Below are positions 1 to 64,000 of a DNA stretch of 64,000 bases, piece by piece. Origin of the DNA: Bacillus sp. es.036 (lineage in GTDB: Bacteria > Bacillota > Bacilli > Bacillales > Guptibacillaceae); contig NZ_PDIZ01000001.1 of NCBI RefSeq assembly GCF_002563635.1, positions 3,286,001 through 3,350,000 of the forward strand, given 5' to 3'. Below the pieces are notes generated by a model that had not been told where the DNA came from, searched no databases, and was given only the letters and a program-made list of their open reading frames with translations. Every line of letters begins with the position of its first letter. Within the stretch, counting starts at the first letter, position 1. The translations under genes were made by a program, and so were the position numbers.

Positions 1-477
1 TTATCTGGAACCGCCGTTCTTGTAAGTAATTCAGTGGCGCTCATCTTTATCGCAGGTTCCTTGATTACGCTGTCCATCCTTTACGCCATCATCACAAAAA
101 ATGCTGACCGCTCTTCCTTTTTCAGCGTACCGTTTTCGTTCTACCTCGCCTGGACATCGATTGCCACGATCGTGGATGTATTCGTTGTGGCAGATGTAAA
201 TAACGTATCGCTGATTTTTGGGATGAATGAGCTAACTTGGACGATTATTATGCTCATTATCGGCGCAGGACTTGCCGTCTACTTTAGTCTTTACAACGAC
301 GATTTGATCTACCCGATCGTGTTTTTGTGGGGTTACTTTGGCATCTTTGTGAAAGACGATAAACCGTTGCAGCTGACGTACACGCTTAGTATTGTGATGA
401 TTGGACTTGTGGCGTTTGTGATTTGGAAGGTCGTGCAGGAGATGCGTGGACGGAGGATGAGAGCGGAGGCGGTTTGA
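1..477 (+). CDS. TspO/MBR-like membrane protein, 5' end outside window
   Basis: The reading frame is open from base 1, so the N-terminus lies upstream; the first in-window start-like codon is a GTG at 34. About 158 residues are visible, with four or five hydrophobic segments. The phrase PFSFYLAWTSIATIVDVFVV resembles the helix of tryptophan-rich sensory (TspO-like) membrane proteins of Bacillus, in which PFSxYLxWxxxATI is typical. The C-terminus is basic (RGRRMRAE), as expected for a cytoplasmic tail. It ends 22 bases before a GGGGTC palindrome. Family assignment rests on that one motif and the membrane pattern; a different multi-pass membrane family is possible. Confidence 0.55.
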   Translation, partial: LSGTAVLVSNSVALIFIAGSLITLSILYAIITKNADRSSFFSVPFSFYLAWTSIATIVDVFVVADVNNVSLIFGMNELTWTIIMLIIGAGLAVYFSLYNDDLIYPIVFLWGYFGIFVKDDKPLQLTYTLSIVMIGLVAFVIWKVVQEMRGRRMRAEAV

Positions 478-499
478 ATGTGTGGGGGTATTTCTTAAG

Positions 500-525
500 G
501 GGGGTCAGACTCGGGTCTGACCCCC
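500..525. repeat. REP-like palindrome, copy A (hairpin 2 only)
   Basis: An 11-bp perfect inverted repeat with left arm GGGGGTCAGAC (500-510), loop TCGG and right arm GTCTGACCCCC (515-525). It is the GGGGTC hairpin of the dispersed element described at 597-670, without the partner hairpin. It sits just downstream of the rightward TspO-like gene. Confidence 0.85.
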
Positions 526-596
526 TCTCCCTCTCATTGTGCTCAATCCCTTACTGTGTAAGGGTTTTGCAGCTGGAATGCTTCACAATTAATGTG

Positions 597-670
597 AAAA
601 AGTGTCCTATGGTGGAGAACACTTTTTGTGGTTTTGTCTTTATGAGGGGTCAGGCTCGAGCCTGACCCCT
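597..670. repeat. REP-like composite palindrome, copy B
   Basis: Hairpin 1 has arms AAAAAGTGT (597-605) and ACACTTTTT (619-627). A spacer containing TTTTGTCTTT follows. Hairpin 2 is a perfect 26-bp palindrome (645-670) centred on CTCGAG with outer arms AGGGGTCAGG and CCTGACCCCT. The right half lies over the 3' end of the leftward gene at 650-1045 and supplies its stop codon. Read leftward, hairpin 1 is followed by a T-run, so the unit could also terminate transcription. Confidence 0.9.
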
Positions 671-1045
671 TTCCAAAATCGTTTGAACGAGCTGTTCTTC
701 GCTACCTTCCACTCTCTTAACTCCGCTTGTGTAGTAAAAGCTGCTCGCTTCTTTAGCGTTATGAAACCCTTCTTCATTAAAAAGGTAAACTGGGATATCA
801 CGACCAAGCGCAATGCCAATTTCAATATGGGTTCCCTTTCCTCCTGGAAGCAGAACAATAAGAATATCAGCTTTTTTTACTGCCTCTAATTCTGCTTCTC
901 CTATTGAAGCAAGTTCATCAAGCGTGGCGGCTTTTTCGTTTTTCGTCCAATCGTATGTATGCTTGAAGCCATGACGTTTCAATTCAGCAGCTAGTGTCTG
1001 AACATGTTGTTTGTTTTGAAAACTTGATGCGATGTAAAAGTTCAT
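650..1045 (-). CDS. nucleoside 2-deoxyribosyltransferase-like protein
   Basis: The protein has 131 residues. The start MNFYIASSFQNK, the central block around residue 60 (KKADILIVLLPGG, then KGTHIEIGIALG) and the Rossmann-like spacing match the small nucleoside 2-deoxyribosyltransferase-like family (PF05014). That family has a Phe/Tyr-rich beta strand 1 and a catalytic Glu in a GxHxExGxA context; here it reads GTHIEIGIAL. The substrate cannot be told from sequence. The last seven residues (ERGQARA) and the TGA stop are encoded by the palindromic repeat at 645-670, so the native C-terminus was probably altered by the repeat. It stands alone with no evident operon partner. Confidence 0.7.
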   Translation of the reverse strand: MNFYIASSFQNKQHVQTLAAELKRHGFKHTYDWTKNEKAATLDELASIGEAELEAVKKADILIVLLPGGKGTHIEIGIALGRDIPVYLFNEEGFHNAKEASSFYYTSGVKRVEGSEEQLVQTILERGQARA

Positions 1046-1254
1046 CTTTCTTTTCCTCCGTTCTCAATCCGTGACGAAGCACAAATCAGTATACACATAG
1101 TAGCCGTTAACCGCTACGTCTCCGTTACATCATTTTTTAGTTTCTTAGTAAGGGAGCGTTACCGTTAAAATTTCAAAAATAAGCGCCACATGCGAACAGC
1201 CCGTAACCATACATAGTGATGTAAGTAGAAGCACTATACGCTTCATTTATTCTC

Positions 1255-1533
1255 TCAATCAGCCGCAGCCAGCTGTTTTTGGAGTACTTTTTTTAATTTC
1301 CGTTCTTTTCGCTCTTCATACATCGGTGATCGTTTCATCTTTTTCATTTTCATTTTCCCAATCACATACCGTACAGACGTATTTTCCTGAACTGACTTGT
1401 TGTATTGAGGTTTTTCAACAAGCTCCACAAACCAGCCGTACGCCATCAGCGCCACAATATTTGCTTCAATTCGCTTCTCATCTGGTGGGTCGGCCCACCA
1501 AAACAAATCACCTGCTAATGCTAAAATCTCCAT
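1255..1533 (-). CDS. small hypothetical protein
   Basis: I do not recognise this 92-residue protein. It begins MEILALAGDLFWWADPPDEKR, has a mixed middle, and ends in a very basic stretch (KMKMKKMKRSP, then EERKERKLKKVLQKQ), which suggests nucleic-acid or membrane-surface contact. The ATG at 1533 has GGAAG five bases upstream. A TTG twelve bases further up (1545) is also open but would abut the GAGGAG, so the ATG is preferred. There is no signal peptide. It may be a lineage-specific cytoplasmic protein. Confidence 0.5.
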   Translation of the reverse strand: MEILALAGDLFWWADPPDEKRIEANIVALMAYGWFVELVEKPQYNKSVQENTSVRYVIGKMKMKKMKRSPMYEERKERKLKKVLQKQLAAAD

Positions 1534-1644
1534 AAACACTTCCAACTCCTCGCCCCCCTCTACTCATTCAATTTTACAATAATGACCAATCTATCTATAG
1601 ATACGAAATAGAAGGTGAAATTGTTTCAAAAGATCGATCAATGG

Positions 1645-1726
1645 AGTGTCCACAATACGTGGATTATTTCGCTATTATTGGGCGATTTGTCTTTGAAGGG
1701 GGTCAGGCTCGAGCCTGACCCCCTTC
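1645..1726. repeat. REP-like composite palindrome, copy C
   Basis: Hairpin 2 is a perfect 32-bp palindrome (1695-1726), the longest version in the window, with outer arms GAAGGGGGTCAGG and CCTGACCCCCTTC around CTCGAG. A TTTGTCTTTG spacer precedes it. A degenerate hairpin 1 lies further left (TCCAC 1649-1653 with GTGGA 1659-1663, inside an AGTGTCCAC context). It begins 14 bases beyond the stop codon of dsdA. Confidence 0.85.
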
Positions 1727-1739
1727 ATTACTATCACTT

Positions 1740-3020
1740 TCACTTTTCCTTCCACTCTTCTCCCCACACCTCATCCGGCACGAGGCTACCGCCTGTTGCC
1801 CACACCAGATGTGTGCCGCGAGAACTCTTTCCTTCTACTGCTGTTGTTTGTGGACCGCTCATTCCTGCAAGAGCAGAAGGCTCAAGTTTAATCCCTTCTG
1901 TTTCATAGATCCATCGGAGCATTTCCTTCATTCGCTCATCTGTCACCGTGTAGACCCCTTCAAGCATTGGTTGCATCACACGACCAACAAATCCAGATGG
2001 TCGCCCTACGGCTAAGCCATCTGCCGCTGTATTATTATCGATTCCAAAGTCTTCAACAGATACTTGATCATGCAATCCTGTCATTAAGCCGATCAGCATC
2101 GATGGTGAATGCGTCGGTTCTGCGAAGTAACAGTGAACATGCTCGCCGAATACTTGATGAAGGCCAAACGCAATCCCACCGGGCCCTCCACCTACACCGC
2201 AAGGCAAATAAACGTGTAGGGGATTTTCAGCATTCACTTTTATCCCCCGCTCATCAAACTGCTTTTTCAATCGAATCGCTGCTACCGCATATCCGAGAAA
2301 GAGGTCTTTCGAGTTTTCATCATCAATGAAATAACACGTTAGCTTCTTCTCACACTGCTTTCGCCCTTCTTCTACAGCCGCTCCGTAGTCTGCCTGATGC
2401 TCCACAACTTGTACTCCCTTTTCACGCAAAAGGTCTTTTTTCCACTGTTTCGCATCACTCGACATATGCACGGTGACGTTAAATCCGAATTTTGCCGACA
2501 TGATGCCAATACTTAACCCGAGGTTCCCTGTTGAACCGACGGAGATTGAAAAAGCCGAGAAGAACTCGGTGAACTTTTTATCAGCTAGAATAGCATAATC
2601 GTCGTTTTTCGTTAAAATCGCATGACCAAGCGCTAGTTTCTCGGCATGTTTGATCACTACATAAATACCACCACGCGCCTTAATACTGCCGGCAATTGGG
2701 AGAATATCATCTCGTTTTAAAAGAAGATCTCCTTGAATTTTGATCTGTTTTTCTTCCTCCAACTTCGCTTTCATGTTGCTGATTTCAGAAATAGACGATT
2801 CAATGATGCCGTTCGTTTCTGGAAACACTTTGCGAAAATAAGGCTCAAAACGTTTCATCCGAGCTTCAGCGTCCAGAATATCTGCCATCGAAAGATCCGT
2901 TGTTTGAGGGATTTTTCCTTTTTGCTGATTTTCCCAATAAACTTCCTTGAACTGAAGTAGGTCGTCTAAAAGTGGATGTTCAGCTTTCCACTGTTCAAGT
3001 GCTTTTCCTGCTATGTTCAT
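1740..3020 (-). CDS. dsdA: D-serine dehydratase
   Basis: This is a PLP-dependent enzyme that deaminates D-serine to pyruvate and ammonia. Its 426 residues are close to the usual length of about 440. The PLP lysine is K114 in [11 protein letters not shown]. Family landmarks include [13 protein letters not shown] near residue 163, [11 protein letters not shown] in the phosphate-binding region, and the C-terminal [13 protein letters not shown]. It is cytoplasmic and monocistronic: a terminator from the next gene lies upstream and a palindromic repeat lies downstream. D-serine is toxic and can replace D-alanine in peptidoglycan precursors, so detoxification fits the neighbouring cell-wall genes; that link is inference. 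No transporter or regulator lies beside it. Confidence 0.95.
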
Positions 3021-3062
3021 GGGTCCTTCACTCCTTTATTAAGCGTCCTTCCATCAAAAGAA

Positions 3063-3092
3063 AACGAGAGCTAGACTTTGTCCACTCTCGTT
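3063..3092 (-). terminator. intrinsic terminator of the leftward 3101-4954 gene
   Basis: An 8-bp stem AACGAGAG (3063-3070) / CTCTCGTT (3085-3092). Read leftward it is followed by TTTTCTTTTG. Confidence 0.75.
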
Positions 3093-3100
3093 CTGAAAAT

Positions 3101-4954
3101 TTATCTACTTAAAATCACATCTAACAAGTCATCTTCTACATCAAGAACGTCTTTCCCTCCAAATAGACCAAATTGATCGAAAGATTGTTCTTTTAGTAGA
3201 GTTACTGTTTCATCAGTTAGATCCCGACCAGGCTTTTGTGCTAAAAAGAGGGGCGCATCATTTTTGGCAGCGACGACTGCTCCTGAAAGAGCGTCAGGAA
3301 AATTGTATCCAGTCGCAAAGTAGGCTCTCTCATTCCCCATCTTTAGGTTCCTATTGATATCAACGTTCGTTTTGTATCGATCCTCTCCTGCATATCGCTT
3401 ATAATCGAGACCTTTCACCGCATTAGTACTTACAACATCACTACCGCCAACTACAATAACTTTATCAAAGGAGTTAATTTTTGCTTTTGTATCGTTATCC
3501 AGCTCACCATTACTATCTGTTAGAAATACTGGATATCCATTCTTCGCAGCATAAGGAGCTATGGATAAGGCATCAGGAAATTTGTGCCCATACGCAAGGA
3601 CTGCTGTATCACTTGAAAGCTTGGCTGAAATGATCGCTGCGGTATCATAGCGATTTTCACCACCCAAACGTTCAATGGTAATATTTTTGTTAATCGTTTT
3701 GATCTCTTTTACCACGTTCTCAGAAATGGCATTTTCACTTCCTAGAATGATAACTTTATTTGCATTTAGCCGCTTAAGCTCATCTTTAGTAGACTTTTCT
3801 AATACACTGCTTTTTGTTAGTAACAGAGGACCATCTTCCTGATATGCAAGTGGAGTTCCAGCAAGTGCATCTGGAAAGGCATCCCCTCTAGCTAGTACAA
3901 TAGTGTCTGCACCGTTCGGCCAGCCTTCTTGAGAGATCGCTACGGATGTCTCATAACGATCAGAACCTGACAACCGATGGATAAGAGGAAGTAAATCTGC
4001 AGATGCGATAAAAGCTTTCTTTCCATCTTCAAGCTTCACTTCATACCATGCTAGGTGTTGCAGAGGCATTTCTGATAAATTATCACCTGCAGCAGTGTTG
4101 TATTCATTCGACTTATCGCTCAATGGTTGACTTTGTAAAGTAACAACCTCACGCCCATCTGCTTTTGCTAATGACTTAGTCTCTGTCGAAGGACCCGCAC
4201 GGAAGTTAGCACCTTCTGCTGTAAACACAATATTTCCTTCTTTAAATGTTTGCGTTGAGTGATGAAGCACTTCTTCAGGCAACTCATAATGAGTCGTCTC
4301 AAAATACAAATTCGTATCTGTTGGATCCTCAGTATTGTATTTAAAATCACTTACTTCAAATCCAAATGGAATAGGTTCATAGTTTCTTTCACGAACTAAA
4401 AGACTGTAGCTATAGATATCTTTGAATACTTTCTCTTGATAAGCTTCTAGATTTCGTTCTCCAAATTTCTCATCATCTTCATTTTTGTAAATCGGACTGT
4501 TTACTTGCTTTTGGCCGTTATATGCCAGAACTGCAAAATACCAACTTTCGATAACATCACGGTCATTATCGTTTACCGTCGGAAGTTTACCAGCTTTTCC
4601 TTCAAATTTATCGTTCAGTATATCCAGGCCTCGCTGGATGTTATAGCGTAAGTCATTTTTTAATCTATCTTGTTCTGATTGAGGTGCATTGGTAACCTGC
4701 ATGATCCCAATTCCACCATCACCGTCTTCGTTCATTGCACTTTGATCCCAACCACTTTCCATTAAAGCAACGGCTTTAGCAACCTCAGGTGGAATCTCTC
4801 TCTTAATCGCTTCTTCTGTCAATATGTCACTAATCTCGTTATAAGAAAATTCTGCTGCATTCACGTTCATTTCACCAGTTACAAGAGACAAACCATTTCC
4901 TACCCCTGAAATTAAGAGAAATGCAACAACCAAACGAATTAATCCTTTTTTCAA
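3101..4954 (-). CDS. secreted lytic transglycosylase-like protein with SH3b and three CWB2 repeats
   Basis: The 617-residue protein starts with a signal peptide (MKKGLIRLVVAFLLISG, cleavage likely near NVNAAEF). Residues about 40-190 form an SLT/goose-lysozyme-like transglycosylase domain: the catalytic glutamate is in ALMESGWDQSA, and GIGIMQVT is the second conserved block. Residues about 243-325 look like a bacterial SH3 domain (GANFRAGPSTET). From about 327 to the end lie three cell-wall-binding type 2 repeats (RLSGSDRYETSVAI, then FPDALAGTPLAY and its relatives). Expected role: cleavage of glycan strands while anchored to a wall polymer. It is transcribed alone, with its own terminator, and is the first of six proteins here with this C-terminal cassette. 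Confidence 0.85.
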   Translation of the reverse strand: MKKGLIRLVVAFLLISGVGNGLSLVTGEMNVNAAEFSYNEISDILTEEAIKREIPPEVAKAVALMESGWDQSAMNEDGDGGIGIMQVTNAPQSEQDRLKNDLRYNIQRGLDILNDKFEGKAGKLPTVNDNDRDVIESWYFAVLAYNGQKQVNSPIYKNEDDEKFGERNLEAYQEKVFKDIYSYSLLVRERNYEPIPFGFEVSDFKYNTEDPTDTNLYFETTHYELPEEVLHHSTQTFKEGNIVFTAEGANFRAGPSTETKSLAKADGREVVTLQSQPLSDKSNEYNTAAGDNLSEMPLQHLAWYEVKLEDGKKAFIASADLLPLIHRLSGSDRYETSVAISQEGWPNGADTIVLARGDAFPDALAGTPLAYQEDGPLLLTKSSVLEKSTKDELKRLNANKVIILGSENAISENVVKEIKTINKNITIERLGGENRYDTAAIISAKLSSDTAVLAYGHKFPDALSIAPYAAKNGYPVFLTDSNGELDNDTKAKINSFDKVIVVGGSDVVSTNAVKGLDYKRYAGEDRYKTNVDINRNLKMGNERAYFATGYNFPDALSGAVVAAKNDAPLFLAQKPGRDLTDETVTLLKEQSFDQFGLFGGKDVLDVEDDLLDVILSR

Positions 4955-5105
4955 TTCATTCTCCCCTTTCCATCTTTTAGAAGTATAGCAGATTCAGAAG
5001 TTCCTATGGTGTATTTTGGAAACAATCTAGTGATTCATTCAAACGAAAGAAGTGATATAAACTTTTTCATAGAATTATCCCTCTCATTTTGCATCTTTAC
5101 ATAGT

Positions 5106-5173
5106 AAAAAAAGTGTCCGCCAGCGGCGGACACTTTTGCTTGTTTTGTCTTTTAGAGGGGTCTGCCCCCCCTC
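5106..5173. repeat. REP-like composite palindrome, copy D
   Basis: Hairpin 1 is perfect: AAAAGTGTCCGCC (5109-5121), loop AGC, GGCGGACACTTTT (5125-5137). The spacer contains TTTTGTCTTTT. Hairpin 2 is shortened to GAGGGG / CCCCTC (5155-5173), lacking the CAGGCTCGAG centre. It abuts the stop codon of the leftward NlpC/P60 gene. Read leftward, hairpin 1 is followed by eight Ts, a good intrinsic terminator. Confidence 0.85.
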
Positions 5174-7049
5174 AATGCGCGCGCTTCGCTCCTAAATACC
5201 TCGGTCCCCAATAGCTTGATGTCATATCGCTAATGGTTACGCCTGTTGATGAGCCTGCGTGGATGAATTTATTGTTACCGATGTAAATCCCACCGTGCGA
5301 AGCACCTGGTTTATAGGTGGTGAAGTATACGATATCGCCTACTGATGGTGAGCTTACTGACGTTGTAACGTTCCACATTTGTGCCATCGTTCTTGGTAAG
5401 GAAACGCCTTGCTTATTAAATACATAGACGAGGAAACCGCTGCAGTCGAACCCTTGTGTTGGGGTGTTTCCGCCCCAAACGTAAGGAACACCTATGTATA
5501 ACGATGCGTCTGCGATCAGGTCCATGACGCTGAAGCTTGAATTGGAGCTTCCGCTGTCGCCGCCATTGCTATTTCCTTCATATCCAGTTGATTGTTTTAG
5601 CTTCTCCCAAGTCGCCGGTCCGACGATGCCATCGACCGTTAACTTGTTACGCGATTGGAAGTTTCGAACAGCCCGGTCTGTTCCGTTTCCGAAATCACCA
5701 TCAAGAGAACCGCTGTATAAGCCAATCGCTTGTAACTTTGATTGGAGTTCTTTCACAAGTGACCCTGTTGATCCTTGTTTCAATAAATCTCCGTAATCTT
5801 CTCCAGTGGAAGATGATGACACGACTTTTTCTGTTAAGCCGTCAAGCGCATCCATTGTTTCTTTTGTCGCAGTGCCTGTCACCTGCAGTTTCTTTGCTTT
5901 CTGAAAGTCCTTGACCGCTTTCTCAGTGACAGGACCAAAGTACCCTGTCGCCTCAGCGTGGAATGTTCCGGCTTTTTTTAACTTGTTTTGAAGATCTGTT
6001 ACCTTGCTCCCAGTTGATCCAACTTTCAAAACGGTCGTTGTCTCCTGCGAGCTTCGCGATTTTAATGCATCCACTGTTTTATCATCGGCTACACCTGTTA
6101 CGGATAATCCTACGATACTTTGAAACTCTTTCACTGCTTTTTGCGTAATACTACCAAAGATCCCGTCTATGTTATACGAATAATAGCCACGATCTTTCAA
6201 TAACTGCTGAAGATTCGTGACAGCACTTCCTCGAGAACCAACGGTCAGTCCACTCGTCGCAGGTTTGGCTGCATCACCGCTTTCAGATAGCGCTGATAAT
6301 GTTTTACTATCCGCAATACCCGTTTGTGAGAGACCTTTTGCTTTTTGAAAATTTTGGACCGCTGTCTTCGTAATTTGACCAAAAATGCCATCTACATGAT
6401 ATGTATAATAGCCTCTTGCTTTTAGTTTTGTCTGAAGATCTGTTACCGCACTTCCGCGCATCCCAACTGAAAGATCTGAAGAGGAACTTGAGGAATTTGA
6501 GCTTGTAGAACCTAGATTGGCAACTGCACTGATCGTAGCGGAATCTGCCTTTCCTGTTACCGCAAGTCCTTTTACCTTTTGAAAATCTCGCACGGCTTTT
6601 TGCGTGATCTGACCGTAAATGCCATCCACATTGTAAGAATAGTAGCCTGCTTCTTTTAATTTGGTTTGAAGATTGGTTACATCTTGACCGCGGGAGCCGA
6701 CTTGTAAAACGGATGAAGATTTGGAAGCTGAAGATTTGCTAACCTTACTTGCCCCTAGTTTCTGGAGGGTGTCCGTTGTCGCCACTCCTGTTACCTTTAA
6801 CCCTACAGCCTTTTGGAACTGGCTAACGGCATCTTCTGTAATTGGACCGTAGTACCCTGTTGACGCGTGATAGGCAAAATACCCCTTCGCCTTCAATACA
6901 TCCTGTAGCTCTTTCACGTCCTGATTATTCATTCCTAGCTTAAGCTCTTGATCTCCAAACGCTGCTTCTGCACCATCAGGCTGAACAAACATGACGCCCG
7001 CGACAATCGCAGAACCAGTTATTGCTTTCTTGACCAATGAAGGTTGCAT
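5172..7049 (-). CDS. secreted NlpC/P60 endopeptidase with six peptidoglycan-binding domains
   Basis: The ATG at 7049 has GAGGAGG six bases upstream; an upstream in-frame ATG lacks this and was rejected. The 625-residue protein has a signal peptide (MQPSLVKKAITGSAIVAG, cleavage near AEAAFG). Six PG_binding_1 modules follow over residues about 22-480, each with a DVxxLQxxLKxxGYY...FQKAKGLxVTG pattern and joined by Ser-rich linkers. The C-terminal NlpC/P60 domain (about 510-625) has catalytic Cys in QGFDCSGF and His in GASHGGIY, with HAG as the third site. This domain type hydrolyses gamma-D-Glu-diaminopimelate bonds in stem peptides. It is the only enzyme of the cluster without CWB2 repeats; the PG-binding modules presumably anchor it instead. 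Confidence 0.92.
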   Translation of the reverse strand: MQPSLVKKAITGSAIVAGVMFVQPDGAEAAFGDQELKLGMNNQDVKELQDVLKAKGYFAYHASTGYYGPITEDAVSQFQKAVGLKVTGVATTDTLQKLGASKVSKSSASKSSSVLQVGSRGQDVTNLQTKLKEAGYYSYNVDGIYGQITQKAVRDFQKVKGLAVTGKADSATISAVANLGSTSSNSSSSSSDLSVGMRGSAVTDLQTKLKARGYYTYHVDGIFGQITKTAVQNFQKAKGLSQTGIADSKTLSALSESGDAAKPATSGLTVGSRGSAVTNLQQLLKDRGYYSYNIDGIFGSITQKAVKEFQSIVGLSVTGVADDKTVDALKSRSSQETTTVLKVGSTGSKVTDLQNKLKKAGTFHAEATGYFGPVTEKAVKDFQKAKKLQVTGTATKETMDALDGLTEKVVSSSSTGEDYGDLLKQGSTGSLVKELQSKLQAIGLYSGSLDGDFGNGTDRAVRNFQSRNKLTVDGIVGPATWEKLKQSTGYEGNSNGGDSGSSNSSFSVMDLIADASLYIGVPYVWGGNTPTQGFDCSGFLVYVFNKQGVSLPRTMAQMWNVTTSVSSPSVGDIVYFTTYKPGASHGGIYIGNNKFIHAGSSTGVTISDMTSSYWGPRYLGAKRAH

Positions 7050-7162
7050 CCAGATCCTCCTCATTCCAATTAAGTTGCTGCCCAAATATCGACACTCTGC
7101 CTATACTATCGGCTATAATTCAACAAAGTTTAAGCGATATCCTGTTATTTTTTCCTAAAAAT

Positions 7163-7194
7163 AAGAGATACAGGTCAAATTCCCTGTATCTCTT
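7163..7194 (-). terminator. intrinsic terminator of the M6 protease gene
   Basis: A perfect 12-bp stem AAGAGATACAGG (7163-7174) / CCTGTATCTCTT (7183-7194). Read leftward it is followed by ATTTTTAGG. Confidence 0.85.
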
Positions 7195-7220
7195 AATGAT
7201 TTACTGCATCTTTTGTCGCA

Positions 7221-9977
7221 TTATTCCTGATATAAGCGCTGTTCGACTTTCTCATTTATTGCTGAGGGACCACCTAACAAGTTAAAGCCCGTCACATTTT
7301 TTATCGCTTCTACTGTTTCTAGAGGAAGCTCATCAGACTTCACTAACAAAAGTGGTGCACCTTCTTTTGCCGCAAGAACAGATCCTGCCAGGGCATCTGC
7401 AAAGCCAAAACCAGTGGCCAAATAAGCGGTTTTTGCATCTGGATAAAAAGCGGTTTTCACTTTAGCAGCCGTTGCAAATCGATTATCTCCCGCGATCCGA
7501 TTTGGTGATGGTAGATTACTATAAACCTTCTGCGTAATGACACTTTCGCCACCAATCACAATCGTCTCTTCAATGTTTTTCAATGCATTTTTCGTTTCCG
7601 CAGGCATGCTATCTTTATTGACTAATAAAATCGGAAAGCCTTGTTGCGCAGCATAAGGAGCGATTGCAAGAGCATCTGGAAAATTAAGACCATACGCAAC
7701 AATCGCTTTTTCAGGTGCTCCTCCCATGCGCTTCGCAATTTTCGCAGAAGTGTCATAACGATTTTCTCCACTAATCCGCTCGACTTCTAAGCCGAGTGTC
7801 TTTATTGCCTTTTCTGTTGTAGGTGAAATCGCATTTTCTCCACCAAGAATAATCGCTTTCTTCGCTTTAAGTCGCGCAATTTCTTTTTTTGTTTCTGTTG
7901 GAAGCTCATTTGTTTTCGCAAGCAGGATCGGTGCTTGTAACTGATATGCAAGTGGTGCCCCAGAAAGCGCGTCTGGAAAATCGAGACCTCTTGCGATGAC
8001 TACCGTTTCGGCTTGATTATAAGTTCTTGCACTTACATTCGCTGCTGTTTCAAAGCGATTCAGCCCTTCAATTCGGTCCACTGTGTTCGCTGACGTACTA
8101 ACATTTAATTTCGGTCCATTAGACGTTGCGTAGCCTTTATTGTCCATGGCTTCTACCTTAAAATCGTACGCCTTATCGGTCGCAAGCCCCTGAACCGTTA
8201 GCTTTCTCGTCGAGCCATCGACTTCTTTTAAGACGCTACCATTTTTATAGACCACATAGGAAGCAACCCCCGAATCATCAATGGCTTCCGGCCAATTTAA
8301 CGTGAGGCGATCATTTTTAATCATGGTCGCTGTCAGTTCTGCATTCTTAGACCATAATGGCGGCTGTTGATCTTCGCCATATGGCACTTTAACAGAAACT
8401 GTCATTGCATCACTTGATGGATCAAGAACGGTGACCGAAACACCTGAGCTTGCTCCTGAATACACTTTACTCGTTGGAGCTGTTGAGCTATTAAAGCGAT
8501 TATAACCGTTTCCGCTAAAATAATGGTCGTAATACAGTCGAAAAACTTGCTGCTGATCGAGTTCTGGATAACCAAGCCTGCTTTCGTTGGCCTCTTCGAT
8601 ATCGACCGCTTTATGTGCTTCATTATTGTTATTTTGACGATTCTTAAACTGCTGTTCATCAATATGCCAGATGGCAACCCCTGGCGCTGCTACTTCATCT
8701 GCTAACCCAATATCAAAACCAGTAAACTGACGATTTTCAATTAAAAAGTACTCTGATGGATCAGTCGTCTTCAATTTCAGCATAGACGGCTGTTCTGCTT
8801 TAAAACTCTTTACCTCGTATGACCCATTATTTTGCACGTCGATAGGTCGAACAAAGCCAAGCACCATTTTTGACCAAGGATCAAGATGCGTTGGATAAGT
8901 TCCTTGATCCTCACCGTTATGGGTCGTCCAAGAACCGCTTGCCATTAAACTATGAATGCCCACGCCCTGTGACGAGCCATCCGTATCATATAAATCTGGT
9001 AAACCGAGGTCATGCCCCATTTCATGTGCAATGATGCCGACCGTGGCCATGTGTCCACCATGTTTTTCTCCAAACATCGTATAGCTGCCACCTGTTTGAT
9101 ATGAGCTAATTTTCACTCCATCAAGCAGCGGCGCTTCGCTTTCATACAAGCTAGACATATGACCCCAAACGACTTTTCCCGTATCGCCATAGCTCGCTTC
9201 GCCACCAGCAACGATCGTGACAATATGTAATTCTTCTGAAGAAAGGGAGCCGTCTTTGTTTTGATCAAATTGCGCATAATTCACTTTTGCATTTGATGCC
9301 TTTAACGCTTCTTTCACGATTTGTGAATAGGTACTGTCAGAATTATTCGCCGTCTCAGGGCGAGGATGTGCTTTTGGAAGCGTCACTTTTACAATCCCAT
9401 CATTAGAGCCACTCCCTTCTGTTGCCCCTTTGAATCCTAACTTTCCTTTTGAAACTTCCTCATAGTAATGATTCAACGTACTTCCTTCCATCCCAAAGAA
9501 ACGATTCCGCCAATCTGCATCTGAATAGGCAATTTTCGCATCGGTATATTCCACTAATAAAACAAGCGTATTTTCCTGCTTCCCTGCACTCAATAAATCT
9601 ACTTGTTCTTCTGGATTCGGAATTTCTTTTTGCTTCATCCCTTCTTTCGGTTGAAGGTATCGTACTTCTTCAAGCTCTGCCGCATCAGATGGTTTATCAT
9701 CTATCCCATATTTAGCATTCGTTACTTGTAAACTCTGACCTACTATTTGAGCGTAATACCAATAGTGATCCGCTCCCATTTTTATCACAGCTTCATCACC
9801 TGTTGTCCACCAGTTCAGGTTTTCACTACCGCTTAGTGAAGCTTGAAAGGCTTCCCCAGATGGCTGAACAAGCTCCTGCTTTTCTTCTAGCGCAGGCATA
9901 GCGTTCGCATCATTTACCCCAATAATCATAAATAGACTACATAGAAGTAATCCAATCCCATAGATGTTTCTTTTCAT
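7221..9977 (-). CDS. secreted M6-family metalloprotease with Fn3 and three CWB2 repeats
   Basis: The 918-residue preproprotein has a signal peptide ending near NDANA. The zinc site HEMGHDLGLPDLYD (about residue 316) is the HExxHxxGxxD-type signature of M6 peptidases (immune inhibitor A relatives). A Ca-binding-like DQNKDGSLSSEE loop lies near 240. A fibronectin type III domain spans about 550-625 (NWPEAIDDSGVASYVVYKNG). Three CWB2 repeats fill about 632-918. Family knowledge: M6 enzymes degrade host or environmental proteins and are made as inactive precursors. The wall-binding tail suggests a surface-retained protease. It has its own terminator. Confidence 0.88.
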   Translation of the reverse strand: MKRNIYGIGLLLCSLFMIIGVNDANAMPALEEKQELVQPSGEAFQASLSGSENLNWWTTGDEAVIKMGADHYWYYAQIVGQSLQVTNAKYGIDDKPSDAAELEEVRYLQPKEGMKQKEIPNPEEQVDLLSAGKQENTLVLLVEYTDAKIAYSDADWRNRFFGMEGSTLNHYYEEVSKGKLGFKGATEGSGSNDGIVKVTLPKAHPRPETANNSDSTYSQIVKEALKASNAKVNYAQFDQNKDGSLSSEELHIVTIVAGGEASYGDTGKVVWGHMSSLYESEAPLLDGVKISSYQTGGSYTMFGEKHGGHMATVGIIAHEMGHDLGLPDLYDTDGSSQGVGIHSLMASGSWTTHNGEDQGTYPTHLDPWSKMVLGFVRPIDVQNNGSYEVKSFKAEQPSMLKLKTTDPSEYFLIENRQFTGFDIGLADEVAAPGVAIWHIDEQQFKNRQNNNNEAHKAVDIEEANESRLGYPELDQQQVFRLYYDHYFSGNGYNRFNSSTAPTSKVYSGASSGVSVTVLDPSSDAMTVSVKVPYGEDQQPPLWSKNAELTATMIKNDRLTLNWPEAIDDSGVASYVVYKNGSVLKEVDGSTRKLTVQGLATDKAYDFKVEAMDNKGYATSNGPKLNVSTSANTVDRIEGLNRFETAANVSARTYNQAETVVIARGLDFPDALSGAPLAYQLQAPILLAKTNELPTETKKEIARLKAKKAIILGGENAISPTTEKAIKTLGLEVERISGENRYDTSAKIAKRMGGAPEKAIVAYGLNFPDALAIAPYAAQQGFPILLVNKDSMPAETKNALKNIEETIVIGGESVITQKVYSNLPSPNRIAGDNRFATAAKVKTAFYPDAKTAYLATGFGFADALAGSVLAAKEGAPLLLVKSDELPLETVEAIKNVTGFNLLGGPSAINEKVEQRLYQE

Positions 9978-10082
9978 TATTTTCCCCCTAAAATTGTCGA
10001 GCGAACTTCACTACCACTTATACTCTATAAGTCTATCATTAGCGAGTTAAAATTTGCCATTATTCTGTATGTTTTTCCATGT

Positions 10083-10114
10083 AAAAGGGACCAGCTTTGA
10101 AGCTGCCCCCTTTT
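10083..10114 (-). terminator. intrinsic terminator of the SGNH hydrolase gene
   Basis: A stem of about 14 bp, AAAAGGGACCAGCTT / AGCTGCCCCCTTTT, with one or two mismatches. Both flanks are A/T-rich, so it may work in either direction. Confidence 0.7.
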
Positions 10115-10118
10115 TTAA

Positions 10119-11741
10119 CTATTCAACTCCGATTAGCTGTCTCTCAATTAATGGGCTAACGGCTTTAGGCCCTCCTAGAATCGTAAAATGATAGATTCCT
10201 AGCTTCTCTTTAGCTTCAACGACCGAATCCTGCATCTTATTTGGATCTACAAGAAGAAAACTACTGTCTCTCTTAGCCGCCAAAACGCTTCCAGTTAGGG
10301 CGTCTGCAAATTCAAGACCCGTGGATACTAACGCTTTATGAGATGGATTCAGTTCCATTGCAATGATTGACGCTGTTTCATAACGATCTGCTCCACCGTA
10401 TCGCTTTGCTTTTGGGAGCTTGTTAAAGAGATCTTCAGATAGAACGGCCGTACCACCAACAGCAATGCTTTCCGGATAGCGTTCTAACATTGTCGCCGTA
10501 TCATCTGGGAGCTCGTCTTGTTTTGCGAGCAGAATCGGATACGTATTTTCCGCCGCATAAGAAGCGATAGCCAGGGCATCAGGAAATTTCATTCCGTTCG
10601 CAATAACAGCTTTATTTGAGTGTGGGAGGGTCGCGGCAATCATAGCAGCCGTTTCGTAGCGATCTGCCCCAGCAATCCGTTCGACAGGAATACCCATCTC
10701 TTCTAATGCATCTTCAACATCTTTGGAAAGAGCCTTCTCTCCTCCAAGTAGAATTGCAAATTCTGGATCAAGACGCTCAACCTCATCCTTCACGATTTGA
10801 TCAAGTGCGTTCGTGTGCGTTAATAAAATCGGTGAGTCCAAGTCATAAGCAAGCGGCGCACCAGCCAGGGCATCTGGAAAATCATCACCTCGTGCGATAA
10901 CGACACCCTGCGCATGTTCCGCCCAGCCTGTCTGAGAGATTTTCACTGCTGTTTCATACCGATTGGCACCAGCAATACGCGTAACGTTTGTCGGTAAATT
11001 TAGTTTAATTTGTTTCCAAAATTCATCTGCAATCGCCATATAGCCTGCTGGTGACGGATGAACATTTTTAGGATTTGGCAGATAAGTCAGTGAATCAGTC
11101 GAAATGATATCATAGGTCGGAACATAGTGACTGTTTGAATCGGTTGCAATTTGTTTGATGATGCTATTTACCGTTTTCATAATTTCTACTAGTGGACGCT
11201 GCTGGGCCTCAGGAAAAGCGTAAAAACCGTTGTAATAGCCCATTAAATAAATCTCAGCCGTAGGATTAACATTCCGGATGATCGTCATGATTGAGACATA
11301 ATTTTCGGAGAGCTCAGTGATGATCTTCTTTACTTCTTCAGGATCTTGTAATCGCTCTGGTTCCTTACTGAGCACTTGAAGAAAATCATTCGCGCCGATC
11401 GTAATTGTGATCATATCCTTCGAGGCGATTTTGATTTGCATATCACGATCCATCAGTGCAGTAAGCATATCCTGAGATGTTGCACCTGGTACTGCATAAG
11501 GTTTTTCATAGCTTCCTAACAGATCGACACGTTGGAGATCTTGAGCTATGTAGTCGGTATAACTTAATCCGATCGTATTATCTGATAACACACCAGCAGC
11601 CAATGAATCGCCAAACGCAGCATAATGCACCGCATTTTTTTCTTCATCGACGCTTGCAGTAGCGAACGCTTGAGACGGCATGAGCATCGTGATTACGAGA
11701 ATGAGCAGTAACAGTGGACTTCGCTTACCGAATCTCTTCAA
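10119..11741 (-). CDS. secreted SGNH/GDSL hydrolase with three CWB2 repeats
   Basis: The 540-residue protein has a signal peptide (residues 1-28, ending near SQAFATA). The SGNH esterase/lipase domain covers about 38-245: block I is AAFGDSLAAG with the nucleophilic Ser, block III is ITIGANDF, and block V is VHPSPAGYMAIADEF with the catalytic Asp/His region shortened to H-P-S-x-x-G. From about 252 to the C-terminus are three CWB2 repeats. Likely an ester hydrolase acting on lipids, acetylated glycans or wall polymers; the substrate is unknown. The neighbouring genes carry the same tail, so they may share a wall ligand. Confidence 0.87.
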   Translation of the reverse strand: MKRFGKRSPLLLLILVITMLMPSQAFATASVDEEKNAVHYAAFGDSLAAGVLSDNTIGLSYTDYIAQDLQRVDLLGSYEKPYAVPGATSQDMLTALMDRDMQIKIASKDMITITIGANDFLQVLSKEPERLQDPEEVKKIITELSENYVSIMTIIRNVNPTAEIYLMGYYNGFYAFPEAQQRPLVEIMKTVNSIIKQIATDSNSHYVPTYDIISTDSLTYLPNPKNVHPSPAGYMAIADEFWKQIKLNLPTNVTRIAGANRYETAVKISQTGWAEHAQGVVIARGDDFPDALAGAPLAYDLDSPILLTHTNALDQIVKDEVERLDPEFAILLGGEKALSKDVEDALEEMGIPVERIAGADRYETAAMIAATLPHSNKAVIANGMKFPDALAIASYAAENTYPILLAKQDELPDDTATMLERYPESIAVGGTAVLSEDLFNKLPKAKRYGGADRYETASIIAMELNPSHKALVSTGLEFADALTGSVLAAKRDSSFLLVDPNKMQDSVVEAKEKLGIYHFTILGGPKAVSPLIERQLIGVE

Positions 11742-11844
11742 TCAGAACCCTCCCTAGAATACATTCGTTATAACGAATGATTGCTTACGTATACATTTAG
11801 CTTTCAACGTTCCAATCCCTGCCTATACAAAAAATAAATATCAA

Positions 11845-11880
11845 AAAGCGCAGGGGGGCGTATCAGTGCCCCTGCGCTTT
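11845..11880 (-). terminator. intrinsic terminator of the 5'-nucleotidase gene
   Basis: A perfect 12-bp stem AAAGCGCAGGGG (11845-11856) / CCCCTGCGCTTT (11869-11880). Read leftward the stem runs into TTTTTGATA. Confidence 0.85.
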
Positions 11881-11892
11881 CATTGTGGTTGA

Positions 11893-14343
11893 TTATTTTT
11901 TAAGTTCGTCTACGATTTCTTTGCTAACGGCATTCTCGCCACCAAGTACATTGAAGTCATAAGCTTCCATATCCTCAACTGCTTCTGCTGTTTCTTTTGG
12001 AAGCATATCAGGTTTTACAAGAAGCATCGCTGCATTTTGCTTCGCTGCAAGAACCGATCCGGAAAGAGCATCCGCAAAGTTCATGCCTGTTGAAACGTAA
12101 ACGCGTGCGGAAGGATTTAAGTTTGTTGCGATATCAGCTGCCGTACCGAAACGGTTGTCTCCAGCATAGCGTTCTTCCGCATGTAGCTTCTTATCTAGCT
12201 TTCCGTTAACAGCCGTTTCGCCACCAACAATAATTGATCCATCAATGCCTCTAAGTGCATTGCCTGTTGCTGATGGAATTTCATCCGCTTCTGTTAAAAG
12301 AATTGGATAACCCTTCTGTGCTGCGTATGGCGCAATCGCAAGAGCATCAGGGAAGTTCATGCCATTTGCCACAATTGCCTTGTCTGGTGAGCCACCAAGA
12401 CGTGCAGCAATGTTTGCAGCTGTATCGAAACGGTTGTCACCTGCAATACGCTCAACGTCGATGCCCATTCCTTCAAGTTGGAACTTCACATAGTTGCTAA
12501 CTGCACTTGTCCCACCAAGAATAATGACATCTTTTGCCCCAAGACGTGCAATTTCTTCTTTCGCCATCTTGTTCAGCGAACCACTTTCTGTTAAAAGAAT
12601 TGGCGCATCATATTTATAAGCAAGTGGTGCTCCTGCTAGTGCATCCGGGAAAGAATCGCCGCGTGCGAGAACAACGGTATCAGCAGACTCCCAGCCTTCT
12701 TGTGAAATCTTTACTGAGGTTTCGTAGCGTGTTTCACCTTCGATACGCTCTGCGTCAGCTTCAACGATACGTGCTTCGTCTTTCGCTTTTACTGTTCCAA
12801 TTTCATCCAGATATTCTGTAAATACTTCAAAGTCTACAAAGAAAAGTTCTTCCATACGACCGTCAGCTGCTGCTTCACCCATTGCGTCATATCCGTCGCC
12901 GCCTTGAGCGATATATGCGTTTGTTGCAACAGTGTACATCGCCTCTGGATCAATGTCTTCATAGCCATTCTGAGTTTTCACATTTACATCGAGAATTCGC
13001 TCACCAGAAGGAAGATCTTTGTCAAAGGAATATTGAAGTCCTGATACTTGAGCGAAGCGCCCCTGTTCCGATTCAACCGCACTTACACCGTGCTCTAAAG
13101 AAGCGATAATTTCAGCACCTGTCATATCAAGTGTGACGAGATTGTTACCAAATGGCATCGTTGTTAACACTTCACCTAATGTGATTGGTCCTTCATCGAT
13201 TGATTCACGGATTCCTCCGCCGTTCGTGATGGCGATCGATGCATCTGTGTATTGCTGGGCTTTATAAAGCATGCCGTCCGTAATTAAGTTTCCTAGATTT
13301 GTTTCGCCTGTTCTAACTGATCCACGTTTACCGTTAAGATAAACTTCTGACTCTCCGACAACTTCTTTTTCAATTTCTTCAAGTGGTTTTTTCAACTCAT
13401 TGAAAAGATTTTGTGCCTCAGTATCCGCTTCGAAACTACCATCTGAACTAAGGTCTAGAAGTTCATTGTCCCATTCTGTTAGAACGCCTTCTTCATTGAA
13501 CGTTACTTCCAGATCACCTAAATATTTGCTATATTCATTGGCTTGTACAACAAGTGTTGGATCTTCAAATGTATCGACAACAACAGCCTCTTCGATTTTC
13601 GTATGGCTATGTCCCCCAACGACAACGTCAATGCCTTCGACCGTTTTAGCAAGCTCTACTTCAACCGTTTTTCCAAGGTGAGTGAGGGCAACGATTTTGT
13701 TTACGCCTTTATCCTGGAACATTTTCACCATTTTTTCTGCTTGCTCCTGATGGTTTTGGAAAGAGATTGTTTCCCCTGGGCTTGAAAGTTCATCTGTCGA
13801 TTCAATTGTTAGACCGAATACCCCAACTTCTTCTCCGTTCACATTAAGAATAACTGCTGGATAGATCGTGCCGTCATCTCCTGTCATCGCCATTTCATTT
13901 TTGTAGAGAGGGCTAAGATAAGGGTCCTGGCTGTAATCAATGTTTGAGCTTACGATTGGGAATTTTGTTTGCTTTACGAATTCAGAGAACGTTTTTGGGC
14001 CTTCATCGAATTCATGGTTACCTGGTACCATTGCATCGTATTTCATCATGTTCATAAATTGAACATCAGCAAGGCCTTTGTATTTATTGAAAAAGAGGGT
14101 ACCAGAGAAAACATCTCCAGCATCTAATAGAATCGTATTTTCACGAGCCGCACGGATTTCCTCGACAGCTGTTAGGCGTCTTGGCGCATTGTCCAGGTGC
14201 GCGTGTGTATCGTTTGTATGCATAATTGTAAGATCAAAATCGCCTGCTGCCGCTTCCGCAGGGGTTGAGGGTGATGCTGCTGCGATCCCCATTGCAAGTG
14301 CAGCTGTTGATAGAACGCCGAAAAGAGGTTTTTTCATATTCAT
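11893..14343 (-). CDS. secreted 5'-nucleotidase / UDP-sugar hydrolase family protein with three CWB2 repeats
   Basis: The 816-residue protein starts MNMKKPLFGVL; the first ATG has GGGAAGGG nine bases upstream. The signal peptide ends near TPAEAAAG. An N-terminal metallophosphoesterase domain (about 35-300) has its metal ligands in MHTNDTHAHLD, LLDAGDVFSGT, VPGNHEFDEG, THLG and GGHSHT. The 5'-nucleotidase C-terminal domain (about 340-500) includes TNLGNLITDG and ITNGGGIRESI. Three CWB2 repeats run from about 527. The expected role is extracellular nucleotide dephosphorylation for phosphate or nucleoside scavenging. It forms a logical pair with the adjacent secreted nuclease: nucleic acid to nucleotides, then nucleosides plus phosphate. 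Confidence 0.92.
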   Translation of the reverse strand: MNMKKPLFGVLSTAALAMGIAAASPSTPAEAAAGDFDLTIMHTNDTHAHLDNAPRRLTAVEEIRAARENTILLDAGDVFSGTLFFNKYKGLADVQFMNMMKYDAMVPGNHEFDEGPKTFSEFVKQTKFPIVSSNIDYSQDPYLSPLYKNEMAMTGDDGTIYPAVILNVNGEEVGVFGLTIESTDELSSPGETISFQNHQEQAEKMVKMFQDKGVNKIVALTHLGKTVEVELAKTVEGIDVVVGGHSHTKIEEAVVVDTFEDPTLVVQANEYSKYLGDLEVTFNEEGVLTEWDNELLDLSSDGSFEADTEAQNLFNELKKPLEEIEKEVVGESEVYLNGKRGSVRTGETNLGNLITDGMLYKAQQYTDASIAITNGGGIRESIDEGPITLGEVLTTMPFGNNLVTLDMTGAEIIASLEHGVSAVESEQGRFAQVSGLQYSFDKDLPSGERILDVNVKTQNGYEDIDPEAMYTVATNAYIAQGGDGYDAMGEAAADGRMEELFFVDFEVFTEYLDEIGTVKAKDEARIVEADAERIEGETRYETSVKISQEGWESADTVVLARGDSFPDALAGAPLAYKYDAPILLTESGSLNKMAKEEIARLGAKDVIILGGTSAVSNYVKFQLEGMGIDVERIAGDNRFDTAANIAARLGGSPDKAIVANGMNFPDALAIAPYAAQKGYPILLTEADEIPSATGNALRGIDGSIIVGGETAVNGKLDKKLHAEERYAGDNRFGTAADIATNLNPSARVYVSTGMNFADALSGSVLAAKQNAAMLLVKPDMLPKETAEAVEDMEAYDFNVLGGENAVSKEIVDELKK

Positions 14344-14497
14344 GTACGTAATCCCTTCCCTTTCGAATACCCAAATTTTGTCGGATTGTCTCCGCGATTT
14401 TCATTATATCCTAGACTACTAGGTGAATGGTCCTTTTTGTCACAATAATTAACATATTCAAAACAATACTTTATAACTAGTTTCATAGAAAATGAGA

Positions 14498-14520
14498 AGG
14501 CGGAGAGAGCCCGCCCTTTC
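14498..14520 (-). terminator. possible weak terminator of the nuclease gene
   Basis: A short GC stem AAGGCGG / CCGCCCTT just downstream of the nuclease stop codon, followed leftward by CTCATTTTC. The stem has a bulge and the T-run is modest. Confidence 0.4.
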
Positions 14521-14526
14521 CTTACT

Positions 14527-17500
14527 TTAGTTGTTCTTTAAATCGTTCATAACGTCATCACTCACGGCGTTAGGACCGCCGAGGATGTGGAAATTATGAA
14601 TGTCATTTTCATCAATGGCTTCTGCAATCTTCTCAGGAACTTCATCCTTCTTCACTAGAAGGATGGCTGCCTCTTCTTTTGCTGCAAGGACAGAACCAGA
14701 AAGCGCATCGGCAAATTTCACACCAGTGGCTACAATCGCTGTATCTGCATCTGGGGTTAGAACAGTTGCGATCGATGCTGATGTGGCATAGCGGTCATCT
14801 CCACTAATGCGTACGGCATTGGAAAGATTGTCGACGATCGTTTCACTAATGGCATTTTCTCCGCCAACTACGATTTGTTCGTCTGTTGTGTTTAAAATTT
14901 TATTCGATACGGCTGGAAGCTTATCGTCAGCTGTTAGCACGATCGGGTAGCCATTTTTTGCTGCATAAGAAGCAACAGAAAGGGCATCTGGGAAGTTAAA
15001 GGCATTCGCCAAGATCGATTTTTCAGGCGTTCCGTCAAGCTTCGCTGCAATGTTCACAGCTGTTTCATAACGCGTTTCTCCTCCGATACGATCTACTTTC
15101 AGCCCAAGACCTTTTAGTTCATATTCCGTGTAAGAAGAAATTGCGGATGTTCCACCAAGAACGATCGCTTTCTTCGCACCAAGACGCTCAATTTCTTTCT
15201 TAACAGCTGCGTTTAGCCTGTTTTGTTCGGTTAAAAGGATTGGGGCATCGTATTTGTATGCAAGTGGTGCTCCTGCAAGGGCATCTGGGAACTCATCGCC
15301 TCTTGCAATCACAACGGTATCTGCACTTTCCCAACCTTTTTTCGAAATTTCTACCGCTGTTTCATAACGCGTTTCTCCTGAAGTACGGTCTACGCTGTTT
15401 TCCATTTGAATCTTCGCAAGCACCGGATCGTGGTCACTTGCACGTCCATCTGCTTCACTAAAATCAGAGTTAATGTTAATGCTATCAATCATCGTGCGTT
15501 TTGCTAGATTGTTAGATACGAGAATATGATCGAGCACTTGCGCGTTACCTTGATAGTTGTACGTGTAACGTTGCTCTGTTGGAAGCTTATTGATCATGTT
15601 TGTTAAAACATCGCCTTCAAGCGTTTCGATTGGCTTTGAAAATTCAAAGTCATTCAAGTCACCTAGAACAACAACGTTGCCACCATCCATGTTCGTCACA
15701 ACGTCATTAACAAAGTTGTTTACGACCGATGCTTGCTTGATGCGCTGTACTTCACTTCCTAAAACAACAGGGTGATCCGCGCCAAATAGTGCGCCATCTC
15801 CACCTTTTGAGTTGAAGTGATTCGCGACAACGACCACTTTTTCACCGTTAAATTCAAACTCCGCTGCAAGTGCTTTACGAGAATCTTCAAAGGCTTCATT
15901 TGTTGGATCAATGCGACCAGGATTAAGCGTTAGGCCGTTTTCATCCACGCTAACGGAAGACGTTGCATCGCCAGATTTCTTCTCAGGGAAATCAACACGA
16001 TCTGGATTATAGATGAAACCAACGCGAATATTTCCGCCAGGCTGTCCGCCGTCCGTTTTATCGGCTGGTGCGATATCAGCAAACTTGTACGTCGGGCCGC
16101 CTGCTTCTTCAATCGCTTTAATGATTGCTTCGTAAGACTCGTTTGCCTTTGTCGTGCCATCATCTGTTGGACCGTTGTTATCTTGTACTTCGATTAAGCC
16201 AACGATGTCTGGTGTCTTCATGTTCTTTACGATTGATTCAGCAATTTTGCCTGTTTTCTCTTCTCCAACACCCGGGTAGTAGTTTTCGATGTTGTAAGAA
16301 GCAATCGTTAAATCGCCTGGTGCCGATTCGATTGTTGTCACTTCACGCTCGGTATCCCCATCAATAACCGTAGGGAACGTTCCCGTTGGACGAATTTTAA
16401 AGTTGCTGTAGTCGTAACTCACGTTTCCTGTAACGGATCCGTTAAGTTGATCTCCAGTTGTTACGTCAATATCAATGCCATCAACATCAATGAGGAGACG
16501 CTCAGGATTAGGGTCGTCTGCTGTCAGCAGAAGTCCGTTCGCACGAGTGAACAGTTGATCTTCACTTGCGTTCACATAGACTGGTAGCTCATCGTATTTC
16601 ACTGGACCTGTTACCTTTGCATCTGGAATCTCAATGAGCATCCCTTCAAGACTTTCGTAAAAGTCCAGTCCATCTGTTTTTGGATCAAATGTCTTCATTT
16701 CATCGTCTTCTACGATTTCAGTTGGAGGTGTGCGGTCTTCTCCAATCACGATTGCTTCTGGTAGTGTGTTTCCTGAAGAAGCAACCGTTATGCTTGAAGC
16801 TGTAATTTGAGTCGTTAGAAGATCTTTTGCATCGCTATAACCACCTTCACGATACTCTTTTACCTGACCGTCTACTTCTACTTTGTCACCAACGCTTACA
16901 CCAGCTCCACCGCTTTTGTAAACGTAGATGCCTTCTGAAGTAGCGACGTTATCGTCCGGGTTTTCTTCTTGCATATAGAATGCGTTATTGCCGTCTTTTG
17001 CTGTCACGATCCCAGCAATTTTTGTAACAGCCATTCCATCATATGGAGAAGAATGGCCTGCACCTTGAATGCCGTGAATGCTAATGCCGTCAGCAGATTT
17101 TAGAACTGTGTAGTCGAAAGTTGCGACTTCACTTGTTTGACCATCTTTTGCTGCAACTGCTTTGATTGTTGTATCTTCTGTTAATTCAATAGGAGCTGTG
17201 TATTCTGTGCTTTCAGCAGTTGGTTCGCTACCGTCTGTTGTGTAATGAACCGTTGCGCCTTCTTCTGCTGTCGCAAGTTTGACCATTGTGCCTTCAAGAA
17301 CAGATCCTGACGCAGGATTTGCTGTTACCGAGAAAGCTTTTTCGATCACATCAGCGGCGCTACGAGGTACGAGTTTATATTCGTTATAGTTATAGTCGAT
17401 AACGCCTTTAAGAAGTTCATACGTTTTGCCGACTTCAAGAAGTGATTTGTCGTTAGGCTTAATGACGAATTCACCTGAATCGTCTTTCGCTGTGAAGTTT

Positions 17501-18354
17501 CCATTGCTGTCGACTGATTGAACCGTAACGTCTTTAAATTGAGTGAATTCAGCTTCGTGCTGTTCACCATTTTCTTTGGAAAGGTCTGTCGATTTAAGGG
17601 ACTGAGGGGACGGGATGCCTTTATCTTCAGTTGTTATAACAACTGAAGAAGCGCTTGTCTTGACCTGTTGCATTCCGTAGTAGTCAGACATAGTTCCTTC
17701 AACAATAACTTCATCGCCAGGCTTAGCTGTAATGCCCGCTGCACGTACAATAATTCCTGCAGTGTCATCCTGAATAAAGAGGTTTGTTTCGCCACCAGTT
17801 TCGAAGGCTGCAGTGGCAGTTCCTTGAATTTTTACTAGTGAATCGTTTGCTGCTTTTCTAGCATCTGTAATGGCTGAGAGTTCTGGTTCTGGTTCTGGGT
17901 CAGGGTCTGGGGCTGTGCCGTCAGAAAAAGTGTAAGCTGTTGGCCCTTTCAGACCTGGTACACCGAAGTATGTTGCGAGGTCTCCAGTAATTTGAATCTT
18001 CTTACCTTTGTTTGCGGGATTAGCTACTAAATTGAGCTCGTCTCTTAAAGATCCTTTAGGTAGTTGAACCGGCATAATCTTGTCTGACTGGGTTTCACTT
18101 GAAGAATCTGCAATGGCAATGTTCGTTTCTACTCCATTTGCGCCATCTAAGTTATAAGAAGAGCTGCTTGAAGTTGTTCCTACAATATAGCCTTCTACTG
18201 TTGCTGAACCAGTATTGTTGGCGATCGCTTCCCCAACAGAAATCACGTCTTCAGCAGAAGCCGAAAGCTGTGAGACTGGCAATGCGAAAAAACTAAGAAC
18301 CATTGAGAATATTAGCGCAAAGCTAATAAAACGACTGGTTGATCTTCGTTTCAA
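14527..18354 (-). CDS. secreted multidomain extracellular nuclease (EEP family) with three CWB2 repeats
   Basis: The 1275-residue protein starts at a TTG (18354) with GGGGGGA seven bases upstream; the nearby ATG is out of frame. After the signal peptide (ending near LSASAED) come two OB-fold-like modules (about 38-150 and 160-240), another OB-like stretch, a chitobiase/hexosaminidase C-terminal-type repeat (about 345-420, VHYTTDGSEPT) and further OB-type segments. The endonuclease/exonuclease/phosphatase domain (about 680-978) has ASYNIENYYPG, GLIEVQDN, ANHFNSKGGDG, VVLGDLNDF and ASDHDPVLA, as in ExeM/NucH-like nucleases and B. subtilis YhcR. CWB2 repeats run from about 986. It probably degrades extracellular DNA/RNA at the cell surface. 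A 26-bp palindrome lies inside the gene at 17624-17649. Confidence 0.88.
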   Translation of the reverse strand: MKRRSTSRFISFALIFSMVLSFFALPVSQLSASAEDVISVGEAIANNTGSATVEGYIVGTTSSSSSYNLDGANGVETNIAIADSSSETQSDKIMPVQLPKGSLRDELNLVANPANKGKKIQITGDLATYFGVPGLKGPTAYTFSDGTAPDPDPEPEPELSAITDARKAANDSLVKIQGTATAAFETGGETNLFIQDDTAGIIVRAAGITAKPGDEVIVEGTMSDYYGMQQVKTSASSVVITTEDKGIPSPQSLKSTDLSKENGEQHEAEFTQFKDVTVQSVDSNGNFTAKDDSGEFVIKPNDKSLLEVGKTYELLKGVIDYNYNEYKLVPRSAADVIEKAFSVTANPASGSVLEGTMVKLATAEEGATVHYTTDGSEPTAESTEYTAPIELTEDTTIKAVAAKDGQTSEVATFDYTVLKSADGISIHGIQGAGHSSPYDGMAVTKIAGIVTAKDGNNAFYMQEENPDDNVATSEGIYVYKSGGAGVSVGDKVEVDGQVKEYREGGYSDAKDLLTTQITASSITVASSGNTLPEAIVIGEDRTPPTEIVEDDEMKTFDPKTDGLDFYESLEGMLIEIPDAKVTGPVKYDELPVYVNASEDQLFTRANGLLLTADDPNPERLLIDVDGIDIDVTTGDQLNGSVTGNVSYDYSNFKIRPTGTFPTVIDGDTEREVTTIESAPGDLTIASYNIENYYPGVGEEKTGKIAESIVKNMKTPDIVGLIEVQDNNGPTDDGTTKANESYEAIIKAIEEAGGPTYKFADIAPADKTDGGQPGGNIRVGFIYNPDRVDFPEKKSGDATSSVSVDENGLTLNPGRIDPTNEAFEDSRKALAAEFEFNGEKVVVVANHFNSKGGDGALFGADHPVVLGSEVQRIKQASVVNNFVNDVVTNMDGGNVVVLGDLNDFEFSKPIETLEGDVLTNMINKLPTEQRYTYNYQGNAQVLDHILVSNNLAKRTMIDSININSDFSEADGRASDHDPVLAKIQMENSVDRTSGETRYETAVEISKKGWESADTVVIARGDEFPDALAGAPLAYKYDAPILLTEQNRLNAAVKKEIERLGAKKAIVLGGTSAISSYTEYELKGLGLKVDRIGGETRYETAVNIAAKLDGTPEKSILANAFNFPDALSVASYAAKNGYPIVLTADDKLPAVSNKILNTTDEQIVVGGENAISETIVDNLSNAVRISGDDRYATSASIATVLTPDADTAIVATGVKFADALSGSVLAAKEEAAILLVKKDEVPEKIAEAIDENDIHNFHILGGPNAVSDDVMNDLKNN
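17624..17649. other. 26-bp perfect palindrome inside the nuclease coding region
   Basis: The left half TCTTCAGTTGTTA is exactly complementary to the right half with no loop. It encodes SVVITTED in the nuclease and is not shared with the GGGGTC element family. A protein-binding site or chance are both possible. Confidence 0.6.
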
Positions 18355-18486
18355 ATTTCATCCCCCCGGATATGTAGTCGAATTTTGGTGATAGTCCCAC
18401 CAATTGTCAGTATACAATAACTTTAGGCCCAAATGTGTAAAAATAGCGTAAATTGTCTAACTTTAGAATGCGCTTACATTATATAG

Positions 18487-18555
18487 GCGGGGTCAGACCC
18501 CCCTTAAAGACAAAACCGCTCTTTTCAGTTCTTTAGTCCACGCTGACGGGACACT
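18487..18555. repeat. REP-like composite palindrome, copy E (inverted, degenerate)
   Basis: Read on the minus strand, the order is a GTGTCC / GGAC hairpin 1 relic (18536-18555), a TTTTGTCTTT spacer (18506-18516 on plus as AAAGACAAAAC), then a short hairpin 2, GGGGTC-A-GACCCC (18489-18501). This is the reverse of copies B, C, D and G. The intergenic stretch 18355-18880 otherwise holds only A/T-rich sequence and the terminator at 18703-18734. Confidence 0.7.
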
Positions 18556-18702
18556 CTACCTATCAGTAATTAACCAATATTGAGTGCTTTTCATTGTAAA
18601 GATTATATAAATTTAATATATGCCAATAGGTTTACTAGTTTAGCTTCGAAGTGTTCGCTTGTTTCTATACAAGTCTAAAGAACTAGTCTTGCTCATTAAA
18701 AA

Positions 18703-18734
18703 AACCACCGTATCGATGGCTCGATAAGGTGGTT
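18703..18734 (-). terminator. intrinsic terminator downstream of the dprA-like gene
   Basis: AACCACCGTATCGA (18703-18716) pairs with TCGATAAGGTGGTT (18721-18734) with one mismatch. Read leftward it is followed by TTTTTTTAATG. Confidence 0.8.
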
Positions 18735-18880
18735 AAGAGGCAGGTTTATCTTCTTCTTTCTTACATCACTTCCCTGATGGGTTGGATCCATCATGCTCTA
18801 GTTAGGGAAAGATGTTCTTGAAGATCCTTGAGGGATCAAAACACGTTAGGCTTGCGAAGGTTTTTCATTGTTTGGTGGTT

Positions 18881-19738
18881 TCAGAGAATAGGAAGAATCT
18901 CTTTTTCAACCGATTGAAAGCTATGATAAGGGCGTATACCTTGATTGATTAGACAGTTTGTCCCCTGCCTGAATCGAGCGTCGTTGCTTATAAAAACAAA
19001 GACTTTTCTTGCATGCTTTCGAGCAAAGTGAGCGGTCGTCATCGCACCACTTTTTACGTTAGCTTCTAAAATCACAACATGACTTGACCATGCGCTGATT
19101 AACGCGTTTCGCTGAATAAATTGCTTTGGTGCAGGTGCTGTGCCAGGTGGATACTGCGAAATGACAGCGCCTTCATTAATGACTGCTTCGTAGAGCGAGC
19201 GGTGCTCTTTCGAATAACACTCATCAACCCCAGTTGCAACAAAAGCAATCGGTTGCCCACTATTTGCGAGGCAGGCAGTGTGAGCAGCATGATCGATTCC
19301 TTTCGCGAGACCGCTAATAACAGGGATGCTCAGGCTTGAGAGTCTGGTGGATAACTCTTCCGCAGCATATCGTGCGTGATTGGAACAAAAACGGGAACCA
19401 ACAATACCGACAGAAGGTAAGCAAGGTTTGATATGACCTTTGACGTATAAAAGAACTGGCGATTCAGCAACATCTTTTGCATAACTTGGATATAGCGGGT
19501 CATCCCGGGGTAAAAGCCAGATCTCCTTTTGCTGAACAAGGTCAAGAATCCGCTTCGATTTCTCAAGAGATCGCGTTGCCTCAATGGCTTCGCGTGCTCG
19601 ACGAGGGATTCCTACTTCCTTAAGTTCAGATGGAGAGGCGTTATAGACTCGTTCTGGATTTCCGAAAGTGCCCAATAGTTTCTTTTGCGTTATAGGGCCC
19701 ACGTAGGGAATCGAACTTAGCCAGATCCAGCGCTCCAT
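18881..19738 (-). CDS. dprA: DprA/Smf-like DNA-processing protein
   Basis: The 285-residue protein has an N-terminal helix-hairpin-helix/SAM-like part (LSSIPYVGPITQKKLLGTFG, residues 6-60) and a Rossmann-like DprA domain. Its motifs are VGIVGSRFCSNHAR (about 109), ISGLAKGIDHAAH, FVATGVDECY, SQYPPGTAPAPKQFIQRNALIS and EANVKSGAMTTAHFA. In known bacteria DprA loads RecA on incoming single-stranded DNA during transformation. The usual Bacillus neighbours (topA, trmFO, codY) are absent. Instead it lies 47 bases downstream of a RAYT transposase gene on the same strand with no terminator between, so the two are probably co-transcribed. It could be the cell's only DprA or a second paralogue. Confidence 0.85.
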   Translation of the reverse strand: MERWIWLSSIPYVGPITQKKLLGTFGNPERVYNASPSELKEVGIPRRAREAIEATRSLEKSKRILDLVQQKEIWLLPRDDPLYPSYAKDVAESPVLLYVKGHIKPCLPSVGIVGSRFCSNHARYAAEELSTRLSSLSIPVISGLAKGIDHAAHTACLANSGQPIAFVATGVDECYSKEHRSLYEAVINEGAVISQYPPGTAPAPKQFIQRNALISAWSSHVVILEANVKSGAMTTAHFARKHARKVFVFISNDARFRQGTNCLINQGIRPYHSFQSVEKEILPIL

Positions 19739-19785
19739 TCATTCACTTCTCTTTCATGATAAATTTTTAGAGTAAGGCTTTTTAT

Positions 19786-20403
19786 TTACTGCGGTAAATT
19801 GGAGAGCAGATAAATCTTTTTTCCTTTCCATTCTGGCAATTGTTGCACAAGATCTGGTGGAAATGATGGTTTCTCATTTTCGACGTAGCGCTGATAAGCT
19901 TCCCGTGAAGGTTTTTGAAACAATGAGAGTATGTAATCAGGGTAAGCGTGCGGATTCTTTCGATATGAAATATAAGCATGATAACTGCTCCACATATAGT
20001 CCGCTGGCTTAGCAACCATTCGGGCTTTAACTGGATTAAGGTGAATGTATTTACTTACGTCAATTTCATAATCAATTGAATCAAGCAGTTCAGCATTGTA
20101 GCGACCTTGAAAAACATGGCCTGTGTACTCATATTTGTCGTTGAAATATCTAGCATAGTTGGAGTTGATCACTTTCATGATTTCACCAGGGGGATGGTCG
20201 AAGGTTTCGATGGAGAGATGCACATGGTTAGTCATGAGACAGTATACGTGTAGGCGAAATGGAAAGGCGAGACGAGCTTGTTCTAGAATTTGAAAATACT
20301 TTTGACGATCGATTCGTTCTTCAAACAACGGTGCTTTTCGATTTCCACGGCAGATAATATGATACTTTGCACCAGGAAACCAGGTTCGTTTCTTACGAGG
20401 CAT
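19786..20403 (-). CDS. REP-associated tyrosine transposase (RAYT, Y1/IS200-like)
   Basis: The 205-residue protein belongs to the Y1 transposase fold (PF01797). The HUH motif is NHVHLS with H60 and H62. Other RAYT landmarks are GHVFQGRY (about 95-102) and KYIHLNPVKA, where Y119 is the likely nucleophile. The start has AAAGGAG eight bases upstream, so expression is plausible. No IS200-type subterminal ends or second orf (tnpB) are seen, which fits a domesticated RAYT rather than an autonomous IS. Family knowledge: RAYTs bind and cleave single-stranded REP hairpins. Two GGGGTC palindromes lie 180-350 bases upstream, and more are scattered nearby. Probably one transcript with the following dprA-like gene. 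Confidence 0.88.
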   Translation of the reverse strand: MPRKKRTWFPGAKYHIICRGNRKAPLFEERIDRQKYFQILEQARLAFPFRLHVYCLMTNHVHLSIETFDHPPGEIMKVINSNYARYFNDKYEYTGHVFQGRYNAELLDSIDYEIDVSKYIHLNPVKARMVAKPADYMWSSYHAYISYRKNPHAYPDYILSLFQKPSREAYQRYVENEKPSFPPDLVQQLPEWKGKKIYLLSNLPQ

Positions 20404-20582
20404 TCGAATGACTCCTTTGGCAAGGAAAATGGGGAATTTCTACTATAGCGGGGCTGATATTTGTAGTATACCACTTTTCAAGAATTTGGGAATAGTTAAT
20501 TAATAAATTATTCAGAAATATTTTTTAATTATTTTGAAGGAATATAGAGAGAGAGGTAATAGAGGGAATAAGGGGGAGCGGT

Positions 20583-20610
20583 AGGGGGTCAGGTACGAAC
20601 CTGACCCCCT
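20583..20610. repeat. REP-like palindrome, copy F (hairpin 2 only)
   Basis: AGGGGGTCAGGT (20583-20594), loop ACGA, ACCTGACCCCCT (20599-20610). A GTAG tetranucleotide overlaps the 5' foot (20581-20584), as in classical REP sequences, but the other copies lack it. It lies 180 bases upstream of the RAYT start codon. Confidence 0.85.
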
Positions 20611-20680
20611 CACACTCCTTTATCCCGCAAACACATATACACCATGGCTTTTCAGCTTATTAAAGGTGATTTGCTAATGA

Positions 20681-20751
20681 AAAAGTGTCCACCTGAGGTG
20701 GACACTTTTGGGGTGTTGTCTTTTCGTGGGGTCAGGCTCGAGCCTGACCCC
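20681..20751. repeat. REP-like composite palindrome, copy G
   Basis: Hairpin 1 is perfect: AAAAGTGTCCACC (20681-20693), loop TGA, GGTGGACACTTTT (20697-20709). The spacer contains TTGTCTTTT. Hairpin 2 (20728-20751) is a perfect 24-bp palindrome centred on CTCGAG. Compared with copy D, the two hairpin 1 stems differ at paired positions (CCGCC/GGCGG against CCACC/GGTGG), so pairing has been preserved. It lies 23 bases past the amylase stop codon. The 20404-20773 interval holds only copies F and G. Confidence 0.92.
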
Positions 20752-20773
20752 CATTAGACACTACAATCAACAA

Positions 20774-23700
20774 TCACTTCAATCCCTCTACCACTTCATT
20801 ACTAACCGCACTTTCGCCACCGAGAATGGTGTACGAGTCAGCTTTAAGTTCTTTAATGGCTTCTGATGTTTCTGCCGGTAGTTCATTCGGTTTGACAAGA
20901 AGCATTGCTGCATCTTGCTTGGCTGCAAGAACAGAACCTGTTAAGGCATCAGCGAAATCCATTCCCGTCGCCACGAAGACGTGAGGAGACGGATTCAATT
21001 CCGTAGCAATCGACGCTGCTGTACCAAAACGATTTTCTCCAGCATAGCGCGTGGCGTCCGGTAGCTCGCTAAACGCGTTCTTACTAATGACTGCTTCGCC
21101 ACCAGCCACGATCGTCTGATCAACACTGCGAAGCGCTACTTCAGTTGCTTTTGGAACCTGATCCTGCTTTGTAAAAAGAATCGGGTAGCCATTTTCTGCT
21201 GCATAAGAAGCGGCAGAAAGGGCATCAGGGAAGTCCATCCCATTTGCCACAACCGCTTTATCAGGACTACCACCAAGGCTTGCCTGAATATTAGCAGCTG
21301 TTTCAAATCGATCTTCTCCATATATCCGTTTTACTTTTAAATCCAGTCCTTCTAACTGATAAGCGATAAATTTCGGCACCGCCGAAGTCCCGCCTAGAAT
21401 AATAGCTTTCTTCGCACCAAGGCGCTTAATTTCGTTAATCACAGACTTATCAAGTCCCTTTTCGCGCGTTAAAAGAATCGGCGCATCGACTTTATACGCG
21501 AGCGGTGCCCCAGCTAGCGCATCTGCAAAGTTATCGCCTCTTGCAATAACGACCGTATCCGCTTTTTCCCAACCCGCTTTTGAGATCTCAACCGCGGTCG
21601 CATAGCGATCATCTCCAAACAACCGCAAAGGCTCTTTCGCCTCCGCTTCCCCAGCATCCGAAGTCACTTTCCACGTATATTTCTTCGTATTCTTTCCAAT
21701 TGCGCCACCATCGTTGTTAAAGATTGCGGTTTTATTTTCTTCTGATGGTTCAATCGTGATCGGTATTTCATTCTCGCCATTTTCAAGCGTTACTTCATGC
21801 GTAAATGTCATATCCTCATTTACCGCCACTTTTTCACCATTGATCGTCAGGTTACCTTCTTTAATCGCATTACCTTTAAACGTAACCGTGTCACCTTCCA
21901 CAACCGCACCATTTTCAGGAGACGTCACGACAACCGGCATGTCGATCCAGCGAAGAATTTCATCCTGTACGACCATTTTATTGCTGCCCTGGTTCGTTAC
22001 CGTTACTTTAAGGTCTGTGCCTTCCGCTCCGTAACCATAGTAGCTCACGTCATCGTCTGACTTATCGTTACGTGTATGATCGGCAAGTCCCTCTTGTTCC
22101 CAAGATTCCCCTTTTACATATTTGTACGTTAAAATCGTCCCTTCTGGGAAAGACTTTTGGATCTCCCAGTCTGGTGATACCGCTCCATTACGAGACATTT
22201 CCCATGCGCTTGTACTCCAGCCATTTTGATCACCTGGCATCGTTACTTTCGCGCTAAGCGGTGTATCGTCCGGCGCATGAACTTTAAACGTGACGTCAAC
22301 CATGACAATATCTGGCGTAACCTTTACTTCATTTGAAGCCTTTTGATTTCCAGCTTGATCATACGCCACAATCCGATATGTGTACGTTTTTCCGTTCTGT
22401 ACAGCAAAATCGGTGTAAGTAGTCGTCTCTGCATTTTCGATGAGCTCAAGTGTTTCACCATTACGCTCCACCGCTAAAAGATAAGCACCGTCAGCTCCAT
22501 CAAGCTTCCAATTTAACGTTACTTGACCGGATTCTTTTAGTGGCTCCTCTAATTTCACCGCATCAGCCGGCGCTTTCGTATCATCTTCATTTTGCGTAAA
22601 TGTCACTTCTTCGGTGTTCGTTGTTTTCCACGTTGCACCACGATCGGTTGAAAAAGCAAGTCGATAAGTATACGTTCCTTTTTCGATCGGACGGAAATCA
22701 GCTTTAAATTTATTAAATGCTCCATCCTGTCCCGTATAAATCGCCTTCGACTCCTGCCAATCACCGTCACCCTGCTTCACTTGAAGCTTTCCAACTAAGC
22801 CTTGTGCAAGGTCCGTTTCTGTAGCGCCGTCGATTTTCACACCCGCTTCAATCGCAAACGTATTTGCTAAATCGAGCACCTGGTCTAGGGTCGCGGTTAC
22901 AGAAGAAATCTCAAATTTTCCTTCTTTCCACTCAATGTGTGGAATCGTTGGTTCCGTCGTTTCTACCTTAACGGATTCATTTCCATCTTCATCTACTGCC
23001 GTTATGGCAAAATAGTAGGCCTGGCCGTTTGTTAATCCGTCGACGGTCAGGTCATTGCCTTCTGTCACATCTACTTCTTCATACATCGCTCCTTGAAGCG
23101 TTGAGCGATACACTTTGTACTTCGCTGCGTCCCCTGTCCATGAAAGAGTTGCACTTCCTTCTCCAGTAGCGACTGTTAAATCAGTTGGTGCTTTCGGAAG
23201 TTCAAAATTCTGTCCTTGATCGGCAATTAGCATGCGACCAGTCATCGCAGGAATTGTGACAGATACTTTACCGTCTTTGACCGATACGCTGTAATCGTTC
23301 GCAAGTCCATCAGTAAAAGAGATTTTATTTTTTACAACATCTTTTACATCTAGATCGATCGTCTCTACTTTCGTGCCGCGGTTCACTGCGATGATTGCTG
23401 CACCGTCTTCATTCGTACGCGCGAATGCATAAACATCGCCATCTGCATGTAGCGTTGTGAGCTTTCCATATGCAAGAAGATCTGCATTTTCAGTACGGAT
23501 TGCTCCTGCAGCTTGATAGTGCTCGATCAGGTCTGTATTTTCATCACCCCATGGGTACGTGCGGCGGTCATCCGGATCTTTAGAACCCGTTACGCCAGCT
23601 TCATCGCCATAATAAATCGTCGGAGCACCAGGGTAGCCCATTTGCAGCACGGCAGCTAGCTTTAGACGCTGCACGCCAAGCTCATGATCGTAATTCGGAT

Positions 23701-26290
23701 CAAATTCTGCTCGCTCATACGTATCCGTTCCGCCGCCAAGAACGTAGATGGCACGCGGCGTATCGTGAGAACCCATTAAGTTCATAAGCGCATGAAACGC
23801 TTCAGCAGGATAATCTTCCTGTACCGCCATCAGCTGCTCATTTGCACTCGCTGCATTTCCGCTTTTCAAGAAATTGAGAATGGCGCCTTCAAACCGATAA
23901 TTCATCACGGAATCATATTGATCGCCAAGGAAGTATTTCGAAGCATCATCCCATATTTCACCGAGAATAAGCGGCTCTTCCCCTTCTTTTAACGTTGCGC
24001 CAGCACCGGCCATCTCTTCAGACTTTAATTCATCACGGAACTCTCGCCAGAATTCCATATCCACTTCATTCGCTACATCAAGGCGCCAGCCGGACGCGCC
24101 ATTTGTTAACCATGATTTGGAGGCAGAATCTTTGTCGTACATAATGTAGTCCGCAAATTTTTCATTATTTAACTCGCTGTCGTAATCAACGGCATCGCCT
24201 TCAATGCTTTTGATTTCAGGAAGGGAATCGTAGCCCCACCATGCCTGGTAATCGTAACGTTCATTCCCATTTTCATCCGTTACTTTTTCATTTTTAAAAT
24301 TAAACCAGTTGTGGAAACCGTATTCGTCATTAAACGTTTGTCCCTCATCCTCCAGCTGTTTACGCGCTTCTGCTTTCGCCTCTTCTTCACTCATGCCGTC
24401 TTCATTCATCAGGTCATAAATGCGAGACCAGTATTCGTAAGCACCAACTACCTCATATTTCCCGTAGCGGTCAAAATAGATGGAGTCATCGCCAACGTGA
24501 TTAAACACGCCGTCCATAATAAGATGCATGTCACGTTTTTCGAGTTCATCCGTAAACGCTTTAAATTCTTCCGGTGTGCCAAACATCGGATCGACCGCTT
24601 TCCAATCTGTTGCATCATATTTGTGGTTTGATGCTGCCTTAGCGATTGGATTTAAATAGATCGTATTAACACCGAGTGATTGGATGTAATCGAGCTTTTG
24701 CTGAATTCCTTTAATGTCGCCACCAAAGAAATCATTGCTCCAAATCCCATCACCATCGTAGTTGGCACTATCCGAAAGCCTTGGATTATCCGGTAGCTCT
24801 CCCCAATCCTGATCTTCAATTGGCTCAGGACCACGCGCCGTTTCCTTTGCATCGTCATTGCCTTCATTTCCATTGTAGAATCGATCAGGGAAAATTTGAT
24901 ACACAACAGCTTCCTTCATCCAGTCTGGCGTTTTATATCCTGGATCAAAGACCGTTAATTGGTAGAGTTCTGCATTCGCATCCACTGCTTTTCCTGCTTC
25001 ACCCTGCTTCGTATCTTCTCCGTATTCCGCTTTAGCTGAACCATCGCGAACGATAAATTTATAGCCGTAGAGGCCTTTTTCTTCAGGCGTTACTGTCGCT
25101 TCCCAGTAATCTTTCCCGTCAGAAGTAGCGGCTTTTTCCATAGCAATCAATTTACTTGTACCTGTATTTTGATTTTTAATAGAAAGATCGGCTTTTGTTA
25201 AATCATCTTTCTTTGCTGCTAGACGTAGTGTTACGGTCTTTCCTTCTTGCACGGCACCAAATGGAGAGCGAAATGCTTCTTCCCACGAGTTATGTAGAAG
25301 ACTTTCCTTCGAAATGGCGCCATCTGATCCTTCCGCTATATAATCTGTGCTTACTTCTTTTGTTTCTGTATTAAAAAAGAACGTAACGTCTGACTTTTCA
25401 ATCACGTTTAACGTTGCATTATCTGCAGGGTAATCTTCTCCCCATGTATCTCCAAGCACGACTTTATACTCATAGTTTCCTTTAGGAACACTTGTCGAAA
25501 AGGAATAAATGTTATCATAATCGTCATCAGAGAACAGTGCAGTGGACTGTTCAGGACTCCATTCAGCCCCTGCATCAATCGCAGGTTGGATCGAACCAAC
25601 AAGTCGTGGTTGTTTATCTATCGTCACCGGCGTATAGGTCGTTGAGTTCGCAATGGCGTGCGTTCCATCATGATAATAAAACGTCACTTTCGTTTTTTCA
25701 TCTAGCGTTAGTTTCAGATTATTCGCACCATCTCCATAGCTTTCTCCCCACGATTGGTTGATTGCTACTTTATACTCATAAGTCCCAGCTGGGAGCTCAC
25801 CAGAGAATTCATAAAACCCTTCTCCTTTTGCTTCCATCTTTGTTTCCTCAGACGCTGGATCCCATTCACCCGCAGCTCCAAGCTCTTCCTGCAAATCACC
25901 GACAAGGGTAACAATCCGTTCATCTGTCGTCTCACCAATTGTAAACGTACTGTTATCGCTACCATTCGGATTTAAAGGATCTTTCATCCATTCATCCCCT
26001 ACGATAAATTTGTACTGATGAAGTCCATCGGATAAATCATCTACCGTTAACTTCCAGACACCCTCTACCTTCTCGAGCGGTAGCGCTCCTTCCTGCCAAT
26101 TTGTGAAATCACCGGCTACAAGAACCGATTCCTCGCTCCCATCTCCTTCGAAAATAAACGTTGCAGACGTTCCATCAATAATAGGACTACTAGCTGCCTT
26201 CACTGTTCCTGGAATAGCCCCAGCAAGCAGTTGTATAACAAGAATAATGACGAGTGACAGTGAAAGTTTTCTTCGATTACCCCTTTTCAT
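20774..26290 (-). CDS. secreted GH13 amylase/pullulanase-type enzyme with starch-binding modules and three CWB2 repeats
   Basis: The ATG at 26290 follows GGGGGAAAAGG; an in-frame ATG 18 codons upstream has no such site. The 1838-residue protein has a signal peptide (MKRGNRRKLSLSLVIILV to about residue 33), a CBM48/AMPK-like module (about 38-110), two pullulanase-type starch-binding modules (GEWDPASEET and GAEWSPEQST), and an N-terminal amylase domain. The GH13 barrel (about 460-960) has VVYQIFPDRF, DGVFNHVG, GWRLDVANEVD (nucleophile Asp near 734), GEIWDD (acid Glu near 775) and GSHDTPR (Asp near 841). Two Fn3 domains, a CBM20-like region and a bacterial Ig-like segment follow, with CWB2 repeats from about 1553. 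It hydrolyses starch or related glucans at the cell surface. Two CcpA-type sites lie upstream. Confidence 0.9.
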   Translation of the reverse strand: MKRGNRRKLSLSLVIILVIQLLAGAIPGTVKAASSPIIDGTSATFIFEGDGSEESVLVAGDFTNWQEGALPLEKVEGVWKLTVDDLSDGLHQYKFIVGDEWMKDPLNPNGSDNSTFTIGETTDERIVTLVGDLQEELGAAGEWDPASEETKMEAKGEGFYEFSGELPAGTYEYKVAINQSWGESYGDGANNLKLTLDEKTKVTFYYHDGTHAIANSTTYTPVTIDKQPRLVGSIQPAIDAGAEWSPEQSTALFSDDDYDNIYSFSTSVPKGNYEYKVVLGDTWGEDYPADNATLNVIEKSDVTFFFNTETKEVSTDYIAEGSDGAISKESLLHNSWEEAFRSPFGAVQEGKTVTLRLAAKKDDLTKADLSIKNQNTGTSKLIAMEKAATSDGKDYWEATVTPEEKGLYGYKFIVRDGSAKAEYGEDTKQGEAGKAVDANAELYQLTVFDPGYKTPDWMKEAVVYQIFPDRFYNGNEGNDDAKETARGPEPIEDQDWGELPDNPRLSDSANYDGDGIWSNDFFGGDIKGIQQKLDYIQSLGVNTIYLNPIAKAASNHKYDATDWKAVDPMFGTPEEFKAFTDELEKRDMHLIMDGVFNHVGDDSIYFDRYGKYEVVGAYEYWSRIYDLMNEDGMSEEEAKAEARKQLEDEGQTFNDEYGFHNWFNFKNEKVTDENGNERYDYQAWWGYDSLPEIKSIEGDAVDYDSELNNEKFADYIMYDKDSASKSWLTNGASGWRLDVANEVDMEFWREFRDELKSEEMAGAGATLKEGEEPLILGEIWDDASKYFLGDQYDSVMNYRFEGAILNFLKSGNAASANEQLMAVQEDYPAEAFHALMNLMGSHDTPRAIYVLGGGTDTYERAEFDPNYDHELGVQRLKLAAVLQMGYPGAPTIYYGDEAGVTGSKDPDDRRTYPWGDENTDLIEHYQAAGAIRTENADLLAYGKLTTLHADGDVYAFARTNEDGAAIIAVNRGTKVETIDLDVKDVVKNKISFTDGLANDYSVSVKDGKVSVTIPAMTGRMLIADQGQNFELPKAPTDLTVATGEGSATLSWTGDAAKYKVYRSTLQGAMYEEVDVTEGNDLTVDGLTNGQAYYFAITAVDEDGNESVKVETTEPTIPHIEWKEGKFEISSVTATLDQVLDLANTFAIEAGVKIDGATETDLAQGLVGKLQVKQGDGDWQESKAIYTGQDGAFNKFKADFRPIEKGTYTYRLAFSTDRGATWKTTNTEEVTFTQNEDDTKAPADAVKLEEPLKESGQVTLNWKLDGADGAYLLAVERNGETLELIENAETTTYTDFAVQNGKTYTYRIVAYDQAGNQKASNEVKVTPDIVMVDVTFKVHAPDDTPLSAKVTMPGDQNGWSTSAWEMSRNGAVSPDWEIQKSFPEGTILTYKYVKGESWEQEGLADHTRNDKSDDDVSYYGYGAEGTDLKVTVTNQGSNKMVVQDEILRWIDMPVVVTSPENGAVVEGDTVTFKGNAIKEGNLTINGEKVAVNEDMTFTHEVTLENGENEIPITIEPSEENKTAIFNNDGGAIGKNTKKYTWKVTSDAGEAEAKEPLRLFGDDRYATAVEISKAGWEKADTVVIARGDNFADALAGAPLAYKVDAPILLTREKGLDKSVINEIKRLGAKKAIILGGTSAVPKFIAYQLEGLDLKVKRIYGEDRFETAANIQASLGGSPDKAVVANGMDFPDALSAASYAAENGYPILFTKQDQVPKATEVALRSVDQTIVAGGEAVISKNAFSELPDATRYAGENRFGTAASIATELNPSPHVFVATGMDFADALTGSVLAAKQDAAMLLVKPNELPAETSEAIKELKADSYTILGGESAVSNEVVEGLK

Positions 26291-26313
26291 CCTTTTCCCC
26301 CTTAACGAAAATG

Positions 26314-26327
26314 TGAAACCGTTTGCA
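26314..26327 (-). promoter_or_regulatory. catabolite-responsive element (cre) upstream of the amylase gene
   Basis: TGAAACCGTTTGCA matches the CcpA consensus TGWAANCGNTNWCA at 13 of 14 positions. It lies 24 bases upstream of the amylase start codon, within the leader or promoter, a position that would give carbon catabolite repression. Confidence 0.75.
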
Positions 26328-26388
26328 CAAAACGATAAAAACAAGGAAATCGCTTGTCTTTAAAAATAAACCAACGATTCCATCATTT

Positions 26389-26402
26389 AGCAAACGCTTT
26401 CA
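26389..26402 (-). promoter_or_regulatory. second cre-like site upstream of the amylase gene
   Basis: AGCAAACGCTTTCA (TGAAAGCGTTTGCT on minus) matches the cre consensus at about 12 of 14 positions, about 100 bases upstream of the start codon. Confidence 0.55.
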
Positions 26403-26456
26403 CTCTTTATTTTGTCACAGGTTTTAAAAGGAATCAACTATTTTTAGAATATTGTT

Positions 26457-26843
26457 TCATTTCTCATATAGTTCAATTGGCAGACCGTCTGGATCTGCGA
26501 AAAAGGTAAAGCGCTTGTTTGTGAGCTCATCCACTCTTGTGTTTTCAAGTGATGAAACGCCTTTTTCCTTAAGGTGTTGCACCGCCTCATCAAGATCCGT
26601 TACTTCAAACGCCACGTGCCTTAAACCTCTCGCTTCAGGGTAACTCGGTCTCTCAGGGGCGTTCGGAAAAGAAAACAATTCAATTTGAGTATGTTCCCCT
26701 ACAGCTAAATCGAGTTTGTACGAATTTCGTTCTTTTCGATACGTTTCTTCGATAACTGTTAATCCCAGGGTATTCGTATAAAATTCTTTGGATCGTTCAT
26801 AATCTGAGCAAATAACAGCCACATGATGGACTTTTGTAAACAT
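26457..26843 (-). CDS. VOC/glyoxalase-family protein (YwkD-like)
   Basis: The 128-residue protein has a beta-alpha-beta-beta-beta repeat typical of the vicinal oxygen chelate superfamily. It shows VHHVAVICSDYERSKEFYTNTLGL at the N-terminus and RHVAFEVTDLDEAVQHL plus FADPDGLPIELYE at the C-terminus. Candidate metal ligands are the His of HHVA, the Glu of TQIELF, the His of RHVAF and the final Glu of IELYE. It resembles B. subtilis YwkD and other lactoylglutathione-lyase-like proteins; the substrate is not predictable. The ATG at 26843 has AGAGG eight bases upstream. It is followed leftward by the amylase promoter region. Confidence 0.82.
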   Translation of the reverse strand: MFTKVHHVAVICSDYERSKEFYTNTLGLTVIEETYRKERNSYKLDLAVGEHTQIELFSFPNAPERPSYPEARGLRHVAFEVTDLDEAVQHLKEKGVSSLENTRVDELTNKRFTFFADPDGLPIELYEK

Positions 26844-26894
26844 TTTCATCACCTCTGTTCCACGATAGTCCCGAGATGCTCTAACGTCAATAAG

Positions 26895-26919
26895 AAAACC
26901 TGACTCAACGCCAGGTTTT
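26895..26919 (-). terminator. intrinsic terminator of the SDR gene
   Basis: AAAACCTG (26895-26902) / CAGGTTTT (26912-26919). Read leftward it is followed by CTTATT. Confidence 0.75.
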
Positions 26920-26923
26920 TCTT

Positions 26924-27691
26924 TTATAATAGCGATTCTGCTCCATCTACAAACATCGCTGTGCCTGTCACATGACTGGATGCTTCCGAAGCTAAAAAGT
27001 AAACCACATCCGCTACTTGCTCTGAAGAGCCTGGCTTTTGCTCAAGAGGATGACTTCCTTCAGGATATTCGACAGGGATTTCGATGTCTTCCACACTTTC
27101 TTTTTTATCGGTATTCTGATCAATGTTTGTTTCAATCGCACCAGGACAAATCGCGTTAACGCGAATGCGATACTGAGCCAGTTCAAGCGCAGCCATTTTC
27201 ATAAAAGCCACTTGTCCTGCTTTGGACGTACTGTAGGCAGACATGCCGAAGTTTGAGAAGGTGCGATTCCCATTGATGGAGCTTGTGATAACGATACTCC
27301 CACCGCTTTCTTTCATATAAGGAATCACATGCTTTACCATTAAAAACGTACTTCGCAAGTTTGTTTCAATCGTTTGATCCCACTCCTCTACCTTCATTTC
27401 TTCAATTGGATTGAGCGTTCCGTTAATCCCGGCATTATTGAAAAGAATATCAATGCGTCCCCATTCGCTCACAACTTGCTTTAATCCGTATGTAACCCGT
27501 TCTTCGTCGGAAACGTCCACATCAAGTACTAATGCTTCACCCCCGTCATTAATAATTTCTTCCTTCACTTGTTCTGCACGACTTTCTTTTAAATCAAATA
27601 AACAAACGCGAATCCCTTCTTTCGCCATTCGCTTAGCTGTCGCTTCTCCAATGCCAGAACCTCCACCTGTAATCACTGCCACCTTGTTCAT
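26924..27691 (-). CDS. short-chain dehydrogenase/reductase
   Basis: A classical SDR of 255 residues. The NAD(P)-binding motif is TGGGSGIGEATA at the N-terminus, NNAGIN lies near 85, and the catalytic residues are Ser in VITSSINGN and Tyr/Lys in AYSTSKAG. An Asp at the end of beta strand 2 (LFDLKES) suggests NAD rather than NADP. The C-terminal VTGTAMFVDGAESLL matches the 3-oxoacyl-ACP reductase/alcohol dehydrogenase-like group. The internal ATG at 27691 is eight bases from AGGAGG, better than the ATG at 27697. The physiological substrate is unknown. Confidence 0.88.
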   Translation of the reverse strand: MNKVAVITGGGSGIGEATAKRMAKEGIRVCLFDLKESRAEQVKEEIINDGGEALVLDVDVSDEERVTYGLKQVVSEWGRIDILFNNAGINGTLNPIEEMKVEEWDQTIETNLRSTFLMVKHVIPYMKESGGSIVITSSINGNRTFSNFGMSAYSTSKAGQVAFMKMAALELAQYRIRVNAICPGAIETNIDQNTDKKESVEDIEIPVEYPEGSHPLEQKPGSSEQVADVVYFLASEASSHVTGTAMFVDGAESLL

Positions 27692-27758
27692 GTTCATAAC
27701 CTCCTTTTTTCTGCTATTCCCGCTGCTACGTTTTTTTAGACCGTTTTTTGAAAATAAA

Positions 27759-27780
27759 AAGAGACCTGCATAGGCCTCTT
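27759..27780 (-). terminator. intrinsic terminator of the acidic lipoprotein gene
   Basis: AAGAGACCT (27759-27767) / AGGCCTCTT (27772-27780) with one wobble. Read leftward it is followed by TTTTTATTTTC. It overlaps the stop codon. Confidence 0.7.
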
Positions 27781-28072
27781 ATTGCTGATCTTCCGTTTCA
27801 TCATTCGGCTGCTTCTCGGCGTCGTCCATATCGCCTTCCTCCATGTTGCCATCTTCATCTTGATCGCCTTCTTGGTTCCCATCCTGATTCATCGTATCGT
27901 CATCTTCTTCATCAATTGTTCCATCGTCTTCATTCACATTCTCTTCATCCTCAGGCGTATTCTCCTGCATTTCTGGATCTTCAACGGGACCTTCTTCTTC
28001 ATTTGCATTGGAGCATGCTGCAATGTTCAACGCAAGTAAACAAGTAACTAGTGATAGCATCCACTTTTTCAA
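27779..28072 (-). CDS. small highly acidic lipoprotein
   Basis: The 97-residue precursor starts at TTG 28072, seven bases after AAGGAGG. A lipoprotein signal peptide (KKWMLSLVTCLLALNIAAC) has its lipobox cysteine about residue 20. The mature part is almost entirely Asp, Glu, Asn, Gln, Gly and Met with no predicted fold (for example NEEEGPVEDPEMQEN). It would be a disordered, strongly negative surface lipoprotein. No family is recognised; similar low-complexity lipoproteins occur in many Bacillaceae. It is monocistronic. Confidence 0.65.
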   Translation of the reverse strand: MKKWMLSLVTCLLALNIAACSNANEEEGPVEDPEMQENTPEDEENVNEDDGTIDEEDDDTMNQDGNQEGDQDEDGNMEEGDMDDAEKQPNDETEDQQ

Positions 28073-28418
28073 AATAACTCCTCCTTGTAGCCGTAATAGT
28101 GGTATTTTTGCCATCTCTTTGAAAAATATGTATCCATGAAACCACCGTCTGCAGATGAGGATAAATTAAGCCGCTTTTTTACAAAAATAGTCATAAATAA
28201 TTGTTATTTTTTACAATTTTCTACACCTTTCGTAGGTTAAATGTCCTATGATGAAAGAAGTTATTTTCGTTAGCATTCGTTAATCGTACAACGTATCCTC
28301 CAGAAAAGGGCAACTATTTTTGAAAAAAAGTAGACGCAAAGTAAACAGATCTAAGGAAGTTGTTATTGGAGCTTCTACGATGGCTGAACTACCTGGAATG
28401 AATTGAAGGAGGAGTTAC
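28073..28418. other. gene-free leader region between the acidic lipoprotein and sinI
   Basis: This 346-base A/T-rich stretch separates two divergent genes and must hold both promoters. No confident minus-10/minus-35 pair, riboswitch or repeat was seen. No GTTCT-type SinR boxes occur here, unlike the two sinR promoters. Confidence 0.5.
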
Positions 28419-28538
28419 ATGGGCGTACATACGGAGGAAAAACTTGATGAAGAATGGGTTGCACTAATCATTGAAGCGAAAGAACTTGGCATGGATATTA
28501 ACGAAATTAAATCATTTCTTCATCAAAATGGAAAGTAA
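28419..28538 (+). CDS. sinI: SinI-like anti-repressor (copy 1)
   Basis: A 39-residue protein with GAAGGAGG upstream of its ATG. The block LDEEWVALIIEAKELGMDINEIKSFL aligns with B. subtilis SinI (LDQEWVELMVEAKEANISPEEIRKYL), the helix pair that binds SinR and breaks the SinR tetramer. The C-terminal tail of B. subtilis SinI is absent. It is followed by a terminator hairpin and then sinR copy 1, the same order as the B. subtilis sin operon. Expected role: antagonist of the adjacent SinR in matrix/motility/sporulation decisions. Confidence 0.88.
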   Translation: MGVHTEEKLDEEWVALIIEAKELGMDINEIKSFLHQNGK

Positions 28539-28542
28539 CTTT

Positions 28543-28576
28543 AACGAAAGCGGCATTGCATTATGCCGCTTTCGTT
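28543..28576 (+). terminator. terminator between sinI and sinR copy 1
   Basis: A perfect 14-bp stem AACGAAAGCGGCAT (28543-28556), six-base loop, ATGCCGCTTTCGTT (28563-28576), then CTATTTA. It separates sinI expression from sinR, which has its own promoter immediately downstream. The last bases overlap the operator at 28574. Confidence 0.8.
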
Positions 28577-28608
28577 CTATTTACGGAACAAAAACATACT
28601 GGTATAAT
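28574..28608 (+). promoter_or_regulatory. sinR copy 1 promoter with operator over the -35
   Basis: The minus-35 is TTTACG (28580-28585), the spacer is 17 bases, and the minus-10 is a perfect TATAAT (28603-28608). The inverted repeat GTTCTATTTACGGAAC (28574-28589) covers the minus-35. Its half-sites resemble the SinR box GTTCTYT. The same element occurs at the second sinR gene. Confidence 0.75.
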
Positions 28609-28624
28609 TAAGAATAGAAAGAAT

Positions 28625-28633
28625 TTTGTCGAA
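28625..28633 (+). promoter_or_regulatory. Spo0A-box-like sequence in the sinR copy 1 leader
   Basis: TTTGTCGAA matches the Spo0A-box core TGTCGAA exactly. It lies 16 bases downstream of the minus-10 and 18 bases before the start codon, where binding would tend to block transcription. Chance matches are possible. Confidence 0.4.
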
Positions 28634-28650
28634 GAATCGGAGGGTTGAAC

Positions 28651-28986
28651 GTGATCGGGGAAGAAGTTAAAAAATATCGTTTACGCAAAGGATTATCACT
28701 TTCAGAATTAGCAGAACGCGCCAACGTCGCGAAATCGTATTTAAGTTCCATTGAACGAAATATACAATCTAATCCCTCTATTCAATTTTTAGATAAAATA
28801 TCGAATGTTTTGGACGTTTCAGTCGAAGTACTTCTTCAAGGGGATGATCCGATTCACCAAAATGAATTAGACGCTGAATGGAAGAAGTTAGTGAAAGAAG
28901 CGATGGAATCAGGTGTAAGTAAAGATCAATTCAAGGAATTTCTTGAATTTAATAAATGGCGCGCAAAGCAGGGGCCTCATCAATAA
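28651..28986 (+). CDS. sinR: SinR-like repressor (copy 1)
   Basis: GTG start at 28651, six bases after GGAGGG (an upstream TTG is too close). The 111-residue protein begins MIGEEVKKYRLRKGLSLSEL. It has the XRE-type helix-turn-helix (LSELAERANVAKSYLSSIERN, residues about 17-37) nearly identical to B. subtilis SinR, and the C-terminal SinI-interaction helices (LDAEWKKLVKEAMESGVSKDQFKEFLEF). It would repress biofilm-matrix genes and form SinR-SinI heterodimers. It sits in a sinI-sinR arrangement with an internal promoter and ends at a terminator. Confidence 0.93.
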   Translation: MIGEEVKKYRLRKGLSLSELAERANVAKSYLSSIERNIQSNPSIQFLDKISNVLDVSVEVLLQGDDPIHQNELDAEWKKLVKEAMESGVSKDQFKEFLEFNKWRAKQGPHQ

Positions 28987-28996
28987 AGTGTCACGC

Positions 28997-29024
28997 AAGA
29001 GCCGACACCTTTTGGTAGGCTCTT
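28997..29024 (+). terminator. intrinsic terminator of sinR copy 1
   Basis: AAGAGCC (28997-29003) / GGCTCTT (29018-29024) followed by ATTTCATTTTT. Confidence 0.7.
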
Positions 29025-29109
29025 ATTTCATTTTTAAATAAGGTCACGCAAGCACAAATCTAGCGAGTAAACCGGGGAAGCTTAATTAAACCTTATGGTC
29101 CTTTTCCCA

Positions 29110-29379
29110 TCACTCATCATGAGGCGAAATGGTTTGGTTTTTAATAATTTTACTTAGTTCCTCATACATCTTTTGTTCATCCTCAACCAGTCCCTTGATG
29201 TCCTGATCTTTATATTCGAGACTGTGAATTTTCTCTAGAATAAAAGGCAGATCACAGTTTCCTTTATACTCATCGTTAATGTAGAGCTTGGCGATTTGTT
29301 CATCAACCGCAATCACTTTGATTCTTTTCCCTAGTATATAGGATACAAACGTCCCCTCACCTAACTTAATCACCATCAT
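29110..29379 (-). CDS. unknown 89-residue protein coupled to sinI copy 2
   Basis: I do not recognise this protein. It has an N-terminal beta-rich part (GEGTFVSYILGKRIKVIAVDEQIAKLYIND) and a C-terminal charged helix (LVEDEQKMYEELSKIIKNQ), with no signal or membrane segment. Its Shine-Dalgarno AGGAGG overlaps the stop codon of sinI copy 2, indicating translational coupling. ATG 29379 is only one base from that site, so ATG 29376 or GTG 29373 may be the real start. Being co-expressed with an anti-repressor, it could modulate SinI/SinR; that is speculation. Confidence 0.7.
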   Translation of the reverse strand: MMVIKLGEGTFVSYILGKRIKVIAVDEQIAKLYINDEYKGNCDLPFILEKIHSLEYKDQDIKGLVEDEQKMYEELSKIIKNQTISPHDE

Positions 29380-29385
29380 TCCTCC

Positions 29386-29508
29386 TTACTTTTTTGAGGA
29401 ATTGATTAAAAACCGCTTCACTTCCTCCTTAGACAAACCTATATTTCTTGCGATTGACATAAGGGTCACCCAATCCTGATCCAATTTTTCGTCAGTATAC
29501 GTTCTCAT
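29386..29508 (-). CDS. SinI-like anti-repressor (copy 2)
   Basis: A 40-residue protein beginning MRTYTDEKLDQDWVTLM. The block LDQDWVTLM, then ARNIGLSKEEVKRFLIN, aligns with the SinR-binding helices of B. subtilis SinI. It runs opposite to the second sinR gene, from which it is separated by a 309-base intergenic region containing GTTCTTT boxes. In B. subtilis the SinI paralogue SlrA acts in the same network, so this may be its equivalent. It is the first gene of a two-gene operon with the 89-residue unknown. Confidence 0.85.
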   Translation of the reverse strand: MRTYTDEKLDQDWVTLMSIARNIGLSKEEVKRFLINSSKK

Positions 29509-29550
29509 TCCCCATCCCCCTTATCAAATTCAGCAATAACCGACACTAAT

Positions 29551-29569
29551 AAAGAACCTTTTGTTCTTT
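29551..29569. promoter_or_regulatory. inverted pair of SinR-type boxes upstream of sinI copy 2
   Basis: AAAGAAC (29551-29557) and GTTCTTT (29563-29569) are exact matches to the SinR box GTTCTYT in inverted orientation with a five-base gap. They lie 43-61 bases upstream of the sinI copy 2 start codon, a position suited to repression of that operon by SinR. Confidence 0.65.
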
Positions 29570-29746
29570 ATTTAGAATGTACATCTAATATAGTCTTATT
29601 TTGGAAGATTAAAAAGAGTGAAAATTCTTTATTTTTAGCTGTATTTTTGGATAAACTTTCTATTTTCTAACAAATCCTCTACTATTCTTAATTTTTCACA
29701 ATTTTATATTTCTTCCTATCGTTTATTTTTAAAATCTATGACTTTT

Positions 29747-29781
29747 GTTCTGTTTACAGAACAAACTGTTCTTGATAAAAT
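29747..29781 (+). promoter_or_regulatory. sinR copy 2 promoter with operator over the -35
   Basis: GTTCTGTTTACAGAAC (29747-29762) is an inverted repeat that contains the minus-35 TTTACA (29753-29758). Seventeen bases on is TAAAAT (29776-29781). A third GTTCT box lies at 29768-29772 in the spacer. The layout is the same as at sinR copy 1. Confidence 0.75.
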
Positions 29782-29817
29782 TAACTCATTAAATAATGAT
29801 AAAGTCGAGGTAAAGGG

Positions 29818-30159
29818 ATGATCGGTGAAAAAATTAAACTTTATCGAAATAGAATGGGATTGTCTTTGACAGAATTAGCGAAGCGGGCAGGGGTAGCAAA
29901 GTCTTATTTAAGTTCCATCGAGCGAAATCAACAAGCAAATCCTTCTATTCAATTTCTTGAAAAAATCGCAGCGGAACTTAAAGTGCCGATTGAGGTATTC
30001 ATTCTTGAAGAAGATCATGAGGAACCTGCGCTTGATACGGAATGGAAAGAATTGATCGAAGAGGCTATGCGCTCTGGCATTACAAAAGAAGACTTTGCGG
30101 ATTATTTAGAGTTTAAAAAGTGGCAATTGCATCACGGAAAAAGCGAGCCGGAAAAATAG
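29818..30159 (+). CDS. SinR-like repressor (copy 2)
   Basis: The 113-residue protein begins MIGEKIKLYRNRMGLSLTEL and has the same helix-turn-helix (AKRAGVAKSYLSSIERNQQANPSIQFLEK) as copy 1, so it should recognise the same DNA. The C-terminal interaction domain (LDTEWKELIEEAMRSGITKEDFADYLEFKKW) is intact but diverged from copy 1. B. subtilis has SlrR as a longer SinR paralogue (about 152 residues); this one is SinR-sized. It lies divergent to sinI copy 2 and ends just before a bidirectional terminator. Confidence 0.92.
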   Translation: MIGEKIKLYRNRMGLSLTELAKRAGVAKSYLSSIERNQQANPSIQFLEKIAAELKVPIEVFILEEDHEEPALDTEWKELIEEAMRSGITKEDFADYLEFKKWQLHHGKSEPEK

Positions 30160-30162
30160 AAA

Positions 30163-30185
30163 CTCCTGTCCAAGAAGGACAGGAG
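30163..30185. terminator. convergent terminator between sinR copy 2 and a small lipoprotein gene
   Basis: CTCCTGTCC (30163-30171) / GGACAGGAG (30177-30185). The T-run is better leftward (TTTCTATTTTTCC) than rightward. Confidence 0.7.
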
Positions 30186-30194
30186 AGAAAGTTC

Positions 30195-30368
30195 TTATTC
30201 AGCAGAGTTCTCGGAGTTCTCGTTAGCTGCGGGCTCTTCGGTGTTATTTCCATTGTTCATAGAGTTGTTGCCGTTCTCTGAATCATTTTCACCGCTGTTA
30301 CACGCTGTGATTAACATAACAGCTACTAACGAAGTTGCAATTTTGAGCATGAATTTCTTGTTATTCAT
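30195..30368 (-). CDS. small Asn/Glu-rich lipoprotein
   Basis: A 57-residue precursor starting MNNKKFMLKIATSLVAVM with the lipobox LITAC (Cys 23). The mature 35 residues are rich in Asn, Glu and Ser (SGENDSENGNNSMNNG) and probably disordered. GGGAGGAATTTTGGAAATG places a Shine-Dalgarno site at the right distance. Like the lipoprotein at 27779-28072, it is a low-complexity surface lipoprotein with no recognised family. Confidence 0.7.
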   Translation of the reverse strand: MNNKKFMLKIATSLVAVMLITACNSGENDSENGNNSMNNGNNTEEPAANENSENSAE

Positions 30369-30540
30369 TTCCAAAATTCCTCCCTGAACTCGATAAATTT
30401 TTACCGCTATTGAACGGTTGAGTAAATCATATCAGGTCAAAAAGGGAAAATGTTGAAATTTACATAGTCTCTATTATGGTTTTACAATCCGGATAAGTGC
30501 TTAACATCCCCTCAATAATTCCGTTCTGGTTCTAAAAAAC

Positions 30541-30586
30541 AATCCTACTTTCTTGTGTCAAAATACTGACTCAAGAAGGAAGGATT
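30541..30586 (-). terminator. intrinsic terminator of fabZ
   Basis: Long imperfect stem: AATCCT...TTCTTG against CAAGAA...AGGATT. Read leftward it ends in GTTTTTTAG. Confidence 0.75.
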
Positions 30587-30599
30587 CGTTCTTTCATGG

Positions 30600-31022
30600 T
30601 TACTTCAGGGCAAACATAATTTCAGCTTCAGCAGCAACTTCACCATCAACAGTGGCTGTTGCTTTTCCTTTACCAATCGGTCCTTTAATGCGGATAATTT
30701 CCACTTCAAGACGAAGCTGATCCCCTGGTTTCACTTGTCTTTTAAAACGGCATTTATCAATGCCTGTAAAGAAAGCAAGCTTCCCCTGGTTTTCTTCTTT
30801 CTTAAGCATCGCCACTGCCCCTACTTGAGCAAGTGCTTCTACAATCAAGACACCTGGCATAACCGGGTAGTCCGGGAAATGGCCATTAAAGAATTCTTCA
30901 TTTGCTGTCACGTTCTTAATACCGACCGCGCGTACTTCTTCTTCTACTTCAAGAATTCGATCAACAAGAAGGAAAGGGTAGCGATGCGGGATAATCTTTT
31001 TAATTTCCTGACTATCTAACAT
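30600..31022 (-). CDS. fabZ: 3-hydroxyacyl-ACP dehydratase
   Basis: The 140-residue hot-dog-fold enzyme dehydrates (3R)-hydroxyacyl-ACP in type II fatty-acid synthesis. The catalytic His48 is in [16 protein letters not shown] and Glu62 in [20 protein letters not shown] near the N-terminus is the family signature. It is the last gene downstream of mbl and the epuA-like gene on the leftward strand, as in Bacillus where fabZ (ywpB) lies near mbl, and is followed by a terminator. Confidence 0.97.
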
Positions 31023-31040
31023 ATCTTATTCTCCTATCTG

Positions 31041-31325
31041 TTACTCTTCTTTTTTAACAATATCACTGATCTTCACCCAGGTGCTCTTTTTAAACACATC
31101 GCCAGGACTACCATCACCAATTACACCGTAACCGATCATCGCGCCTGCAAGAAGGGATGCCATGAGCAAGAGGGCAACGAGAAGAAGGCGTAGCCAGATG
31201 GGGATTAACCGCACCTTTGGCTTACGCTCTTGCTCGTCGTGATTCTTATTCGTTTGTGCGGCCTCTTTATTAAGAATGACTTTTTCTTCAGAAGCCTGGT
31301 TCACCTTTTCATGGTTGTTCGCCAT
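31041..31325 (-). CDS. EpuA-family membrane protein (annotated in relatives as RNA polymerase beta-like)
   Basis: The 94-residue protein has a polar N-terminus of about 40 residues, then a basic stop-transfer (KPKVRLIPIWLR), one transmembrane helix (LLLVALLLMASLLAGAMIGYGVIG) and a short external GDGSPGDVFKKSTWVKISDIV segment. These last motifs define the EpuA family (PF11772), often misnamed 'DNA-directed RNA polymerase subunit beta'. Its function is unknown; it is commonly next to mbl or murA genes. It lies 18 bases upstream of fabZ and downstream of mbl. Confidence 0.8.
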   Translation of the reverse strand: MANNHEKVNQASEEKVILNKEAAQTNKNHDEQERKPKVRLIPIWLRLLLVALLLMASLLAGAMIGYGVIGDGSPGDVFKKSTWVKISDIVKKEE

Positions 31326-31361
31326 TATGATTACACCCTTACGAATAGTTTCGGTTCTAAT

Positions 31362-32363
31362 TTAGATTAATTTTTTCTTAGCAATCTTGTCAATATGTTC
31401 AAGCATAAGGCCTGTCCCTTTTGCCACACAGCTCATTGGCTCTTCCGCTACGAGAACTGGAACCATAAGCTCCTCAGCAAATAGCTGATCGATCCCGTGA
31501 AGTAGTGCGCCTCCACCTGTCATAATGACACCACGGTCGATAATATCCGCTGAAAGCTCCGGAGGTGTACGTTCTAGAACGCTCTTAGCAGCCATCACCA
31601 TGTGGGAGATTGGCTCTTGAAGTGCCTGCTGAATTTCATCCGATTTTACAGTGATAGTCCGTGGAAGTCCTGATACCATATCTCGTCCACGAATATCAAG
31701 TTCTTCATTCCGGCCGCCTGGAAATACCGTTGCTACATTAATCTTAATTTGTTCTGCTGTTCGCTCCCCGATGAGAAGCTTATACGTTTTCTTGATGTAA
31801 TCCAGGATTTCGTAATCGAACTTGTCCCCTGCCATTTTAATGGAAGAGGCGGTGACAATATCGCCCATTGAAAGCACTGCGATATCTGTCGTTCCACCGC
31901 CAATGTCCACAACCATATTACCGCTTGGCTGAAAAATATCCATGCCAGCGCCAATTGCAGCTACTTTTGGTTCTTCTTCAAGAAAAATTTGTTTCCCACC
32001 GCTTTTTTCAGCAGCTTCTTTAATCGCTTTCTTCTCAACAGATGTGATGTTCGTAGGCGTACAAATTAAAATACGCGGCTTTGATAGAAAGCTTTTTACA
32101 TTAATTTTGTTCAAGAAATGTCTTAGCATCACTTCTGTAATATCGAAGTCTGCGATCACGCCGTCTTTAAGTGGACGCGTTGCAACGATGTTTCCAGGAG
32201 TCCGGCCAACCATTTGTCTTGCTTCTTCACCAACAGCAAGTGCTCTTCCAGTACCCGTGTCTAGTGCTACAACAGACGGTTCATCTAAAACAATGCCTCT
32301 GCCTTTCACATAAATCAGTACGTTCGCCGTACCTAAATCGATCCCAATATCACGTGAAAACAT
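31362..32363 (-). CDS. mbl: MreB-like cell-shape protein Mbl
   Basis: The protein has 333 residues, the same length as B. subtilis Mbl. The start ATG at 32363 follows GGGAGG by seven bases; the longer frame upstream lacks an RBS. Actin-fold motifs are FSRDIGIDLGTANVLIYVKG (phosphate 1), NMVVDIGGGTTDIAVLSMG (phosphate 2) and VIMTGGGALLHGID (adenosine). Mbl forms membrane-bound filaments that direct cylindrical wall synthesis. It lies directly downstream of spoIIID, as in B. subtilis. Confidence 0.97.
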   Translation of the reverse strand: MFSRDIGIDLGTANVLIYVKGRGIVLDEPSVVALDTGTGRALAVGEEARQMVGRTPGNIVATRPLKDGVIADFDITEVMLRHFLNKINVKSFLSKPRILICTPTNITSVEKKAIKEAAEKSGGKQIFLEEEPKVAAIGAGMDIFQPSGNMVVDIGGGTTDIAVLSMGDIVTASSIKMAGDKFDYEILDYIKKTYKLLIGERTAEQIKINVATVFPGGRNEELDIRGRDMVSGLPRTITVKSDEIQQALQEPISHMVMAAKSVLERTPPELSADIIDRGVIMTGGGALLHGIDQLFAEELMVPVLVAEEPMSCVAKGTGLMLEHIDKIAKKKLI

Positions 32364-32502
32364 GACGTATCCTCCCTGTATTCTAACACTCATCTATAGT
32401 TTCAGTACTAGTATGTTTAAACTACGTATCCATTAGTATATTGTACCATAAATTAAGAAACAGGAAGAAAGTATTTAGAAAAAATTGTCGTTTTTAGGCG
32501 CA

Positions 32503-32775
32503 TTATTTGACAGCTTCTTCTTTTTCCGTATCCTTTCTATATTTTATTCTCGTTGCTTCGCCGCCGCGGAGATGGCGTATCGATTTATGATACTCGAGAA
32601 TGCCCTTCACCTCATTGGCGAGGTCCGGATTAATTTCAGGAAGTCGTTCTGTTAGATCCTTGTGAACGGTACTTTTAGAAACGCCAAATTCCTTTGCGAT
32701 CACCCTCACCGTTTTCTTAGTCTCCACGATGTAATTTCCAATCTTGATGGTTCGCTCTTTGATGTAATCGTGCAC
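32503..32775 (-). CDS. spoIIID: sporulation transcription factor SpoIIID
   Basis: GTG start at 32775, eight bases after GGGAGG. The 90 residues begin MHDYIKERTIKIGNYIVETKKTVR, almost the same as B. subtilis SpoIIID. A helix-turn-helix follows (VIAKEFGVSKSTVHKDLTERL, about 25-45) and the C-terminal basic region ends RGGEATRIKYRKD. It is a mother-cell regulator acting with sigma-E. Its presence with spoIIQ and spoIID shows the organism forms endospores. Confidence 0.97.
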   Translation of the reverse strand: MHDYIKERTIKIGNYIVETKKTVRVIAKEFGVSKSTVHKDLTERLPEINPDLANEVKGILEYHKSIRHLRGGEATRIKYRKDTEKEEAVK

Positions 32776-33070
32776 ACCACTCGCCTCCCTAAATTGGATG
32801 TGAGAGATGCGAAATGAGACTGATAAAGTGATCATGCTACGAAGCTCTAGTCATCAGGTGACCTACATGATGTCAGGAGTATTGCATGCAAGAATACTTC
32901 GAAGCCTTACCACAACTTCTCACCTCTGCCCCTCATTTACTAAGTTTTGTAACATTTTATTAAAGCAAAGGTGGTTATATTCCTAAAAGTCAAGAGGGAC
33001 AAGGGATTTTATTTAAATATTCTTTTAAATGGACCATGTTGGTTTTTTTGTATGTTTCGAAACAAGAAAA

Positions 33071-33101
33071 AAGAACCTCCAGTTTACAACCGGAGATTCT
33101 T
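33071..33101 (-). terminator. intrinsic terminator of the symporter operon
   Basis: AAGAACCTCC (33071-33080) / GGAGATTCTT (33092-33101) with one mismatch. Read leftward it is followed by TTTTTTCTTG. Confidence 0.8.
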
Positions 33102-33104
33102 CTT

Positions 33105-34766
33105 TTAGATGACCTCGTCGTCTTTCCATACCTCTCCATCTCTGAATGTAAGCTGTTCAGGATATCTGAGATCCATCACTTCATTCTGAAGCTTCTCAGA
33201 AGGTGGTTTTGTACTTAACGATACGATCACATTTGTTAAAATGGCTGACGTAGCACCGAAGATTCCTGCTCCAGTGTCAATAATGCCTAAAATCGTAAAT
33301 CCTCCGTACTTTGCAAGGAAAATGTACGTTAAGGTGACCAATAATCCCACGATCATCCCCGCAATGACACCTGGTGCATTCGCTCTCTTCCACCACACCC
33401 CAAGTATAAGTGCTGGAAAGAATGTTCCTGAAGCAAGGGCAAACGCCCACGCTACAATTTGCGTGATCACTCCCGGTGGATTTAACGCCACGACTCCCGC
33501 TACAATCGTCGCAATCAAAATAGACCAGCGCGCAACAGACATCCGCTTCCGCTCCGTTGCCCTAGGATTAATGATGCGGTAGTAAATATCATGAGAAAAC
33601 GACGAAGAAATTGCAATCAGTAACCCACCAGCCGTCGATAACGCTGCGGCCATCGCTCCTGCTGCGACGAGACCAATCACAAAAATGCCTAAGTCAGCAA
33701 TTTCAGGTGTGGCCATAACCACAATGTCATTGCTGATCGCAATCTCTTGCCACTGGAGAATGCCATCTCCACTCGTATCAGCCATCGTTAGAAGCCCGGT
33801 ATTTACCCATTTCTCCGTCCATGCAGGCAAAGAGTCGATCGGACTGCCTGCTACTTGTTTCATCAAAATAAAGCGAGAAAAAGCCGCATAGGCTGGAGCA
33901 GATAAATAGAGGAGACCGATAAAAAGTAGCGCCCATGCGCCGCTCCACCGTGCTGCTTTCATTGTAGATACGGTATAAAAGCGAACGATCACGTGCGGCA
34001 ACCCAGCTGTTCCTGCCATTAAACTAAACATAAGGGCAATAAACTGCCACTTTGAAGCTGATTCAAACGGTGCAAAATACTCAGAGATTCCGAGCTCTCG
34101 ATCTAATTCACCGAGTTCTGATACGACATTCCCATAGCTTAGCCACGGAATCGGGTTATTCGTAATTTGAAGTGACATGAAAATAACGGGTATTAAGTAG
34201 GCCAGAATTAAAATAATATACTGCGCCACCTGGGTCCACGTAATTCCTTTCATCCCACCAAATGTTGCATAGATCGCGATAATAACGACCCCAATCATAA
34301 CGCCCACTTTGGCATCTACTTCAAACAATCTTCCAATCACAACGCCCGACCCAGCTAACTGACCAATCGAATAGGTGAAGCTAATAATGATTGTTGCAAT
34401 GGCTGCGATAACTAAGGCTGTTTTGCTTTGAAAACGATCGCCGATAAATTCCGGAACCGTGTAACGCCCATATTTCCGCAATTGCGGTGCTAACAGAAAG
34501 GTTAACAGCAAATACCCTCCTGTCCAGCCCATAATATAAGCAAGCCCATCATAGCCAAGAACCATCACTGTTCCAGCAAGACCGATGAATGAAGCTGCAC
34601 TCATCCAGTCCGCTCCGATCGCCATACCATTGTAAATCGCGGGTACGCCTCGACCGGCAACAAAGAACTCGGACGTTTGACGTGCGCGATTAAAGACCGC
34701 AATCCCAATGTATAGACCAAATGATGCGACAATAAGTAGAAGTGAAACTAGAAATTGTGTATCCAT
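33105..34766 (-). CDS. sodium:solute symporter (acetate/propionate-type, SSS family)
   Basis: The 553-residue protein has about 13 hydrophobic segments. TSEFFVAGRGVPAIYNGMAIGADWMSAASFIGLAG is the SSS signature of ActP-like monocarboxylate symporters, and ATFGGMKGITWTQVAQYIILILAY is a second block. An EF-hand-like loop (DTSGDGILQWQE) occurs in a central hydrophilic segment. The upstream gene encodes a DUF4212 protein, the typical small partner of this subfamily, which supports sodium-coupled uptake of acetate or another short organic acid. This operon sits between spoIIID and spoIIQ. Confidence 0.9.
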   Translation of the reverse strand: MDTQFLVSLLLIVASFGLYIGIAVFNRARQTSEFFVAGRGVPAIYNGMAIGADWMSAASFIGLAGTVMVLGYDGLAYIMGWTGGYLLLTFLLAPQLRKYGRYTVPEFIGDRFQSKTALVIAAIATIIISFTYSIGQLAGSGVVIGRLFEVDAKVGVMIGVVIIAIYATFGGMKGITWTQVAQYIILILAYLIPVIFMSLQITNNPIPWLSYGNVVSELGELDRELGISEYFAPFESASKWQFIALMFSLMAGTAGLPHVIVRFYTVSTMKAARWSGAWALLFIGLLYLSAPAYAAFSRFILMKQVAGSPIDSLPAWTEKWVNTGLLTMADTSGDGILQWQEIAISNDIVVMATPEIADLGIFVIGLVAAGAMAAALSTAGGLLIAISSSFSHDIYYRIINPRATERKRMSVARWSILIATIVAGVVALNPPGVITQIVAWAFALASGTFFPALILGVWWKRANAPGVIAGMIVGLLVTLTYIFLAKYGGFTILGIIDTGAGIFGATSAILTNVIVSLSTKPPSEKLQNEVMDLRYPEQLTFRDGEVWKDDEVI

Positions 34767-34778
34767 CCCTTATCCCCC

Positions 34779-35078
34779 TTATGATTGTAAGGTTTGTCCT
34801 TTCGTTGCTTTCACTCGCTTTTCGACTAACCCATACTTTTGATCAATTCTGTCCGATATGTAAGCGTTAACAAATAATAGAATAATAAAAACAACAATCG
34901 AACCTTGCGCGCCCATAAAATAATGAAGCGGGAATCCGTTAAACGTATATTGCGCAAGCGTTTCAGCAAACAGTACCATTCCAAAAGACACGGCAAACCA
35001 GAAAAAAAGTAAGATCGAAATCAACCTTACTCTCGCATGAAAGTAAGCATCTGCCATTTTCTTATCAATCTTTTTCAT
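34779..35078 (-). CDS. DUF4212 small symporter subunit
   Basis: The 99-residue protein has a basic N-terminus and two transmembrane helices (SILLFFWFAVSFGMVLFAE and GAQGSIVVFIILLFVNAYI). HYFMGAQGS and DRIDQKYG are typical of DUF4212, the putative sodium/substrate symporter small subunit. It ends 12 bases before the large symporter gene. TAGGAGG stands seven bases upstream of the ATG. In relatives the pair is always co-located, so the two probably form one carrier. Confidence 0.88.
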   Translation of the reverse strand: MKKIDKKMADAYFHARVRLISILLFFWFAVSFGMVLFAETLAQYTFNGFPLHYFMGAQGSIVVFIILLFVNAYISDRIDQKYGLVEKRVKATKGQTLQS

Positions 35079-35093
35079 AAGTGAACCTCCTAA

Positions 35094-35270
35094 CTATTTT
35101 AAGTTAAAAATAAGTTCGATTGTTTCGACAAAGCCAAGCGGAACTCTAGCAATCTCAATAATAAAATAGATTCCCATAAGCGCAATTGGGATTAGTAAGT
35201 ATACGCCTTTTCGCTTTTTGATTGTAAAAATTAAACAGACTATAGCAGCAGCTAGCAACACATATAAAAT
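35094..35270 (-). CDS. possible small two-helix membrane protein leading the symporter operon
   Basis: An open frame of 55-58 residues ending in TAG 15 bases before the DUF4212 gene. It encodes two hydrophobic helices (LLAAAIVCLIFTI and YLLIPIALMGIYFIIEIA) joined by KKRKG. AAGGAG lies nine bases upstream of an ATT codon (35270); the first conventional start is a GTG at 35261, 18 bases from that site. Good ribosome site, tight spacing and membrane character support it, but the start is non-standard. It could be an accessory subunit or spurious. Confidence 0.4.
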   Translation of the reverse strand: MLYVLLAAAIVCLIFTIKKRKGVYLLIPIALMGIYFIIEIARVPLGFVETIELIFNLK

Positions 35271-35502
35271 AAGTAGTCTCTCCTTTCTTGTATAATTATC
35301 TGAATTTTCTAAAATACACTTCTCATTATGTTTCTACCATACGAGGAAGTCAATGAGACTAACTTACCAGTAACTGTATATTGCGACATGACAATAGACC
35401 TGTGTTCCCGACACAAAAAAGCGAATCTTTTTAATCGATAAGGAATGATAGCGCTATTTCCCGGGAAAGGTCGAATGGTGTCCGATTTTATTCCATACAA
35501 AA

Positions 35503-35524
35503 AGCCCCCGATCACTCGGGGACT
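35503..35524 (-). terminator. intrinsic terminator of spoIIQ
   Basis: AGCCCCCG (35503-35510) / CGGGGACT (35517-35524) with one wobble. Read leftward it is followed by TTTTTGTATGG. Confidence 0.8.
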
Positions 35525-35528
35525 TCTG

Positions 35529-36431
35529 TTATTCTGAATCCTTTGTATCTGATTTTTGATCGTCCGATTTCTGCTCGTTGCTTTTTTGCTCGTCGGATTG
35601 ATCCTCGTCAGCACTGTTTGCATCTTCTTCGGCGTCTTTCTCAGCATCCATTTCGGATTCTGTACTGTTGTCCTGATTTTCAACGTCAGTACCTTCTGAG
35701 GCTGATGGGTTTGAAACTTCGTCACCAGCTTCTGGCGCTTCAACTGCTGAAGAAGGCTGGCTAAATACATCAAGTGGGTTAACCGGCACATCATCTTTAC
35801 GTACTTCAAAGTGTACGTGGACACCTGCGTCTGTATCAAACGTGTTTGTTCCAGCTGTACCAAGCTTTTCGCCTTGCTTTACAGTATCGCCTTGTTCTAC
35901 TTCAAGAGCTTCAAGCGATTCATAAACAGTTACAACACCATCGTTATGTTCTAAATGAACAACATTTCCAAGTAACTGGTCGTTCGTTGCTTTCACAACC
36001 TTACCACTCATCGCGGCTTTGACATCAAAACTAGCGCCATCTTCTTTAGCATAGTCGATTCCTGCGTTCTGGTAGTAGGTATTATTATAGAAAACAAGGG
36101 CTGCTTGTTGTTCTTCCGTGCTAGCTGATGTGTCATAGAATTGTTTCTGCACAAATACGCCACTATCTTCGGATGCAGGTACTTTAAAGACTTCTGAATC
36201 ACCAAGAACTGGAACAGACTCGTCATTTGTGTCAAAGGCACTTCTTTCTTCATCAATTCCACTTAAATCTTTTGCATTGTCTTGCCCGCCTTGCATCCAT
36301 AGAACGGTTGCAAGAACAATTGCTGCAAAACCAAGATAGACTGCTGGATAAATCCAACGTTTTCTTGCTAGCTTCTGCCATTTAGAAGCGCTTTTTTCAA
36401 CAGGATGAGATCGTTGTTTTTCGTCTCCCAT
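35529..36431 (-). CDS. spoIIQ: SpoIIQ forespore membrane protein (M23 domain)
   Basis: The 300-residue protein has a basic cytoplasmic N-terminus, one transmembrane helix (about 28-46) and a LytM/M23 domain (about 110-215). The second zinc motif VHVHFEV is present. The first metal ligand His is replaced: the site reads YYQNAGID with Asn122, so the domain should lack hydrolase activity, as in B. subtilis SpoIIQ. The last 70 residues are a low-complexity acidic tail (DEQKSNEQKSDDQKS). It forms the engulfment channel with SpoIIIAH. It is next to spoIID across one inserted gene. Confidence 0.93.
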   Translation of the reverse strand: MGDEKQRSHPVEKSASKWQKLARKRWIYPAVYLGFAAIVLATVLWMQGGQDNAKDLSGIDEERSAFDTNDESVPVLGDSEVFKVPASEDSGVFVQKQFYDTSASTEEQQAALVFYNNTYYQNAGIDYAKEDGASFDVKAAMSGKVVKATNDQLLGNVVHLEHNDGVVTVYESLEALEVEQGDTVKQGEKLGTAGTNTFDTDAGVHVHFEVRKDDVPVNPLDVFSQPSSAVEAPEAGDEVSNPSASEGTDVENQDNSTESEMDAEKDAEEDANSADEDQSDEQKSNEQKSDDQKSDTKDSE

Positions 36432-36697
36432 TTGTTCATCACCTCAGCAACATTGTGGTCAGGTTACGAGATTTATATACCTCTTACGAAAAAAAGTTCT
36501 ATTTATTTTTCGACAAAGGAGTTTCTTTTATGCATGGACTTGAAATTTCTTTGTTTCCCATAATGGATGAACGCATGATATCACTGATATAATTTCCCAG
36601 TTCTTTACTCAATATGTAAGTGTTTCTTGTATCTATTTTGTTATCTATTTGTAAGAATGATTCCTTAGGCAATAGGGTATATAACCTTTATACGCTT

Positions 36698-36731
36698 TTG
36701 ACAACAAAATCTATTTTGATAACATCAAAAT
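36698..36731 (+). promoter_or_regulatory. probable promoter and operator of the glycosyltransferase gene
   Basis: TTGACA (36698-36703), 16-base spacer, TAACAT (36720-36725). A perfect inverted repeat ATTTTGAT (36713-36720) / ATCAAAAT (36724-36731) covers the minus-10 and could be a repressor site. The rest of the 324-base gap 36432-36755 shows nothing else of note. Confidence 0.5.
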
Positions 36732-36755
36732 GATCATAAAGGGGATTAACCATTA

Positions 36756-38243
36756 ATGAATTACGTGATTACGTCAACACTGCCTGAGCAATACGGAGGC
36801 AGAACAAAGTCCCTCCTTGACCGCACGAAGAAACTAGTTGAGCAAGCTGACCTGTCATATACAATTATTACAACAAACTACAACCCATACTACGGAGAGA
36901 TCTACGAGCAGTACTATCGCCAAAATAAAGTTCCGCGCTCGGTAAAAATGATTAATATTTACGATTATCTGGCCAATCGTTCTTATTCAGGTGATAAAGT
37001 AGAGCAACCAATCGAAGAAGAAGGCCTTACGTATCGTGAAGTAAAGAAAAATAAAGCCTACCGCTTTTTTGAAAACGGAGAGTACGTTCTTTATAAAAAC
37101 TATGATACGGAAGACGGCTCTTTGAAATTTATCGACTTTATGGATTCTTACAACCGTAAACGGGCCTGTAGAAAAGAATTTAATAGCCTTGGGAAATGCC
37201 ATAGAAAGATTAACTACAAGCAAGGAACGACGAATAAGCTTGAAGAAATCTATTATGATGATGCTGGCAATGCTTATGTAAATAAAACGTTTGATGGTTC
37301 AAATGAAAGTAAGTTGATTCGCATGCATCTCTTTAATGGACAAGACATTCTAGAATTTAAAACAGAAAAAGACTTCTTCCGCTATTGTCTTGAGCACATG
37401 ATTGAAGATGGTTCTACCATTATTAATGATGCTCGTCTTCTTGATAAACCAATGTGTGAGATGAAGGGAAATGATGTAACGAAAATCGCCATCCTTCACA
37501 ATACACATCTACAAAGCGAAGACATTCATGACGTCAAATCGTCTTACCAGTATTTGATCGAGCATGCGGAAGACGTCGATCATATTGTTGCGTTAACGTA
37601 TGAACAGAAAAAAGATCTTTCTCATCATATCTTTAACAATGAAAAGATCAGCATCATTCCGCATTCCATTGCTCCTTCTACTCGAAACAAGAGTGTTCAG
37701 AAGGAAAATAAATTTGTTTTCATCGGCAGGTTAACCGATGTGAAACAACCTGATCATTTAATTGAAGCGTATCAAATGGCGAGAGAACAGCTATCTGACT
37801 TTACACTTGATATTTATGGAGAAGGACCGGTAAAAGAAAAGCTTGAAGAGCAGATTAACGAATACAAGCTTGAAAACCACGTAACTTTAAAAGGATTAAC
37901 CGATGATCCAGAAGGTGTCTTTGCTTCATCAAAAGCTTCTTTCCTCCCGAGTCAGTATGAAGGATTTGGACTGGTGATTATGGAAAGTCTGAATAACGGC
38001 TGTCCTGTTGTGGCTTACGATATTAAATATGGTCCGAGAGATTTAGTGAAGGATCATGAAAATGGGCTTATCGTTGAGAAAAACAATATTGAAGCACTAT
38101 CAAAAGCAATGGTACAAGTAAAGGATATGGATTTTGGAACGATTGACGTCGAGAAAGAATTCCGAGAAGAAGCCTTTGTATCAAATTGGAGTGTTCTTCT
38201 AGGTAAACAACAGAAAAAATTTAAGCTTCCCTTCTTTAACTAA
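36756..38243 (+). CDS. GT4-family glycosyltransferase (TagE/Gtf1-like)
   Basis: The 495-residue protein has a GT-B fold. The C-terminal half holds FVFIGRLTDVKQPDHLIEAYQ (about 323), LDIYGEGPVKEKLEE, and LPSQYEGFGLVIMESLNNGCPVVAYDIKYGPRDL with the EGFGLxxxE retaining-glycosyltransferase motif. The N-terminal part (GGRTKSLLDRTKKL) is of the type seen in poly(glycerol-phosphate) alpha-glucosyltransferase TagE and accessory-Sec Gtf proteins. Likely a cytoplasmic transferase decorating wall teichoic acid or surface glycoproteins. It is the only rightward gene among the sporulation genes here and has its own promoter and terminator, so it looks like an insertion. Confidence 0.85.
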   Translation: MNYVITSTLPEQYGGRTKSLLDRTKKLVEQADLSYTIITTNYNPYYGEIYEQYYRQNKVPRSVKMINIYDYLANRSYSGDKVEQPIEEEGLTYREVKKNKAYRFFENGEYVLYKNYDTEDGSLKFIDFMDSYNRKRACRKEFNSLGKCHRKINYKQGTTNKLEEIYYDDAGNAYVNKTFDGSNESKLIRMHLFNGQDILEFKTEKDFFRYCLEHMIEDGSTIINDARLLDKPMCEMKGNDVTKIAILHNTHLQSEDIHDVKSSYQYLIEHAEDVDHIVALTYEQKKDLSHHIFNNEKISIIPHSIAPSTRNKSVQKENKFVFIGRLTDVKQPDHLIEAYQMAREQLSDFTLDIYGEGPVKEKLEEQINEYKLENHVTLKGLTDDPEGVFASSKASFLPSQYEGFGLVIMESLNNGCPVVAYDIKYGPRDLVKDHENGLIVEKNNIEALSKAMVQVKDMDFGTIDVEKEFREEAFVSNWSVLLGKQQKKFKLPFFN

Positions 38244-38256
38244 GGTCTCTCCAGAA

Positions 38257-38288
38257 AAAGACCGCTACTGTTCACAGTAGCGGTCTTT
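38257..38288. terminator. bidirectional terminator between the glycosyltransferase gene and spoIID
   Basis: A perfect 14-bp stem AAAGACCGCTACTG (38257-38270), loop TTCA, CAGTAGCGGTCTTT (38275-38288), flanked by AAAA on the left and CTTTT on the right. Confidence 0.92.
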
Positions 38289-38291
38289 CTT

Positions 38292-39293
38292 TTACCTTTT
38301 CGCCGTATAATCTGTCACGTAGTTCTCCATCTCACTAATCGCGACACCTTGATAATAATGTTTCACAATATCAGCGTACGCCTTACCATCTTCCGCCATT
38401 CCATTTGCTCCATATTGGCTCATTCCAACACCATGTCCGTACCCTTTTGTTACCACGTTAATCGTTTCTCCCACTCGTTCCCACGTAAAGTCAGAAGACC
38501 TCAGTCCGAGAAGATCTCTTATTTCTCTACCAGTAAACGTTTTCCCACCTACTGAAACTTCTGCTACTCTTTTGCCTTCGGTTAAATTTTCAATGGATCC
38601 AATGGAATTGTTTGAAAGGTCTACACCAAGTTTCTTTTCAAATTCTGCCACTGTGAACGTTGCTTTATCTTCGTATTTTGGCGAATCAACATCCCACGGA
38701 CTTTCAACACTTCTTAAATAAGGTGCTTTATTTTCCCAATAGTCTTCTGAATTCTCTGTATAGCCATTACTTGTGGAGAAAAAAGAAGCATAGATTGGAT
38801 TGCCTTCATAGGTTAAAATTTGACCGGTCGTCGCTTGAACCGCTTCTTCAATTCTCGCATACTTTTCGTCAAATTCTTCTCCCCACGCTTTTTTCAATTG
38901 TGCTTGATCCTTATATACCTGATCCTGAATCGTATCTGTGACGACAGCTTGATCAGGAAGATTGGCAGAAGGATTTTTAAGCTTCGTTACGACAAACGTT
39001 CTAGCGGTAAGCGCCTGAGCTTTCAACGCCTCCATATTAAAGTCTGAAGGCATTTCAGCAGCGACGACACCTTTCACATAGTCTTCGATCGGGATACTTA
39101 TTGTTTCTTTCTGATCTGATCGAAAGACCGGTACGTCTACTTCCACCACTTCTGTTATTTTCTCCTTCGTCATCTGATTCCCTTCACTGGTCTGTGGTTT
39201 CATCTCCGTTGCTCCAAAAGGTAAAACCAGAATAGATGGGAGAAGGATTAGAATCGCCGCAAACAGAATTAGTGAGCCAACAATTCGCTTCAT
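38292..39293 (-). CDS. spoIID: stage II sporulation protein D
   Basis: The 333-residue lytic transglycosylase has an N-terminal membrane anchor (residues 5-27). [28 protein letters not shown] includes the catalytic Glu in AAEMP, and the C-terminal half has [17 protein letters not shown]. It degrades septal peptidoglycan during engulfment together with SpoIIP and SpoIIM. It sits directly downstream of murA on the leftward strand, as in B. subtilis. Confidence 0.97.
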
Positions 39294-39435
39294 TCACATG
39301 CCTCCTTCTCGTTTGCTTACCCCTACCATCGTATGGAGATGGACAACCATTTAGAACAGAAACGGCAAGCAGATACGGAGTTTTTTTACCATATATATGC
39401 AAACGATTGATCGCACAGCCACTTTTTGCACATAA

Positions 39436-39463
39436 AAAAGAGGAGGCCATGGCCTCCTCTTTT
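39436..39463. terminator. intrinsic terminator of murA
   Basis: A 28-bp perfect palindrome with AAAAGAGGAGGCC as left arm and its exact complement on the right, ending in TTTT on both strands. It lies just downstream of the murA stop codon. Confidence 0.85.
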
Positions 39464-39470
39464 ATTCACA

Positions 39471-40796
39471 TTATGCAAATTTAGGTTTCACATTAACAGC
39501 TTGCTCAGACTCTTCTGTTGCAGGCTTTGCTGTCTCATCAACTGTTACACGTTCAACGTCAGCTCCAAGGCTTGCAAGCTTCCCAGAGAAGTTAACGTAA
39601 CCGCGGTCAAGGTGCTTCAGCTCATCAACGCGAGTGTAGCCATCAGCGACAAGTCCAGCTAGAATTAAAGCAGCTCCAGCGCGCAAATCAGTAGCAGAAA
39701 CTTCTGCACCTTGAAGTGTAGAAGGTCCTTCAATGATTGCTGCGCGTCCTTCAATCTTGATGTTTCCGTTCATGCGACGGAATTCTTCCACGTGCATGAA
39801 GCGATTTTCAAAGACTGTTTCGGTAATAACACTTGTACCCTTAGCTTGAAGTAATAGCGCCATCATCTGAGATTGCATATCCGTCGGGAACCCAGGGTGA
39901 GGCATTGTTTTCAAGTCAACTGGCTTTAGCGTTTCAGGTCCAACAATGCGAAGTCCCTGACCTTCTTCAGTGATTTGAACGCCCATTTCTTCCATCTTCG
40001 CAATCAATGGACGAAGATGTTCCGAAACAGCATTTTCAATTAATACGTTACCACCTGTAATTGCAGCAGCTACCATGAATGTTCCTGCTTCAATACGGTC
40101 TGGAATAACAGCGTGCTCTGCTCCTACGAGCTTTTCCACACCTTCAATACGAATCGTACCAGTACCTGCGCCGCGTACTTTTGCACCCATTGCATTTAGA
40201 TAGTTCGCAAGACAAACGATTTCAGGTTCTTGAGCAACGTTCTCCATTACCGTTGTACCTTCTGCAAGTACAGCTGCCATCATAATATTTTCAGTGGCGC
40301 CTACACTTGGGAAATCAAGATAAATCTTTGCCCCTTGTAGTCTTCCTTTAATACCAGCTTCAATAAAGCCGTTACCGATTGTCACTTCTGCACCCATTGC
40401 TTCAAAGCCTTTAAGATGCTGATCAATCGGTCTTGAACCAATTGCGCAACCTCCAGGTAGTGCAATACGGGCATGACCCACGCGGGCCAAAAGTGGTCCC
40501 ATCACAAGAAACGAAGCTCGCATTTTACGAACTGCTTCAAATGGTGCCTCTGTTTCCAAAGGTTTTGTTGCGTCTACTTTAATTGTGTTACCTTCTATTT
40601 GCGTCTCAACATTAAGATAGCTTAATACTTCACTAATCGTGTGTACATCTGAAAGGGCAGGCACATCATTTAACGTGCTCGTGCCTTCACCTGCTAAAAT
40701 AGATGCTGTGATGACGGGCAAGACTGCATTTTTAGCTCCTTCTACTTTCACAGAGCCTGACAATCTCCTGCCACCTCGGACGATGATTTTTTCCAA
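39471..40796 (-). CDS. murA: UDP-N-acetylglucosamine 1-carboxyvinyltransferase
   Basis: The 441-residue enzyme makes the first committed step of peptidoglycan synthesis. The catalytic Cys117 is in [13 protein letters not shown], the fosfomycin-sensitive form. The N-terminal [13 protein letters not shown] and [13 protein letters not shown] are family blocks. It has a slightly longer C-terminal tail ([16 protein letters not shown]) than usual. The order ywmB-murA-spoIID matches murAA of B. subtilis rather than murAB. Confidence 0.97.
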
Positions 40797-40825
40797 CGTA
40801 TTCCCCTCCGCGTCCTATTTGTATA

Positions 40826-41572
40826 TTAATATTCAGTCGTAATTATTGGTGTGCCAATTGTAGCGGTTATTCCGCCGCCTATTCCTGTATTCCGTAATGC
40901 TATTTGTATGTTCATTCTCTGGTTGTTCGTTACGAGATCTGCTTCCCACTCTTCATGGTATGCGGAAAGAGATACAAACGTCTCTTCATTGATTTCTTCT
41001 ACTTTTGAAGCGGAAAAAGCTCCTAACAGCTTGTCTGCTTCATTGTACAAAACAATGTCCATTGTATCATTTTTCTCACCCACAAAACAAGAGAAAACTG
41101 GGGCTTCTTGCGTAACTAATTGTGACTTTTGCGCCTTAAATCGTTCGTACGTTGTTCGCCATTCCTCCTGATAAAACCCTTTAATTTCCATGTTATAAAT
41201 AAGATAAGAGCTAATGCGATTTTCTTCTGGATAAGATACGAGTGTCAGTGTTTCTTTCGTACCCAATTCTGAATCGATTCTTGTCCCGCTTACTTTTACA
41301 TTACCGTCTTTTTTTTCCAAATCACCCCATTGAAAACCTGGTGCTCTTTTGGAAATCTGGGACATAATACCTTTGTACCCTAACGACTTTGGAATGAAAC
41401 TCACTTTTTCTCGCGTGTAAAGCGACCACTTTTGTATAGAATAATTGTGGGTCAGTAGAACATTCGCCATCTCGGCAGTCTTTACTTCCGTTTCATCTTC
41501 AATTGAGACTGATGTACCATTCGAAAAGCTCGCTAGAAGTAAAATGGACAGTAATCCGATTAGAAGCCTCAT
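40826..41572 (-). CDS. ywmB: YwmB family secreted protein
   Basis: The 248-residue protein has a signal peptide (MRLLIGLLSILLLASFSNG). Its sequence (QKWSLYTREKVSFI and GIMSQISKRAPGFQWG) and its place immediately upstream of murA correspond to YwmB, which has a TATA-box-binding-protein-like fold. The function is unknown; it is exported and conserved in spore formers. It ends 30 bases before murA and is likely co-transcribed with it. Confidence 0.85.
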   Translation of the reverse strand: MRLLIGLLSILLLASFSNGTSVSIEDETEVKTAEMANVLLTHNYSIQKWSLYTREKVSFIPKSLGYKGIMSQISKRAPGFQWGDLEKKDGNVKVSGTRIDSELGTKETLTLVSYPEENRISSYLIYNMEIKGFYQEEWRTTYERFKAQKSQLVTQEAPVFSCFVGEKNDTMDIVLYNEADKLLGAFSASKVEEINEETFVSLSAYHEEWEADLVTNNQRMNIQIALRNTGIGGGITATIGTPIITTEY

Positions 41573-41706
41573 CTTAACCCTCTCCCCGTTCTGGTCTTCT
41601 TATCTTTCAGTGTGACCATGGGAGGGGAAGGCATACATGGAAGTTGTAGTCAGATCCCGACAAATTCCGTAAGAAGCTTCCGTATATGAACTGTTTTTGA
41701 GTTTTT

Positions 41707-42117
41707 CTAGCTGGCAGTGCCTGTTTAAACCCTGGGGCTTAAACAGGTGCATTCGCTTTTCATTGTCTAGCTGCTGCGCCCAGTCCCTCGAGTCGCTTCA
41801 CCTTGTAGATTGAACACAAAGAGCGTGTTCATTCTACAAGGTTCCAGCGCTTGTCGGGGCTTAACGGGCGCATTCGCTTTTCTTGGCTAGCTTCAACCCC
41901 CAGTCCCTCGATCGCTTCACCTTGTAGATTGAACGCAAGTGTTCATTCTACAAGGTTCCAGCGCTTGTCGGGTCTAAACGGGCGCATTCGCTTTTCTTGG
42001 CTAGCTGCAACGCCCAAACCCTCGAGTCGCTTCACCTTTTTGATTGAACACAAAGACCGTGTTCACTCTAAAAGCCTCCAGCGCTTGTCGGGTTTAAACG
42101 GGCGTTTCCGCTTTTCG
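41707..42117. repeat. tandem array of about 115-bp structured repeat units
   Basis: Three full units (41766-41886, 41887-42000, 42001-42117) and one shortened unit (41707-41762). Each begins CTAGCT, then CCCTCGAGTCGCTTCACC, an inverted repeat (TTGTAGATTGAACAC with GTGTTCATTCTACAA in unit 1), CCAGCGCTTGTCGGG, and ends CGCATTCGCTTTTC. In unit 3 a G-C pair of the stem is replaced by T-A, so pairing is kept. Similar elements recur in Bacillaceae intergenic regions as I recall; no coding potential is credible. The rest of 41573-42120 holds nothing else. Confidence 0.88.
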
Positions 42118-42120
42118 TTT

Positions 42121-42354
42121 TTAAAAGAAATATTGTAGACGGAGTGACCAGTTGTAGTAATCTAGGAAGAAACTGCTTGCGAGGGAACCGATGCTTAGGG
42201 TTAGCAAGATCATGAGGACTTTCGCCTGTGGACTGTTCGGTTTTTTGAAAAAGACATCGAACCGAACGGTTTGTAACGCCCACCAGGTAATCATAATGAA
42301 AACCAGGTTAATCACAATCGTTAAAATCGATTGTTGCGCCAGTGCTTCTGTCAT
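42121..42354 (-). CDS. ywzB: DUF1146 family membrane protein (YwzB)
   Basis: The ATG at 42354 follows GGGGGG by eight bases; the longer frame upstream is not supported. The 77-residue protein has two transmembrane helices (ILTIVINLVFIMITWWALQTV and VLMILLTLSIGSLASSFFLDYY) linked by a KKPNSPQAK loop. WWALQxxRFDVFFKKP is the DUF1146/YwzB signature. Function unknown; in Bacillus it lies between the atp operon and ywmB/murA. Confidence 0.88.
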   Translation of the reverse strand: MTEALAQQSILTIVINLVFIMITWWALQTVRFDVFFKKPNSPQAKVLMILLTLSIGSLASSFFLDYYNWSLRLQYFF

Positions 42355-42536
42355 CTTATCTACCCCCCTATCTGCAAGTGCACCATTCGACAAACGTACA
42401 TTTTTCCATCTAATAGCCTATTATAAGAGATTTCAATACAAATGAATATCCTACTTTACCCCTAATCAGCGTTTTTTTCTCACACAAATAAGGCGTTTTC
42501 GCCATATTTTCCTTTTTCTTCGTTTCATACACGGAA

Positions 42537-42560
42537 AAACAGCAGATTCCTCTGCTGTTT
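42537..42560 (-). terminator. intrinsic terminator of the nuo operon
   Basis: AAACAGCAGA (42537-42546), loop TTCC, TCTGCTGTTT (42551-42560). Read leftward it is followed by TTCCGTG. It touches the nuoN stop codon. Confidence 0.8.
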
Positions 42561-44086
42561 CAGGGATTAAAGATTTCAAGGAATTGAAAGTGATCGTGAA
42601 TAAAAGTTAATGCAACGGAAGGAAAGACGCCAAGTATAACGGTTCCTGCTGCGGTGATCGCGAGTACAGCGACAAGCCCATTTGAGGCAACGACTGGCTT
42701 TTTCGTTACTGATGGACGGAAATACATTTGAATGAATAAGCCAAAATAATAAACATAGGAGAGGATTGTTCCGGTTAACATGGCGAGTGCCAGAACGAAT
42801 CGCTTCGGCTCGGTGCCTAGTGCGCTCATGAAAATCTCAAACTTGCCGATAAAGCCAGCCGTTAACGGGATGCCAGCGAGCGATAAAAGGTAGATCGTCA
42901 TCGCGATTGTGACATAAGGAGAGCGTTTAAATAAACCGGCAAAAGAATCGACTGTTACCTCTTTCGTCTCGTCACCTAGCGCATGAATCACGGCAAATGC
43001 CCCGAGATTCATTAACAAATAAGCGGCAAGATAAAACCATACGGCATCAAAGACGAGCTCTGATAAAGCAGCTAACGGAACGAGAAGGTAGCCAGCGTGC
43101 GCAATACTCGAATAGGCGAACAGCCTTTTCGCATTCAACTGTCTTAGCGCAATGAGATTTCCAATCAGAATTGTGAGAACAGCGAGTAACACAAGATAGG
43201 GACGAACCGAGACAAGTAGCGTCTCATAGCTTAACCCATCTGGTGTAATGACTTTTCCAGTTCCAGGTGCAAAAACAAAGGGAACCATGAGGAGTCTGAG
43301 CATGATCGCAAACCCTGCAATTTTCGAAACCACACTAAGATAGGCGGTGATCGGCGTTTCAGCCCCCTGGTAAACGTCCGGCGCCCACATATGAAATGGG
43401 GCGGCTGTTATTTTAAAGCTGAGACCAACAAAAATCATAAGAAAAGCAAACACAGCGATGTACCGATTCTCTGTCACAATGTCGCTACCCATTAAAGCTT
43501 GAATTTCATAAATGTTTGTTTCCCCAGTCAGGCCAAATAAGTAACTCATTCCAAACAGCGTGATGGCTGTCGCAATTCCGCCATTAACGATGTATTTAAA
43601 AGCAGCTTCATTCGCTAACTGGTTCTTTTTACGAATGCCAACAAGAATGTAGGATGATAGACTAAGAAGCTCTAACCCGACGAAAAGCGTAATTAAATCC
43701 GCACTTGAAGCCATCATCATCCCACCAAGTAAACCTGTTAGCAAGAGGTAGGGATATTCTCCTTTCACCTCATCAAGGTCATTTGCTTTTATCCCTAGCA
43801 GTAGAACGAGACCCGTCCCAATGAGCATAAGAAGCTTAAATGCTTTTGCGAAGGAGTCGAGTCGATACGTTTGATTTATTATCGTCACAACGCCATCATC
43901 AAGCTGAAAAATGAGAAAGACGATGGCCAGCGCAATGCCTGCGAGGGCAAACCAAACGAGAATCGCTCTATCCCTGTTCTTTGGCATAAACAAATCAAGT
44001 AGTGATAGCGTCACTGCCGTCAGCAGTATTGTAAACTCTGGCATCATGCTGCTCCATTGGTAGTTTAGTAACTCATTGATCTCCAT
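42560..44086 (-). CDS. nuoN: NADH-quinone oxidoreductase subunit N
   Basis: A 508-residue antiporter-like membrane subunit with 14 predicted helices. LELLSLSSYILVGIRKKNQLANEAAFKYIVNGG and HMWAPDVYQGAETPITAYLSVVSKIAGFA carry the conserved Glu and Lys residues of the proton path. It is the last gene of the operon, three bases after nuoM, and is followed by a terminator. Confidence 0.96.
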   Translation of the reverse strand: MEINELLNYQWSSMMPEFTILLTAVTLSLLDLFMPKNRDRAILVWFALAGIALAIVFLIFQLDDGVVTIINQTYRLDSFAKAFKLLMLIGTGLVLLLGIKANDLDEVKGEYPYLLLTGLLGGMMMASSADLITLFVGLELLSLSSYILVGIRKKNQLANEAAFKYIVNGGIATAITLFGMSYLFGLTGETNIYEIQALMGSDIVTENRYIAVFAFLMIFVGLSFKITAAPFHMWAPDVYQGAETPITAYLSVVSKIAGFAIMLRLLMVPFVFAPGTGKVITPDGLSYETLLVSVRPYLVLLAVLTILIGNLIALRQLNAKRLFAYSSIAHAGYLLVPLAALSELVFDAVWFYLAAYLLMNLGAFAVIHALGDETKEVTVDSFAGLFKRSPYVTIAMTIYLLSLAGIPLTAGFIGKFEIFMSALGTEPKRFVLALAMLTGTILSYVYYFGLFIQMYFRPSVTKKPVVASNGLVAVLAITAAGTVILGVFPSVALTFIHDHFQFLEIFNP

Positions 44087-44089
44087 ATC

Positions 44090-45580
44090 TTAACCCCCAA
44101 TCCCGAGCGTACGCGCTAGTTGAAGTGTGTTGGACAATACTGCAGGATAAACACCAATCCAGATAATGAGACTGAGAAGAACGGCGGACGGAACTAGTTC
44201 CATCGCTGATAAATCTTTTTGTTTATCAAAAAGCGGTTTTCTTTCTCCAAATGTCACGGCCAGCACTGCCCGGAGCATATAAACCGCGGTTAAAATCAGA
44301 CCGATTACACCGATACTGCCAATAACAGGCATCGTTTCGAATAAACCGAGAAACGCGAGAAATTCACTAATAAACCCACTCATTCCTGGCAACCCAAGTG
44401 AAGCAAGACCTGCAGCAAGAAAGAATCCTGCGAAAAGCGGCGTCTGACTTGCTACTCCCCCTAAATTCGCAAGCTCTGTTGTGTGAAAGCGGTCAATTAT
44501 AACGCCAACAAGGAGGAACAGCAGCGCTGCGATCAAACCATGTGAAATTGTTTGAAAGATCGCTCCCTGTAGACCAGCCGTGTTAAAGGATGCCACTCCA
44601 ATGAGCACAATGCCCATATGGGAAACCGATGAATAGGCAAGCAAGGCACGCAGCTCCGTTTGCACAAGAGCGATAAAAGCTCCATAGAGTAAATTAACAA
44701 CGCCAAGAATCGCCAGAATAACGGCCGTTTCTTTTAGCTGATCAGGGAAAAAACCTGCCCCGAAACGAATAAGACCATAAGCACCAATCTTCAGTAAAAC
44801 ACCTGCATGAATCATAACCACTGCAATTGGAGCTTCGACATGCACACGAACCATCCACGTATGAAGTGGCACAATCGGAAGCTTTGTACCAAACGCGACT
44901 AGAAGAAGGACAAAGAGCCACATTCGCGTATTCCCTGAAAGAAATTCATAAGAATCAGCTTCTTGCAAAAGAAGGGTTAGTTCACTAATATTCATCGTTC
45001 GCATCTCAACGAATAGCACAATAATGACAATTAAAAGCAGAATTGAACCGATGCCGTTATAAACAAGGAAAGAAAAAGCAGCCTTTTCCCGCTCAAACCC
45101 TCCCCACTTTCCAACAAGGATAAACATGGCCACAAGTGTCACTTCAAAAAATAAGAAAAACAAAAATAAATTTTCACTAGAAAAGACGCCAAGAATCCCG
45201 AGTTCAAGTAGTAAAAAGAGAATATAGAACCCTTTTACATCCTCCTGGATCCGAACGGCAGCGAGTGAAGCGAGAAAGGTGATAAGCGCAGATAGCATTA
45301 AAAACAATAGCGACAGACCGGTTACCCCAAGGTCATATGTGACCGGATATGGCTCATTTGGACTAATTGCCGTCATCAGTTCAAACCACTGATAACTTTC
45401 GGCAAATTGAATACCTGAAAGTGTCCGATCATAAAAGCTATAAACAACAATCGTTACCATTAGCGGTAGCACTGTTCCAAGAATACCAACCATTTTAATC
45501 GATCCATGCTTTGATGGCATAAGGCTTAGCACGATTACGCCGAGCAACGGGGAGAGAATTAAGATCGTTAGCAAGCCCAT
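44090..45580 (-). CDS. nuoM: NADH-quinone oxidoreductase subunit M
   Basis: A 496-residue proton-translocating antiporter-like subunit. Key blocks are FFEVTLVAMFILVGKWGG with the essential helix-5 Glu, PIVPLHTWMVRVHVEAPIAVVMIHAGVLLKIG with the helix-7 Lys/His region, and GLPGMSGFISEFLAF with the helix-12 Glu. It overlaps nuoL by one base. Confidence 0.97.
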   Translation of the reverse strand: MGLLTILILSPLLGVIVLSLMPSKHGSIKMVGILGTVLPLMVTIVVYSFYDRTLSGIQFAESYQWFELMTAISPNEPYPVTYDLGVTGLSLLFLMLSALITFLASLAAVRIQEDVKGFYILFLLLELGILGVFSSENLFLFFLFFEVTLVAMFILVGKWGGFEREKAAFSFLVYNGIGSILLLIVIIVLFVEMRTMNISELTLLLQEADSYEFLSGNTRMWLFVLLLVAFGTKLPIVPLHTWMVRVHVEAPIAVVMIHAGVLLKIGAYGLIRFGAGFFPDQLKETAVILAILGVVNLLYGAFIALVQTELRALLAYSSVSHMGIVLIGVASFNTAGLQGAIFQTISHGLIAALLFLLVGVIIDRFHTTELANLGGVASQTPLFAGFFLAAGLASLGLPGMSGFISEFLAFLGLFETMPVIGSIGVIGLILTAVYMLRAVLAVTFGERKPLFDKQKDLSAMELVPSAVLLSLIIWIGVYPAVLSNTLQLARTLGIGG

Positions 45581-47424
45581 TAGAAATACCCCCCTAATAT
45601 GGCAATTAACAGCATGACAACGACAAGACCTGAGAAGGCTACCGTTCCATACGTTTGCACCTGACCGGATTGTACGCCTGATCCCGCTTTTCCGATTCGT
45701 TTTACAAGCACTGTGACCGCCTGTGCACCTCCTTCGATGATAAAACGATCAAAGTATATCCAGAAGTAGCCGAACACACGCGTTCCTTTTACGACGGTTT
45801 TATCATAAACCTCATTGAGAAAGTATCCTTTTGATAAAAGACGGTGTAAGGCACTTGAACTCTCTTCTGCATGTGGTCGCTTTTTCGCATACGTCATCCA
45901 GGCAAGACCAATGCCCGCTAGTGAGAAAAGAATCGCACTTATTGGAATCCACGTTGGCGCAGCGTGATGAACGACCGCCACTGGGTATGGACTCGTTTCT
46001 AACCAGTCTCCAAGAAACGAACCGAACCAGGCTGTCTGCATATAACCTGCAACGATGGAAAGCACCCCGAGTACGAGCATTGGAATCAACATCACCCTTG
46101 AAGACTCCTTCGCTTCACACGAACGGTCGCCAGAAAAGACGAGAAAGTACAGACGGAACATATAAAAAGCTGTGAGAAAAGCCGTCAATAGCGCAATCGA
46201 AAATAAAACGTATCGCCCGTCGGCAAAGGTTGAAACGAGAATTTCATCTTTACTAAAAAAACCTGCGAAAAGCGGAAATCCGGAAATCGATAAACAGCCG
46301 ATCAAGAATAATGCTGCTGTCATCGGAAGCTGCTTTCTAAGCCCACCCATTTTAAAAATGTTCTGCTCATGAACGGCATGAATCACACTTCCTGCCGCAA
46401 GAAACAGAAGCGCTTTAAAAAAAGCGTGTGTCGTTAAGTGAAAAATACCTGCTGTGTAACCTGCTGCACCTAATGCAAGCATCATATAACCGAGCTGGCT
46501 AATCGTTGAATAAGCAAGAATCCGTTTAATGTCTCGCTGCACGAGAGCGATTGTTGCTGCAAAAATCGCCGTAAATCCTCCCGTGATGGCTACAGTCGTC
46601 ATTGCCGTTTCAGAGCTTGAGAAGAGTGGATACATCACGGCAACAAGATAGACACCAGCTGCTACCATCGTAGCCGCATGGATCAATGCTGAGACTGGCG
46701 TCGGGCCTTCCATTGCATCCGGAAGCCACGTATGAAGCGGAAACTGTCCTGACTTTCCAACCGCTCCAACAAAAATTAGAATTGCGATAAGTGTGATCAT
46801 CGATGGCGCGATGTCACCTGCTTGCACTGCTGTAAAAATAACATCGAGCTCAAAGCTACCAGTTTGCCAAAACAATAAGAAAATCGCAACGAGCAAACCG
46901 ATATCGCCTATTCTCGTTACGATAAAAGCTTTTTTAGCAGCTGCTTTTGCTTCAGGTTTGTAGAAATAAAAACCAACAAGAAGGAAGGAGCAAACCCCAA
47001 CAAGCTCCCAAAAAATGTAGAGCTGCAGAAGGTTTGGTGAAAGAACTAGCCCCGTCATTGCAAACGTAAAGAGACCGAGGTAGCCAAAAAATGTGGCAAT
47101 GCGCTCGTCATTCGCCATATAAGCGATGGAATACATATGTACGAGAAAACTGACAAGCGTCACAATCACAAGCATTAACGCATTTAATGGATTAACTTCA
47201 TATCCCACCGTAATCATTACGGTATCGATCGACAGCCAATTGGCTTCTACGAGCCGATTTCCTTGTATCAAATGGCTGAATAGGACAAGAAGCGCACAGC
47301 CAAAGGCAGCTCCAGCGAAAATCGTCCCAACAAAACCGGATTTTCGATAGAGGATCGGCCGGGTGAATAGAATGATAAGGAATGAGAGAAGCGGCAATAT
47401 CGGGATAAGCCAGACAGCGTCCAC
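45580..47424 (-). CDS. nuoL: NADH-quinone oxidoreductase subunit L
   Basis: A 614-residue antiporter-like subunit starting at GTG 47424. FWELVGVCSFLLVGFYF, GKSGQFPLHTWLPDAMEGPTPVSALIHAATMVAAGVYL and SISGFPLFAGFFSKDEI are the channel motifs. The C-terminal part contains the long lateral helix region and a last membrane helix. It is the largest subunit and shares sequence with Mrp antiporter MrpA, but the nuo context is decisive. Confidence 0.97.
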   Translation of the reverse strand: MDAVWLIPILPLLSFLIILFTRPILYRKSGFVGTIFAGAAFGCALLVLFSHLIQGNRLVEANWLSIDTVMITVGYEVNPLNALMLVIVTLVSFLVHMYSIAYMANDERIATFFGYLGLFTFAMTGLVLSPNLLQLYIFWELVGVCSFLLVGFYFYKPEAKAAAKKAFIVTRIGDIGLLVAIFLLFWQTGSFELDVIFTAVQAGDIAPSMITLIAILIFVGAVGKSGQFPLHTWLPDAMEGPTPVSALIHAATMVAAGVYLVAVMYPLFSSSETAMTTVAITGGFTAIFAATIALVQRDIKRILAYSTISQLGYMMLALGAAGYTAGIFHLTTHAFFKALLFLAAGSVIHAVHEQNIFKMGGLRKQLPMTAALFLIGCLSISGFPLFAGFFSKDEILVSTFADGRYVLFSIALLTAFLTAFYMFRLYFLVFSGDRSCEAKESSRVMLIPMLVLGVLSIVAGYMQTAWFGSFLGDWLETSPYPVAVVHHAAPTWIPISAILFSLAGIGLAWMTYAKKRPHAEESSSALHRLLSKGYFLNEVYDKTVVKGTRVFGYFWIYFDRFIIEGGAQAVTVLVKRIGKAGSGVQSGQVQTYGTVAFSGLVVVMLLIAILGGYF

Positions 47425-47440
47425 GTTTCTACCCCCTTCG

Positions 47441-47755
47441 CTACTTTTTAAGTGTGTTCATTTCATCAACATTGACGGTAGCCCTGTTTCGATAAAGGGC
47501 AATCAGGATAGCAAGCCCGACAGCCGCTTCAGCTGCCGCAACCGTAATCGTAAAAAGAGAAAACACCTGACCACGAATCGATGCGCCAACACCGTATTTT
47601 GCAAAAGCAACAAGATTTAAATTAACGGCGTTCAGCATTAATTCAATAGAAATTAACACAATGACCGCATTTCGCTTCGTTAGCGCCCCGTATAGCCCTA
47701 TACAAAACAGGAGCAAAGCGGTTAATAAATAGGCCGAAAGTGGAATCGAGCTCAT
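47441..47755 (-). CDS. nuoK: NADH-quinone oxidoreductase subunit K
   Basis: 104 residues with three transmembrane helices. [29 protein letters not shown] holds the conserved membrane Glu residues (Glu of ISIELML and a second further on). The start overlaps the nuoJ stop by four bases, indicating coupled translation. Confidence 0.97.
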
Positions 47756-48261
47756 GGCTTCTCACCTTCTTCATCATCCTTTTTCGCGAGGATAATGGCT
47801 CCAACAAGCGCAACGAGTAAAACGACGGATACGAGTTCAAATGGAATGACATAATCTGTGAACAACATTAGCCCCACTTGCTCGGTATTGTTTTCATGAA
47901 GTTTCTCCGCTTGCGGACCGAGTGAAATTGTCCGAATTCCTTTAAATACAATTAAAAAGAAAGCGGTGATCACTGTTAACACGATGCCTTTTTTTGCCCA
48001 CCCTGTCTTCGGCTCTTCCTCTGAATGTTTTGTCAGCATAATTCCGAATAACATAATGATCGTAATCGCTCCGGAATAAATTAAAATTTGAACGACCGCT
48101 ACAAATTCAGCGGAAAGCATTATATAGAGTCCTGCAATGCCGAGAAACGTTAGGACGAGCGCCATCATCATATGAATCACTTTTGAAAGATTAATCATCA
48201 GCAAGCCGCCGGTCATCGTAATAAGAAATAGGAAAATAAATATGAGCAGCTCCCCGGTCAT
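47752..48261 (-). CDS. nuoJ: NADH-quinone oxidoreductase subunit J
   Basis: 169 residues with five transmembrane helices. [48 protein letters not shown] is the family core, including the conserved helix-3 Tyr/Gly region. It overlaps nuoI and nuoK by four bases each. Confidence 0.96.
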
Positions 48262-48677
48262 ACTTTGTTTTCCTTTCGAAGGTTCGTATCATTTTCATCG
48301 AGCCACTCTAAATTTTTAAATAGATCATCGCGGCTATACGTAGCGAGCTCAAAATTATTTGTCATGATAATCGCTTCAGTCGGACAGACCTCTGTGCATA
48401 AATCGCACAAAATGCAAATTTCAAAATTAATATCGTACGTATCGATAATTTTTCCTTTTTTAGTTGGATCGGGATGTTTGATACCTGTCAATGAAATGCA
48501 GTCTGTCGGACAAATCGCAACACACTGATTACATACAATACATTTTTCAGGATAAAATTTTTGAATGCCGCGAAAGCGATCTGGTAAAGCAAGGGGCTGA
48601 TCCGGATACTGGTACGTCACTTTTTCCTTCGTCATGTTTTTGAGGGTGTAAGCTAATCCTTTCGCTAATCCACGCAT
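48258..48677 (-). CDS. nuoI: NADH-quinone oxidoreductase subunit I (two 4Fe-4S)
   Basis: 139 residues. Two ferredoxin-type motifs are visible: CIVCNQCVAICPTDC and CILCDLCTEVCPTEA, ligating clusters N6a and N6b that pass electrons to NuoB. The RFRG and GIQKFYPEKC contexts are standard. It is a peripheral-arm subunit on the cytoplasmic face. Confidence 0.97.
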   Translation of the reverse strand: MRGLAKGLAYTLKNMTKEKVTYQYPDQPLALPDRFRGIQKFYPEKCIVCNQCVAICPTDCISLTGIKHPDPTKKGKIIDTYDINFEICILCDLCTEVCPTEAIIMTNNFELATYSRDDLFKNLEWLDENDTNLRKENKV

Positions 48678-48695
48678 GTTGGCTTCCTCCCTTGT

Positions 48696-49703
48696 TTAGA
48701 ATGAGCGAATGATTTCGATCACAATGGTCGTTAGAAAAATGTTTAATAAAGCGAGCGGTAAAAGAATTTTCCATCCGAATGACATAAGTTGATCGGCTCG
48801 AAGACGAGGAAACGTGCCGCGAATCCAGATCATCACGAACACGATGAAAATAAATTTAAGCGCAAACCAGACTGCGCCTGGTATAAAGGTTAAAAACGGG
48901 ATCGCCTGCCATCCTCCAAGAAAAAGAATGGTTGTTAACGATGCCATCGCAAATAAATAAACATATTCCGCAAGCATAAAGAATGCAAAGCGAAATCCTG
49001 AATATTCAACGTGATAACCTGCGACGAGCTCTGATTCTGCTTCAGGTAAGTCAAATGGGGTTCGATTCAATTCCGCAACGGAAGCAATCAAAAAGATTAG
49101 AAACGCAAGCGGCTGTTTAAACAAAAAGGCAACAGACTCCTGCTCGGCAATAATTGTATTGAGATTTAACGATCCTGTTAACAGCACAATTCCTACAACA
49201 CTCATCACTAGCGGAATTTCATAGGAAATCATCTGCGCCGCTGATCGCATACTACCGAGCAACGCGTATTTATTGTTCGACGCCCATCCCCCTGCTAGAA
49301 TGCCTATCGTTGAAATCCCAGATATGGCAATGTAATAAAGCAAGCCAACGCCAATATTGGCAAAGGAAACCTGCTCGGTTAGCGGAAGTGCTGCGATTAC
49401 GATAAACGCCGGTGCAAAGGCAACAACAGGCGCAATGATAAAGAGCGGGCGATCCGCATCGCGTGGAATCGTATCTTCTTTTAATAAAAGCTTCAAAACG
49501 TCCGCTACCGTTTGTAATAATCCGAATCGCCCACCAACTCTGTTTGGACCATGACGGAGCTGCATAAACCCAAGCACTTTTCGCTCAGCCAAAATGGCGT
49601 ACGTCACGAATCCGAGTACAACCATTAACATGGCGGCACCGACAAGGAAAAAACTGAGCGTCTGCCAGTATCCAGGTGGCGATGCAAGCATGTCGTTGAT
49701 CAT
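48696..49703 (-). CDS. nuoH: NADH-quinone oxidoreductase subunit H
   Basis: 335 residues with eight membrane helices. ERKVLGFMQLRHGPNRVGG and AELNRTPFDLPEAESELVAGYHVEYSG are invariant blocks of NuoH lining the quinone chamber and E-channel. It overlaps nuoD by one base. Confidence 0.97.
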   Translation of the reverse strand: MINDMLASPPGYWQTLSFFLVGAAMLMVVLGFVTYAILAERKVLGFMQLRHGPNRVGGRFGLLQTVADVLKLLLKEDTIPRDADRPLFIIAPVVAFAPAFIVIAALPLTEQVSFANIGVGLLYYIAISGISTIGILAGGWASNNKYALLGSMRSAAQMISYEIPLVMSVVGIVLLTGSLNLNTIIAEQESVAFLFKQPLAFLIFLIASVAELNRTPFDLPEAESELVAGYHVEYSGFRFAFFMLAEYVYLFAMASLTTILFLGGWQAIPFLTFIPGAVWFALKFIFIVFVMIWIRGTFPRLRADQLMSFGWKILLPLALLNIFLTTIVIEIIRSF

Positions 49704-50800
49704 TAGCCGTCCACCTCCCCGAGCACAATATCAATGCCACCGAGAATAGCGATCAAGTTCGAGATATTCTCCCCTTCAAGTAGCTCAGGTAAGATTTGCA
49801 GATTATAAAAAGATGGTCGACGGAACTTCAGGCGGTAGGGCTCTTTTTTCCCTTTGGAGGCAATGTAGCAGCCAATTTCTCCGCGCGGCGATTCAATGCG
49901 CACATATGTCTCACCTGCAGGAGGCTTAATGATCCGCGGCACTTTTGCCATAATCGGCCCTTCGGAAATTTGTTCCACTGCCTGCTCGACAATTTTCAAC
50001 GCCTCTTCTATTTCAGCCATACGACAGTTGTAGCGTGCCAAAGCGTCACCTTGTGGAAAGACAGGAATTTCAAACTGAAAGCGATCATAAAGCGAATAAG
50101 GTTCGTTTTTCCTGAGGTCCCACTGCACGCCTGTACAGCGTAGGTTCGCACCACTTAATGAGTACGCAATCGCCTTTTGTTTGGAATAAGCGCCTACCCC
50201 TTTCATTCTTGCCATAAAAATTTCATTCCCTGTTACGAGGTCATGGTAGCCGGCGAGCTGTTCTCTCATATACGGCACAAACTCTCGCACCTTCTCCAGC
50301 CAACCTTCAGGCGCATCCCATTTGACGCCACCAACGCGCATATAATTAAAGGTCAGTCGTCCTCCTGAGATCTCCGTTAACAAATTAATGATCACTTCTC
50401 GCTCTCTGAAGGCATAAAGAAACGGGCTCATCGCGCCAATGTCGAGCAAATAGGTGCCGAACCAAACAAGGTGACTCGCTATTCTTCCAAGCTCCATCAC
50501 AATGACGCGAAGGTAATCCGCTCGCTCAGGAATGTCCATTGCCATCATCGTTTCAACCGCATGGCAGAGAATGTAGTTATTCGTCATGGCAGCAAGATAA
50601 TCCATTCTGTCTGTATACGGGATAATCTGCGTGTATTGCAGGTTTTCTGCAATCTTTTCCGTGCCTCTATGCAGGTAACCGATAACAGGCTTTGCTTCTT
50701 TTATGACTTCTCCATCAATTGTAAGCACGATGCGGAAGACGCCATGCGTACTCGGATGCTGTGGACCTACATTTAAAAGCATCTCCTCTGTCCGAATCAT
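49703..50800 (-). CDS. nuoD: NADH-quinone oxidoreductase subunit D (49 kDa)
   Basis: 365 residues. LNVGPQHPSTHGVFRIVLTIDGE contains the quinone-site His, and PVIGYLHRGTEKIAE follows. The C-terminal ESPRGEIGCYIAS, then PEL(L)EGENISNLIAILGGIDIVLGEVD, is conserved. Forms the quinone site with NuoB. Two bases separate it from nuoC. Confidence 0.97.
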   Translation of the reverse strand: MIRTEEMLLNVGPQHPSTHGVFRIVLTIDGEVIKEAKPVIGYLHRGTEKIAENLQYTQIIPYTDRMDYLAAMTNNYILCHAVETMMAMDIPERADYLRVIVMELGRIASHLVWFGTYLLDIGAMSPFLYAFREREVIINLLTEISGGRLTFNYMRVGGVKWDAPEGWLEKVREFVPYMREQLAGYHDLVTGNEIFMARMKGVGAYSKQKAIAYSLSGANLRCTGVQWDLRKNEPYSLYDRFQFEIPVFPQGDALARYNCRMAEIEEALKIVEQAVEQISEGPIMAKVPRIIKPPAGETYVRIESPRGEIGCYIASKGKKEPYRLKFRRPSFYNLQILPELLEGENISNLIAILGGIDIVLGEVDG

Positions 50801-50802
50801 CG

Positions 50803-51936
50803 CTACACCTCCACATCATATGGCTCATAATCTTTTCGAAGCGGATGGCCGACCCAGTCATCCGGCATCATGATTCGCGTCAAATTTGGATGCCCATTGA
50901 AAACAATGCCGAGAAGATCATATCCTTCTCGCTCAGGCCAATTTGCCCCAGCCCAAAGGGATGTCAACGAATCAACGACAGGTTTGTCTCGATCAATCCT
51001 CACTTTTAAGGCAACGCTCTGGCGATTTTGATACGAATACAGGTGATTGTAAATTTCCATATGAGTCTCAAAGTCGGTGCCGTGCGTTTCAGAAAGATAA
51101 TCAAAAGCAAGAAGCTCATTGTATTTAAGAAACTGCGCCACCTTTAAGTACGTTTCTTTCCTCGCCACAAGCGTCGGCACGTCTTTCGCCAGACGATTAA
51201 TATAAGCATCTTCAAGAAGGTCGTCGCCAAGGTTTTCTCGAATGATATGCAGGTATCGGTCAAGCACAGGCTGATTTGGTGAAGGGCTTTCTTCTTTTAG
51301 AGGCTCATCCGTTTCCGAAGCAGCCTTCTTTGCTTTAGCAGCAGCGGCTTTTGCCTTTGCAGCTGCGATCGCTTTTGCATTCTCATCCGTAGCCTCGGAA
51401 TTACCTGCCTCTTTTTGCTTTCTTAGGGCTGCCGCTTTCGCCTTTGCATCAGCTACAGCTTTCTTTTTTGCGAGGGCAGCTTCGTCTTCTCCCTCTCCCT
51501 CTATTTGCTCCCCTTTTTCTTTCTGCTTTTTCAGCGCAGCGGCCTTCGCCTTCGCAGCAGCAACCGCCTTCTTTTTCGCAAGGGCGACATCGTCTTCCGA
51601 TGCTTCCTGATCCGTTTCGTTTTGGTTCATTTCTTTTTGTTTTTTCAGCGCCGCAGCTTTCGCCTTCGCGGCTGCGACTGCTTTCTTTTTCGCAAGTTCA
51701 ACGTCTTCTTTCTCCGCGACGCTATTCTGTTCACTTTGCTCCATTTCTTTTTGCTTTTTCAGCGCAGCTGCTTTTGCTTTAGCTGCTGCGACCGCTTTTT
51801 TCTTTTGAAGTTCAAGGTCATCAGCGGGATTTTCGGCTTCCGCCTTCTTTTTCCGTAACTCAGCCGCCTTCCGCTTTGCTTCTTCTACGGCTTTTCGTTT
51901 TTCTTCCGCCAACTCTTCAGGTGTTTGATCGCTCAT
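50803..51936 (-). CDS. nuoC: NADH-quinone oxidoreductase subunit C with Lys/Ala-repeat N-terminal extension
   Basis: 377 residues, about twice the size of a plain NuoC. Residues about 224-377 are the 30-kDa domain ([48 protein letters not shown]). Residues 1-220 are a low-complexity extension with five copies of a [18 protein letters not shown]-like unit at about 43-65, 81-103, 119-141, 155-177 and 186-205, spaced 31-38 residues and separated by acidic linkers. It is predicted to be long charged helix. Alanine/lysine-rich NuoC extensions are known in some Bacillus annotations; their role is unclear. It overlaps nuoB by four bases. Confidence 0.93.
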
Positions 51937-52451
51937 CGATTCGTCACCCGCTTTCCAGTGCGCGCTTCATAGCGGATCTTTTCTTGTAGTTTATTTATGC
52001 CGTATATGAGGGCTGCTGGGTTTGGCGGACAGCCAGGGATATACACATCAACAGGGACGATTTGATCCACTCCCTTAACCACTGCGTAGGAGTTAATATA
52101 AGGGCCGCCAGCAGTCGCACAAGAGCCCATCGCAATGACCCATTTTGGTTCAGGCATTTGATCATAAAGACGCTTTAGTACAGGAGCCATTTTTTTCGTT
52201 ACGGTTCCTGATACAATCATGACATCAGACTGTCTTGGAGACGTTCGAAAAAACGTTCCAAAGCGATCAAGGTCATAGTGGGAAGCCCCCGAACCCATCA
52301 TTTCGATTGCACAGCAGGCGAGACCAAATGTTAACGGCCAGAGCGAATTGCTTCGTGCCCAAGCCTTTACATTTTCAAGCGTTGCGAGAAAAACATTATG
52401 CTTCATTTCCTCGTATTCTTCCGGCGTTATATTTTCTAAGTTCAAATCCAT
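51933..52451 (-). CDS. nuoB: NADH-quinone oxidoreductase subunit B (N2 cluster)
   Basis: ATG 52451 follows GAAGGTG and overlaps the nuoA stop by ten bases; the longer open frame upstream is nuoA sequence in another frame. 172 residues. [21 protein letters not shown] and PGCPPNP supply the four cysteines of the terminal 4Fe-4S cluster N2. It is the first peripheral subunit in the operon. Confidence 0.96.
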
Positions 52452-52819
52452 TTCAACACCTTCTTTTTCCATGCGTATAGTAAGCCAATTAATAGCATGA
52501 CAATAAAGATCATCATTTCGATGAACGCAAAGAAACCAAGCTTTTGATAGGCAACCGCCCATGGATACAAGAAAACGGTTTCGACATCAAAGATGACAAA
52601 AAGCAGTCCGAATAAATAATAACGAACGTTATACTGAATCCAGCTTTGGTGAAACGGCTCTATGCCGCTTTCATAGGTTGTTTGTTTCTCAGATGTTGGT
52701 TTTGAGGGACGAAGGAATCTTCCTGCCGTTAGGGCAACAGCTGGAAGGAGAAGGCCAAGGAAAAGGAACATGATTACGAAGAGGTAACTATTTTGGTACA
52801 CGTTAAGTGATTCACCCAT
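52442..52819 (-). CDS. nuoA: NADH-quinone oxidoreductase subunit A
   Basis: ATG 52819 follows GAGGAGA; an in-frame ATG six codons upstream has no RBS. 125 residues with three transmembrane helices. The loop [16 protein letters not shown] carries the conserved Glu and the Cys-equivalent region, and [15 protein letters not shown] is the family signature. First gene of the nuo operon; its promoter must lie in 52820-52939. Confidence 0.96.
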
Positions 52820-52939
52820 GAAGGTCTCTCCTCTCATCGTGCTGTAAAGTTGCTAGTCTTGTATACTAATTCAACATCCCCACTCTTATTCTTGCTTTTA
52901 TTTGTAAGTTTTTTTTAAATTTCGAACAGAGGTGGTCAA

Positions 52940-53425
52940 ATGAGCGATAAACGAATTCGAACGCTGACAGAAAAGCTGTGGGCAAGAAATAAATATACGG
53001 TGATGGCCAAAGGCTATGAGCATTACAAAAACATAGGAGACTCATTAAAAAAAGCGCAATCTCCTGAAGAACTGCTTTACGTCTATGACTTACTAAAAGA
53101 AACCTTAACTCTTCCCTATACTAAAAAAGGTATGCGGACAACACTCCAACATATGTGGGGCTATTTCAAAAAAAGAGCAACAAGTGAGGAGAAAGATGAA
53201 TTTATCGCCGCTATGAATAAGCAACTATCTGATTTAGATCCCTTAACCGATCACAACATTGAACTGTTTCGTATGCAGCTTTGGAAGCTACTCGAAACCT
53301 ATCCGTCTGATTATTTGTTACAAAGCAGCTTTGTTCAACCACAGAGGAAATGGAATGAAGTGTATGATCAAAAACAGATGCGGATTGTTTCAAGAGAAGA
53401 TTATCTAGAAAGCAGTGAAAAATAA
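52940..53425 (+). CDS. YbgA-like DUF1722 protein
   Basis: 161 residues, cytoplasmic. KYTVMAKGYEHYKNIG, KKGMRTTLQHMWGYFKKRATSEEKDEF and ETYPSDYLLQSSFVQP match the DUF1722 family (E. coli YbgA). Family function is not established; some members are fused to DUF523 or sit near photolyase genes. It is divergent from nuoA and followed 55 bases later by the DUF1697 gene. Confidence 0.82.
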   Translation: MSDKRIRTLTEKLWARNKYTVMAKGYEHYKNIGDSLKKAQSPEELLYVYDLLKETLTLPYTKKGMRTTLQHMWGYFKKRATSEEKDEFIAAMNKQLSDLDPLTDHNIELFRMQLWKLLETYPSDYLLQSSFVQPQRKWNEVYDQKQMRIVSREDYLESSEK

Positions 53426-53480
53426 AAGGATTTCCACGTTAGCATCCCGTAGTTAACCAACAAAAGAAGGTGGGATGAAA

Positions 53481-54035
53481 ATGACAACCTATGTCGGATT
53501 ATTAAGGGGCATTAACGTCGGCGGTAAAAATAAAATCAACATGTCCGAATTGCGCGATGCCCTTTCAAATGAAGGGTTTCAGCATGTGAAAACGTATATT
53601 CAAAGTGGGAACGTCTTGTTTCAATCAGAAGAATCTGAAGTCCTTTTAAGAAAAAAGATGGAAGAGATTATTCGTAAACAGTTTGAATTAAAGGTCCCCA
53701 TCGTTTTAAGGACCGCTGTAGAGTGGAAGAACTTGATCGAAAACTGTCCTTTTCATGACCAACAAATTTCAAAAGCGCAGAAAACAGCGATTGGAGAAAG
53801 TCTTTATGTGGCAATGGTAGCAGAACCTCTCTTAGCGGATGACGTAAAGAAGCTTCTTACCTATTCATCTGAAACCGAAGAATGTGAGATTAGAGGTAGG
53901 GAAATTTATTTACTGTTTCATGAGAGCATTCGAAATTCAAAACTTGCGGCCTTCATCACTCGGTCTAATGAGTATGCGACCGTACGAAATTGGAAAACGA
54001 TTAACAAAATGAATAGCTTACTACCGAATGTATAG
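53481..54035 (+). CDS. DUF1697 family protein
   Basis: 184 residues. TYVGLLRGINVGGKNKINMSELRDALSNEGF and KTYIQSGNVLFQS are the DUF1697 signature; the C-terminal SNEYATVRNWKTINKM is also conserved. ATG 53481 lies about eight bases from AAGGTGGG; ATG 53475 is too close. Function unknown. It ends at a terminator shared with the convergent atp operon. Confidence 0.88.
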   Translation: MTTYVGLLRGINVGGKNKINMSELRDALSNEGFQHVKTYIQSGNVLFQSEESEVLLRKKMEEIIRKQFELKVPIVLRTAVEWKNLIENCPFHDQQISKAQKTAIGESLYVAMVAEPLLADDVKKLLTYSSETEECEIRGREIYLLFHESIRNSKLAAFITRSNEYATVRNWKTINKMNSLLPNV

Positions 54036-54048
54036 TCTTAATTGCAAA

Positions 54049-54081
54049 AAAGCACCAGCGGGAAATTCCCGCTGGTGCTTT
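54049..54081. terminator. bidirectional terminator between DUF1697 gene and atpC
   Basis: A perfect 15-bp stem AAAGCACCAGCGGGA (54049-54063), loop AAT, then the exact complement (54067-54081). A-tract on the left and T-tract on the right serve both converging genes. Confidence 0.93.
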
Positions 54082-54085
54082 CCAT

Positions 54086-54517
<432 letters not shown>

Positions 54518-54557
54518 TTAGAGAAAGTAGAAGAAATTTAGCTAATCGCTGCTAAAT

Positions 54558-54602
54558 CAAAAGTTCGTGCGGTAGACAAGTTAGGTCTCCGCACTACTTT
54601 TG
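54558..54602 (-). other. hairpin between atpD and atpC
   Basis: CAAAAGT...GTGCGG (54558-54572) pairs with CCGCAC...ACTTTTG (54589-54602). A second small inverted repeat (ATTTAGC / GCTAAAT) lies just beyond it. No strong T-run follows, so partial termination or RNA processing are both possible. Confidence 0.55.
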
Positions 54603-54604
54603 CT

Positions 54605-56035
<1,431 letters not shown>

Positions 56036-56098
56036 TTAAGCTGCCAAAACAATAAGCATTCCTGTTTGGCATTTAAGACTATCTAATTCATTTCATTT

Positions 56099-56962
<864 letters not shown>

Positions 56963-57011
56963 TCATTTCACCACCTTTTAAGCTGGCCGCGGCGTTTCCG
57001 CCGCATCCCTC

Positions 57012-58526
<1,515 letters not shown>

Positions 58527-58539
58527 TCACCCCTATCTT

Positions 58540-59621
<1,082 letters not shown>

Positions 59622-59703
59622 TCATACAAAACGAATGGCGAAGGTTTCATTTCGAAACTTTCTCCGCCATCATGAAACAAATCCGTATCTTTATCTAATT
59701 GAA

Positions 59704-59937
<234 letters not shown>

Positions 59938-59980
59938 TCATAAATATTTTTATATAATAATAACTCATTGATACCTTGTT

Positions 59981-61079
<1,099 letters not shown>

Positions 61080-61277
61080 TTAATCTTCCCCTGTAAACTT
61101 ATGTAGAAGACGAACCAATCCATAAACTCCTCCGCCCAAACCGAGCAAAAGACCAATTATGAGAAAAAGTGGAAAAGTGTCGAATAGGCGATCCATCCAT
61201 CTCCCCAAAAATACCCCCGTAAGGATCGATCCAACAAGATAAGAAAGGATTGTCGTATAGAGAGCCATCGCCTTCAA
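61080..61277 (-). CDS. atpZ: AtpZ/AtpI family protein
   Basis: 65 residues from TTG 61277, eight bases after AAAGGAG; a longer form from ATG 61310 has no RBS. Two helices (YTTILSYLVGSILTGVFLGRWMDRLF and LIIGLLLGLGGGVYGLVRLL) match AtpZ, a divalent-cation-related partner of AtpI in alkaliphilic Bacillus. First gene of the atp operon. Confidence 0.85.
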   Translation of the reverse strand: MKAMALYTTILSYLVGSILTGVFLGRWMDRLFDTFPLFLIIGLLLGLGGGVYGLVRLLHKFTGED

Positions 61278-61408
61278 TAAAAGCGCTCCTTTGCTATAAA
61301 GGTAAGTCATTGAAAAGGATGTTTCGAGTAAATGAAAACCTTATCACTATACCCTTTGTAAGTCTACAATAGGGTGTACATGATGTCAATGTGTTTGGAG
61401 GAAATGGT

Positions 61409-61513
61409 GTGATCAAATTCACAAATGAAAAAACGCTTAAAAAAGCCTGTAATACCAAGGATAGTAACGCTTACAGGAGCAGAGTTGTGGTAATCAAAGA
61501 AAACAGGGAATGA
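61409..61513 (+). CDS. candidate 34-residue basic peptide
   Basis: GTG start seven bases after a perfect GGAGG; stop TGA inside the loop of a hairpin (61502-61522). A possible promoter (TTATCA, 18 bases, TACAAT) ends at 61370. The peptide (MIKFTNEKTLKKACNTKD, then SNAYRSRVVVIKENRE) is basic and unlike any family I know. It lies in the divergent gap between the atp and upp operons. Confidence 0.35.
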   Translation: MIKFTNEKTLKKACNTKDSNAYRSRVVVIKENRE

Positions 61514-61522
61514 TTCCCTGTT
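61502..61522 (+). terminator. hairpin at the end of the small basic ORF
   Basis: AACAGGGAA (61502-61510) / TTCCCTGTT (61514-61522), followed by ATTTAAGG. The T-run is weak. Confidence 0.45.
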
Positions 61523-61574
61523 ATTTAAGGTCGAATTTGTCACTTTTTTTTCACATTTGTTGATATATCGACAA

Positions 61575-61606
61575 AAAAATCTCTTCCCGAGAAGGAAGAG
61601 ATTTTT
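61575..61606 (-). terminator. intrinsic terminator of upp
   Basis: AAAAATCTCTTCC (61575-61587) / GGAAGAGATTTTT (61594-61606); the leftward T-run continues. Confidence 0.9.
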
Positions 61607-61611
61607 CCAAA

Positions 61612-62241
61612 TTACTTCGTTCCGTACAAACGATCTCCGGCATCGCCAAGACCTGGAACAATGTAGCCTTTTTCATTTAGTTTCTCATCAAGACCTGCGA
61701 TGTAAATATCGACATCAGGGTGCGCATCGTTAAGAAGCTCTACGCCTTCAGGTGCTGCGATCAGACACATCATTTTAATGTTTTTCGCTCCGCGTTTTTT
61801 AAGGGAGTTGATCGCTTCAACAGCCGAACCACCTGTTGCAAGCATTGGATCAATCACGATGAATTCACGTTCTTCAATATCAGCAGGAAGCTTCACATAG
61901 TATTCTACAGGTTGAAGCGTTTCAGGATCACGATAAAGACCAACGTGTCCTACTTTTGCAGCAGGAATTAACTTAAGGATTCCGTCTGTCATGCCAAGAC
62001 CGGCTCTTAGAATCGGAACTAGTCCAAGCTTTTTACCTGAAAGAACCTTTGATTTCGCTTCGGTTACAGGCGTTTTGACCATCACTTCTTCAGTCGGAAG
62101 CTCTCTTGTAATTTCATAAGCCATTAACGCTGCCACTTCGTCCACAAGTTCACGGAACTCCTTCGTTCCTGTTTTCTCATCACGAATGTATGTAAGCTTA
62201 TGCTGAATCAACGGATGATCGAACACGTATACTTTACCCAT
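61612..62241 (-). CDS. upp: uracil phosphoribosyltransferase
   Basis: 209 residues, exactly the B. subtilis length; ATG 62241 follows GGGGAG, while the longer frame does not. The PRPP-binding loop is [15 protein letters not shown], and the N-terminal [15 protein letters not shown] and C-terminal [18 protein letters not shown] are invariant. Converts uracil and PRPP to UMP. Between glyA and atp, as in Bacillus. Confidence 0.98.
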
Positions 62242-62399
62242 CGTATGCACTCCCCTTTTCGTTTTGGTTTCGTTCCTAAATCTTCTTCGCAATTTTACAG
62301 AAAAACGCGAGTTGATTCAAGGCTTTCAAAAATGATGAAATATTCACGCTCTTCCCACTGAGATTCATCTACAATTTAACAACCCATTATTGACTAAAA

Positions 62400-62427
62400 A
62401 CGCCGGGAAAAGATGATCTCCCGGCGT
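62400..62427 (-). terminator. intrinsic terminator downstream of glyA
   Basis: CGCCGGGA (62401-62408) / TCCCGGCG (62419-62426). Read leftward it is followed by TTTTTAGTC. Confidence 0.8.
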
Positions 62428-62487
62428 CAGTGTCTATTTAATACACTCTTTTCGTAGATATTGTTGCTTTTAGATAAGTGGTTAATT

Positions 62488-62604
62488 TCCGCTCCAGGAT
62501 GCTCGCTTTCCGCGGGGCGGGCGGTGAGCCTCCTCGTCGCTTTCGCTCCTGTGGGGTCTCACCTGTCCCGCTAGTCCCGCAGGAGTCGAGCATCCTTCCG
62601 CTAC
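62488..62604. repeat. large intergenic palindromic repeat
   Basis: About 117 bases with outer arms AGGATGCTCG (62497-62506) / CGAGCATCCT (62587-62596) and inner pairings such as CCGCGGGG and TGTGGGGTCTCACCTGTCCCG. GC-rich compared with its surroundings. From memory, near-identical elements are dispersed in Bacillaceae intergenic regions; not verified here. It lies between glyA and its terminator. Confidence 0.8.
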
Positions 62605-62672
62605 AATTAGCGAAGTGTGGTTTTTTATTCAATAATTGATTCAAAAGCAACCATCTATTAGAAAAGAGCTAT

Positions 62673-63920
62673 TTAATAAGAAATATTTTCATACATTGGG
62701 AATTTAGCAGTAAGGTCTTGAACACGCTTCTCTGCTTTTTGAAGAGCATCCGCGTCTTCATGTTGCTTCAACACATCACCAATTATACTTGCGATTTCTT
62801 CCATTTCTGCTTCACCAAATCCTCGAGACGTTACAGCTGCCGTACCGATACGAAGGCCGCTCGTTACGAATGGGCTTTGTGGATCAAATGGGATCGTATT
62901 TTTATTCGTTGTAATGCCAATATCATCAAGGGCTTTTTCAGCCACTTTCCCTGTCAACTCAAGGCTTTGTAAATCTAGAAGGACAAGGTGATTGTCCGTG
63001 CCGTTTGAGACGAGGTTAATGCCCTCTTTTTCAAGTGCTGAAGCGAGTTTCTTCGCATTTGCAACAACCTTTTCAGAGTAACCTTTAAAATCGTCAGAAA
63101 GAGCTTCACCGAATGCAACCGCTTTTGCTGCGATCACGTGCATGAGTGGTCCCCCTTGAATACCAGGGAAAATCGACTTATCAATTTTCTTCGCAAATTC
63201 TTCTTTACAAAGAATCATGCCGCCACGCGGGCCACGAAGGGTTTTATGTGTTGTTGTCGTTACGAAATGGGCGTGTGGCACAGGGTTTGGATGATGACCA
63301 GTTGCAACTAGACCTGCAATATGCGCCATATCCACCATCAAGTAAGCATCCACTTCATCTGCAATTTCACGGAATCGTTTAAAATCAATTTCACGCGGAT
63401 AAGCACTCGCACCCGCAACGATTAGCTTTGGACGATGCGCTTTTGCTTTCTCAAGAACGTCTTCGTAATCAATGCGATGTGAGTCTTTGTCAACGCCATA
63501 CTCCACGAAGTTATATTGCACGCCACTGAAGTTAACAGGGCTACCGTGAGTCAAATGCCCACCATGAGAAAGGTTCATGCCAAGAACAGTATCACCCTGC
63601 TCAAGAATCGTGAAATAAACAGCCATGTTAGCTTGTGCACCTGAGTGAGGTTGCACGTTCACATGCTCTGCACCAAACAGCTGCTTCGCACGGTCTCTTG
63701 CAATATTTTCAGCGACATCGACATATTCACAGCCACCGTAATAACGTCGACCTGGATAGCCTTCCGCATACTTATTTGTTAAAACAGACCCTTGCGCCTC
63801 CATAACGGCTTCTGATACAAAGTTCTCTGATGCGATAAGTTCAATCTTGCTGCGCTGTCTACCAAGCTCGTCTTTCATTGCCTGTAAAAGTTCTTGATCC
63901 TGCTTTGCTAGGTTTTGCAT
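62673..63920 (-). CDS. glyA: serine hydroxymethyltransferase
   Basis: 415 residues from ATG 63920 after [29 protein letters not shown], the PLP-lysine in [19 protein letters not shown] (Lys about 225) and [10 protein letters not shown] are the family blocks. Interconverts serine and glycine with tetrahydrofolate. The upstream leader holds CGAA/TTCG inverted repeats. Confidence 0.98.
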
Positions 63921-63953
63921 TGATATCCCCTTTCCATCCCACACAAATTACCA

Positions 63954-63974
63954 TTCGTGAACACGAACAGTTCG
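63954..63974. promoter_or_regulatory. CGAA/TTCG inverted repeats in the glyA leader
   Basis: TTCGTGAACACGAA (63954-63967) and CGAACAGTTCG (63964-63974) are two overlapping inverted repeats. PurR-box half-sites contain CGAA, and glyA belongs to the PurR regulon in B. subtilis, but the spacing here does not match a standard PurR pair. Confidence 0.35.
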
Positions 63975-64000
63975 TATTTAATCTCGATTGCATTGTACCA

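What the first reader, a model, noticed from the sequence alone, without database searches (positions are those of the whole stretch)
500..20751. A family of REP-like composite palindromes with a RAYT transposase in a Gram-positive genome
Seen: seven copies (500-525, 597-670, 1645-1726, 5106-5173, 18487-18555, 20583-20610, 20681-20751). Five share the layout hairpin 1 (AAAAGTGTCC.../...GGACACTTTT), spacer with TTGTCTTT, hairpin 2 (GGGGTC...GACCCC). The stem of hairpin 1 differs between copies D and G at paired positions, so structure has been selected or recently copied. Established: RAYT enzymes recognise and cleave REP hairpins in single strands, best known in Proteobacteria. Inference: the RAYT at 19786-20403 mobilises these elements. 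All seven copies fall in the first 21 kb; I saw none in the last 43 kb.
Basis: partly seen in the sequence, partly recalled or inferred. Interest (0 to 1): 0.8.

Follow-up and report, generated by a model that had tools for sequence, protein, structure and literature searches.

The report
Local hairpin repeats beside their transposase
A marine Bacillus relative carries families of short DNA hairpins that crowd round the gene of a matching single-strand DNA enzyme, much as REP repeats do in some Proteobacteria, but here the crowding is old and each family has its own stretch of chromosome.

Summary
In detail: all seven hairpin sites are real and none lies in the last 43 kb. Two corrections. And the window catches one end of a ~49-kb patch that stops at the RAYT.

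The gene at 19786-20403 is RAYT-like: HUH and Y---NP invariant, closest fold TnpA-REP (4er8), under purifying selection. A second RAYT in the genome has a different repeat family. Each family crowds round its own RAYT and hardly round the other's; a Neobacillus genome shows the same. A unit sits upstream of this RAYT in 11 of 12 genus genomes that have it.

Current mobilisation is not shown: 0 of 135 comparable site pairs were empty; one genome without the RAYT has 56 copies, another with a decayed RAYT has 3. Stems are kept by compensatory change and most hairpins lie at stop codons. Best reading: an old RAYT-repeat system that seeded copies locally, now persisting as 3'-end hairpins. New variant of a known kind.

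The parts
   Evidence: same order and period as units at chromosome 3276896 and 3282180 and at window 20585-20751
1643..1722 (+). copy C: degenerate hairpin 1 (core at 1648), tag TTGTCTTT 1687-1694, hairpin 2 1699-1722
   Evidence: orthologous copies in G004, G005, G007, G008, G009
5106..5173 (+). copy D: hairpin 1 5109-5137 (terminator-like on both strands), tag 5145-5152, short hairpin 2 5155-5173
18487..18555 (-). copy E, reverse orientation: weak hairpin 2, tag TTGTCTTT 18513-18506, degenerate hairpin 1
   Evidence: (z only -1.8); site also occupied in relatives
   Evidence: present in 11 of 12 RAYT-bearing genus genomes at about -340/-195 from the start codon
19786..20403 (-). RAYT-like HUH/Y1 transposase R1, 205 aa

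Best explanation
These are REP-like elements of a RAYT system in a Bacillus-like genome. Inferred working: the HUH/Y1 enzyme R1 binds single-stranded hairpins that carry a 5' TTGTC tag (TTGTC-N7-GGGGTCAGG hairpin), cuts and rejoins them, and in the past seeded new copies preferentially within ~50 kb of its own gene, so each RAYT gained a patch of its own repeats. Copies that landed just after stop codons survived. Hairpin 1 can serve as an intrinsic terminator there, and its stems are kept paired by compensatory change. Shown here: anatomy, covariation, territories, the conserved unit beside R1, 3'-end placement, age. Inferred: binding, cleavage, local seeding, terminator role.
For: RAYT fold, motifs and selection. 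Family A within 50 kb of R1: 15 of 39 (0.90 expected), family B 0 of 46; family B within 50 kb of R2: 19 of 46 (1.06 expected), family A 2 of 39. Another genus: in Neobacillus sp. DY30, 7 of 21 cognate repeats lie in the 38 kb round its RAYT (about 0.13 expected, by hand). Unit upstream of R1 in 11 of 12 genomes. Tag plus hairpin within 700 bp upstream of 17 of 32 RAYT loci (7 of 8 in the genus group L088-L095, 10 of 24 others) against 21 of 478 control stretches. Copies within a patch resemble each other in the loop (1.34 differences within, 2.58 between; 0 of 5000 shuffles). Hairpin-1 covariation in 57 copies: 77.5% of cells paired against 62.4% shuffled and 43-46% slid; 205 two-sided changes against 92 shuffled and 53-102 slid. 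Hairpin 2 overlapping or within 30 nt of a stop codon: 16 of 24 and 7 of 11, random intergenic 0.16.
Against: None of 135 mapped site pairs empty (350 tried, 215 did not map on both sides; 'filled' was scored loosely, by a half-motif in the gap), so no insertion was caught. G006 has no R1 and 56 hairpin-2 copies. G001 has R1 (74% identity) but the tag at 2 of 8 copies and hairpin 1 at 0 of 8. No GT[AG]G foot family-wide. 24 of 39 family-A copies lie beyond 50 kb of R1, most in two patches (0.46-0.53, 3.00-3.06 Mb) without R1. Patches are inherited across the genus, so genus members are not independent replicates. 15 of 32 RAYT loci lack the tag-hairpin pattern upstream.
Confidence: 0.6

Rival explanations
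1. They are host 3'-end structures (terminators and mRNA-end hairpins) kept by selection on gene expression; the RAYT is a chance neighbour.
For: Hairpin 2 overlaps or lies within 30 nt of a stop codon in 23 of 35 copies; hairpin 1 of copy D passes a terminator scan on both strands, and a small hairpin inside copy C (1669-1685) passes too; stems covary; sites are shared by related species.
Against: Two families keep to the surroundings of two different RAYTs, and a Neobacillus RAYT shows the same. Hairpin 2 has no T-run. Ordinary terminators would not share a conserved core, tag and 145-bp unit. Hairpin 1 of copies B, C, E and G did not pass the terminator scans.
Confidence: 0.15
2. RAYT-born in the past, now independent: the enzyme seeded the copies long ago, and selection at 3' ends alone keeps them. 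This shares the past seeding with the best explanation, so the two odds overlap.
For: No empty site in 135 mapped pairs; G006 keeps 56 hairpin-2 copies without R1, and in its patch most lack tag and hairpin 1 (2 and 5 of 19 keep them).
Against: R1 itself is under purifying selection (dN/dS 0.11-0.20) and keeps a unit beside it in 11 of 12 genomes, so enzyme and repeat still seem coupled. Where R1 decayed (G012) the repeats nearly vanished.
Confidence: 0.3
3. The repeats were spread by segmental duplication or gene conversion, or by another transposase, not by R1.
For: Loop types are patch-specific, which gene conversion would also give. In G009 two doublets look collapsed to one hairpin, as recombination between repeats would do.
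Against: In the alignment of the four paralogous units the linkers are weakly conserved while hairpins, tag and spacing are kept. R2 sits with another repeat family, and by eye the two 258-aa RAYT-like genes with none.
Confidence: 0.1

Closest known systems
RAYT/TnpA-REP with REP sequences (REPtron), mostly Proteobacteria (PMC2817692, PMC6006769, PMC8266576; passages seen)
   Same: HUH-Y1 enzyme with Y---NP signature and the 4er8 fold; palindromes beside its gene and elsewhere; crowding near the gene was reported for Thauera and Marinomonas
   Different: No GT[AG]G foot (a TTGTC tag 7 nt before the hairpin instead), 27-59 copies in R1-bearing genomes, and a 168-bp unit with two end palindromes plus hairpin 1; the crowding here is old and inherited, whereas the papers explain theirs by recent arrival of the rayt gene
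TIRYT/TIRtron with GGGGWSAS repeats (PMC3733652; section on tyrosine transposases read in full, other passages seen, figures not held)
   Same: RAYT-like gene with non-GTAG repeats; GGGGTCAG fits the printed consensus GGGGWSAS; moderate family size
   Different: Published repeats flank the gene as terminal inverted repeats; here a two-ended unit lies upstream only. Whether any Bacillaceae gene is in that paper's figures could not be seen
REPIN (PMC3116915; passages seen)
   Same: Two REP-like hairpins at a fixed spacing as the unit
   Different: REPIN doublets are inverted repeats and were reported as randomly distributed in extragenic space; these are local, with extra hairpins between the ends
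IS200/IS605 (IS608, ISDra2)
   Different: The gene has no near-identical copies (best paralogue 50%) and the repeats do not carry it

Membership tests
RAYT / TnpA-REP (class 2 TnpA-Y1) | HUH motif and single catalytic Tyr with Y---NP signature | tested here: met
   H60, H62, Y119, N123, P124 invariant in 22 sequences; signature as printed in PMC6006769
RAYT / TnpA-REP (class 2 TnpA-Y1) | TnpA-REP fold rather than IS200 TnpA | tested here: met
RAYT / TnpA-REP (class 2 TnpA-Y1) | reaches NCBIfam REP_Tyr_transpos curated cut-off | tested here: not met
   58.4 bits against cut-off 80; Pfam Y1_Tnp cut-off met
RAYT / TnpA-REP (class 2 TnpA-Y1) | own repeat family beside the gene | tested here: met
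   unit upstream in 11 of 12 genomes (one of its hairpins decayed in G004), one hairpin in the twelfth; whole-genome clustering
RAYT / TnpA-REP (class 2 TnpA-Y1) | cleaves its single-stranded repeat | not testable with these tools
   needs protein work
canonical REP | GT[AG]G at the foot of the hairpin | tested here: not met
   by eye, GTAG directly before hairpin 2 in 4 of the 40 copies printed, in one of them sharing a G with the hairpin; GTGG was not counted
canonical REP | high copy number (usually over 100 per genome) | tested here: not met
   3-59 hairpin-2 places per genome in 14 genomes at <=1 mismatch
canonical REP | extragenic palindromes | tested here: met
   mostly intergenic, next to stop codons, though 6 of 24 in the main region overlap a simply predicted ORF by more than 60%
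REPIN | inverted REP doublet, fixed spacing, as mobile unit | tested here: inconclusive
   fixed spacing in four paralogous units, but each hairpin is itself nearly symmetric and no movement was seen
TIRYT/TIR | repeat motif GGGGWSAS | tested here: met
   GGGGTCAG against the consensus printed
TIRYT/TIR | repeats on both sides of the gene | tested here: not met
   47 bp without hairpin between R1 and the next gene downstream; copy E lies beyond that gene
IS200/IS605 insertion sequence | multiple near-identical mobile gene copies | tested here: not met
   best paralogue 50% identical
intrinsic terminator | GC stem followed by T-run | tested here: inconclusive
   hairpin 1 of D passes on both strands; that of B, C, E, G not flagged, though another hairpin within C is
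known structured RNA | match to an Rfam family | tested here: not met
   five matches with E 0.22-0.92, all far below their gathering scores, in window 1-21000

The most novel reading that the evidence does not exclude
RAYTs in this group act in cis over tens of kilobases: each keeps a private chromosomal territory of hairpins for the life of a genus, not by fresh insertion but by copying or re-templating resident hairpins in place. That would explain perfect stems of ever-changing sequence, patch-specific loops, and loss of the tag or of the hairpins where the RAYT is lost.
Probability: 0.25. Interest if true: 0.75.

Novelty: new variant of a known kind. Interest (0 to 1): 0.5.

Why it matters
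Why bacteria keep RAYTs, which do not seem to move themselves, is an open question. Here are two RAYT-repeat pairs in one chromosome with separate territories, plus natural losses in sister species. That makes it testable whether a RAYT works locally, whether it maintains its hairpins, and what the hairpins do at gene ends. It also points to RAYT-repeat pairs in Bacillaceae: the words Bacillus and Firmicutes do not occur in the main text of three RAYT papers searched for them (PMC6006769, PMC2817692, PMC8266576), and PMC3733652 names Bacillus twice, of which I saw one, about Bcr1 elements.

Tried and rejected
A narrower pattern first suggested that both genomes without R1 had lost family A (7 and 2 copies). 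A wider pattern showed this was wrong for G006 (56 copies, in its patch of a GGGGTCAGAC type), so that argument was withdrawn. A bias of repeat strand with replication was considered and dropped: family B is mostly on + both where GC skew is negative (3.05-3.17 Mb) and where it is positive (0.49-0.51 Mb); orientation follows the neighbouring gene better. Rfam gave nothing above threshold. phmmer against PDB sequences gave nothing; the fold comparison did. Segmental duplication was judged unlikely from the poorly conserved linkers between paralogous units; paralogous flanks were not searched systematically. The Foldseek 'pdb' search itself never ran. Papers: passages of PMC3733652, PMC6006769, PMC2817692, PMC3116915, PMC8266576 and PMC8049555 were seen (section 16 of the first in full, outline of the second); nothing else was read. 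Searches for RAYT or REP terms with Bacillus, Firmicutes, Bacillaceae or Bacillales listed no paper whose title or abstract start shows a Bacillaceae RAYT-repeat pair; one search also listed PMC3390384, which I did not open; the library holds open-licence papers only.

Rows dropped before counts: one search used 46 of 51 family-B rows (two were the other strand of a counted place, three were 2-mismatch hits). One search used 35 of 39 family-A places, 33 of them in patches (four 2-mismatch places left out). Searches used 57 of the 59 hairpin-1 copies listed; those were picked by their core, so the four core pairs are paired largely by construction. One search used 15 hand-picked own-genome copies with a recognisable core. 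Alignment A4 left out one RAYT relative whose stretch holds a stop and did not use every locus. The list outputs were cut, but their counts per genome were whole.
Full report
WHAT IS THERE. The window is bases 3286001-3350000 of contig 1 of a 4.34-Mb genome of the Pseudalkalibacillus group: the closest named RAYT relatives are 97% and 92% identical in two P. hwajinpoensis strains, 92% in Bacillus sp. RAR_GA_16 and 90% in P. spartinae (NCBI now files P. hwajinpoensis as Guptibacillus, Bacillota). All seven hairpin sites are at the stated places and most fold far better than shuffles; copy 5 does not (z -1.8).

ANATOMY. Aligning doublets showed that sites 1+2 and sites 6+7 are each one unit of 167-169 bp: hairpin 2a, ~70 nt with a weak third hairpin, hairpin 1, tag TTGTCTTT, hairpin 2b, with 143-145 bp from one hairpin 2 to the next in the own genome. 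Two more such units lie 4 and 9 kb left of the window, and 20 distinct unit sequences, many of them orthologues, were found in the fetched stretches of the genus. Copies C, D and E are short forms (hairpin 1-tag-hairpin 2). A covariance model from copies 2, 4 and 7 gave 31 matches at E<=1 in the whole genome; all but one very weak match at 222 kb fall in 2.997-3.307 Mb, and 7 of the 10 minus-strand ones overlap a plus-strand one. Hairpin 2 alone (<=2 mismatches) has 39 places: 13 at 0.464-0.532 Mb, 8 at 2.997-3.057, 15 at 3.258-3.307, 2 at 3.453 and one at 58 kb.

STRUCTURE IS KEPT. Outside the conserved core GTCC-N9-GGAC the arms of hairpin 1 differ from copy to copy yet often pair: paired runs average 5.33 nt in 15 own-genome copies against 1.33 when arms are swapped between copies (0 of 5000 permutations); six of the 15 have no run at all and one has a single pair. 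In 57 copies of six genomes 77.5% of cells pair against 62.4% in shuffles and 43-46% with slid partners, and 205 cells show two-sided changes against 92 and 53-102. At one site the arm reads GCCGTAAA, GCCGCAAA and GCCATAAA in three species with the partner changed to match each time.

TERRITORIES. Beside R2 lies another repeat, family B (TTCGACAAAT..CGGG[TC]GGTGACAGGCAC). Within 50 kb of R1 there are 15 of 39 family-A copies and 0 of 46 family-B copies. Within 50 kb of R2 there are 19 of 46 B and 2 of 39 A. About one of each would be expected by chance. The nearest neighbour is of the same family for 71 of 82 copies (shuffled mean 40.7, maximum 62). Against a simple picture, the other 24 family-A copies lie farther off, most in two patches without R1, and family B has further patches at 0.29-0.60 Mb. 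Loops are alike within a patch and differ between patches. G008 and G009 show matching patches; these are inherited, not independent. A separate genus: in Neobacillus sp. DY30, whose RAYT is 54% identical, 7 of 21 copies of its own repeat lie at 5.291-5.329 Mb round the RAYT at 5.308 Mb; the other 14 are elsewhere. Among 32 RAYT loci, tag plus hairpin lies within 700 bp upstream in 17 (7 of 8 in L088-L095, 10 of 24 others), against 21 of 478 control stretches. The full hairpin 1-tag-hairpin 2 order was found in only two loci outside the genus group, L101 and L116.

LINK TO R1 AND ITS LIMITS. R1 orthologues occur in 12 of 14 genus genomes (in G013 the frame ends early). A unit (both hairpin 2s, hairpin 1, tag) lies upstream in 11 of the 12, with hairpin 2a decayed in G004; G001 has one hairpin 2 only. 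G012 holds a decayed R1 at the orthologous place and 3 hairpin-2 copies; G006 has lost R1 and most of the next gene, yet has 56 copies; the rest have 27-59. That G006 lost R1 rather than never had it is inferred: its neighbouring proteins are mostly closer to the window's than those of G001, which has R1. In G006 the copies of this patch mostly lack the tag (2 of 19 keep it, against 71 of 106 in seven R1-bearing genomes), but G001 also has it at only 2 of 8. So the two losses had different outcomes. Family B stands at 26 and 24 copies in G006 and G012 (19-48 in the other twelve).

MOBILITY. For patch elements in six genomes, 350 site comparisons were tried: 215 did not map on both sides, 135 were filled by a loose criterion (a half-motif in the gap), none was empty. 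In G009 two doublets look collapsed to one hairpin. Insertion is therefore old or rare.

PLACE AND LIKELY ROLE. Hairpin 2 overlaps or lies within 30 nt of a stop codon in 16 of 24 and 7 of 11 copies, against 0.16 for random intergenic positions (simple ORF calls). Hairpin 1 of copy D is terminator-like on both strands; that of the other copies was not flagged. The likely outcome is survival of copies at gene ends, where they do little harm or help end the transcript; this is inference.

KNOWN OR NEW. The enzyme is a RAYT-like protein; the repeats work like REPs but fail two canonical REP features (GT[AG]G foot, high copy number). GGGGTCAG fits the GGGGWSAS motif of TIRYT repeats (PMC3733652). 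Crowding of REPs near a rayt gene is in print for Thauera (PMC2817692) and Marinomonas (PMC8266576), read there as following acquisition or recent arrival. Here it is shared by a genus whose R1 genes reach dS near 1 from the window's copy, so recent arrival does not fit. PMC3116915 reports random placement of REP doublets in Pseudomonas fluorescens SBW25. PMC8049555 reports more REPINs in E. coli genomes with a RAYT than without.

Noticed in passing
window 3101-26344: Six large minus-strand proteins share related repeats at the DNA level (3101-4954, 7221-9977, 10119-11741, 11893-14343, 14527-18354, 20774-26344), probably cell-wall-binding repeats (family recalled, not searched), with other genes between.
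   Followed up: no
window 650-1045: A predicted nucleoside 2-deoxyribosyltransferase-like gene ends inside hairpin 2 of copy 2, so its last codons are made of repeat sequence.
   Followed up: no
window 18881-19738: A dprA-like gene next to the RAYT may be an extra paralogue: G012 has a second dprA-like gene elsewhere, and in G006 only a fragment lies at this site while another dprA-like gene lies elsewhere.
   Followed up: partly
window 10065-10110: A 61% match to the hairpin 2 region (AAAGGGACCAGCTTTGAAGCTGCCCCC), perhaps a chance hairpin or a decayed copy.
   Followed up: no
G007 (fetched stretches L172-L175), site matching chromosome 3282140-3282205: The repeat's linker carries about nine tandem copies of a 13-bp unit (TGTTCTTTGATGG); G009 has about three of a related one.
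   Followed up: no
G000:C1:3073039-3073146 (L054): A family-B repeat sits directly before a family-A hairpin with an enlarged palindromic loop, where the two territories meet.
   Followed up: no
L003, L004 (G000:C1:3230 and 3208 kb): Two further RAYT-like genes of 258 aa have a longer C-terminal part; by eye no repeat of either family in 500 bp up or 350 bp down.
   Followed up: partly
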